From NCBI RefSeq assembly GCF_964204865.1, contig NC_135263.1:10895426-10959425 (forward strand): 64,000 bases of DNA, given 5' to 3'. Source of the DNA: Styela clava. Its lineage: Eukaryota; Chordata; Ascidiacea; Stolidobranchia; Styelidae. A program made the position numbers and the translations under genes. Below, in pieces: positions 1-64,000 of the stretch. How positions within the stretch are numbered: the first letter of the stretch is position 1; each line of letters opens with the position of its first letter. The notes under the pieces are model-generated. The model was not told the DNA's origin. It searched no databases and saw only the letters and a list, made by a program, of their open reading frames with translations.

Positions 1-908
1 TCGGAAATAGTTAACCGACTTATGGAACGGACGCATACTTGGAAATACAATCACCACTAAAACCCGCGTGTATGTTTGTCGTTGATATCTATAATTATTA
101 CATTAACTCAAACATACATATATTCAAACGGAAATATAAAGCTTACAATATAATCGGGTCCTATTAAATTTTTATCAACAATTTCTGCACATATTCTGTT
201 TCATCGCAAATATTTTATCGCGCAGAAATCTGTCGGTACATATCGTTATATGAGTTATTTTAATTCACAAAAGTTTATGCCATTTTTTGCGGGCCACTTT
301 GCACAGTTGCTAGTTGCACAATGGCCAGAATCTCAACTCTTCCTCAAGAACGTAGCCAGTCCCAAATTTCCGGGGAATGCCAAATGTTTTTTTGTGTAAT
401 GACGTAATACGACGCTCACTCGTGCCTTTTGCTATAAACAAAGCCAGATAAAAGCTCTTCAGACATATTTCGCCGTCGAAGTTAACCCAGGCACGTAAGA
501 GCGCATTTTCATCCATCTCGTTTGGTTCATTTGGTGATAGGATTATTGACAGCAAATCGGAAACGTCCGGTTTTTAGTAAATCGTTTGAGAATAGAGCAA
601 AATAGTGTTGGAAATAGCGTATGAATTTATATCATATTTATCGCAACATTCAAACCATTAATTAATGCTTGTAAGCTTTAATGAAGGCAAGGAATTATTA
701 CAAAATGAATGAACTATATATACCAAAAACATGAAAATGTTCAATATAATAAACATAAGTCTGCAACAAAGTATGTTTAACATGAACGAATTACTTATAT
801 GAGAATCTAGAACACTAACTATAGGCATATCCATAGTTATGACCTGTGCTATATAAGCGTTATAACTCCTTATATATATATATCAAATTTATTTGATGCA
901 ACTTCTAG
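1..908. other. intron or upstream part of the GALNT gene, no exon recognised
   Basis: No exon is recognisable here. The next exon at 909 continues a catalytic-domain reading frame, so this stretch should be intron, and the exons encoding most of the glycosyltransferase domain lie before the window. An 81-codon open frame on the minus strand (310-555) matches nothing I know and was not called as a gene. Confidence 0.5.
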
Positions 909-2879
909 ATCGACGCTGGTGACTTGACTGAGAGGAAACAATTACGAGAAGATCTTGGTTGCAAAAGTTTTGCCTGGTATCTTAAAAACATATATCCCGA
1001 TTTGTATGCGCCACCAAAAGATGATATAATAATGGCTGGCGAGGTATGGTCTACTCTTTCTGATTTACAATTCTCGTTGCCGAAATTTACTTGCGAAATT
1101 GGAGAGCATGGTTTTAGGATGATAATGTCACAAAAGTGTGGATTATATTCTTAGACAATAGAATCCGGTATGCGCTAACTTTATCACTATGAATCGAAAT
1201 TTTGTCAAACATTTAATGCTTTTATATATATGACATTTTTATGTAAATGTGAAAGACATTTTGATAGAAAATAGATGATCAATTGTAGCAATGCAATATT
1301 AATATACCATTAAGGTATAGTTAGATTTTATTATCAATTCGAGATACATTACCTTTGAGTATTCTTGAGAAAATGTCGTGTTTCCGTGTAAGTATCACGT
1401 TTTGAATAAAATTTTGTGAAACGTGTTTTACAGTGGACAAACGAAGGGAAATCAAATCAATATTGTCTTGATTCTGCTAATCCACAAGGAAGTATCGGAC
1501 TCAAAACAACTTTGTATGTTTGTCATGGAATGGGCGGTAATCAGGTAAGGTATTGATTGCAGCAATGAAGTCCAAATACAAGACGCAATTGCTCACACGT
1601 TGATTGCTACGTGATATAAATATATAAGAATTGCATTCTACGTTATAAAGTTGTGCCAAATAATTTTACAAATGTAATTTTGCAATTCTGTTGCAAAGGC
1701 CCACCATACCTTCTTCGCATGCAATCTATCGAAAATCGTTTAATCGTCCCAGTCGCGTCAAAGTTGTAATCTGGTGTTTTTTGATTACATTGGAATCGTA
1801 ACTATACTTCGAATTTACCTGCAGTAGGTAGAAGCTTTTATATTTTTGACTGAAACTTAAATATAGACTCATGTGCTAAATTTTCGTCGAAAAACATTCC
1901 CAATCCTGGATTCAGGAAAAATGGGAATTTCTGTCATGGCAAAATCGCGACCAACGTCGTATTTTGGAATGAGTCTATAATATTATTCAAATTCTAACGG
2001 CTCGAACATCGAAATAGATTCGTACATATAAGTATGTAATCATCAAATGTTTATTGTTTGCTAAACTCAAAACTAAATATATTTCAGGACTATTTGCTGA
2101 CTCGCCAAGGAGAAATTCGTCATAATTTTGTGAAAGAACTTTGTCTTCAACCTGATGGATCGTCAGTCCTCACAAAGGCATGCGTCTATCCTCAAGGACA
2201 AGTACCGTTCTCCCAAATGTGGGAATATACTGAAGTAAGACTAGTGTGTAGACCAGGGTTGGCAGGGTTTTTGAACCAGGGGGCCATAAAAAGTCACATT
2301 TTATGACCAATATTTACATTGTTACAAAAGCAACAGTGGAAAATAATAAGCTGCGTGCCAAAACTAAATTTAATCGCAATCGCAACAAATTCCTTGAGCT
2401 ATTTTTAGCTAAAACATCAAAATTTGATTTCAGTTTGGTTGTTGCAGCATCAGGCGGGCCAGATTGAATTACCCGACGGGCCGGGTTTGGCCCGCGGGTC
2501 GTACTTTGCTCATGTCTGGCGAAGACTGTAGTGTAGAGTGTAGACGAAAAAACATTTGCATATTTCATCAGAATATATCATTTTCTATTCCTAAAATTCA
2601 TTCTTCATATTTTATTTTCTGGTATGGCAAAAAGTGAATCAGGGTTTGATAAACAAATAAAATTAACAAAATATTGGAACATTATTCTTTTATCATTAAT
2701 TTTATAAGCAAATCGCTTAACACATATTTCTTTACCTTCGTTTTCAGAATTTTCAATTCCTTCACGTGCAAACAGGACACTGTATGGAAGCCGTGGATAT
2801 GACTGTTTTATTAAAACCTTGTTCTAGCGATGCTTCGCAAAAATGGCATCACAGGGAATTAAAAGATTCCATGAGATAA
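909..2879 (+). CDS. polypeptide N-acetylgalactosaminyltransferase, GALNT3/6-like, C-terminal exons
   Basis: This family transfers GalNAc from UDP-GalNAc to Ser/Thr to start mucin-type O-glycans in the Golgi. Four exons join in frame: 909-1043, 1434-1544, 2088-2234 and 2748-2879 (TAA at 2877), about 174 residues. The first carries the end of the catalytic domain ([10 protein letters not shown], then [13 protein letters not shown]), the family's hallmark just before the lectin domain. The next three form a ricin-type beta-trefoil lectin domain with [23 protein letters not shown], a QMWEY motif and QKWHHRE, i.e. the expected repeated CLD/QxW pattern. The EIRHN...KELCL stretch and the long QMWEY segment are closest, from memory, to GALNT3/GALNT6; GALNT4/12 is the main alternative. 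The N-terminal half is outside the window. The last intron holds a hAT-type element. Family is near certain; the subfamily is moderately sure. Confidence 0.88.
2246..2526. mobile_element. non-autonomous hAT-type element in a GALNT intron
   Basis: The element runs from CAGGGTTGGCAGGG at 2254 to a GCTCATGTCTG end at 2518 (265 bp). Near its right end it holds the GGGCCGGGTTTGGCCCGCGGG block typical of many animal hAT MITEs. The flanks gtgtagac (2246-2253) and gcgaagac (2519-2526) match at 6 of 8 positions, as expected for an aged 8-bp hAT target duplication. It lies between exons 3 and 4 of the GALNT gene and contains no transposase frame. Confidence 0.6.
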
Positions 2880-4445
2880 CCGCGTCGTCCACGAAAAAAA
2901 AATTTACCTTGTAGGTCATCCACAGACGGACGAACTGTGCCTCAGCGCGGTACGATCGCGAGCAATGTTAAATGAATAACAAGCGAAAATGTTCGTAACA
3001 GAGCTTTTGTTCCCTTAAATTGAATAATCTTGAAATAGTTCGAGTATAATCAATGCAAAATATTTTTTACTGATTTTGGATTTCTTACGCGCGGCCTTAG
3101 TTTCGCGCTTTAGGAACAGTGCATATTTACCTGTTTTAAATATATTCCGTACATGAGCTGAGCGGGTAACAAAAGACATCCCGATGACACTGCAGGAGCG
3201 CATGAGTTTATTATTACAATTTCTCTATTCTATATTTTGAAGATATTATTAATAATATCATTATTTATCGTTTAATTCGATTGAAGCGACTATTCAAGCC
3301 GCAGGCGGCTATTTTGTGAGATGCATTATAGAATCTTACAGGGACCATTTATGCTACCACTAAGTTCTACGTGATTGTAAATTGCTAAATAGATGTAGTC
3401 CGCCATCTTTAACAGCTATATTAACGAAGTAAAGGTGGAATGAAACAAAATAGTATTTTATGATTGCGACTTACAGTTAGTCTTACATCAGTCTTCTTAT
3501 TACGTGTTTCGTTGGATGATGCAGTATCTATTACAAAGCCCAGTTTGCCCGTGATGAAATAGTTTATTTTTTCTCTTTCTCAACGTAAGACCAATATCTC
3601 GAATATGGTATCGTGAAAACATGCCACTGGCTCTGCTAGATGTCCTTACACTGAGTTGCAACAAGATAATATATATTGCCTATTTTATCTGACAACTTGC
3701 AATTCTTTTGCATTTGTCTCACCATGTTGTCTGTACTTCTATTTATTTATTGATCTGAACGTTTTCAATTTTCGATCAAATTATTCTTTGCTGTATAAAT
3801 CGGTGAATTTATTGGGAATAAAAAGAAGATATATTTCGATGATTAATGAATATTGACCGAATATTTTGCAATAATGTATCAATAGCAATAGCTTTTCTGT
3901 TTAATTTTTTTACCTATATATACTGTGTTTTGTTGTGTCTGATTTAGAGCATAGCTATTAGTAATCACAATCTACTGTATTACTTCTTCTTTACTTAAGA
4001 ACCTGCCATGGTTCATCAATAGTATCTATATCATATTCGGCTTTTCTGCCATAGAAGTCAAACATCGTGCATGCTTTTAGTACATTAGAATGAGGTAGTT
4101 TGAACCATAGTGAATCATTTAATTCATATGATTTACATTCTATATTTGTTCAGTATATTTGAAATGAATTAATTTAGTTTTTATCTGTTGAATAGAAACA
4201 AATAAGAAATAAATTTATCGGTTTTGAGCTGGTCAGAATTGGATTTTTCAATGCTGTGTTTGATAACATCAGTAACAGCAAAGTAGACGATGAAAGTTCT
4301 GATGAAACTCGGCGATGAGCGCATCGCGCTAAAAGTTATAGGCCACGTGACGAGCCCGTTTATCTTTCAGTTTCGTAGCGCACATAAGGAAAATACCTGA
4401 AGGTAATTTTAAAATGCTCCTTAGAAATTTAGTAACAAACAATAC

Positions 4446-4641
4446 GTTGTTCCCAGTGGTGAGATTCAGCCGGTTTGCACCGGTTCTAAAGAACCGTTTC
4501 ACGGAATTTTATGAGATCAGCGAACCGGTTAGCATTATTGGTTACTGTCAATGTTCTGTTTGTAACAGAACCGGCTGAAAAATGTAACTTTTGTGAAGGA
4601 ACCAGCTGACGAAAAATTTGAATCCCACCACTGGTTGTTCC
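4446..4641. mobile_element. hAT MITE with perfect 8-bp target-site duplication
   Basis: The 180-bp element (4454-4633) begins CAGTGGTGAGATTCAGC and ends with the reverse complement of CAGTGGTGGGATTCAAA, giving terminal inverted repeats of about 16 bp with two or three mismatches. It is flanked by exact 8-bp direct repeats gttgttcc at 4446-4453 and 4634-4641, the signature of hAT insertion. Inside, the ends continue as imperfect inverted copies around ACCGGTTC blocks. It has no coding capacity and would need a transposase supplied elsewhere. Confidence 0.9.
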
Positions 4642-5140
4642 CATTTCCAGAAATTGCACGTTTTACAAAAAAAAACGCTTTTACCACAAGAAATATGTGT
4701 TACCATCTCTCTCGGCAACAGTGGCCAATGAACGCAGACGTCTCCAAGACGTAACAATTTAATTTGATCAGCTGCAGGCGGTCGGATGAATCTCAGATGT
4801 ACTGCTCGCTTTTGCGTTGAGTCGGATAGCCTTTCCGCCGTCTTTTTTACCTATCGATCTTGATCGGTAAGTAAAAGTGAGGATTTTGGAAGCAATTCAG
4901 AGGCAAGTCGATTAGATATTGAAGTTAATTTAATAAATATTATTTATTAGTTTTTTCTCAGACATCTGTTAGTGTGGAAAGTCCTGTTTCTATAAATAAT
5001 AGTGCCCTTGTTTCAAATACACAACCACATAAATTGAAAACAGATTATTGTAATATTTCTGTTCACTATGTTATGTACACACTGTATTCATTTAAATTTT
5101 CTTGACTTATCCATTTCTCAGTGACAAATAGCGGATTTAT

Positions 5141-5469
5141 TTGTGTTTTTGTGCTCACGATGTTAATTTGTGATTTCATCGCATAATAATTGATGCGTCT
5201 GATGGCCTATATAAAATAAATGCAACTGTTCGTGCTGTGTCATTATAAACCCATGATCATTGATTTTCGAGGAATCCCCTCATACCCAGTTTTTGCATCA
5301 GGATTTTAACGATTTAATTGTGTTTTTGTACTCACATGTTAATTTGTGACTTCATCGAATAAAAATTGCAGCGTTTTATTGCTTCTATAAAATGAATGCG
5401 ACTTTTTATGCTGTGTCGTTATAAACCTGTGGTTTTTGATTTCCGCGGAATCCCCTTGCCACCGCACCC
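5141..5469. repeat. tandem pair of ~177-bp units ending in a hAT-like terminus
   Basis: Two adjacent diverged copies (about 5141-5317 and 5318-5469) share TTGTGTTTTTGT, GTTAATTTGTGA, the TTCATCG block, GCTGTGTC, TTATAAACC and a GGAATCCCCT block in the same order. The second copy ends in CCACCGCACCCCTG, which resembles a hAT terminal repeat (CAGGGGTG inverted). The pair directly abuts the start of the SINE. Confidence 0.6.
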
Positions 5470-5722
5470 CTGATTACCCTGCGTGGGTTCGAAGGTTGAA
5501 TCCCGTGTGCATATAATTTTGTGCGAGAAGATTGCTGGACTCCTCGCCGAGGTACGGTGGTTCTCGAAAGCCCTGATCAGTTACGGTTTCCTGCACCATC
5601 AAGCCCATGTATCTGGAAACAAATAACTGGCTAACCAAACCCACGATACCCGATATGGACTGGCCTTCTTATCGGCTTCCTTCTCCCCCGCGATAAATAT
5701 GTAAATCTAGTCCTATCCTATT
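5470..5722 (+). mobile_element. tRNA-derived SINE, copy 1
   Basis: This copy aligns along about 250 bp with the reverse complement of 34502-34765. Shared blocks include tgattacc near the start, tgcgagaRgattgctggac, catcaagYcMatgYatctg, aaataact and a tail ending ctatcctatt. The head contains ggttgaatcc, a degraded Pol III B box that is intact in the other copy. There is no open frame. Confidence 0.75.
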
Positions 5723-6836
5723 AAACAAGGGCTATAACGCTGAGCTATGCATGCTTTCCCATCCTTTGACCCCAGACAATTTCTTCCAATACTTTACTAC
5801 CATTATAACATTTTGATGCTTTTTTTAGAGGTAGTTGGCGCCTCTAAACTGTTTTATATGTTTCAAGCCATGATTTTTAACTATTCAAGAACCTTTCATT
5901 TAAAAGTACCATTAGAAAAGTCTAGCCTTGTCTATCACAGCTATTTCTAGGCTAATTTTTGATTACTGAAATTAAACTAAAACTCCTGAGAAGACAAAAT
6001 CATCATTGAGTTAATTGAATCATTCTAAAATTTTCAAATCTAAAAATTAACAAAAAGCTTGCCAAAACTCCAAGACGAGTAATGTTTACAACCATGGGGT
6101 CTGAGTAACTGAGGTGTCCGCGCGGCTGCTAAAACGTTCATTGGTACGTCACATTTTGCATCTCGCTGATTAGCTAATGTTACGGAAGTAAACAAAGAAG
6201 TTAACATTTGTATGACGAAGACAATCTTTGGAATGAACTTCAATGACTACTTTCAACTGGCGAAGGAAATAATCAAAGTGACTATAATGACTATAGGTAC
6301 GTTGATAATAAATAAAGCACAACTGGTGTCAGCAAAACGATGTAATTTGCCGCTGTTTCATTCGTTTTACCAACACCGGTTGTTTTTTATTTATTATCAA
6401 CATGAGTTTACCTGGTGGCAATCATTCATATTTTATGACTATAGTCACTTTGGAAATAATGAACCAATCTATGACATCGGAAAGTCCAGTATTATCCGGG
6501 TGTAATTAAACAACGATTGAATTTATTTTCCGTTTAGGTTGCATAATGATTTCGATATAAATCAATTACATATTCAGAATAGACAGTGACTATAAAATAA
6601 GCAGTTGGACTCTTTCCACCCCCAATGACCCGAGGCGAAAATGTGAACTTTTGACCCGGCGATCACGAGTTGTCTGGTCACAGATTAGTGAACACCGAAT
6701 ATAGCTTGAAAATTTTACGTTTTCTTCGAGGTTTGTTCGGCAAATTTCTTTGTAAACCTGCATTTGGTTTAAAACAAACTATGGACCAATAAAATTAACT
6801 ACCGTACATTACTGTGAGGACGTTAGAAAGCCAGAT

Positions 6837-9800
6837 ATGGATCCGGGAGAGCCCCACAATGTTCCAGTTGGATCTTACAGCAAGACTTATGCATCTGACG
6901 ATGACGGGGATGCAAGTGCGGCAGGCAGTGAGAAACCGAGAATTTTATTAATGGGCTTGCAACGAAGTGGGAAATCTTCAATCCAAAAGGTTTGTATAGT
7001 TCAAAACAACTCAGCAAATCAAGTTATTGTGTTTCAGCGTTTTCTTTTTTCATAAATACAGAAATAATTTAGCTCAAGTTCAAAGACTCTCCCAAAATTT
7101 TCTTTGACAATAGACGAGTCTAGTCTTTTCGCTGAGATGACTCGAGTCACATAGTAAAGTCCTCAACACCATCAAAATGAATTTTTCTCTAATCTGAACA
7201 GCAGTGTTGACGAATTGTTTCAAGTCTCACCATACTTTCATGTCTACTCTAAGTTAGAACAGTAGAAAAGAATAAATCACTATCAGTACGGCACAGTTAT
7301 CCATTTAAAGAATATTCCCCACAATAAAATAAATCAATTATAACAGTGAGTGCAAGCCCCTCCGTTACGAGACAGTCTGGGCCTCCATACCGGTAAACTT
7401 ACACTAAAGGGAAGCTCAATCTAAAAACGACACCATAGGATTCTCGGAGGAAAAATTTGCGGTAGCATTCGAAAGTTTTGAGCAGAAAAACGCATTTTTG
7501 GTCATATGACGGCCAACACACTTCACAATTGATTTAAATTATTACCGCAACAAGCATGGCTCATAATGAAGCATCTGCCTTTGTGCCAAATGCCCTTGTT
7601 CCAGAGACATTGTGTTATTAATAAACCAACTGTCAATACATCTTGAATCAGAGAACCGTGCCCTACTCAATATATACGTTTCATCCTTTCTGTGATCACA
7701 TCTCTCAATAATCTTCTCTCTATGTTGAGGCTGACCGCCTCTACCTTCTAAATATTATAGTACTGTTATATTCAATATTTAGTTTACTCTATTTCATATG
7801 CAGGTAGTTTTTCATAAAGTTGCACCAAATGAAACTCTCTTTTTGGAAACTACACCGAAAATATTTCGAGATGACGTTTCAAATGATTCGTTTATCAACT
7901 TTCAAATTTGGGATATTCCTGGACAAATCGACTATTTTGATCCTGCATTCGATCTGAAAATGATATTCGGAATGGCTGGAGCTTTAATTTTTGTTATAGA
8001 TGCGCAGGTATTATACGTTTTCAATTTTTTGACAGTCAAATATTTTTGCTTTGCTATTCATAGAAAATATTTACAACAAATATTTATTGTCATAAATAAA
8101 TTTTTCAACTATCAGTAAATTGCTGTTGAAATTATATTTTGTTTCCTTGTTTTAACACATAATAAAAAAATAAAAAATAAATTATAGTTCTGAAGTGAAT
8201 GATTTAATATCAGTAATAGATTGATAACTGTACTTTGAACAGTGCATGAAATTATGCTGAATAAGATTTCTTATAGAAAAAAAATATTAAGCATATTTTA
8301 CAATGCAATTAAACAGTTTCATTGATATATTCAATGTCAGCGAATAATATAAATATTTATATCTAATATAAATACATATATTGATATTGTTAGATCAAGA
8401 TTTCTATATTAGTCTCATTTTCCTACTTCAGCGTTACCTACTTGTCTTAAAGATTATACAATAACAATAGATTTTTAGTTTATTTTTTGAAGATGTATAA
8501 GATTTAATTTTAATATTTGTTTTCGATGTTTGTTTTTCTGCATCTTTGTATCAAAATTTTTGCTTTGTTTTGAGAAAAATCATATACCCAAAACTGTATT
8601 TTTCTGAAATAATATTTATCACAATATGGATTTTCAGACTATGGTTAAGATAAAAATTTTGTTATTATATATATTCAAGATGTTGATTATTCATTTTTTA
8701 GGATGACTATATGGATGCTCTTGTATGTTTACACAAAACTGTTACTCGTGCTTTCAAGGTAGTAAACACAATTTTCTTATTGCTTTGATGATTGTTTTAT
8801 TGTTCAAATCCCTTGTCAATTATTTACATTTCAAATGCTAGATGTGGCATGATGATGCAAAATTCCCCGCATTGTAAAATGTAAACAGATCCTGATCTTA
8901 ATTGTTTTATAAATTGGCAGTTAATCATGTTTTTTTTGATATCACAAATTTTGATTTATATTTCAGTCAAAAGGTTTGGTTAGTATTGGTAATTTGGAGG
9001 GTCTCCTTGTCAATCAAATTAGACTGGGTTTTCTGAACATGTTTATATAATGTTTATACTAATGGTACATTTCCTTCGCTATTTAATATCCCTACTTTAT
9101 AATATAATGGGGGTTTACTCTTTATTTATTTGACCCCAAAAAAATTTATGGATCTTTTTGCTAAATTTTTTTTATATTTATTGGAAGAAAATCACTTTTC
9201 TCTGCAACCAATGGACTAATTTGATTCAAAATTTTGGGTTGGCTACCTCTCCCGAAGGGAGACGTCACACGGCTATTATGGCTAGGCTATTAATATTTTT
9301 ATCATCAAATTCCCTATGATTCCTAAAATCTTATATTTTCAGTAATGGGAGCTGTTGTATGACTATATATATATCTTGGTTTGGTAAAGTTTCCTTGTTT
9401 TGGCAGTGCAATCCAAATATAAAATTTGAAGTATTCATCCATAAAGTTGATGGATTGTCTGATGATCAGAAGATGGATACACAACGTGAAATTCATCAAC
9501 GTGCCAACGAAGATTTACATGAAGCGGCAATAGAAAGGCTTCATTTAAGGTATTAGAGCGACTTTGAATTGGTCTTATCTGTTGTATACCGTAGTACTTT
9601 TAACCGGGCCTATATTAGTTTGGTCTAACTTGAAGTTTGAAGATTGTAAACCACAGCCTTTTGTAGAGATATGACTCTAAAATACTGTGTGGTTGTCTGG
9701 ACAAGCGATATGTATAAAAATACTTGCAACGCTATCTCTAAATTTTGGGAGAGATTAAAATTTTATCCTTTTCCTTTGTCATGTAAGAATAAGTATTAAA

Positions 9801-12145
9801 AAACAATTTTTTACTTATTCAATTTAAATTTTTTTTCAAATAAATTCTTCTAATAGTTCATACTTTTGTTTAAAATACTTTCACAATTCGATGTATATAA
9901 TAACTATTTACAGCTTCTATTTGACGTCAATTTACGATCACTCCATATTCGAAGCGTTCAGTAAGGTTGTTCAGAAATTAATTCCTCAGCTTCCGACTCT
10001 AGAAAATCTACTCAATGTATTTATATCGGTATGTAGTTTCATTTATTTTTGAGTGATAATAATGTAAATATAGGTACTCTCGTGGTATGTGTACCTGGTT
10101 AGGGTTAGGCCTTAATTTTATTCCGATTTTTCTTATTTTAGTTCTATTACGAGTTCAGGACTGTTTGTGTTAGCCGAGTTAATAATTCAATATGTAAAGC
10201 CCTGCCCATATGTAAAGTAGGCGAACAAAATTAGTTACCTCCATATTGGTACACATACTTCTGAAGCGCCTAAATGTAATTAACATGTTATGACATGGCA
10301 TTGCTTTTAATTGAAAGTAAATTGTGGGTGGATTCAGGATCTTGATAGAAGAAAAGAAATATATGAAACACTTCTACTGGCACCGAAGTAATTTTTTATT
10401 GCATATATCAGACTAGTGGTTATCAACCTTTTGGTGTAGCGGAACCCCAATCAAACATCCCAGAGGCCCGAGGAATCCCTGTGCAATCGTTTAATTGTCT
10501 GAATTGCATAAACTTTAAATATATAAAAGCGAAGCTTATACTGGCAAAATAGGTGTAAAAATATATAAATGAAACATCTTTCCTTCTATTTTCATTCCAA
10601 ACAAATTTTTATTTCAGTTTAATGCGACAAAATAAAATTAATTTTTATCAAACTTGCTTATATGAAATATACCATGGTAGACGATGGATTGTTTTTATTA
10701 ATCTTCCTTTAATTAACCTTTAATCTTCCAGAACTCTGGCATAGAAAAATCATTCCTATTTGATGTTGTCAGCAAGATTTATATTGCAACAGACAGTTCA
10801 CCCGTGGACATGCAATCTTACGAGTTATGTTGTGAAATGATTGATGTTATGATAGATATGAGTTGCATCTATGGGTGAGTTTATTAGGACATGTATCAAG
10901 TTATTGGAATATTCTTCTTTTTTAAGATGATATTCAGTGATTCTGCCAATACTGCCTCTGAAGAACTTTTTATCTGACAGGGTGGTCTCAAACTTTTATC
11001 TCCAATTTGTATCATTAACATATTCATGCTTACATTCCAAACGGGTTCCAATGCTGACACTATGTTGGAAATCATTAATTTCCCGACTACAGTCTCAAAA
11101 AATATCTGACTTTGACTCCAGCTATCGTCTCTGAGATGTCGAAGTCTTATTTTGATCATCTTTGATAATTGCGAACCCTTTTTTATTTTCAATTACAATT
11201 TTTTTTCTGTTTTGACTTTGACCATTAAGTCTAGAATTCCTGTTTACAACTTCGACTTCGAAACTAATTAAAAAAGTCGAACTTCTATTATGTCTCAATC
11301 ACTTGAAAATCATAATAAATCAATATATTTTGTTTGAAAAACCTAAAATGATCTCCATCAATTGTATGTGACAAATTGTATTCTCCACATTTGCGCTATT
11401 GACTCACACATGTAATATAACCTCAACCTGTTTTGCTTTGTCACAGACGCGAAGAAAGTGAATGTGCATGTAAGATGGATTCAGCGTGTATTATTAGATT
11501 GAATAATTCAACTGTTCTCTACTTACAAGAAGTCACAAGATTCTTAGTTCTCGTTTCAATTCTAAGAGAGGAATCTTTCAAAAAAAGAGGTAGGATCATC
11601 ATGATAGGAATGTCAAAATTGAAAATAGCAGAACGATTACAAATTAGGTTCTTCTTAATAAAATTTCTCTTGCTTTGGGTTTTTTATTTGCACAGTGCAA
11701 ATTTAATTTGGGCAAAAGCATAATAATATGTTTAAAATATGTGTTTTTTCAGAATTCAGTTACTTGAAATGACTGAATATTTGAAAAGAAAGAAAAGCGG
11801 AACTTGTTAAAAATGAATATTACAATCTAAATTCTGTTATATATACGTTCTGTTTAGCAGTTGTATAGTTTCAAATTCATTCTATTGACAGCAACTGCAT
11901 GGCAAGGGAAACAATTAGACGTAAGGTAATAAAAGTTTATAATAATATTTTTGTCTTACTCATCAGGTCTAATCGATTACAACATTCACTGCCTCCAAAA
12001 TTCAATTCACGAAGTATTCTCGCTGAAAGGCCGCAACGAGACAAATCATTCTATCATGAACAATATTATTCCGAATGAACATGGTGGACATGGAAAACAT
12101 GTCAGCAACCATGTTGTAAAAACACCAAGCAATAGCGTAAAGTGA
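6837..12145 (+). CDS. RRAGC: Rag GTPase, RagC/RagD type
   Basis: RagC/D pairs with RagA/B on the lysosome and recruits mTORC1 when amino acids are present. Eight exons join in frame to 378 residues (human RagC/D are about 400): 6837-6989, 7804-8007, 8702-8758, 9407-9549, 9914-10028, 10732-10874, 11447-11589, 11967-12145. The P-loop GLQRSGKSS is at residues 40-48, the G3 motif WDIPGQ at 87-92 and the G4 motif HKVD at 150-153. The C-terminal Roadblock-type half carries [46 protein letters not shown] and GLIDYN. The start follows an acidic low-complexity leader, as in RagC/D; RagA/B lack this C-terminal pattern. One gene probably represents both vertebrate paralogues, so the RRAGC symbol is shorthand for RagC/D. 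The very C-terminal tail diverges from human. An AATAAA lies 38 bp past the stop. Confidence 0.96.
10079..10268. mobile_element. MITE copy in a RagC/D intron
   Basis: This has an inward GGTATGTGTACCTGGTTAGG block at the left and its diverged inverse (TTGGTACACATACTTC) at the right. The same blocks bound the element at 37522-37621. The centre differs and is longer here, so this is either an older copy or a larger subfamily member. No clear target duplication is visible. Confidence 0.5.
10414..10500. mobile_element. hAT terminal fragment in a RagC/D intron
   Basis: It starts TAGTGGTTATCAACC, one or two changes from the widespread hAT end CAGTGGTTCTCAACC, followed by ggaacccc and aggaatccctg blocks of the kind seen in animal hAT MITEs. 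No partner terminal repeat was found downstream, so this is at best a broken end. Confidence 0.35.
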
Positions 12146-12182
12146 AATCTTTATCAACGTTAATATAACAAAAGTCTCCTGC

Positions 12183-12188
12183 AATAAA
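12183..12188 (+). promoter_or_regulatory. polyadenylation signal of the RagC/D gene
   Basis: A canonical AATAAA hexamer lies 38 bp after the TGA at 12143-12145. Confidence 0.55.
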
Positions 12189-15100
12189 TCATCTGTTATT
12201 TTTATTGAAGATATAGACATGTTCGTCAAAGCATAGACTTCTAATATGATTATTATTAATAGCCCTGCAATGAATTCGGCCCCTATTTTCTTTCGTGGCC
12301 TACTTTTGGTGCACAAAAAATACTCGGGCCCATTAACTTACTAATGCAAGGGAAAAACGACAGGAAAAACAAAGAAAATTTTTTTTAAGTGAAGATAGAG
12401 ACACTTAATGATTAAAATGAGAATTACCACTCTGTCATTGTTACTACAAGTATAAATGATTAATCTATAACTTTGGCAAATTATAATTGGTTTGCGACCC
12501 ACTTGAAAATGTTACTGTGGCCCAGAAGTGGGCCATTATCCACTGGCTGAGAACCGGTGGTCTAACTTGTGTCACATTCTATTTTTCTCATACAGTTCAA
12601 AATGTAATTCTCTACAATGGATTATCTTCACAAAATATGATAACAAGAAGCTTTTTTTATTTTGAATTGTCTTATTTCTGTTTACTATTTATAATATGTT
12701 GATGTCAATTCTTTAGCACTGAGTTTAAATAAATTAAGCATGTCTCACTTTAAAAGCAATTTATCAAATCAGGCCAATTTTTATTTTTGTCAATCCATGT
12801 TTTAGCCACTGGTAATATTAATTTTCATTTGAATCGATTCACACATTCAAACGAGTTGCTGCAAGAATAGCTAACAAACTCATTACTAAGGCTGGCATTT
12901 AGAATCGAATAATAAATTATTTGAATCGGTTCAAACTAAAGTTTTTTTTAATGTAATTCTGACATAAGATTGTTTTTTTCATAGTGAGTTAGTAGTGAAA
13001 CATGTTTTTTTATTGTGTCTGGCTCTGTATACTGAGTGATGGATGACTCATTACAATAAAAAAGATACATGCCATTATGCATCTTCCAAATATTGAAGAT
13101 TCGATTTGAATAAGATAATCGATTCGATTATGAAATCATCAGGTATTAGAAAATACCCAGCCCTACATATTGCTCAACTTCTGACATTGGTATAATCTCT
13201 TCCCATGACCATATAATTTCTTTAACTCAGACCAAGCTAGTTACATATTTAAAAAGTTGATTTAGAACTTATGATAGGTAGTTCATGTTAATTATTTCAA
13301 GAAGTGTATATCACTTTACATCTGTCCATATATAGAAGCTATATATATCAGGTCATATATTAATTAGGTCTTTGTACTGGAATATAGTGTGGCAGATGCA
13401 CAAGATTTTGTCCACATGGATTTGATATTTCTACTTATTTGAGTCCGGAAACGAAATTTAGAAATCCCTCCAAATGTAAAATGTTTTTGAACATTATGAT
13501 TTGAATAGTCTGACCTTGTATAATGGAATTCTGCATACCTCTTAATATGATGACATCCTTTAATTTGGGAGTATTTGATATTTTCTGTTCTGGTCTTTAA
13601 CCAGTTGTACTGAATCCACTCTTTTTATATCCCCATCATTTCTATATATTTTCTAGTTTTCATATTTATATCAGAATTAATAATTACTAGTGTACTGTTA
13701 CAATTTATGTGTACGAAACAATACATATATATAATGATTTCCACGTACAAATGCTTGATAAGTTATTCTTATTTTGGTGAGTATAATATGAGAGAAGTTC
13801 AATGTTTTGTCTGCGCTATTTAAACTAAATACCATTCCTACGGTGTAAAGAAGTTAGCATTTCGATTTGTCTTTTTTTGAAATACAAGTGAAGTGGAATA
13901 TAAATTATACTAATGGATGACACTATTACATCTTTCTGCACAGGGAAATGTTTTTTTGTCTGGTGGGCCCTCTGAAAGTTTGGCTATCTTATCCAGACTC
14001 CATTTATATTACATTTTAACCTTGGATTACGAATTTGAGGGAAAAAAGCTCCATTATAAGCAAAAACATGTGGGCTATGGCACTATACATACCATTGTTA
14101 TTGCATGATTTTCATTCACTAATATGTATCTTTGACACAAAGATGTATATATGCCTGAGACCAATTTAAAATTGTTTATTTTTTTTTCATATTGCTTACT
14201 AGAATAGTCATTTTGTCTCATGTATTGTTTTGTGTACCGATCACCAATGTTATCGATTCTTGCCTAAACTATGGGCTTGATGTCATTTGATCTTTTTGAT
14301 TGATTTTTTCTTCGTACCATTCAAATAAATATACAAATTTTTCAGTTGTGATTGTTTATTTAATATGGTTCTACATTAAAATGCAGCTGTTTTCAAAATG
14401 CGAGTGTCTTGTCGTATTTATTAATTCTCATCGGCCCACGTTTCATACAATATGATAAGACTGCAAAGTGTTTACGTGCACAATAGTGTATCGCATCTTC
14501 CTTGTCATAGATTTACTATCCGAGAATATATGTGCCCCGAGTAGAAAACTTGCATCATTATGAAGGTAGCTTCACTCACTTGCTTGTCACTCACTACTCA
14601 AAATTACATATCTTCAAATAGCTGATACGTTACAGCCAATTCAAACCTTGGATGATAATTTTATTTTCAAACCGCAATGAAGTGATAACAGATGGAAAAA
14701 ATGTATTGAAAACTGTAATAGGTTAGGCAAAGAGGTCGGCCTTGCTCTATAATTAACAGATTACAGGCTAGGCAAACAACAGAACTGATTTGTGTTTTTA
14801 ACTGTTTTTTTTTCTATATTTCCTACATAGCAGCTTATTGAAATTCTGTATTTGTCACAGATTGCTTCACCGACTAGAAGATTTTATAGACTGTGAAAAA
14901 GATGAGGGGCCCAGTCCAAACAGATCTAATTAATCATTATTCGAAATACCTACCACTTATATTTTTATGAAATTAATCCGCCAAGTGGGGTTGTTTAACT
15001 TGCTACATGTTATGCATCCACAATCAGTTCAATAATTATTAAATGAATCTGTTACAATTAAAGATGGAAGATAACATTACAAATTTCCAAATACATGTTA

Positions 15101-15871
15101 TAGAAACACTAATAAAATAAGAGAGATCTACTTCAACCTGAATGTGTATACTGGAAAGTTAACTGCTTGACAATATACAGAAGAATATTTTGCCAAATAA
15201 CATTGTTAAAAACTACTAGATCTAAAATTTGATAAAACTGCAATGGATAGAAAAATAGTAATCGATAAAAAAGTAGTAAAAATAGATAAATACAAAGAGT
15301 GTATCAGCAAAAAAGATAACAGCAATATTTTGAGCAACACATTTGATATATTCAACACTTTCACAACTTATTGTCATGATGTCTATTCAATAAAACTGCT
15401 GAACAACGATACAAGTATACTTTATAAAAAGGTTAAAATGACCGTTCCAATATAATTTGGACTTCATTGAAAAAAACATATACAGGTATCAGGATCAATT
15501 ATTCTCAGTGAAATATTACCCATATAAAAAAAATCGAATTGCCACATACTTGTATATAAACAAAGAACATGTTACATAAAATGCAGACAAAAAGTCTAAA
15601 ATATTTAATAGTCTTGTAATAAAGTTTCTTTCTCGATTCTGTAATCAGAATTATTCATATTTTTTTTTTCAATTATTTTATTGTCTGCTATTCTGAATAT
15701 GGAGTAGAAATACTAAGTATGATGCAGTATGCCCATATCTCAGCATTATTTTTTTTTTAATTTCAAATGATATGGAACTATTATTTATTCTATCCCATTG
15801 AGATATAATCTCATTTTGAAAAAATGATAAATGTCTAAAAAATGTTTAATTAGGCCATTCTTGAACCTGAA
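12189..15871. other. non-coding gap between convergent genes
   Basis: RagC/D ends to the left and OBI1 ends, on the other strand, to the right. Short open frames at 12487-12702, 13917-14108 and 15243-15455 carry no recognisable motif. A lone hAT-like right end (gctgagaaccggtgg) is at about 12546-12560. Nothing else was recognised. Confidence 0.6.
12480..12560. mobile_element. hAT right-end fragment
   Basis: The sequence ggtttgcgacccac...ccactggctgagaaccggtgg resembles the right terminus of hAT MITEs (inverse of CAGTGGTTCTCA). No left terminus or target duplication could be paired with it. Confidence 0.35.
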
Positions 15872-15877
15872 TTTATT
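15872..15877 (-). promoter_or_regulatory. polyadenylation signal of the OBI1 gene
   Basis: AATAAA on the minus strand, about 50 nt past the OBI1 stop codon at 15926. Confidence 0.5.
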
Positions 15878-15925
15878 TTCTTCTTTTTTACAAATTTCTA
15901 GTGAATAATAAAATGAACAAAGATA

Positions 15926-18900
15926 TCATTGATTCCAATTCCATTTGCTTTCCATTTTTGGTGATTTAATTGGACTTGTAAATTCAAGTGAGTGATCACC
16001 AACACGTTTAGTACTTGGATCATTTAAGCATTGTTTTCGAGAACTTCTGCGAGAAGTCGATGAAGTTGCCGCTGAATCGTCAACTTGTAGAGATGATGGT
16101 GGAATGGTTGGTGATTTTGGCAAGTCAAAACTTGCGGAAAATGACAACGGCTGAATAAAACAAAAATGTCAGCGGTTGATGTCAATTTAGGTAGTTTGGA
16201 GCAGTAAAAGTATCACAATATAAAATTTTGGCAGCATCTATATTTTGTTTATGAAATTACAATTAGCTATTAAAGTTCTGATTAATAATGCGTGCAGTTG
16301 TAGCTATGCTAGGTCTCTCATCCTGTTACCAGTCAAGATTCAATATGTAAATAGCTACCACAATAAATAATTGAAATGCATTGGTATGGTTTGCCAGTAG
16401 GTATCGTCCAATACTGAAACCTTGTCAAACAAAGTTAAAGATAATAACAAAAGTTTTTTAGATAATGATTCGTACACAGATACTGCTTCATTTAAAGTTA
16501 TTTTCGTTCATATGAACGCTTTATCATTAGTAAGATATGAATCGAATATCATTGGCTACTTGTAACTATAAAAACACCACACCCTATTTTACCTTTCCGG
16601 AATTATTTCTCTTTAAAATTGCAATTCTTGATATTGCATCTTTTGTTTTTTGATTTCCATGGTAATGAGCCGATGTATCACTGCTAACACTAATGCTTCG
16701 AGCTGAATTTGAAATATACAAGAGTCATGAAACGCACAAGGTACATGAATGACAGCGATTAACATGTTAGACTCAACTGTGTTAGCATCGCAAATTACCA
16801 AACCGAAAAGCGTGAATATGAGTCGTAAAAAATGCTAAATTAATCGTTGAAAGAATATATAGGCCTAACTGGCTAAACCCTCACAAAAGAATCTCAAACA
16901 ATTTTCTCATTCTTCTATTAAATTTCATGTTATTAATTCCCACGATAGTGACCCAAAGCCTCTGACAAAATCCAGTCAGATAAATGTAAATGAAAAGGCT
17001 GATAAGTCAATAATCCCTCATCAATAAAATAAAAAGTTACATCAATAGAAAGTGCTTCAAATTTCTGGGGAGACCATCAACAAAAATATTTACCATGGCA
17101 TGTTGTCTGCTTCCAATTAGTTCCCATGACATCATCAGGTGACACAAGTTGCAGCATCGGACTGGCAGCTCTAAAATCATATGTAGCGTTAATGAATTGA
17201 TGGATATGAGGCTACAATTTCGAATTAGCAAGTTACAAATTTGTCAATAACATAAAATGTTTTATATATATCCCCACAACTGCGAATTACAATTTCTTCT
17301 ATGCCGTTTGTACATTGAAACACTGAATCTGCTATTGAAATTGAACAGTGTTCCAAGCATACTCCTGAGACAAGTCAGATGATACTTCTCATAAATTTCA
17401 ACCAAAACAGAAAAGATAGAGACACCAGATAATGATTTACCTACCTTCCATCTACTACGCATCTGATTGCTTCTTTCTTTGGAGTAACATTTGAATTTCT
17501 CTTCTGAGGACTAGGCTGCAATTTTCTCAGTGAGAGAGGACTCGGAGATTTGCTTTGAAAATTTTACACAAAAAAAAACGAATTTATTATTTACATAAAC
17601 ATAAATCTAGCATAATGAGAGAGTCACAGAGTACCTAAAACATCATGTTATTTGAAACCATTTGCAAACAATCCAAAAAATACTAATGTCATGTCCACAC
17701 ATTTGGAGATGTTACTGATTCATGTGGTAAATCAAGCCGACCATATCTATTTGTAGAAGGATGTCCAACAATAGTAGTTCAAGCAACTGCGCTCATATAA
17801 GGCCTCCCCCCATTCAAATCCACACATCTTGAGCGATAAACCAAACGACTCTATTATATTGAATATTTACCATTTGACTGGTTGAAACTGCGATAACTCT
17901 CCACTATCTTGAGCACCAATTGGATCGATAGGCCGTAATGCTGAGAAGCGTGATCCGCTTAAAAGAAATGTTCGACTTGGTGCTGAACTTGGACGAGTGA
18001 AAATATCTCGATCACTTTGAGATAATTTTGTAGTTGTTATTCTTGAACTTCCAGCTTCGATTACCGATGATGAAACTAGTAAATGATAAGCAAAGTACGA
18101 ATATACATCATTGCATTGGTACAATACACATATTTTAGAATGATCACGATTTATCCTTAAGAGGAAACCTGATAATATTCTAAATCTTCTGGTTCCCAGT
18201 CCCAAGTCTGTTAAGTATTTAAAACTTGAGCATAAGTGAGAGACCAATAACTGAAGAAATAAAAAAAATAGTTGCCACTTACCTTCACGTCTTAATGATG
18301 GAACTTGCTTCTTGTGAATATTTTGATCAGATTGATAATGTCCACTACTTAATATTGGGTTTGATGACATTTCATTTAATTCATTTGAACCAAATAACAA
18401 GTTCTCATCATTTCTCAACACTGATTGTGGTCGAAGAAATCTAAGCTCATCATGACTTCTACTTGAATCTATGAAATATATCCAAAAATAGTTTTAACCT
18501 TTGTAACCTATAATTATGTTGTTGTCATTTTAATTATGAACACGTGCTATTTGCCCTGGGCTGTGGATTTGGGAAAAAACTTAAGACTGACACAAAACTT
18601 TACTAAAAAGACAACCGGTGCACTTCCAAACCCACGTTGACAAAAAGTTTGATTTTGATTCTAGTTCTCCACTTGATCTTACTTGGGTTTTAGTCAAATA
18701 CCGCAAATCTGATCATCAGCACCATTGCAAGTGAGAAACTATTGCAACTTGGGAAAGTTAAAGTTGGGATAAATTAGGATCACTTATTATTTATATATAT
18801 GAGAACAACTTCTGACGGGCCAGGCTGATGTTTGTAAAGGTATTACAGTATTGAATTTTCCATAATTTTCCTGAAAATTAAGCTATAAACCAGTGGTTCC

Positions 18901-21900
18901 CAACCCTTCATGGCTCGTGACACTCGTTCACAACATCAAAAAATTTAAAAGTCTATTATTGATTTACCACTTTTTATGGTATATAAAAACAAACCAAGGC
19001 CAAAAGTCGAAGGGGTTTAATATACAACCAATTACCGTACTTCGAATTCGCAGAGCACCAAACACCAAAGTATTTATGTTGTTAATTTTATTACGATCAT
19101 ACAATTCATGAATAAGAAAGTGAAAACGCCCTGTATCAGCTATGAATGAAACTACAAAAATGGGAACAAGAACAGGAAATTTTTTTCTGAAGGGAAAAGT
19201 ATGCAAATCGAATCTCATTATAATTAATTTGACGCATATAGCATTGAGGCCCTCCGGCTGGGATCCACTGATGGAAATATCTGCCTCCTCTCAACACTGT
19301 TTATCATATTTTTACTTCAAAATAAACGATAATTTTCTCATTTAAAGCAATAAGGCTAAGAGTATGCTCCACCAATCATCAATATCCAGCTCAATGCAAC
19401 ATCACTATTTTTACCTCGTTCATGTTCAACGGATTGAATGCTATCTTCATTATGCAACATCATCATAATTTCATCACCACAGCTGCTTCCAGTGTTTTCT
19501 TCCAAAAGCTTTAAGTCAAACGTTTCACCTCTGCTTCCTGAAAAGCAAGCAAAAGACACAATATGAGGTATGGTTTTCTTACATTAAATAGAAAATATGA
19601 CAGAGTGAATCACAATTATTCTTAATAGATCATGATGGGTTATATTGAAATATTGACAACCAAATTCTATTTTGAAACAAGTATTGCTCCTTAATGGATG
19701 TCATAACAAGTTGATGATCTTTTTTCTGGCAAGTGCATAAATGTAAATATGATTCGATGGCTTGTCCTGATTCCGACACAACTATAAAAGTGGTTTAGGT
19801 AAATCTATGAATTCAAGTTCACCGAAAAATCGATTTTTCAGCCAAAAGCAACTAACACTCCGCTAAGTAATAATGCCAAGCTATTGATGTTGCTTAACAC
19901 ATCACCGATCAAGTTAGCATTCTCGGCCTCTATGAACAATATAAAAATGAATTGGGAATTACTAATATACCTGTCAGCATATTGTCATCAAAAGTTAATT
20001 TTCTGCTGAATGAATGGATTTGTCCTGGTGCTGGTGAGCTTGATGATCTTGTGATAGGATGAAGCAAGTTATCCTAAAACAGCAAAGCATGATGAATAAA
20101 TTGGGATTTACGAGGAAAATAGGGATGACGAGTCAGAGTCAAATCCTTCATGTTGGGAGTTGAAAATTCAGACTTCTAATCATGATAACACAAGTTAAAA
20201 ATTCCAAAAAAGGGCTCCCAACAGACAATTAAAGAATGCCTGCATATGGCAAATTTTTTGCTGTGAAATACGTTTTTCTCAGAGTTCGGAGCCGGAGTCA
20301 AAATTTTCTCATTCACATGAAGCAGAGGACAAGATTAATAGTCAAAATACTTGTTAACAAGGAATCAATTTTTAAATGGCTCGGAATTCGAAGTCTGGTA
20401 TACATTTTTCAATTTCACACCCCTGATAGAATCTCAATTCACCTGAATTTGTTCAAGTTTCTCTTTGTAATCAGGACTCTCCACAGGTGGCATTGTATGT
20501 GCAGTAAAACTTCTGACTCTAGAATCGTGTTCTCTAATGGGCAGATGTTGTTGTTGTTGTTGAATTTCTTGTGAAGTATTTTCAGGTATTGAAGGTAAGT
20601 TTTCAATTTGCACTTTAGTTATATTTGTCTCCTCTGAAATAATTGATTGCATATTCTGCGGAGTTCCAAGATTCAATCTACTGAATTTCGTCGATGGTGT
20701 AAAAGGACTTTTGGTGTTTTCCAGTTGGCTGAGAAATAAACTTTGATCGACAGAATTTTCATTCAACGTTACATTAAAAGCTTGAGAAACTAAATCATCT
20801 GGCAAGATGTTTTCAATTGTGTATGTGTCAGCTGAATCCGTAACATCTGTCCCAGTAGGTGGACACTGAAAATCACTTATATTCAGATCAGTACCAGTAT
20901 AATCATGTCCAGACAAATACACAAAACTAGGGTCTATGGTACTATCTGTAGGTTTGTTTCCAATATCTTTTAATGTAACCACTTCGGTCTCTGATTGTTG
21001 TTTGCCTTGAAATGCACTGCAGGAACAAGTCCTTAATTTCTCTTGCAAACTTTCTGTGAATGTGTCACTCTTTTCCAATGCCTTGTTTAATTGTGCTATC
21101 TGTTTCTCATAAGTTTCTATCCTTGATTCAAGTGTGGCCACAGTTAGACGTCCAAACCTAAACAAGCGTGAATATTTAATTGAATATGCTTTAAATAATG
21201 TACATATGAATCAATAATAGTAGTCAATGACTAGAAAAAACCCCAATTGGAAATAGTGCTAATAGTTGAAAATATTGACTCCCTCACTTGATAATGATAA
21301 ACCTAAAATTCCAACTTCAAAAACTTTGAAATTGAAACCAGATTCTGATAAGTTTGTAAATATTATTTAGACATTGCCACACGTATAAATGCACAAGAAT
21401 AAATGCATGAATATACTCACTTCATTGGAGATCTCGTTAGAAGCTCTTCTTTCACTGATGTATTTTGTCTCTTGAGATCATCATAATCTTTAACAAGCTT
21501 TTCATTTGTCTGTGAACAGTTTAGTATTGAAAGTTTTGGAAAGACGATACTATCCACATATGAAATAGCAAATACTAATTACACATAAATTTATTTATTT
21601 GGTGTCTGATGAAAACCTTACAATTTCATGTAAATATATTCGAATATCAGATCTATGATAAAATTAGCCGAAATTGAAAACTTGGAACATTGAATATTAC
21701 TGAATCTTGAATATATTTACTGTAAATGTCCTATACATTTATTCTGTTCAGCAATGATACAAATTTTCGCAACCAAGTTTTAACTATCTACATTTTTTAC
21801 TATTTAACCTTTCTTAATTGTATGTTTTCTTCTTTCATATGCTCAAAAGTTTTGGTTGCTTCCTGTAGATTTTTTGCCATTTCAAGCATAGAATCTAAAT

Positions 21901-24900
21901 CTTGCATGTTTCCACATCTCGAACATTTCTTCTTCGTCTTGATATTGACACCGGCTGAATTTTTTTGTTCTTCTTCTGATAATTTTGTTCTCAGGTCATC
22001 ATTAGAATGTTTGAGACAAGCAACCTCTCTTTGAAGTTCACTTATTTCATCCTTTCAAATTAGAAAATGTCAGTATCTAATACCTTGCAAGTTGCCACAA
22101 GAAGATAAAATATGCCAGGTACAAAAAAGAAAAATACAGAGGAAAAATGATTGGGAAGCATTTCAGACAAGTAAGAATGATATGAAATATTAAATAAAAG
22201 TCTTGGAAGTTTGATCTAGAAGAGGCAGATCTTAGGTAAGGCAGAAGGTCATGTGAGGTCAATCACCCCAATACGCATGGCTGTTGAAACCTTAGCACAA
22301 TTAAAGAAAAGTGTACTAAACGCACAGTGGAGAGTTACAGCGAAACAACTAAAACAATCTAAAATCTTTCATTGGCCGATTTCAACGGCAATTCAATGTA
22401 ACACAGTAACACAATGTTGATTATTTTACTGTGTGTCACTATAAAACCAAACTTTTACCATTTACAAGACCCTTAGTGAATAACAAAAGCAGAGTATAAC
22501 ATATTATCATCATTTCTATTGTATTTAATTTTAGCATCTAACATTCATTGGACATTAAACCCCCAAAAAATTTAATTTTCAGATATGATTGGTATTTTAT
22601 AAAATAGGAAGAGTATAGGACTAACAAACATACCCTGGGGTATGCCACAAATAAAACAATAACTAAATAAAAATCTGTTGTTTTGACTTATACAATGCAG
22701 ACACATAGACTCATAGGTAAACATAGTGAAGAAAGTAGCCTTGGAAACTTTGAGAGATTCTCAACTAGGAAAAAAAATAACCTTATATCAATAAGTCACA
22801 GACTGATCAACCAATTGTTGGATTGTGACTTAAGCCAAACCTTAAGGCAAATCTCTCAAATTTTCCAACAATATTTTATCGAGCATGTATTACTATCATG
22901 CCTTGCATGATGCTTCTTCTGCTATATCGTGAATTAGACGAGGTGTGTGCAACCTGGGGCCAGATACAAATAAATGGATGAAACTGCAGGCCGCAAATTT
23001 ATTCAACATTGGCTTTCTATTAATTGCAGGCACAAAAAAAGTTTCTTTTGTAATTATCTTATGGCATTATTAGGGGACCTTGCAGAAATGAGAGATGTAT
23101 AAATTTCTGAAGAAAACTGCTATTCAAATTTATTGTTACACCAACTTCAAGCGAATTCAGTGAAATATTTGCGGCTGTTTTCTTTTCCCAATCACATTTT
23201 TTCAAATTTGCTTTAATGGAAATGGGTTGCACACCCCTGGATTATATAAATAAGCTAAATTAATCACAAAAGTTTACTGATAATATTTATCCTGTCTGTC
23301 AAAATTATGTCTCAAGTAAGTGCATTCACCTTTGCGAACTCTTCAAATTTCATTTACTATATGAAATGCCAGATTTAAAAAAAATAAAAGATACTGTCTT
23401 TCACTCACTTTGTTTTGATTTCAATGAATTTATTTTGCAAAAAAATTCCCTTTCTCTATGTAAAGTTCCAAGTAATCGAGCCAAAAAATTAAATACTATT
23501 TTGAAAATGTTCAATAATTTCTAAGACTTTCAAACATGTTCATTTTCATAGCAAGCTTAGAATTACAATTAGTGTTCAATGTCCATGTCCAAGATTTCCC
23601 TACCAGTGGGAAATACCAGAAAAATCACACGCTAGTGCTTTTCTTATTTGCATCGAGCCTAAGATATTACTGAGAATATGATGTCAATCAGCAAGGTGCG
23701 ATAAAAATTGAAAACAAGAGAGCTACGCCCAAATATATGGACACGTCTGTTCGCAGTACAGTACGATTTACCGTACCATCAGATCACAGTCTACAAATAT
23801 ATTCACACCAAGCGAAGCAGTACAGTAGGACAAAAATAGCGTCCGATGTCCGGAGAATGTTTAATGACGTCATAGCAAACAAAAACAAATCTCACAGAGC
23901 TAATAGAAATATTTAAAATGAATAAAAGTAATAGCCTTTTGGGGAAAAATTTTATCTTCAATCACTGAAAATTTCAAAGCAATTGGTCCAGTATTCGAAG
24001 AGAAAAGCGTTTTTTTAATATTTCCACTAGGTGTGTTATTATTTGTCAAACAACAAGAACAACATAATATTGAAACGATCGTTACGTCCACTACGTGTCC
24101 AATAACAGAAAAGTTACGAGACTGAATTGAACAAAATATTCATGCTTTTGTATCAAATATAACATCAATAATTTCTTTCAAGTTAATCAAAATTATGGTA
24201 CATAGTTTATATGTGTATGTGGATCAATTTCTAGCTTATGGTATGACTGACAAAGGTGCAATTTTAAATATTTGCTGTAACATAAAGTTTTGTATATATG
24301 AAAGTGACTGGGTCTGAATGAAGTGAGTTTATCTGTCTAAAACTGTACAGAGTTGCAGTCAAATGGTTCACAGTGTTTATACCTTTGGGCCTGCGACAGA
24401 CTTGTATATCTATTTCCCTGCTATTCAATTGTCATATTATGAAAGCAAAATTAATATGTGTTAGTGACCACAATCATCGGTTAGCGTCGTGTATGTAAGA
24501 ATGTTATAAAGTTGAAAATAATCATATAGGATCAACACAAGTGAAGCTGCGAGATTGCATAACATTCATTTAATAGCATCAATCAATGTTGGATCACAAT
24601 ACATAACCTGAAATAAAATAACTTAAAATCAAGTCTCAGGTACCTCATAGTCTCTGAAAAGCAATTCCATCCGTGCTCGTCTCATATGCTTGGTAGTTCT
24701 TGGTGATCTGATTTCTTGACTCTGTGACTGGGGAACTCCGCCTGAAAAAATTTAAAAAAATTATAAAATGAATATAATATAACCAACAAGAAAAATAACA
24801 AAAAATCAGAGGCCTATAGGAGCGGCAAATGCTCCACTGAAATAAGACTTGTTATCAACATTTTTATGAAAAAATGTAATAATAATACTACCGATTCCAA

Positions 24901-26029
24901 TGTTCTTACCAATAATTTTTCGAATTGGACTCTGTGGAGTTATATCTACTCTGCATGTTGGACATTGTTTGTTTCTCTCCAACCAAACTTCCATACACAA
25001 ACTGCAGAAAACATGTTGGTTTGGACATGTCACTGGTTCTTTAACCTAAAAACGTGAAGCAGGTTGGTTTTTACATACTGACGATATTCCTCTAAATATG
25101 AGGCCAGGTATTCAACTGAGGGTAAATTCGACTTGCATTGGGGAAAACAATCAAGACGATACATAACCAAATGTAGCTGATAACCATATACAGACATAGT
25201 AGATTACAATGTTATTGGCAACATCCTATGTCGTATATTAGATGTCATTAAATTATCTTTTTACAAAGACCATTTAATACCCTTGTCATGCTTGTGTAAC
25301 TTTTTTATATTTCACATACAAGACGAAAGGAATAGACGGACTACACAATTCGGGCAGTAAGTTTTTCTTTTAAAATTTGTCAAGGGATAAACGAGAGAAC
25401 AAAGGTTGAGAATCCTTCTTGATATAAGGGCTTGATTCTCACAGATCGCATTATTTTTATACCAGCTGCCATGTTCTTTAAGGTTTGGTATCAGCAAATC
25501 ATGGCTTGGCTGATGTATTATTTATTGATAAAGCAGAGCAATGATGTTATCTTTTTAATGATAAGGTCTCCGGGCATTGGTTTTCATTCAGTCATTAGAA
25601 ATTGGCATTTGAATTATATTCAAACCATCAATTACTTCAGAATTGTTTTTCTTGCAACTCATCCCAAATAAACTAAAGTGATTAGCAAAGCAGGATCACA
25701 ATGCTAGAAGCTAATTTCTCTAAAATAGGACCATTATACATGATTTTTATTTAGAAAATCTCAGAAGGTAAATTTGTTAAAAAACGTGGATATCATGAAC
25801 AATAAAATCACAGATGCGTTTATTAAAAGGAATTGTTGAATATATAGTGTCAAATAGTAAACAAAATGTCCATTAAGTATTATTTTAGTCGATTCTGTAC
25901 CTTTTCCAAACATATTTGACAAGAAATCGGCAATGTAAAAGAAAGCTTTGTCGACGAAATTTTCCCGCCACCAGACATCTCTCGATCAACGCGATGAATG
26001 AACTCTCGTTTACTACGACGCGATGCCAT
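15926..26029 (-). CDS. OBI1: RING E3 ubiquitin ligase OBI1 (RNF219, ORC ubiquitin ligase 1)
   Basis: Human OBI1 ubiquitylates ORC3/ORC5 and promotes firing of replication origins. Fourteen exons on the minus strand join in frame to about 848 residues (human 726): 26029-25901, 25045-24910, 24741-24644, 22051-21809, 21509-21421, 21157-20443, 20073-19971, 19537-19415, 18468-18283, 18075-17871, 17552-17445, 17170-17094, 16702-16593, 16150-15926. A C3HC4 RING uses C37, C40, C50, H54, C57, C60, C71 and C74, followed by IRKIIGG as in OBI1. Exon 4 is a predicted coiled coil with a KKKCSRC insert. Residues 233-264 hold FGRLTVATLESRIETYEKQ and NKALEKSD, which match the OBI1-specific block after the coiled coil. 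The rest is Ser/Thr-rich and probably disordered, ending in basic SP-rich segments. The start is 452 bp from the divergent SLC10A7 gene. Exon 11 could use a second donor 4 bp on. RING and block identity are strong; the tail exons rest on splice phase alone. Confidence 0.9.
18891..19270. mobile_element. hAT-type MITE in an OBI1 intron
   Basis: The left end CAGTGGTTCCCAACCC and the right end (inverse CAGTGGATCCCAGCC) form terminal inverted repeats of about 15 bp with two mismatches, 380 bp apart. The flanking octamers agree at only 4 of 8 positions, so the target duplication is eroded or the limits are off by a base. The short open frames inside have no known domain. It lies between OBI1 exons 8 and 9. 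Confidence 0.55.
22939..23239. mobile_element. hAT-type MITE in OBI1 intron 3
   Basis: The left end (cgaggtgtgtgcaacctggg) and right end (inverse of CAGGGGTGTGCAACCC) form imperfect terminal repeats about 300 bp apart, with an internal aggccgcaaattt block common in hAT MITEs. No clean target duplication remains. It sits in the 2.6-kb OBI1 intron. Confidence 0.5.
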
Positions 26030-26481
26030 CTGACTTGCGACTGTCAACAAAACGAGAGTTCATGACACTTTAATTATGACGTCATACAAATATCAATAAT
26101 CGCATATCAATGACATTTCATAACGTATTATATTTTAAAAATATATATGAGTTCAAAATTCATTTTTTACACTTATTAATTACTTCAGGAATGATGAAAA
26201 TTTTCATATAAATTAAGATTTTATGACAATCCACGCACGGTTTCAATGGTTGAATGATCACGGACTGTTACGTTTACGTTCTGTCAGCTGATTGACGGAG
26301 CGCCGGGCTTGAATGTTTACGTTAAGCATTGACGTGGAATTTCGCCCACGTTTTTATCATTTTTTTTATTTATTCAATGTTTTATTGAGTTTACTTGAGT
26401 ATTTTGCAAAATCTGATGCATTGGTTTAAAACCACTTCAGGACGAAAAGGTGTACCATATCCCTCAGTATCCAGGATTGTG
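26030..26481. promoter_or_regulatory. divergent promoter between OBI1 and SLC10A7
   Basis: The two start codons face away from each other across 452 bp. The interval includes a perfect TGACGTCA and GC-richer patches (for example around 26235-26345) against the AT-rich background. No TATA box is obvious at a suitable distance from either start. Shared use as a bidirectional promoter is an inference from arrangement. Confidence 0.55.
26077..26084. promoter_or_regulatory. CRE/ATF palindrome
   Basis: Perfect TGACGTCA, 48 bp upstream of the OBI1 start codon inside the divergent promoter. The position suits a CREB/ATF site for housekeeping promoters. Function is inferred. Confidence 0.5.
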
Positions 26482-30875
<4,394 letters not shown>

Positions 30876-30971
30876 AGCGTGAAATTTCGATGCAGTTATT
30901 GTGTTTTAACATGTTTTATTTCTTTTATATAGCTTTAATCTTTTTTATTAATTCTGTGCACTTAGCAAATT

Positions 30972-30977
30972 AATAAA
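30972..30977 (+). promoter_or_regulatory. polyadenylation signal of SLC10A7
   Basis: AATAAA about 97 bp after the TGA at 30873-30875. Confidence 0.5.
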
Positions 30978-31980
30978 CAAGCAATAATTCTATATCTAGA
31001 TAGCACAATTATTCAGTTTGTTTATGTTAATGTAATCTATTTGAGATTTTATTATTGAATTTATTAGTGTAATTTAAATCTCTCCTTGGGTGTTTTTCAC
31101 TTTTACAAATGTTGGTGATCTATGCTGAGACTATCACATCACCTTTTCATGCTTTTTATGCTATTATATGGTGGCTATAATAATGCTCTACATTTAGTAC
31201 TCTTCACACACACACACACACACACAAAAAAAAAAAAACATTATTTGGCAAATGGCTATGAATTTTTGATTTGATTTCTCTTTAAAAAATGTATCCAACA
31301 CCACCTTCATTACCACTGTACATTGTATCATTGTCTATCAATTACACCTGTACATTTTATTGGCTAAAGCTTTGTGACCAACACTCAACACTCATTCAAA
31401 CTTCAATTAATGGAGTATGCTATGCGAAGACCTCTTCTAATAAATTTTCTATTCGTCCAATGTTGCGCTTATATATTTGTAGGAATATGGAGGAGACTTG
31501 ACCTGGCGAAGCAAGTATTTTCGACCTATCATAAGCATGATTCTTTATGTCGTCTAATATAATCAAGTACTAAATGCGCAGTATTCATTTCAGATTTTTA
31601 TTCGGAAGGATTTGGATGACTGTATGTGGTTACAGATAGAATACAATGTGCAAAATTTTGGTGATAATGCTTTTGATTATCTATCATCGAGCGGCCTCAC
31701 CACAAAAAAAACTTTATTTGGTTAATTGATGATATCCGTTGTGAAGGGTATTTAATATAATATTATAAGTGGAGTGAATTTAACTTTTGGCGCATAGTTG
31801 ATGGATCTATAACGAATTAGTGGAGTGTTCATGAAATCCACTGGCTTAAGTTGAATATGATTCTTTATTTCTTGCATAATGTCATGAACTTTAATTGCAT
31901 CGTATATTGTTTCCGCGCGATCCAAGAGCACCCACTTTGTGGCGAAAATATTACTGCTCCATAGTGACACCTAGATCAGC
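30978..31980. other. intergenic region upstream of TTC29
   Basis: Contains a (CA)n run at 31205-31225 followed by poly-A and short frames without recognisable domains (31289-31562 plus strand, 31752-31970 minus strand). The end nearest TTC29 should hold its promoter. Confidence 0.5.
31205..31238. repeat. (CA)n microsatellite with poly-A tail
   Basis: About ten CA units followed directly by thirteen A. This could be a simple repeat or the tail of an inserted sequence; no retroelement body is visible next to it. Confidence 0.9.
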
Positions 31981-31981
31981 C

Positions 31982-31995
31982 GTTACCATGGTTAT
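31982..31995 (-). promoter_or_regulatory. RFX X-box in the TTC29 promoter
   Basis: On the minus strand the 14-mer ATAACCATGGTAAC fits the X-box consensus RTHNYYATRRNRAC at all positions. It lies 105 bp before the TTC29 start codon. RFX factors drive ciliary and flagellar genes in animals, so site, distance and gene function agree. Binding itself is inferred. Confidence 0.7.
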
Positions 31996-32099
31996 GCTAC
32001 CTTGCGTCACGGTTCGTCGATTGCGTTGGATGCTCATTCTTAGGTTTTCCGACTAAAATCGAGCAGGTATTTCGCAGTTTTGAGGCACATAAAATCACA

Positions 32100-35000
32100 A
32101 TGACGAGTTTACCTTCAATTAGACAGGGCAAAAGGATGTCAGGATTGCCATCAAAATCTTTAAATCAGCCATCATCACCCAACAAGATGGACAAGGCGGC
32201 GAGAACAACTCCAGGCAAGTCATACTGTAAAAAATGCTATACCGGTACCGTAGCGCTGTTCCGATACTGTAAATGTTATTGTTGCTTGATTGCTATTCCG
32301 ATGACTTGCTGTTGAGTCACATTCTAAAATTTCGCTAATTGAGAGTCCTATCATATTTTTTATATTGTTTTTCTTTTTGAATTTCATTCATACTACAATA
32401 ATAATAATAAAACACTTTGTTTTCATAAAGTGAGTCCTTATAGAAGACAAACAAGATTTCTGACACAAGCAGAACAAGAACAGTTGAAAGCTGAGAGAAT
32501 CCGAAAGAAAGAACCCCCACTGAATAAGTTCGAAACTGCATAGTAAGTAGGCCTATAAGCCTTTTACTGTTTATTAGTCTTAATGCTTAAGGAAATTATT
32601 TTGCCAGCTATTGAAAATCAGTTCAAATGCACTGCATCTGTTTATGTAATACCAGCCCTTATTTATGACATATTGTTTTTGTTATAATGAGTTTATAAAT
32701 AATATTATTGACCGCAGGACTTTTCCAACCTATAGTTTTAATTCTACAGAAATATATTCGATAGTATATTTACTCATTTCCCAATTATAAAGTATATACA
32801 TGACATTCAGATTATTTAAACCCCTTCGAATATTTTTCATTTGTCAGTGATATTTTGAAGAATAATCATGGCTTTTGCTCTAGGCAAGGCCATGTATAGG
32901 CAGCCACTGATATTTAACGATATGTACGAAGCTATTATGTCTGGAAGGACTTACCAATTTATTACACTCTGGGAGAGGTGGTGGGTATGGGATTTGAAAT
33001 GAGTTTTTATGCTCATTGAGTAGCATGAAACATATAATTTTTGTATAATATAAGCCACCTAAACAAACTATAATGAAAATGTCTGGTAAATGATCTATTA
33101 GGTATATTAAAATATTTATTATTTGTAGGGTAATGAATGTTTTTTTCCTTGCATGAACAGTTATAGAAACAGTTATATTCACAATCTATGTGTGAAAATG
33201 TTAAAAGAAGGTTATCATCAATCGTTTGATGAACTTTTTTCTCTGAATTCGAAAAGAAAGCAAGAAAGAATTGACGCTGGACCAGACTCGATTCTATGGG
33301 AGGTAAATGAATTTCCGTAACGAATTTTGAAACTTTTTTAATGATGCAAATAGTTATTTGTATAAAAAAATATTTTTGTTTTCTGAGTTTTTATTTTTTA
33401 AAAATCCCAAGCTTAATTGTCGCTCTTTAAATTTCTTGTGTTTATAAATTTTATTGAACAATGATATTCCATCTCTCTCATTTTTGTTTCAGGAACAACC
33501 ATTAGAAGATCAACATGAAAAACTTGATGAAATTTGTAGTTTCCTGACAAAAGGAGAATATGCAGCTCGACTTGGTATGTTCTTATAAATTTGAATGTAA
33601 TAGTTTTTGATAGCGTTTCAAACATAAAGGAAATGTGCTTCTAAACTCAGCGATAATTTTGGATATGCAGTTGATATATTATTGGTACATATGATCTGAA
33701 TGATAGCGTCTGTCATTTGTGTTAAAATTGTTTCAATGAGTTGTACAGCTAATGGCACATTTCTAGAGGAAAGGCATATTCATTGAAATTGAACAAGTAT
33801 GTATAGATTATGCAAAAAAATGAAAGAACACCACCAGAATACTGTTCAAATGAACGAAGAGCTTATTGATAAAAGAAAAAGTTTAATTTGGAGAGTGGAG
33901 ACATTCGGATGAAATACATTCAAATCTGCTGAAATTATTATAATTTATGTTGGATTAGCATAATCAGTTACTTCAATTGATTTCGTAACTTTTGTGATTT
34001 TTAATAAATAGAAGAAAAAAAATGGAAATTTATATTCAGGCAAATGGGATGATGTATACGCTTGTCGTCATGCTCTTGCACAATATTTTCTGGAATGTGG
34101 AGATTTATGGTTGTCTGATCATTTCTTCCAAACTGCTCTGCAAATAAGTCTCAACATAAAACTTGATGGAAGAAGAAGAGAATCAGAAGCACATTGTCAT
34201 ATGGCTCTTGCCTGTGAAAGGAGGGGTAAGAAAAGATAGTCTTTGAGTGACTAGATGAATCATTATGCTATTCGCTGTCAGCCTATGAGTATGAGTATGG
34301 CCTCTAGGGCTTGAGTATGAGTATGGCCTGTAGGGCTTGCAGAAGAATTTTCTAGTTTCAAAAATTAACTTCGTATAGTCAGTAAATCTATGTTTTTGTT
34401 TGTTGCCAGTAATAGAGTTAGAACTGTAATCATATTTTTGAATTCACTGGAGACAGAGTGAAAATTTAGTATCCTTTTAGTCAACGTTTCAAAGATTGCA
34501 CAATAGGATAGAATTATTATATTTATCCTGGGAGAGAGAGGACCCGTTATGGAAGCTTAATCATATAGCAAACCACGGCCTCTCGTCCATGTCTGGCATA
34601 GGATTAGCTAGCAAGTTATTTGGTTCAGATGCATTGACTTGATAACGGAGGAAGCCTTAAATTTGTATGTGAACCACCCTACAGCGACGAGAAGTCCAGC
34701 AATCCTCTCGCACACAAATATCCTACCACAGGATTCGAACCTGTGAATCCATGCATGGTAATCAGCATTGAAATTATTGCTTACTTCTTATCTAATCTCT
34801 TACACGTTTATAGGGGAGCATGAAGAAGCATGTCGTCAGATGCAAGAATTTTATCAACTGACGTTAGGAAGATTATGGGCTGATGAAAATGATATAAATC
34901 TGCATCATATATCATGCAGACATTTATGCAGGTTCGATATGCTTAAATATAATATATATTTTTGTCTAAAGTGTGCAGGATATATTGTTATGAAACAAAG

Positions 35001-37772
35001 TGTTGAGTTGAAAAAATATTTATTCTTCGAAAGATTCCTTGAAAATAATTTTGTCAGGTGTTTTAAAGCTTTGCACTGAAAGAACTAGTACTCACTGATA
35101 TGTTTGGAGTTAATAAGTTTTTATAGAACTAGAATCTCACTGATTTGGCATATTTTGACCTAATGTATCACACCCTGTAGGAGATAATTGACATAGGGTT
35201 TACTGCACAGTTGAGTTCACAGTATGGGGTTTAAAATTGAGTCATTCTGCATTTATGATAGAGTATGATCAAAAATGTCTGCGAAGTCTGCTACAGACAT
35301 GTGTATGTGTAAGTTGATAGCAAAGTCATCATATACAGTGATAACTACTTAGACACTCATTCTTATTCTTGATACTTCTATCAATTTATACAGTATGATT
35401 AAGTCTCAAAAAACTTGAATATTACATTATTATTATGATATATTTGAATGCATATTATCATTTTTCAATATTTTTTCAGGATATATACAACTCTTGCAGA
35501 TCACACAACAAATAAACCAGAAATTCATGAATATTTGAATAAAGCCTTTGAAATGTCTAAAGAAGGAGAAGATAGATTACAAGAAGGTGAAGCAGCTTAT
35601 AGACTTGGCTGTGCATACGAGACATCACATGATTCAGAGACAGCTATTGAGGTATTTTCTGTTATATATACCTTACCTTTTTATATAATATGTCTCAGAA
35701 ATTTTTACTTTCTTGAAAGAAATAGTTTGATAGCGTTTGATTGGTAGGACAGGTTATGATAAATTTTAAACTACAACTATCCATTTGTTGTTTGCCAGTC
35801 CCAGTTGCTACTTGTAATTAGTGACTTACCTTGTTTAATATATATGGGTTGATGAGAAGATATTTTTAACAAAGTAATTGAATGCTTTGCTATGAATGAG
35901 ACTTTGAACATAAACTACATTTTTTAAACTACGAGTTTTTATGCTTGCAAATAATGTAGTTTTTTTGTTTCGCATGGCCTAACCTATCTTCTGTAGTCCC
36001 AATCCTGGACTTACCGCGGGACCATTTGGCAAGATTGCCCAGTTGTTATCTAAGGTCATCATGAGACCTCCACCGCGAAGACTAGAAAATTACTGAACAA
36101 TTCTTAATCAGAAATTTCGTTATTTAGTATCTTAACCAGTGTCTGACAACAGCAACAGAATGCAAGGAAAATGAATTAATAGGAAAGGCATGTGAAGCTC
36201 TTGCGAAATCTCATCAAACTTTGGGTGGGATTCCAAAATCTATCGAGTTTTTGGAAATATTTGCAGCAACTTCTAAAAACAGTGGAAGAAAGACGGAACT
36301 TGTTGATGCGTGTAACTGTCTCGGAATCATCTACAATACATTGGTAAGATTTATGTAATTGTCATGTAGTTGTGATAGGGGATTGACGCCATTTTTATTT
36401 GCAATCTACTACCATAAATGATTTTTTTTAAATTATAGAAAAGTATGATTTGTAGACTTTGGATATATATATATTATATTGAGTTGTATTTTAACTCATT
36501 TGTCAATGGAGTTTATTTCATTCCTGGAGGGTTTAACTATTGTTAGTTGTTACTATAGCAAAAGGGTGTTTCATATACTTTTTTGACCAATAGTAAAAAA
36601 AAACGAAATTCATTTGACAACAATGGAGGCAAATATTTTCACAAAACCTTTTTTGTCCAAATTTGTCAATTATTTTTTATGTTTACTCTAAATAATACCT
36701 TTTTTACCACAATTGCTCCATTTTATTTGAGCTAGTGTGGCCAAAAATGTTGGATGAAAAATACACATTTTTATTTTTACAGGGTAAATATGAACAATCC
36801 ATCTCTCATTTCAATGATTCTTACAATGTTTCACAAGAACTCCAAGAACAAGAGGAAGAGAATCCTCTTCCAGATGACATGATGCAGGATACTAATAGAC
36901 CTGCTCTGGAGGAATGTGCTTCTCAACTAGGAATTGCAAAGGGAAACAAACTTCTTGAAACTTTTTCATCAAATATGGAAATAATTGAGAGGGTGATGAT
37001 GGAAAGAATCGTAGCGTGGAAAGATGAAAGATCGGATGAATTTGGACAGCCATTACCTCAACCGAGTGAGTTTTTCTCTCAAACTAAAATTTAAATTTTC
37101 TTTTCCAACTCAGGGGAGAGAGTCTATAAAATAGCTCAATCACAATGGTAAATCAAACCCCTATGTCATCCAGTTTCTTCTCATGATAGAGAAGAATGTA
37201 AATGATAGATGATTATGTGAACAACCTCCCAAAAAGCTGCAGCAAGTCTCTCAATCTTGCCAGCTTTATCTTTCGTCAAGCCGCACCTCTCATTCCTGAA
37301 TAGATAATTATTTACACTTTTTATATGCATAAACGTAGCTGGTGAAGGAAGCATCCAATGAAATATCATTTCAGTTTTGTTAGGATGTTTTCTGATCAAG
37401 ATGTAAATGCAGATTTTGATTCTAATCCTGCTTTCAGTATATATAATTATTTGTACTTGCATCCGAAATCGGTTACATCAAACCACTACTTCTGGTGTAA
37501 AAAGTATAATATAAACGAACGTCCTGAAGTATGCGCACCAAGATGGCGAACAACCTGAACTCAGGTTGTGTACCAGGTTAGGGTTCTGGTTACGCGACAT
37601 CTTGGTACGCATACTTCAGGAGCCCCATATAAACATATTTTTTGTTACAGAACTACCAACCCCGCCACCTTCACCAGAGAAAGTTCCAGATCCTACAGAG
37701 CCTTTCACTGATGCGGAAAGACAAAGACGACAGTCTGGGTCACGTGCTTCAGAAGCCGGGAGTACTTCTTGA
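32100..37772 (+). CDS. TTC29: tetratricopeptide repeat protein 29 (axonemal)
   Basis: TTC29 is a ciliary/sperm-flagellum protein; loss in mammals gives abnormal sperm tails. Ten exons join in frame to 515 residues (human 475): 32100-32214, 32431-32542, 33161-33302, 33493-33574, 34040-34225, 34814-34931, 35480-35651, 36128-36343, 36783-37065, 37651-37772. Diagnostic blocks are YRNSYIHNLCVKMLKEGYHQSF (residues 77-98, interrupted by no gap), SILWEEQPLEDQHEKLD, FYQLTLGRLWADE, EGEAAYRLGCAYE and SIEFLEIF, in human TTC29 order. TPR-like helix pairs run from about residue 150 to 420. A Pro-rich, Ser-rich tail ends the protein. Exon 1 seems to use a GC donor (AG/GCAAGT). A consensus X-box lies 105 bp upstream. 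Exon joins keep phase throughout. Confidence 0.93.
34287..34338. repeat. 26-bp tandem duplication in a TTC29 intron
   Basis: The unit GAGTATGAGTATGGCCTcTAG plus GGCTT occurs twice back to back (34287-34312 and 34313-34338) with one difference. Confidence 0.85.
34502..34765 (-). mobile_element. tRNA-derived SINE, copy 2
   Basis: Inverted relative to the copy at 5470-5722 and alignable over nearly its full length. Read on the minus strand it starts with tgattacc, carries a perfect Pol III B box GGTTCGAATCC (34741-34731) and ends ctatcctatt, like copy 1. No convincing A box is seen upstream, so the 5' end may be truncated. It is inserted in a TTC29 intron in antisense orientation. Confidence 0.8.
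37522..37621. mobile_element. 100-bp palindromic MITE in the last TTC29 intron
   Basis: Terminal inverted repeats TCCTGAAGTATGCG(C/T)ACCAAGATG are 24 bp long with one mismatch. The centre carries ACCAGGTTAGGGTTCTGG. No obvious target duplication borders it, so the superfamily is open. A diverged relative lies at 10079-10268. Confidence 0.75.
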
Positions 37773-38308
37773 TCAACATGCTTGAAATTTTTTGTTCATA
37801 CATTTTATTACAAATATATATTTTCATTTGAGCCTTTATCTTCACTGCTGGACATTTTTCTTTAAGTTGTATCAGTAAACTTGAACACAAACTATTATGT
37901 TTAATTTCGATTGATGTTAAATCCAAGAAAGGAATCATTGCAAAGCTTAAACTTGTGTCGCTTACATGACAACGAAATATCTTAAGGAATATAAGGATCT
38001 TTTATACAAGCCAAGACTACGGTATGATGAATAGCTTTTACAAGCCCTATGGTGAATGAATATCATCTGCGAGATCGTGAAGAGTATAGAACGACCGAGC
38101 GGTGGCGCCAAAGGTCTAACTGTAATCGGCGCCCTGCTCTCGCCATCACACCAACGAAAGACGTTTATTCGCGATTTGGCCATATTCTAAAGAAATTTCT
38201 TGACTACATAACATATAGTACCGGCATATGAGCCCAAAGACATAAAGAAAGAAGACAGTAACAAATGCGGCCGCACAATTTTTCAATAATCTAAAGCAGT
38301 TTATGTTT

Positions 38309-38581
38309 CTAACATAAGGTCATTATAATAAAACTAAATGAATATTCTGCTTCGCATGAACAATCTTCAGTCTTGATTTTTTGGCAAGAGTTGCACCTAA
38401 TAGATGGTCTTGTATAACTGCTATTGTTGTTGAAACAAAAATTCGTTTTGATATATTTATGGCTTGCTCTCTTTTTGGAATTATCCAAGAGAAAATTATA
38501 TGCACGCAGCTGCAACTCATCCGGGTCATACAAGGTAATCAACACCGGATCACCTGGAATGAATATTTCATGCAAACGCAT
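38309..38581 (-). CDS. unassigned protein-like open frame, possible exon
   Basis: A 90-codon frame begins MRLHEIFIPGDPVLITLYD and reads as a well-mixed protein for about 45 residues (PDELQLRAYNFLLDN). After that a second minus-strand frame over 38323-38430 (VSTTIAVIQDHLLGATLAKK) looks more protein-like than the first. That could mean a small intron, a sequencing frameshift or a decayed gene. An acceptor-like attccag lies before the codons for GDPV. I do not recognise the family. It might pair with the candidate exon at 40196-40372, whose splice phase is compatible. Existence as a gene is unproven. Confidence 0.22.
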   Translation of the reverse strand: MRLHEIFIPGDPVLITLYDPDELQLRAYNFLLDNSKKRASHKYIKTNFCFNNNSSYTRPSIRCNSCQKIKTEDCSCEAEYSFSFIIMTLC

Positions 38582-40195
38582 TTTAAATTCCCTCTTGCAT
38601 TATTAATCAAACCAATTGAACTCTTATCGTTCTCGTCGAGTTGTAATAAGTATTTGCGCACCAATATTATGTAGTGAATCTCTCAAACTAGATAGAACGA
38701 TATATAACCTAAAAACACGCGTTTTAAAAAACTGTCGATTTTAAGTGAAAATTGTATATTTATTTGTGTTTGTCAGAAAATCAACAGATTCATTTTAAAA
38801 CATTTTTTCAAATTTTTTTGTTGTTTTTATATTTTCTAGGTAAACTATTTTCGAGTGGCTCCACAGCCGCCATATTTGTTATGTTGGGTAATACTAATTA
38901 GGTATCATAATAAGCTGAAAAAAATGGGAAAAAATTGAATTAGAAATGTTGAAAACATAAATCAAATATTCAAAAATAATTTTTCGAGTATTTTTTTTCG
39001 AAAAACTCCAAATATATATGAGATCTACTCATCATTATTGCGTCTCTAAATCCATGAAGAAAAGTTTTATACGAAAAAAAATTAGCCTCGGTATAAAAAT
39101 ATGGAAGCGCCAGAACTTTCAGTGAAATTACAATATAAAAACAAAACAGTATTCTGTTCAGTATTCAGTATAACCTTGAAAGTTTATGTAGAATTTGATA
39201 AAAATTCGTTCGCCACGATTTCATAAAACTAGAAACAATAATTTATGCAATTGACGAATCAATTCGGCGGTTCAGAAAGGAGCAACAGTATTATTTTCGA
39301 AAAACTCACTCACTCAGCCTAATTACCGCTGCTGTTTGTAAAATACTTTATATAAGTTTCAGACATGACTTAAACAGAATTTTGTACAAAGTTTTGATAC
39401 AATAAATTTTGCCGCTAGATGTCAATAGTGAATTCGATACCTATCGTCCAGCAAATTTATTCTTCATCGGAGAAATATGTGCCTCAGATTGATTCAAAAA
39501 TCAACATCTTGTTATTTGTTTCTTTATGTTACTCCAGGAAGCTGGCAGGACTTAACTAACTGCGATTTTCATTACAGTTTACACACAACTTGGCGCTTTT
39601 GAATCCTTTTATTCCTCCAACGTCAGAAATTTTGATTTAATTTAATAAAGGAATTTAATCCTCCAATGAGCAGAGTCTGTTACAACAAGCTCTGATAAGC
39701 ACTGAAAATTCAATCAAATTTTAATCTCGAGCTCCCTGTTACATAATTTGAAATAAATTTTTATTTGAAATGTGAAAATTGAATAAGTATATTACATCAG
39801 TCAAGGCAACTGAGAGAATCAAAATATCAATCGCCGTTTTATCAATGTTTTTTTTTTTTTTTCATTTTGAATATGGTGAACATTACTTTAGATTAGACTA
39901 TGTTTATGCAAACATTCATGCAAATCAAGCACTCAAAAAGCAAGCACTTACTCATAAAAATATTGGAAATTTTCAATATATATCAGTATACTACATAACA
40001 TACTCTCCCATAGCCACAAGAATAGTCTTAATTATCTTCTTTCTAAACCCAAAAAAGATAATATAATAACATTATATTGCTGATACTCTGTCAGCATATC
40101 AGAAATTTGAACTAAAAATTGGTGAAAAAGAAAATTACTATTGAAAGCATAATCGACGGAATAAAAACCGCGCTTAAAGTAAATCTCTACATACA

Positions 40196-40372
40196 GACCA
40201 CGCCAGTTTTTCCGAATACATGTAGGCTATTTGTCAATAAAATCAAGTAGTTGAAATACATCGCTTCGCCTAGACTTAGATGAATTGGTTCCATCGTGAA
40301 AAATCCATTAAGTTCTTCTAAAACCCAAGGGTCGAAGGTGTTTGGTAATGGCGTGACTGTAGAAGAGAGTAA
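40196..40372 (-). CDS. unassigned candidate exon
   Basis: On the minus strand a good acceptor (ctctcttctacag) is followed by a frame reading TPLPNTFDPWVLEELNGFF, then SLGEAMYFNYLILLTNSLHVF, ending at a GTATGT donor. The composition and splice signals are exon-like, but I recognise no domain. A minus-strand ATG at 41595 (MRHWQTSSENDTEI) could supply a first exon in the right phase. Confidence 0.22.
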
Positions 40373-43300
40373 ATAAAATTTATAAGAAAATGCATCATCG
40401 ATAACTTTTAAATTCAACATAGGATTTGTATTTCACACAACAATGATTGTATTTTTTCAACGTATTTTTCTGAATTTATTCGAGTTTTTTTTTAATCGTT
40501 ATTATATAAAGAATCAATGTTTCTTTATATATAACGAGCCATAAAAGTGATGTCAAGGGTCAACAGTCAAAGTTGAATGTCAGCTGTATTGCAGTGAAGA
40601 CACAGTGTCTATTTCAGGAAGCTGCTTTTTGTAATTCTTGTTGTCAAGCGAGGACCACATCTAAATCCAACCTTTAGCGCCTTAAGTTATATATACATCG
40701 TGCTTGCATGTGAATAAGAAAGTAAACTTAGTGCTCTACTCTCGGGGCCTTTTGGGGGATTTTATTGATAAATCATTTTGGGATCGTGAATAATTTATGA
40801 TTTTGCAACTTACTATAACTTTTGCTCCAAAAGTTCGTCGCAAGCGTTAAAAGTCGAAATCAACTTTTTCTCTAATTCATAAATCATTTTTTCGTGCATT
40901 CATTTTCATCGTGTATAGTGATGTAATGTTGGCAAGTACTGAACGATTGTATTGTTAATCCAAATATAAATCATCTTGTGTATTTCGATTATCATTCAAA
41001 GGATGTAGTGGTTCTGCATTTGAATCTATGTTGCTACCGTGTTTCCCCGAAAATAAGACCTAGCCTGAATTTTAAAAACGATTTTAATATAAGCCCTCTC
41101 TTTCAAATAATACCAAGTCAATAACGAGAATTTTTTTTGTCTAGTGGATAGCAAAAAAATTGTCCTACACGTTTTAAATGATTAATAATCTATGTTTTGC
41201 AGTTATTTTGAATAAAAACGTGTAAAAAGATTTTTGAAAATTCCGCAATTGTCAACTTTGTAATTTTTTTTTTTGATAAATGTAAATATACCAAATTCTT
41301 TGCTAATAGTAATAAAACACATGGCAGATGAGTAAAATACAATCATAAGATTGTAATGCAAGGCCAGAGTATGTATTTTGCACGTTAATATTTGCAATCA
41401 CAAAAAGAAAGCCAATATATTGGCTAATAAAATAATATATTAATGAAACCAGTAACCGTATCCTTTTGATATCCTACCACTTAGCCTTTCTTATCATTGA
41501 ATAAAAGGTATAATTGTAAAAATATCATCATAGAATATTTAGACATTTAAACGTATTTCGGTATCATTTTCAGAACTCGTCTGCCAGTGTCGCATCTCCA
41601 GCTTTGAATTTGAAATTTAGTTCCAGGCACCTGATTGGTTAGTCACTACATTTAAAATCTGGGCTACCACGTGAGCATATATCAAAAAATACGCAACACT
41701 TTCTCGGTACCGCATATATAATTTTAATTAGTCTTGCTTGGTAAAATATTGCTTTAGTTCGAAGTAAATATAAGAAAAAATAAGTTAAATTTCATCTATA
41801 TTTTCACTGATCTAAATAATAGGTCATGTCATTGTTTACTTCTGACCTAGAAAAACTAATCAAAAATTCATTTTGTCGAGATCATAGAAGACTTTAAAAA
41901 TAAACAAATTACTTTTCACTAAGAAATAACTGACACGATAAACATTCTAGATAACGAAAAACATGTTATATACCTATCTAGCACCTATCTATTCAACAAT
42001 ACAACCAAAACATAGTATTCTCTTATTTATCTAATCATCGGTGAGAGTACTTCGTTCGGACAAAAAGACCTTAATAATTAATTACGATTTGAAACATTAA
42101 TTGAGGTTTTAATATTAATGAAATATCTAATGGGAAGACAGCGATGAAATTGACATGAAATCGTGTTTATTTCAAAGGTTGAAATTGATATTGGTTGTTC
42201 ATTATTCACGAACTTATTTCAATAATTGATTCAAATCCCTAAAAACATTTTCCATCTACCACCTTGCATTTTGGATTTAAAGTTTGGATGAAAAAATTAA
42301 AACAAAATGATCAGCTTTTGCAAATGACGGAAGCAAAACTTACATAGGTTTATGTTAACAACGTTAAAACACACACATTCATTTGAGACACAGTATAGTA
42401 TTTACTTGCATATTTAGGTCTAAAATCATAATGTTAGTTTACCCAAAACATATCTGAGAATTCTTTGAGGTGTTTCATATTAACATTTCAATCAAAACTA
42501 TTTTTTGAAAGCACTGATAGAAAATAAGAAGCATATTACAAGGTGGACTTATGTTTTTGTGGTCAATATTGGTAAAAAATCCACTTGCCAGATTTATTTC
42601 TTGTAAATATCGCAAAATTTGAATTTAAGCATGTTGTTTGATCTAGGTTTTTATGCTAATTCCATAACATTGAAACGTTGTTTGGGGTTGTCGCGTCTTA
42701 CTAGTTCTGTAGGTATGAGGCGGAAATTCTGCTTTTATGCATAAAAATTAGGCTGTTTAATATTTATTGAAGTTGAAATGGCACCGTGCATTTAAAATGA
42801 GCGAATTCGGTACGTACAACTAAATATTTTATACATGAATACGCATATGGTAGACTGCCCCGTCCCATGTGACCCATTTGATAATTCAGTCAACGAATTT
42901 ATTTCTGACAAGCATGGGCCGTAAATTATAAACTTAATTTAAATATTTAACATACTTGATTATGCATGACACAAAACAAATTGTCCACCTGGGGAATCGG
43001 ACCCACATTAAAATTACAACACAGTATGTGGTATCGAAGGCGAAAATAATGAATAAGAAATAAGACAGCATGCATGGTATAGCACATATACAAAGAATCC
43101 AATATTTTACTGATAAAAAATTAAAGGGGCCCATCCCCCATGGAATGCAAAATTCAGACGTAGAGCTAGAATATGAAATGTGCAACTAAATATTTAAATA
43201 CACGACGCCATCCTGCATATTGCATTAAAAAGGACCAATTCACCAGTCGGATTTTTATTTGGTTCTAGTGCTTGATGAAGAAACCAAGTATAAATGATAT

Positions 43301-46300
43301 ATTATCAAGTTTATATATTTGGATGTGAACTCATGTTTGAATCGCTTTAAAAAAAAGAAGAATGTAATTGACGCTGGCAAAGGAGTAAACGATTACTGAA
43401 ATGGAATATATATAACTTTAATAATATCAAAAAAAAATTCGGATCTACAATGCGGGCAAAATAATGTATAGATAATTTTTACAAACGTTGATAATGGGCG
43501 ACCTGTTGGAATACAGCCATGAAAAAATTTATTACAGTGGAATATATGCTGAAGAGGGATACGTACTGAAAGCGTGCTATTGAAATTGCTACAAAAGAAA
43601 TGCATAGCAATATGTTCAGTAGGGGAGGTATGTGGATGTACTGTTTTTTATTTTATTTAAGAATATATCCATTTCTACTGATAACGTCGTCTCCATATTT
43701 CAAAAATCGATGGTGTAAAAACATCATACATATATATAGCATTATTTTGAAGCTTATCAGTCAAAATCACCAAAATGTAAAATCGCTTTGCTTTCCGTGT
43801 TTGTTATTTCTTTGTTTATTCAACAGTCAACCCCAATTAAGTTGCACATATGGATGTCAATGTCTCTTGATGTCAGTTGTTTGGTAAAAAATCGCTCTCG
43901 TGGCGACTGTAAAGACTGCAAAGCGGCATCCGTGGCTTCCCAAAGGGATATACAGATTTGGTAAATCGATGGTAATGGACCTTTGATCGGTTGGAACGGT
44001 AAACAAAAAAAATCGAAACTCGTTATCACAGAAAAGAGTCAACATCAATGGCCAATATGTCGCGAGAGATGCCGCGTTGGTTAGATATGTTATTCCTGTC
44101 TAATTTGCATTTTAAAAGCTAAGTCATCAACAGTCTATATATATCGTGATTTGTTCATGAATATTATTACTCGGGTCACGTAAGGTCAACGACTATTTGT
44201 GATAGAACGAATGCGCATGAAATCTAAATCGTTTTACGGGTTGTTCAACAAACCAAACAATTTTGATATCGATACTTTCGAATTGACTATTGCAAGAAAA
44301 TGCACTACTGACGAATTTCAACTTGACTGTCTTTAACTTAAGTGTAAAAGCCAAATTAGTCGCGTTGCGCACAATGTTTGATATTAAATAGCGGGTACTG
44401 TCACGTGACATTACCCTCCGGCTATTTGTCATGTGCAGCTAAATAATCAAAACAAATAATGTAGTAGCTCCCAAAGTTTAGGTATGCAGGAAACGCGGAA
44501 TGAATCAATCAACTGTTTGGCGACTGAAATAACCTATATTTTTTGTAATTTTGTCAAACACAATCTAAAGAAAATTTTGGGTCAAGCTTCAGTCGGATTC
44601 GGATACCCGTCCTGCGCGTCTCGCCAATATCATAAATAAACAGACTCTCTTTCCAATTCGAGTACGACGCGGCAAAAATCACCTCAGTCTTGTTTGTGGT
44701 CTCGGAAATCGCCACCAACAAGGATGAAGAAGCAAATTGCCGGTATATTTTGTTATTGAACCAATAAACAGTTCAAAGTAGCAACTGCCCCGTCATTATT
44801 ATCCAATTCAATGAATGAATATAACCACCAATCAGACTTCACGTCACGAATCAGTTACCCAGGCAAGTATTCAGAACAAATCCTTCGCTATTTAAATGTT
44901 TCATGAAAGAGACACCCCAATCCCAATAATTGAATAACAAGATACGTGTCGCAAGAAAAGCGTATCTAAAAAGTCTTTCTTTAAACACAGACCACGCATG
45001 GCAATCAACAGCCGATCTGAATTGAATGAAACTTTATTATGCGAATTTGTTATAACGATCAGCAAAATTACCGGGTAGTACATATCGTACAAAGGTAAAA
45101 TTCCAATATTATTAATACCAGGCTTACAAGTCAAGCAGATATATTTTGTCCATATAATTGCAACCTTCAATTCAATTAAAGGATAAAAAGACAATGTAAT
45201 GGTGTAGCAATAACGTAATATGTAACCTTTTTGATGGGGGTCGAAATCCAGTAGAAAACGCGTGGGGCGAATGATGATTAAAGACGTTCGCGTGTTATTG
45301 GGCACCAATTACTTGTAGTTATGTCCCCAAGCTTCTCATTATGGATTTGTTTACCCTCTTCTCCCCATTTAGGGATATTTTCGTGATATTGTGAAATGAA
45401 TTAAATTGTAATGTCATAAAAAAGTAAAATTACACAGTATATATATGAAAGAAGAAAAATGTGATTTTTTAATGGAAAAGGTTGTATTATCCTAGTACTT
45501 TATATGTTTCATCTAATGCCCCGTTGATCTTGTAGTGCAAATATTACCAAAATTGTACAGAATCTGGATATATAATGCATTTTTATATCACCAGAAAAGC
45601 GCCTGTTGAAAAGTGAATCAGATAATCAGTATATAGTAAAAATATGCCAGATAGTCGTATATTGTTACCGACTCAAAAACACCGAATTTGTTTGGAATAC
45701 CATAATCATTTCGGGTTTGCGCACACGACTAAAAAGAAGCAGATGTGAAGGATTAGAATGAAACGCAAACGCCCTCTTCAATGTATTCATTCCTCAATGT
45801 ATTCACGATCAAGATTAGTAAAGAGTTTTAAGCCGGTTCAAGTCGGACTTGATTCTAAAAACATCGAATCCGATTTTATAAAATTGATTCATGTTTTCCA
45901 AGTAATTGTTAACAAAAACAGTGCATCTACTTTGGACATGAAAAATGAATCCTTAACTTTTTGATTACCCTAATTGAAGTATCTTACAGTAACGTTATTC
46001 AACACATTCATGGTCTCAATACAAATATAGTTTTAAAACAATAAAAGTTGTCAACTTGTATAATTATACACATTATATGGTATGTAGGAATTCGAAATTC
46101 CTTGGTCACAGGACAATTTTTGATCTCATAATGTGCTCAGCCAAATACGCATTTGACGACCTAATGATAGATTAGTCACGGTACCAGACACGCGCCTGTT
46201 GTGTATCGGGTGGATGTTGGAGTATGTAATAAAGAAACAAGGAGACGAAAGTAGGGTGAGGCAAAATTGATCGATTAATCCACAGCCTACATGCATAGCC

Positions 46301-49002
46301 AATTTTTCGTTTTAGAAATTGTGCAGTGTTTTTTATATAGAAAGTTTTGATTCACATTACACATATGGGGTTGTGACAGTAGTCTCTGAACTGCATAGGC
46401 TTTCTACACAACAGTACGCAATATTTGAAAGTTACAAACAGTGAACGGCCATTGTGCTGAAATCGTTTCTTGTTGATTTAGTATATTGTGACCATAAAAT
46501 CTTGCATGGATTGATGATATCAAGCCGTTGCCCCTTTTGTAATGATATGATTACGTCATCCCCCTGGTGAAATTGGCAGCAACCATTACCGAATTTCGTT
46601 GCATTAAGTAGCGGCTGACTGCACGAGATCGATGCTAATGTTTTTTCTTTTCTTCCCACATCTAGACTGACGATCCAATGTGACACCACGGAAAAGCACA
46701 GTCAGGAACACAATCTAGCGACAAAATCTTTGTGACAGAAGCTTTTAAAAACAAAATATTGAAATGCTAACTTGGATAAACAACGTTACAATTCAGCAAG
46801 CGTGATGTTTCATGAAAACAGCTTCATGCTGTACCACGCAGTCATACATCCCCGTCTGAAACAAAATGGCGACACTAGACATGCAAGAAATCACCTCAAG
46901 CGTAAAGGTTGACGATAACGGGTCTCGATGTCATGAAAAAAAGAACTCACCTCGGGTCCATGCTAATAATTTGAGCTTCAAACGAGACTGTGCCCCGCCG
47001 CGAAATTTGAGCCTGGCTCCGGAAAAAGCCTGCCTTCCTTTAGCTAGAGCTAGTCTATCTATCCATTCCCGGATAAATAAGTAATGAGGACTCGGCATAA
47101 ATCTTCTGAATATTTCATACGTTTTCGTCGGCCCAGGACCTTCCTCCCAACGTCATCCAATCGTCCCCACCCGACAGGATAATAGGGAAAGGACAAAAGT
47201 AATGCAGAAATATACAGACACTTCATGAATAAATCACACGAACGGTTAATTTTAAAGACCCGGCTGAGTACGTGTGAATTTGCGATATGCCTTTGAATAT
47301 TCATGACCGGGGTCTTGTTACAAAGGTAAACCATGAGATACGGCTGTTCCGGCACTTAAGTTGATTAGAAACTCTTGAATTTTTCATTTAGTTGTCCGAA
47401 TTTAGGCTTTCGTCAGTATGTAAGTTGCCTCGTATGACATTTTGACCGCCCAAAATTGCTATTTCACGATATCAATCGTTGAGAGAATATGAAAAATATT
47501 TCACTCAGTAATGTGTAATGCGTGTCAGGTGCTCCTAACAATTTGGCGCCAGGAAATATCTATTATTCAACAGTAAACATTCACCACGCCATTCGAATGA
47601 TGCATTCTCGTTATGTTATGCAAGAAACAATATTTTATGGCACAACCAAAAAGCTGGTGATAACCATTTTAGGAGTGTGATATAAGTTAAAATATTTGTG
47701 ATTCAATGTCATTTAAAATAAATGAATAAAAAGTAAATGCAAAAAGTTTGGCACTATTATGATGGGAGTAAAGAAGCCTTGCCATGCCTCGGGACTTCTC
47801 CTTATTTGATAGTTTTACCTGAAAGGTACATGCGACGACAACTTGGTTGGTTACTTGCTTTCACGTAAGCAAGGTTTTCTGTCGACGTTTGGTTCTAAAC
47901 TAAAAAGTTATTCAACAATGTCTTTATCGACCTGACTAGAAGTTAATGAATGGTGTCGTTTCAAATCCTGTTGTAATATATTGAGCTAAACTCATTGCAA
48001 AAATATATATTAGGGTTAGTCTGATCCAATTTTTATAAGTTTGTTGCGGTATTTTAGTTCACAGCGAAAAGGAAAAAAATATTGGCGTATACAGGTACAC
48101 CGGGGGAATGCGAATGTTGCGATCGAAATGTAACGACCGAATGTCATCTGGCGCACATCGTATAACGACGCTAATTGTCGGGCAAATCTGATGGGCGTGA
48201 AATTTCTCGTCTAAGAACAAATGGTCATCAAAAAAAGATTTTTTTGAGAGAAATTACGAAAGACGGTGCTTCAAAGGGCACCCAACCCACGACTTGGGGA
48301 AATAATATTGTACCGAGATAACAAATAGACTGTAGTTGATTCAGATCCGATCTTATCTGAAAATTGTAAGCATCACGTAAAAGCTCCGATTTCAACAGCG
48401 GTTCGTTCGCTCGGCAACTGTGCGTCAGCTTGAAGAGGCGGCAGTCAACTGCTGGTGTATGGGCTGCTGCCATGTGACCCGCCGGCAGAATGCCCTCGGG
48501 CCCCGATTCGGGCTATGGTGCGTTCGCCAGAAGGTCTATATATCGTAATTTTGATCTTTACTTGTGTCTACATTTTGGCATCATAAAGAAATCTAGTTGT
48601 AAATGACATTGGGCCAGCAAAAACAAAAATATTTAGCAATAATTCAAAGGTAATCTTATACCAATAAATACCAATGAACTAAAACACGTCAAATTCATTC
48701 CATCATCATTAAACTATTGTTTTCGCTAGAGCAAAAATTCAGAATTCAAATTTGAAATTCTACCTGTCTAGTTTCGCTGTAGCAGAATAGCGTTTTTTCA
48801 ACCTGATTTCTCACTTTTCTCGTTGCCAGCAGTACGTCATCACAAGCCCAAAAAAAATCCGTGCTGTTTGGTTTTCAACATTTTATTGTATATTGCCTCG
48901 GCCACGATATTATATTAAAATCACACTCATCATAAATCAAATCGAAAAGGGAATGTAAAACAAGAAATACAAAAATATCGGAACTGTAAAACTAAAATAT
49001 CA

Positions 49003-49026
49003 TAATAATAATAATAACAATAATAA
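49003..49026. repeat. (AAT)n simple repeat
   Basis: Imperfect trinucleotide run of about eight AAT/ATA units downstream of POU4. Confidence 0.8.
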
Positions 49027-50221
49027 AAAGGACTTTAAAAGTGGACCCAGGTAGAAGAAAGGCAAAACATCTCTCAGTTAATGCTGAATGGTCGACTAAA
49101 TAAATCAACATAAATTATTTTGATCCCAGTGAATAATAGAATGGAATACTTTACCATACCATTACCTTCAGCATACTTTTTTTAATTTGCCTCATTAATT
49201 CAAGTGACATGCTCCAATCAATAAATCCAAGATTTTTTGAATTGGACCAAGAGAAGTTTAGCTACAATAAAATGAACCACCGTGCACTACGACTCAAGTC
49301 ACCGTTTGTTTGCAGTACAAAACATTTGGTATATGAATGGATGAAAAGGTAATCGTTGAGAATCAAAATAACAAGAAAAATAAAATAAATAAAATGAAAC
49401 GCAAGAATAACTTTGGATAACAAAAATAAACTTTTGTTTTGGAGATAACCAAAGAGTTAGTTAGTGGTTGAAGTTTGCAGTTTCAAACAGTTTTTCAAGA
49501 TAATCCCAAAACAATAAAAAAAAAGCGTAAAAGCTGGTAAATTTATCGTAAATTAAACGGATCTTAGATTGTTGAAATAGTGTATCACAGGGTTCATCAG
49601 TTATTTTCTTGATTATTTTTTAACATTATAAAAATTGAGCCGCTGATGAAATTCTATTACCTTCTACGCTTGTTCAAAAAACAATTATATATCACAAAAA
49701 CAAATAATAATAAAGACTGTTTGGTATTATCCTAAATACGATTTTGGTTAATGATATTATTAAAAAAAAAATATAAGTCCAATTCGGGCAAATTGAGTCG
49801 TTTTATGTTTGATTGAACTTGCTGTTGTGAATTTATCAAATATTTTTGTGAATCCTTGTTTTGAAAACACGGAGTCAAGAAAGTGCGTCGTAGATATATT
49901 CATAGTCAACGCAATTATTCTTCTTTATTCTCAGGCGGCTTTAATTTTGTCGAGATGTGGCAACGGTTAAACCCAGTTTTATCGTTTTTTAGTTCGCTCA
50001 CTCAGTGACTAAGTAACTTGCTGTTCATGAACCTTCATGGTATAACCGCCAAATAGAGCGACTATTCCGAACAGCTATCGATCGCTGGCAATGACGTTGC
50101 CTTGTACCAAGCAACACGAAGTTGACAGCCTGTGTTTTGCTGACGCATTCCAGTCGTTTGAACTTTTCTTTATAAAAAGTTACATCATGTTTTCCTACAA
50201 AATGAAAAGATTTTTTGAATT

Positions 50222-53200
50222 TCAGTACTAACAAAAACACAAAGAAAGTTTTAAGTTTATATCAGGGAATCAACCCGACTTTTTTTGTATAGGTAGCTGA
50301 TATTCAGCAAAATGTAGACGAAACTCAACCATTAATTGGGAGCATAACCCCATATTTGTTATTTTAAGGTGCTCAGAAATGATATGAATAAAATAAATAT
50401 ATATAATATTTGGAAATTTCAAATTACCATTTATCTTTAAAATATACCGCGAAACAAAAGTGTTACTCACCCCATTGAATGCAGAGAACTTCATTCGCTT
50501 TTGTTTTTGCCTCTGATTGCAAAACCAAACTCGGACGACATTCTTTTTTAAATCCAATTTGTCGGCGATTGCGGCAATTTTTTCTGACGACGGTCTTGGC
50601 TGAAAATGAAAAATGAAGCGTTATATACGTGTGATATAACAGTAGAAGCTTCGTAATATCCTTTGTACAATAACGTTCGCTCAAACAATATCGAACCGAT
50701 ATTGTATATTCAAATGACAAATTTATAAAAATATGCGTTTTAAAATAAAATTGTTTCATGTAAAGGCCAAGAAAGATTTAGCAACAAGCGAGTTGCCTTG
50801 TTTGACACAAAAATGGATGATTCCGAAGCGCTATTAGTGATATATATATATGTTAAAAAAATCAAAAATGGCGGAATTTAGAATCTAATATTTACATTAA
50901 AATGATTAGAAACATGACAGAAAATGTCTCAAAATGGTGGAATACAAACATTATTATTGTATGGCAAACAAACCTGCAAAGAAAAATATGCTTCAAGTGA
51001 TCTTTTTTCCGGGGCCGCAATTGAAGTACGTTTGCGTTTCTTTTCAGCTAAACCCGATTCTTCCATTTTTCTGCGATATTCGGCTTCAGCTTGCTCAAGC
51101 CAAGTCATTAAAATTGGCTTCAACGCAACCATGTTGTTATGACTCAGGGTTAATGACTCAAACCTGAAAGAAGGAAAAATTTGTTTACATTGTTTGTTAC
51201 ATTTTCATTTCGATATATATATCGTTTCAACTGACTTTGGAATGACTTACCTACAAATTGTGCTTTGGCTTAATGACCCAACTCCAGGTAACTTCAATTT
51301 TGCGAGTGCTTGTCCAACATCACATTGTGTTACTCCTAATTTGATTCTCCTTTGCTTGAATCTGTTTGTAATGTTATAGAAATTATGTTAGAGACGAAGG
51401 TATTAAAACTATGTATATTGCGAAAAGGGATTCAAACCACAATAAAAACAGAGGTATAAGTTTGACATTTTTTAGAATATATCACAGAATATTTTGAAAC
51501 TCAAATTCATTCTGCTATTTTCATACAACATGTAGATACTAACCGTTCAGCGAAAGCTTCAAGTTCACGAGGATCTGTGTCATAGTCGCCTACCGGTAGC
51601 GATGGGTGTGTGATAGGCGGGGAACAAGCTTTAAAAACAAAGAAATCTGTTATGCATAACTAGTAAAACTCAATATATATATATATTTCGATTGTTAACG
51701 TATGAAAAATTCAAGCAACTTACCTCCGTTATGTTGTTGGGAGTGCATATCAGAAGAGGCTGATGAAGCAGGAGTAGCCATGGCCACACCGGGATGAAAC
51801 GCCATTGAAGACGGTGGTTGTGTGTTAAAACCTGGCAACCCGCTTTCTGATGTCGGCATCATTCCTGATGACGCGCTGAAGGAAGGTGGTTGGTAGGTCG
51901 AAAACGAAGAACTATCAAAAGAAATATAAAAAATCACAAAATGTATATATTAAAAAATAAGAACTTTAGAGAGTCATATATGTACTTACCAATGAGATGG
52001 ATTGCTCAGTTGCTCCATCAAATCTGCGCCAGAATCTGTGATGCTGAGAGGACCTTGTGTGAGTGGACCTTGGTGCATAGTGTGAAGCGGAGATGGGTGG
52101 TGTATTCCGGGTGGAGGTGGCATAGCTCCATATACTAAATAAAAAACGTTTGTCAGTTGTTGTTATCTCTACCTGTGCTATTCACTTTACACGTATCTCA
52201 GACAAGAACATTATGCGCATACCCATGAACTAGTTAATCGCAGAATGAATTTATAGCGAATACTTGTTACGATAATGAATGAAAGTTTGTTATACCTGGA
52301 GGCGGGTGTACAGATCCAGGTCCCATGCCCATTCCTGCGTGGTGTGCTTGTGGTGGCATATGGTGTGGCGGTGGTGCGCCCATTGGGTAATAACCTGACA
52401 CAGTCGATTCTGGTTTGAATTGATTTTTTCCGGGGTAGTCTACAGCAGCCAGTGCTTCAGCTCTAGCTAGGAATGTTTCATCAAACCCGGCAAATAAATT
52501 TCCCTAGAAAAAAAAACATTTCAAATTAAATAACGTGGGAACATTGTGTGATATAATTGCGAAAGTTGTCAAGCTAATTTAAGAGAAAAGAGGGGTTGTT
52601 AGAGCTTTGTATGTTAATTGGCATATTCATAGTGACCATGCAATAATTCATACATCCTCTTTTTCCGTATGGAACATGCCCTTCGCTTAATTCGATTCGT
52701 TACGCTCTAATATGTTTCCGTAACAATGGAGCTCAAAGCGGACTTTTTAAAACAGGCCGAGGACGCCATTTTCCGTAATATCGAAGCTCGCTCGATCTGG
52801 AGGCGTGAAATTGCGTACACAAAACGACCCGCTTCAACATATGTCTCGAACATTATTTCTATATTATAAGGAAAGACAAAATACGATCACATTAGATATT
52901 ATTGAATTAGGGAAATCGCATTCTAGGGTATTTGGTTGTAACTATCGACTGATACTTAGTCTATTTGAACAATCCAACAAAATTTTCTAATTATATTTCT
53001 TACTGGGATTAAACTTGTAAAAGTGGGGTTATCTTGCCAAAAAAAAACGATTTTTCACTGAAAAAGCCAAGCGCGATTAAACTATGGCTCGCAACTGCTT
53101 TCGCAACTATATTTTGCAAAATATCCCAGTTTTTGATGCGCGCCTTATCGACAACAATTTCGCAGCAAGATGGAACTATATGGGAACTAGTTGAGCACAA

Positions 53201-53818
53201 CCTTATACTGTAAAATATATTTATTTTAAGACAAAATATAACTCAGTATAATTTATACGAAATAAAATATTGTTAAATTATAACAGGAACTACATTTTGT
53301 CGTCTTTAGTTCTCTCTGCCAGTAATTAGCCAATACACCATGTTTGATTTGGAAATGAAAAATCGATTGTCATTTTAAGTCCCATTTGATGCACCCGTGA
53401 GTTTTCCCAAAGCGTAGTCATCCGAGCTTAAAATCGATGTTTCGCTTTTATAAAGGAATCATTACCACATCAAAGACATGCTCGCGAGGTTCTTTATAAT
53501 TAACCGAAACTAAATGGTTATTTGCATAAAGAGATGACACTAAATCCTCAACAAGTGGACAAAACAATTTAAAACTTTGCTCAAAAAGTCCAGTGAAAGT
53601 TAAGAATAAAATTGTAAGACAACACTCACGGAATATGTTACTGGTGAAGGCATACAGTGACGTCTCATGGCATCGGCCGCATTGTGAAGGGGCGCGTATT
53701 TTTGCTCCGGTGGAGATCCCGTGCTTGGCGGTGATCCAGCGATTGAAGACGCTGAGAGACCACCCATTGGGGACCCAGGTCTATGATGATGATGGTGTGT
53801 CAGCATGTTTGTGAACAT
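50222..53818 (-). CDS. POU4: class IV POU homeodomain transcription factor (POU4/Brn3)
   Basis: POU4 factors specify sensory and other neurons. Eight exons join in frame on the minus strand: 53818-53630, 52503-52296, 52134-51990, 51911-51724, 51628-51544, 51361-51251, 51163-50974, 50599-50471, giving 415 residues (human POU4F1 419, POU4F2 409). The POU-IV box is at 38-60 (PEQKYAPLH, then AMRRHC), followed by [19 protein letters not shown]. The POU-specific domain (about 258-335) includes [39 protein letters not shown] and [18 protein letters not shown]. The homeodomain (about 350-409) has [20 protein letters not shown] and [11 protein letters not shown] with the POU-class Cys at helix-3 position 50. 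After NG a GTGAGT donor is used, I infer, to reach a tiny last exon TAC TGA at 50227-50222 behind a strong acceptor (tttgtgtttttgttag). Otherwise the frame runs on to a stop at 50270. The start at MFTNMLTH is the most likely; His, Pro and Gly-rich stretches fill the linker. Confidence 0.94.
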
Positions 53819-53909
53819 TTTGCTGGTTGCTTGATCTTGAAGAAGTATATCCCAAGAAGCTTTTGATATATAATATCTTAAATATCGAAGAAAACGATTT
53901 TCTGAAAAC

Positions 53910-53930
53910 AAAATAATATATATATATATA
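53910..53930. repeat. (TA)n run just upstream of POU4
   Basis: Short TA dinucleotide tract about 95 bp 5' of the POU4 start codon. Confidence 0.7.
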
Positions 53931-55826
53931 ACGTATTCTGATTGATTATAACACGAAATGCAATTCATAAAACATTTATCTATTCTCTAAGAATTTATAG
54001 GATAATATAATATCGTCTACTATACTACAGCTCCCGATGTAATGTAATAACTAACTGACTACACCTTTTCTTTATGTATATAAATTTTTAATTTTGTCTC
54101 TTTTTGCGGCTTTAGGCTAAATTTGCTATCTACCACCGAATTTTACCACCTAGAAGCGACAAACGCCCGCTTGGGACCGGATGATTTTAATATTAGATGA
54201 GATATTTATTATTCATCACTGAACTTCAAGAACCTAAAATCACGGCCAAAAATGAAGAGACTTCCAATTTACCACGGGAAAATCCGTATTGAACTCAAAC
54301 CTTGATGATTTCTCCATTCTATCCATATCGTTTGATATTTAAAATTGAAAACCTTCAACTCACAGCTTGTGGAATAGCTAGCTTGTATTAACCATGCACA
54401 CCCTAATCTACATAGTTCTGAAAGACGCAGCATTATTTGATTGGGCACCGTTTTATCCCAGCCCGTCCCTCGATGACGAACACGACTTCCTTTTTCTCTC
54501 TTTGTTACTTTTTCTAATTTTTCGTTTCGTCGTTCCGACGACGACGCACGCGTTCGCGGCACAAATCTATTACCATTCGCTTTCGACTCACTCTTTAGCT
54601 GGCTACGTATCTCCCCCTTCCATTTAAACGTAATATTTCCTTCCTTGTTTTCTCTCGCTTTATCTTCCATCGGCTATCATCGCAGTCAAAACACTGGAAT
54701 GCACCTGTCCCACCGTAAATCCTCGTCCCATCGTGTACGCCCTCCTTCAATTACATCGTAATGCAAATTCTGGATTAAAAAAACACCTGACGCATGCCAC
54801 AAATGAACTTATGGAAAACGCCGTTTAAAAACATTTTATTCTTTACAATATGAATCATATATAGCAAAGTCATATTTTATTATATATACTAACAAATAAA
54901 TCCTCGTTGTGTTAAATTTGTTGGTTTGCTCAAAAACAGTTGACAATTTTTTTGGGCGTGGAAAATGAATAAATGATAATTTTATTCCAGTGATTCATAA
55001 TTTATCAAGTCCCACAATCATGACCATACTAGTAAGTTGTATATATAGAAATTTTCTGTCTTATAACCTTATGCCAAGATGCAAATCAAAGTTTGGGCAA
55101 CGGAAATCAGTGTTTTCGATAAAGTTCGCTGCCCGTTTAAAATCAAACGCTAAAATATTTAAATGCAAATGAGTAACAAATAAATAAACAAATCAAGAAA
55201 GTTTTATATATGCTTCATAATATGGGTGCTTAAGTATGTGAGTTTTTAAACAAACAATAAAATATCCAGTGTTGATAATACAATAATTAACGATAGTAAA
55301 ATTACTTTGTTATTGCTTTATGAGTTTCTTTATGGAGCATATGTCGCTGGCTCATTAAGAAACTCCGCTAATTTAAAATCTATTCATTATACTTGTTTTA
55401 ATGATAACTGGCAATTATCATATTTCGCTAACAGCGTAAAGTTTTTTTATCGATAATGCTCTGCATTCTGCATACCCATGCAATATGGCGTTTATTTCTT
55501 ATATTTCAGCTTTTTGCTTGATACATAACCTAAACGCATATGTTTGACTGGTATTTCACCTAGCTTTGTGTCCATGCCAAAAAATGAATGCATTGCCTTT
55601 TTGTTCCCATTCAGCACGTTGTACGATCTAAAATGCTGACGCCATATGATAAATTTCAGTTCATGAGTAGACTCTCCTGCCTTGATAAACTTTGTAGATT
55701 TGAAATGATTTTGTGTGAATTGCAAGGCTGCCTTTCAATGAGAACAAGTGTTGGAATTGAACAAGCATGTGATCGTAGAATGGAGACATTATTACGCTGG
55801 ATACTCTTGCTTGGCCACTTTGAATA

Positions 55827-56051
55827 AGTGTTTTTCTCATCATTCGAAACATAACGAATATGCACGACCAGGCGATACGCAATATACTCATTAACGTAAT
55901 GATTAGTTTTTGTAAAGGGATGATTGCCAAAATGAAACACTCACTGAGTGAGTATTTTTCTCAACGTGCTGAACATACCGGATACACGCGACCAGGTGAC
56001 ACGCGATATAATACACATCAACATAATGAGTATTTTTTAAGTGGATGATCG
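55827..56051. repeat. diverged ~121-bp tandem duplication
   Basis: Unit 1 (about 55827-55927) and unit 2 (about 55948-56051) share in order a TTTTTCTCA block, CGACCAGG, GATA/GACACGC, ATAATGA/GTAATGA and TGGATGATCGC/GGGATGATTGC. By eye identity is about 70-75 percent. Confidence 0.65.
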
Positions 56052-59000
56052 CATTCGGATGTCGATTACTGGTAATTACAAAATGCTATGGGCCGTGAAA
56101 CAGAACCCAACCCAATGTCACAAACGGAGCCGGAAAGGCTCATTTAATAAATTTGTTTCCGAGATTCACTTTCTATGTAAGTCCATTTAAAGCGGAAGAA
56201 AGGGTATCCGCTGTGACATGTGTTGCGCGCACTCGCTCTTAATTGGCGAGAGATAGTGTTTCAGTCAATGAACTATTATACGGATTACGGAAATACACAT
56301 AAAGGGATTGATATTAATCTTCAAGAGTAGGATTATATGCAATAAATTATAATCAGTGTTTTTATTTATATTGCCAAGTGGACTACGCATATCAAATTTC
56401 TTCCAGACGTCGAAAAATTCAATGTCGCAACGTCTAAATACAATTTTTGACGCTTTGCTAAAATACACATTATCCTCAAAACGGCGTTAGTTCAATAAGG
56501 CGCAATGCGTTCTATACGTAAACGTTCGCGGATTGGCTTGACTTGCTGATCTTTCTTAGAGGAAAGATATAAACTTGTTTAAAATGAAGACTCCGTCATG
56601 TCTGTGAAAAGTATTGAATGCAAGTTATGGGCGAGGCTTCCAGGCGACGTCCGAAATTTGACGTGAAGTGCATAAGTCTTAGCCAATAGGCTCTAGAATT
56701 GGTTTAATGCAAATTTACCAATGTAATGATTCGAATTATATATATGCATCGACGGATATTAACCAGTAAATACATCACAGATTGTAATTAAAAAAGGTAT
56801 CGAATCTGAAAATCTAATTTTGCCGCCACCTTAAAATTAACTATAGTTCACTTTAACTTGCAAATGCACTGCCGTTGTACGCAGAATTGTTAAAAAGATT
56901 ACGTTTGTACAATAAACAATGCTGGATTGGCAGCACGGGGTCAGAAAATGCATAGATCAGAAGAATGACAGAAATTCTCGGGGGATTCCAGTAAATACGG
57001 ACGAATTTTTCACAAATAATTACGTAGCTGTTTGGAGAAAACGTCATTTATTTGATAAATTACACTGAAAAAAAATTTCAGCATTTCTTGCAAAAATAAT
57101 AGGGTGTAGCATGACCGGGGATTGCGTGATTTACAGAAATCCTTTTGTTTTTGTCTTACTACACGCTAACAGTTCTGGACGCGGTGCAGAACGGACTAAT
57201 TTTCCAGTAAGTTGATGGAGTAAACCCAAGTGTAAAATTGAGTGAAACGAAATCACATTACCAGTCCCTGAACAGGAGTGGCGCGAGCGCGAGGAAGCCA
57301 CGCGTCTCTCGTGCTCTGACAGATGCGTGTTTGATTATGACGTCACATTATGAAATTATTTCTCAGCGGGAAAAGAGCTATAATCGCGAGATGACACCGC
57401 AATCTCGTTAGGTGGTAAATTTTAAATGTATTTGTCTACTTTTTGTATGGTCACAGTATGAATACATATGGTGTAACCATTTTCACAACTCCTTTGAATG
57501 AGAAGTCAGCACTTCAGCAGAGATTTCACGATTACACAAAAAGTTAGAAGTTATAGGTATAAATGATTAATATATTATAGATCTTAGTTTATTCGATGAA
57601 TACCGTTTGAACAGCCCTAATTGATTTTAATTAATTTCACACCAAAGCTTTTGTTACAATATACTTTGAAACAATAGATCTATTTTTGTTCTCACCTTAA
57701 ATATCTGACTGACTAAGACTAAACTGACTAGATCACAAGCTTGATTTCTACCGTATGCGAATAATGCTAATTACTTCTGCAAAGGTTTTATTTTTAACGC
57801 CGATAATAATTCACGAATTGTTCCTATGTTAAACCTTACAATAACAAAAATTGTATTTTCTGTAGCTAGAATATAGCCTTCATACTCAGATTAGCGAGCA
57901 TCAATTTAACAATGGGTGACCAAAGCATGAGTTTTAACAATATATATACTGAATATCTGCAAAAGAACAATTATTCGTTTACGATCTTTTACGCCCTATT
58001 TTTAATTCATCGTTTATTTTCTTTGACGATATCTATTTTGATTAGTCTAATTCTTTCATCTCAGTTATTCCAGAATATGTCTTTCAAGTAAAGCTTGAAT
58101 TCACACATCTCTCACTAAAATTTCCAAAAATAGTATGACACCTAAAGCAGAGTTGCGTTTGTGAATGGGAAAATATTCACAGAAAAAAATTCCACATCGA
58201 TATCCCGAAAACGATATTACAATCGACTAAACGGAGAGTTGTAGAATATTAATGAGAACAAAATTCATGTATCGACTATTAAATCCGAATTACTATTGTT
58301 CCGGGTCTTTATTGCATTGAATTTGAGTTTAATTCGATTAGGATTTTCTTATCATCATAGACAGATTAATTCGGTTATGCTTTGCAATAAACGTTGCCAC
58401 TGTCTGTAAATAGTTAAAATACGCAAATCTGATAAAAAAAAATGTTTTCTGACTACTTATTATGCTATGCAGATATTATGATTAGTATTGGTGACGGAAT
58501 GCAACTTGTATGCATTGGGTGGTTGTTTACAATCGTGAATGTTACATACATCAGCGGAAAAATGAGAGTGAAATATATGATATTAATCAAGCAGATTGTT
58601 TTTTCTGCTCCGGCAGATATTGAACATAAAGTTGGTTGATGGTGCCACTGTGAAACGTAGATGTTTTGTTGGTCACTCCTGAAATGCAATTTAAAAAAAA
58701 CGAGTTGGAAATCAATATACTGAAAACGAATAATCTTTTCTCAAGGATAAGTGATCAATGACCATGTGATCTATGTTATTTGCACGTCATGAGCGTTTTG
58801 GGGTAAATTATTCATGACAAAATATTGTTTGCATCGTTGAAACATATGGTTTGCACATGGTTTTCGTCACCATTTTTATTGCACATCGTATGCCTTTCGT
58901 CTTATATATAATCGTCCTCTTAACAGGTGGTTTGCCAATACCAATATTGCACATCCCTCCTAGCTTTATAAACACTTTTGTATTTTACGGTATCTCATCC

Positions 59001-60650
59001 ACGCACATACTTTTTGCAAATGCCGGCTCATTGCAAATGTGAAATATTTTTATTACTGAGATATAACATTAAATTATACACATTAGTGAGAGATGTCTGT
59101 ATGGCAGACCAATATTACCTGCCACACAGTCATTAAATTTTTAGACCAATGGGTGTGATAATTGGTATCAATCTCACCACAATAAAACATAGTTTAAAAA
59201 CATGTTAGATAATTACGACGAAATAATTTCCATAAACATTATTGAGGGAAAAGGACGATGGCAATAGGGACAATAGAGGTTGGTGTCGATAATCACAAGT
59301 TATTTCTAAACTTCTCCCCGACAGAGCATGATGTTACGTCTCATCAACCGTCTGTTCTGAACGGTGCAATTTCGCTGTCGGTTTACCACATGTCCAGTGA
59401 ACACCTGACGAGTTCGATTATAACGTTAACTAATCACCAAATGAATGGTTCGAGACGTTGTGGCAATTATTGTCAAATAAAACTTCCTTTTCCACTTTTA
59501 AAATATACACTCCAAACAAACATATATACAATGTGCGTGATTGTCGGAAAGGCAGTCTATTTATACGAATTAGTACATAGTACATATACTATAAGTCAAA
59601 TTTTCAGTTATTGAAATGATGCGCATATTTACCTGATATCATTGCTGCACACGCTTTCCCATAACCCTTGCAATTTAACCATTGGTAATAATCCAAATCG
59701 CATAACATTAATTGAAAAACTAGGCAAAATTTCAATTGAAAACCAGACCTCAAGTACAATAAATTGGGCAAGTTTTAGCAAAGAGTCGCAGGTGATTCTT
59801 TTTTTATTGAACAATTCCAAAAACAAATCTTCATTCGATCTCCCGATAGATAAATGAACAATATGAGAACAATATCCTCCGATATTTATATCTTTCATTC
59901 GAGACAAATAACTCAACTTTTGGTACATTATAAGCTTGCAATTTGAACAAAGTCATGAATGAAAAAATACTTATTAAAAATTAAAATAGTTCCCACGATA
60001 GGTCCCGGCCTACTACACCCTATCTATATTTAATGAAGTCTTTAATGTCGAATGGAATTTTCAATATAAATGTACCGCAGTCCCAAAAGACCATTAAAAC
60101 TTGTACATAATTTAGCAAAATTCTCACCTCACACGGATTTGGGGCTTATAGTACATCCCCATAAAAATAAAATTCTGACGTATCCTGAATATCAGATGAG
60201 CTCTCTAACGCCACCATGTCCACATTATAAACCCGCCATTTTTGTTGTTATTTATACTTGATATTAAGTGCGAGGCTATATTTTAGAAATTTCTGTCAGC
60301 ATAAAATATTCCTAAAAAATTGCAAGACATATCGCACCATCAATAATCAACAGCCGTCTTCCGATAAATGTCTAATTTCACCAACAGGAGGGAGTTCTGT
60401 TGATTGGTAGCCCATATCAAAAAATTTCCCTTCATTTTTACTTTATCAATCACGAAGAAGCTTCATACACATATAGGTAGATACTGAATTTACATCCTAA
60501 AGATGTTTTATCCAGGAGCTTGTGTCCCAAGTGTTTACTCTAGAGTAGTATATAGTCAAGTATACATACATATACAGAAACAAATCTGGACTAAATATCT
60601 GCATCGATTCAATTGAGTCAATTGTCCATTAAAAATACCATAGGCTACTT

Positions 60651-60653
<3 letters not shown>

Positions 60654-60682
<29 letters not shown>
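60654..60682. repeat. (TA)n microsatellite
   Basis: About fourteen uninterrupted TA units. Confidence 0.95.
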
Positions 60683-60686
<4 letters not shown>

Positions 60687-62310
60687 CATGCGTAGCCAAT
60701 ACATTACTATTATGATAAGCTGGTAAAAATTTAAAATACTTATAATGTTTTACTTATTTTACTGAGCTCCAGGAGTGACAAGATATTGGGAAGGTTGCAT
60801 GGTCAGAAGGAAATTAGTTGCATGCTGAAAAACCTCACATATTTTTAAAATGTTATCAGAATGTGTTGTCCTAAAAGACTTTAATACTGAAATAATTTGA
60901 GTGGTTCAAATGATAGTCTTTTGAGTGTATGTTTGTGAGCCCCCGTGAGTATGATATGTCTATATCTATATGTAAGTTTTACTTTCACGTGTTAATAATG
61001 GATTTTTCTGATATTTCTAGCAGTGTGTTCTGTTCGTGCAACCCTGTTAAATAATTGATGAATTCCCATTTTCGCTCCTCCTTTCTCTTTCAATGAGTAA
61101 CATCGCGCGTTCGATCCATTTTTCAATAGAAGAAATTGTCAGCCAACGAAGATGTAAAAAGCAACAAAAATATTCACAACTAGGAACTGTGACACGCTAT
61201 TCATTAGGGATCTCCATCTCGTTTTAAAATAATAATAATAAGCAGTCCAGTTTGCAAAATTAGAGGTATGCATAGGTTTACTAAATAAGAGATCAGAAGG
61301 GAAACAATAAGATCGTCGTCCAAAAAATCCATTAATCGTGAACTTCCCAACCTAAACATTCTTAAAGCTCTCATGTTTTCTCTTTCATTTCGTTTACTGA
61401 GCTCACGAGATATAGAATATATATGAAAAATGTTTGAATCCTCACAAAGTCAACCATGTTTTAATCTCGTTCTTTTTGAATGAAACGAATTCAAGTCGAA
61501 AAATGTCACAATACATGAAACATAAACAACATAATATATTACACCACACCCACAGATATAATGAATGCGGTTCAAATCTTTAGAGAAATTGCAGATATAA
61601 AATTTTTGAATCGTTGTACATGATTATGCCAAGGGTACACATTGCGGGCGCGATTCTCCGATAAGTATATGGAAGTAAAAATCGATGTAAACCTCATATA
61701 AATTGTAGCCATGTTCCCCAGAGTGCAAACCAGAGAATGTGCGCTCTTCAGTACATTTTTTGAGGTTTTACGTTAATCCAGTGCAAGAATGAACATTCCC
61801 CTTTCTCGCTAAATTAGGTAAGTAAAGCTATACCAGACAGACCTCTCAGAACTTAACATTTTTTGTTGTATTAATACAAGGATTCTACCTGTTTACAAAC
61901 TAACTTTATTATTTTTGCACTAATAATTCAAGATTCCAGCGATCAGATTATGAAAATAAATTGCCAAAATTTGGACGTCAATTCAATATGATTACCACAT
62001 TATTTTGGATTTTTAACCGTTAAAAATGTCGCGACTAAAATTAAGTTTTTTAATTAATAAAAGTTTTAAGTAATATTGTGATATAATTTTAAGATTATAA
62101 GTTGAAATTCTTTTTTTTTTTTTGACAAAATAAAATTCATCCATTTGGGGAAATTTCTTCCAGCCATGAAGGCAAAGTTTCTTAAAAGCTTCTATGACGT
62201 AATAAAAGATATGGTAATTATTTCCAAACAATTAGAATATCGCATCAAAAATAAAATTCAATTAATTTTAAATAAAAATTCACTATATTGGCGAAGTGTT
62301 GACGATGCAG

Positions 62311-64000
62311 AGCAATTACAATATAATATCCCATGTCGGATCCGGGACTTTTGGAAAGGTGAGGCCTACTTTATAGGAATATAAACAGAAGGATGAATGC
62401 GTACATATTGTCTTGAGCGTGATGATATACTTGTTGAGCTCGCTATAGCTACTAGTAAAATAAAATTTTAATTCTGAAAGAAAATCACAATCTTATAAAT
62501 GTTTTTAAATGCAAGAACTTGTAGAACGAAACCGCTCGTTCCATTCCAGCACGTCTCATTATGATGGAAAACAGTCTAACACACGAAAAAATTATTTCAC
62601 ACAGGTTTTCAAATGTAAACATGTCTCTAGTGGAAGACTCGTAGCAATAAAAGAACTTGTGAGAGACAAATTTCGTGAACAAGTACTTCTAAATGAAGTG
62701 GACATATTAAAAAAACTCACGAGAAATGGAATTCAAGAAAATAACTTTATCATGCAGGTTGTTATTTCAATATGATACTAGAACCTAATCCATCACGAAT
62801 TCAATGTGCGCTCTTCGCGTGGTTGTCGTATAACGCTTCAATGTGAGTATTTTTGGTCAAAACATACGCAAAATGTTTATAATTTTCAAACAGATATCAA
62901 TTAAATAGAAACATTTGGCATGATGATTGAAATATGAACTATGAAATTATTTTTATTGATGTGATGAGTGATATTTCAATTACGTTGCAGACCTTGGATA
63001 TTATTGAAGAACCATCCAGAACTTGTCTCGTGTTTGAATTACTAGATAAAAGCTTGTATCAGTTGATGAAAGAAAGGAAATTTCTTCCATTACCATTTTA
63101 CGACATCCGCATCATTGCTTATCAGCTCTTTAGTGCCCTACAGCGGTAAGTGTAAAAAATTGCACGAATGTGGTGGAGGGCTGATGCACAGCATTTTATC
63201 AAAATAAATTACAAACTAATGAGAGTTATTTTATTTTTATTAAGATTATTTGAATTGAGCTTGTTGCATACTGATATAAAGCCAGAGAACATAATGCTAG
63301 TTGATCATAGAAAGTGGCCGTTTAGAGTGAAGATAATTGACTTTGGATCTGCAAGTAGATTGAGCACGGCCAGGATTTATAATGCGCCATACATACAAAG
63401 TCGGTTCTACAGGTTGTTTTATGTTTAAATATATATTTATCATATTGTCATTAACCTACAAATATCCGTTAGAAATTTCGTACATACTCTTACGAGAATT
63501 TAGATCAATATCAAATATTTAAATGAATAAAATAATTAGGAGGAGTATATATATATACACATATATTGTACGCGAAGGACAAATGAATGTATATTCTTTA
63601 TTCAAAAAATAAATTTCATAATATTTCTCAATTTTTATTTGGCACTTAGACATAGTAAATGCAGTACATTAAAACTTTTTGTCGATCTTGTCCAATGAGA
63701 ACACTTCGAATAGGTTTACCGAATAAATATTACTCTTATTGTATAGCTTCCATGGCGGATTCATCAGAATTATATATCTACATGCCTACTAATTAGTTCA
63801 AGATCTACCTCATAGAATCAAAATGTTGGTGCTGATCTTTTAGTTTTAAAATGTTTTGTAAAATTGAAAATACGAATATTTTGTCGTACCACAAAGTAAA
63901 TTAAACAACTAGAGTCTCATAGATTATTTCTTCACTGTAGATCACCTGAAATACTTATTGGAAGCAGTTTTTCCGAAGCAATTGATATGTGGTCTGTTGG
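62311..64000 (+). CDS. HIPK-like CMGC protein kinase, N-terminal part of the catalytic domain
   Basis: HIPKs are dual-specificity kinases acting mostly in the nucleus on transcription factors and stress signals. Exons: 62311-62358, 62605-62757, 62991-63145, 63245-63412 and 63941 to the window end, all in phase. The glycine loop VGSGTFGKV, the VAIK lysine, the alpha-C glutamate in [52 protein letters not shown] and [10 protein letters not shown] follow the HIPK order; ENIMLVD, the SEAIDMWS block and CLVFELL favour HIPK over DYRK and CLK. The catalytic loop reads HTD where HIPKs usually have HAD. The activation loop has a few extra residues before YIQSR. The 5' limit is uncertain: 62311 assumes an AG acceptor, but ATG 62306 is in frame just upstream and the frame stays open somewhat further. 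The C-lobe lies beyond the window. Confidence 0.88.

What the first reader, a model, noticed from the sequence alone, without database searches (positions are those of the whole stretch)
15926..53818. Ancestral POU4 neighbourhood: OBI1, SLC10A7, TTC29 and POU4 side by side
Seen here: four neighbouring genes in the order OBI1(-), SLC10A7(+), TTC29(+), POU4(-). Established, from my knowledge of the human map: POU4F1 is adjacent to OBI1 on 13q31.1, and POU4F2 lies between SLC10A7 and TTC29 on 4q31.22. One invertebrate locus thus carries the partners of two vertebrate POU4 paralogues. Inference: this is the pre-duplication arrangement, split by differential loss after the vertebrate genome duplications, and it survived because POU4 enhancers may sit in or beyond these bystander genes.
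Basis: partly seen in the sequence, partly recalled or inferred. Interest (0 to 1): 0.85.

Follow-up and report, generated by a model that had tools for sequence, protein, structure and literature searches.

The report
Ancient gene neighbourhood around POU4
In this invertebrate genome the nerve-cell control gene POU4 still sits beside three unrelated genes that today flank two different POU4 copies in humans, which points to an old neighbourhood that was split after the vertebrate genome duplications, perhaps held together by POU4 switches lying among its neighbours.

Summary
The gene order OBI1(-), SLC10A7(+), TTC29(+), POU4(-) is real. POU4 has POU and homeodomain hits and reads as class IV by recalled motifs. 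TTC29 matches solved TTC29 chains at 1e-53. SLC10A7 matches PF13593 at 1.9e-70. OBI1 has a RING plus coiled coil that reads like human RNF219, from recall. OBI1 and SLC10A7 are single-copy; TTC29 copy number was not obtained. Random placement on the same chromosome would bring all three within 40 kb of POU4 about 6 times in 1e8, so shared ancestry is far likelier than chance. Published data put Pou4f2 enhancers in and beyond Ttc29 and a POU4F1 enhancer in the OBI1 promoter. The bystander explanation thus has outside support on both vertebrate halves, but none from this sequence: POU4-motif scans were not enriched. The order is not collinear with human as recalled; what seems kept is the tail-to-tail POU4-TTC29 pair. 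No other animal genome could be searched, so the decisive comparison is undone, and the phylum is unknown. Verdict: observation confirmed, interpretation partly supported; an ancient block of a known kind, not found in the open papers searched.

The parts
15926..20433 (-). probable C-terminal exons of OBI1 (not proven)
   Evidence: open frames; splicing not modelled
20434..26029 (-). OBI1 (RNF219) core: RING exons (26029-25901, 25045-about 24930), coiled-coil exons 22051-21809, 21509-21421, 21157-20434
   Evidence: RING Pfam hit; single locus; name by recalled human sequence; the junction after the RING exon scored badly
26030..26481 (.). head-to-head OBI1/SLC10A7 gap, about 450 bases, with a TGACGTCA palindrome at 26077-26084
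26482..30550 (+). SLC10A7, 8 exons
32433..37772 (+). TTC29, 9 exons modelled (two junctions not resolved; the modelled exon 34814-35057 overruns)
37773..50269 (.). gap of about 12.5 kb between the tail-to-tail TTC29 and POU4; candidate POU4 regulatory space (inference)
   Evidence: the coding-segment scan shows one 21-residue segment here; length
50270..53818 (-). POU4 (Brn3/acj6/unc-86 class), 8 exons; end of last exon uncertain
53819..62508 (.). upstream gap of POU4, about 8.7 kb
62509..64000 (+). start of a HIPK-like kinase (next gene)
   Evidence: Pfam Pkinase 3e-21; HIPK by recall
6837..10875 (+). RagC/D-type GTPase (gene on the other side; ends approximate)
   Evidence: PF04670 E 1.6e-63; exons

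Best explanation
This is an ancestral POU4 neighbourhood. Before the vertebrate duplications one chromosome carried OBI1, SLC10A7, TTC29 and POU4 together. After the duplications POU4 was kept in several copies while each bystander survived in one place: OBI1 by POU4F1, SLC10A7 and TTC29 by POU4F2. The likely reason for the long cohesion is that POU4 control elements lie in or beyond the bystanders, so breaks between them harm POU4 expression (a genomic regulatory block). Shown here: the identities and the linkage. From papers: putative enhancers in the neighbours in two vertebrate POU4 loci. Inferred: homology of the linkage, differential loss, and the regulatory cause in this animal.
For: Gene identities. 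OBI1 and SLC10A7 single-copy. Chance arithmetic. Eleven putative Pou4f2 enhancers over about 350 kb in the retina, many within or beyond Ttc29, following Pou4f2 and not Ttc29. A BRN3A/POU4F1 enhancer in the RNF219/OBI1 promoter, 55.4 kb upstream. The same chromosome carries one of the two Sprouty-domain genes, at C18:14.9 Mb; SPRY1, 2 and 4 lie on human 4q, 13q and 5q like the POU4 genes (recalled), which fits a shared ancestral chromosome but is one gene only.
Against: No enhancer evidence in this genome; POU4 motif counts not enriched (GCATAATTAAT 3 against 5.6 expected; ATWATTWAT 29 against 21.7, reached by 7 of 100 shuffles). Human order differs. I recognised no further human POU4 neighbour in a crude scan of 100 kb either side. 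No other animal genome compared, no gene trees.
Confidence: 0.65

Rival explanations
1. Passive retention: the linkage is ancestral but kept only because this lineage and vertebrates rearrange slowly; no regulatory constraint acts.
For: No regulatory signal found in the window; the wider flanks hold genes such as SUZ12 and V-ATPase c that I do not know as POU4 partners.
Against: The vertebrate POU4F1 and POU4F2 loci each kept a neighbour from this block, and putative enhancers lie in those neighbours.
Confidence: 0.25
2. The block is held by the OBI1-SLC10A7 shared promoter and other local constraints, with POU4 an incidental neighbour.
For: Start codons only about 450 bases apart, with a CRE-type palindrome between.
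Against: In human OBI1 and SLC10A7 are on different chromosomes (recalled) while each stays beside a POU4 gene.
Confidence: 0.08
3. Coincidence or secondary re-association.
For: None found.
Against: Probability about 1e-6 to 1e-11 under uniform placement.
Confidence: 0.02

Closest known systems
Genomic regulatory blocks (developmental gene plus bystander genes)
   Same: A developmental transcription factor with unrelated neighbours in long-lasting linkage, which fits the description in abstracts listed (Synorth, Ancora).
   Different: Conserved non-coding elements and their target have not been shown here; the block is compact, about 38 kb.
Pou4f2-Ttc29 locus of the mouse retina (PMC10018358, one passage seen)
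   Same: TTC29 on the 3' side of POU4.
   Different: Putative enhancers spread over about 350 kb there; none known here; SLC10A7 lies on the other side of POU4F2 in human (recalled).
Human POU4F1-OBI1 locus (PMC8778714, passages seen)
   Same: OBI1 is a POU4 neighbour.
   Different: OBI1 lies upstream of POU4F1 there, on the 3' side here.
Ancient metazoan microsyntenies (Irimia and others 2012, recalled; not held)
   Same: Same kind of deep local linkage.
   Different: Whether the POU4 block is in their lists could not be checked.

Membership tests
POU4 class | POU-specific domain plus POU homeodomain | tested here: met
   PF00157 4.3e-30 and PF00046 1.6e-17
POU4 class | class-IV N-terminal box and class-IV type homeodomain | tested here: inconclusive
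   Motifs read by eye against recalled human POU4F1; no class-IV profile or tree was used, and the PDB hits are other POU classes
TTC29 | best match to TTC29 over other TPR proteins | tested here: met
   1.1e-53 to named TTC29 chains against 1.3e-11 for the next protein
SLC10A7 | SBF_like family (PF13593) rather than SBF | tested here: met
   PF13593 1.9e-70 against PF01758 3.2e-14; that SLC10A7 belongs to PF13593 is recalled; no chain named SLC10A7 among the 9 PDB hits
OBI1/RNF219 | N-terminal C3HC4 RING | tested here: met
   zf-C3HC4_2 7.1e-10
OBI1/RNF219 | OBI1-specific coiled-coil sequence | tested here: inconclusive
   No OBI1 model among Pfam or PDB hits; likeness to human is from recall
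One-to-one orthology with human neighbours | gene trees | not testable with these tools
   No other animal genome could be searched
Genomic regulatory block | target-gene enhancers in or beyond bystander genes | not tested
   Only motif scans here, not enriched; vertebrate data from papers
Genomic regulatory block | linkage conserved over long times | tested here: inconclusive
   Shared with human as recalled; chance arithmetic; no third genome

The most novel reading that the evidence does not exclude
The four-gene POU4 block may predate the split of cnidarians and bilaterians. The POU loci found in this genome are one POU4, one that reads as POU1 by recalled motifs and one with a single long open frame, which would suit a cnidarian set; if so, one regulatory neighbourhood for sensory-neuron identity has been kept for over half a billion years and its pieces still work at two vertebrate POU4 loci.
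Probability: 0.25. Interest if true: 0.75.

Novelty: new member of a known kind. Interest (0 to 1): 0.55.

Why it matters
POU4 controls mechanosensory cells in Bilateria and in a sea anemone (abstract and passages). If its neighbours have been kept because they carry POU4 switches, the block tells where to look for ancient POU4 enhancers in any animal, and gives a clean case of one regulatory neighbourhood shared out among gene copies after genome duplication.

Tried and rejected
GALNT at the left edge was first thought to be GALNT10 (human 5q33, recalled), which would have widened the block; one 71-residue segment matches an unnumbered GALNT chain and GALNT4 ahead of GALNT10, so this was dropped. 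POU4 motif clusters: not enriched. COX1, to fix the mitochondrial code and the phylum: no match in the assembly. Rfam on the window at gathering thresholds: nothing. Of 10 flank segments, 5 gave Pfam matches at 1e-3 and 5 did not, among them the PGM2-, ACOT9- and atlastin-like ones, so those names are from recall; DCTD, also without a Pfam match, was found in PDB. Planned tests of NDFIP linkage, let-7 and TTC29 copy number did not complete. Paper searches for the block: POU4F2+SLC10A7+TTC29 0 papers; POU4F2+SLC10A7 1, unrelated gene lists; SLC10A7+TTC29 1, a human 4q gene list; others, of which only the top rows were listed.

Full report
The window is bases 10895426-10959425 of contig C18 (20.05 Mb) of a 376.6 Mb genome in 379 contigs. 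Genes with many introns, a POU4 gene and TTC29 make it an animal (inference); its phylum was not established.

Observation. Four genes were modelled by choosing splice sites around open exon cores. POU4 on the minus strand runs from a start codon at 53818 through eight exons; the POU domain and homeodomain are clear, and the N-terminal box and homeodomain read as class IV against recalled human POU4F1. TTC29 on the plus strand matches solved chains named TTC29 at 1e-53 while the next protein, an inner dynein subunit, is at 1e-11; two of its eight junctions were not resolved. SLC10A7 matches PF13593 at 1.9e-70; the one NCBIfam hit, a bacterial pantothenate transporter, is far below its cut-off. 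OBI1 was the weakest claim at first, as its coiled coil found no OBI1 model in Pfam or PDB. A search for cysteine pairs found the two halves of a RING in exons at 25921 and 25006; joined, they give a C3HC4 RING in a context that closely resembles recalled human RNF219. The junction from the RING exon to the coiled coil scored badly in my model. The first Met is at 26029, 452 bases from the SLC10A7 start codon at 26482, so these two are head to head with a TGACGTCA palindrome between (4 in the window against 0.66 expected). OBI1 and SLC10A7 each occur once in the genome. TTC29 copy number was not obtained.

Is it chance? If three single-copy genes were placed at random on the same chromosome, the probability that all fall within 40 kb of POU4 is 6e-8; across the genome 1e-11; allowing any three of six immediate human flanking genes, 1e-6 and 2e-10. 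This assumes uniform placement and human positions that I recall. Papers support part of them: Ttc29 is the neighbour on the 3' side of Pou4f2 (one passage), the RNF219 promoter is 55.4 kb upstream of the BRN3A start (passages), and SLC10A7 and TTC29 stand side by side in a list of genes from human 4q27-q32.2 (passage).

What it is. The simplest account is an old linkage of four genes that was duplicated with the vertebrate genome and thinned out differently in the copies. One further gene fits: of two Sprouty-domain loci in the genome one lies on C18, and by recalled motifs it is the SPRY one and the C2 copy the SPRED one; human SPRY1, 2 and 4 lie on the POU4-bearing chromosomes (recalled). 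One gene of one family tested is weak evidence. The scan of 100 kb on each side, which sees only well-scoring coding segments, showed no other gene that I know as a close human POU4 neighbour; DCTD lies on human 4q35 by recall, far from POU4F2.

Order. Human (recalled): SLC10A7, POU4F2, TTC29, with POU4F2 and TTC29 tail to tail. Here: SLC10A7, TTC29, POU4, with TTC29 and POU4 tail to tail. The direct POU4-TTC29 pair and its orientation are thus the best preserved element; SLC10A7 and OBI1 have moved relative to POU4 in one lineage or the other.

Mechanism. In retina (mouse, by gene symbols and mutants) eleven putative Pou4f2 enhancers spread over about 350 kb, many within or beyond Ttc29, and their activity follows Pou4f2. 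In melanoma cells an element in the OBI1 promoter is annotated as an enhancer of POU4F1 and gains H3K27ac when HDAC2 is knocked down. Two vertebrate POU4 loci therefore carry putative POU4 regulatory DNA in or beyond a partner from this block. I read passages of these papers only, and the evidence in them is chromatin-based. Medaka has an enhancer derived from a ttc29 exon that drives expression like pou4f2, but the paper presents it as arisen anew in teleosts, and the mouse exon was inactive in six transgenic embryos, so it is not ancestral. In this window neither POU4-type motif is significantly enriched: GCATAATTAAT (recalled consensus, one mismatch allowed) 3 against 5.6, ATWATTWAT 29 against 21.7 with 7 of 100 shuffles as high; the 12.5 kb TTC29-POU4 gap holds 7 of the 29. 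This neither supports nor excludes enhancers.

Phylum. The POU search gave six hits at three loci: POU4 here, a single open frame of 494 residues on C1 and an exon-split gene on C4 that reads as POU1 by recall. The tool scores only the best candidates and exon-split genes can be missed, so absence of POU2 and POU6 is not shown. This set would suit a cnidarian (recalled), hence the novel case, at low probability. let-7 was to decide it and did not complete.

Prior art. No paper in the open library holds POU4F2, SLC10A7 and TTC29 together. The main texts of four synteny or genome papers hold no mention of POU4, RNF219 or TTC29; an amphioxus POU paper has no word beginning with 'synten'. Supplements could not be read, and the main catalogue of ancient microsyntenies is not held, so the block may already stand in a table somewhere.

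Score. The finding is real and well chosen, of a known kind, with a direct set of tests. Interest 0.55.

Noticed in passing
26030-26481: OBI1 and SLC10A7 start codons about 450 bases apart, head to head, with a TGACGTCA palindrome; a likely shared promoter.
   Followed up: partly
9922, 23865, 26077, 57338: TGACGTCA occurs 4 times in the window against 0.66 expected; none of 100 shuffles reached 4.
   Followed up: no
50270-50599: The POU4 last-exon frame runs 66 residues past the expected end of the homeodomain tail; an unrecognised splice or an odd tail.
   Followed up: no
L018 (window coordinates 74164-77841) and L013 (window coordinates about -39113 to -33169): BEL/Pao-type retroelement segments (named by eye) on both sides of the block, the right one a long open frame; none recognised between OBI1 and POU4 in the coding-segment scan.
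   Followed up: no
L021-L022 (window coordinates 110985-116195): Two beta-1,3-galactosyltransferase-like copies in tandem, named by eye.
   Followed up: no
C18, length 20054287: If contigs are numbered by size, 18 of at least 20 Mb nearly fill the 376.6 Mb genome, suggesting about 18 chromosomes.
   Followed up: no
34286-34339: 26-base tandem repeat, 2.1 copies, between two modelled TTC29 exons.
   Followed up: no
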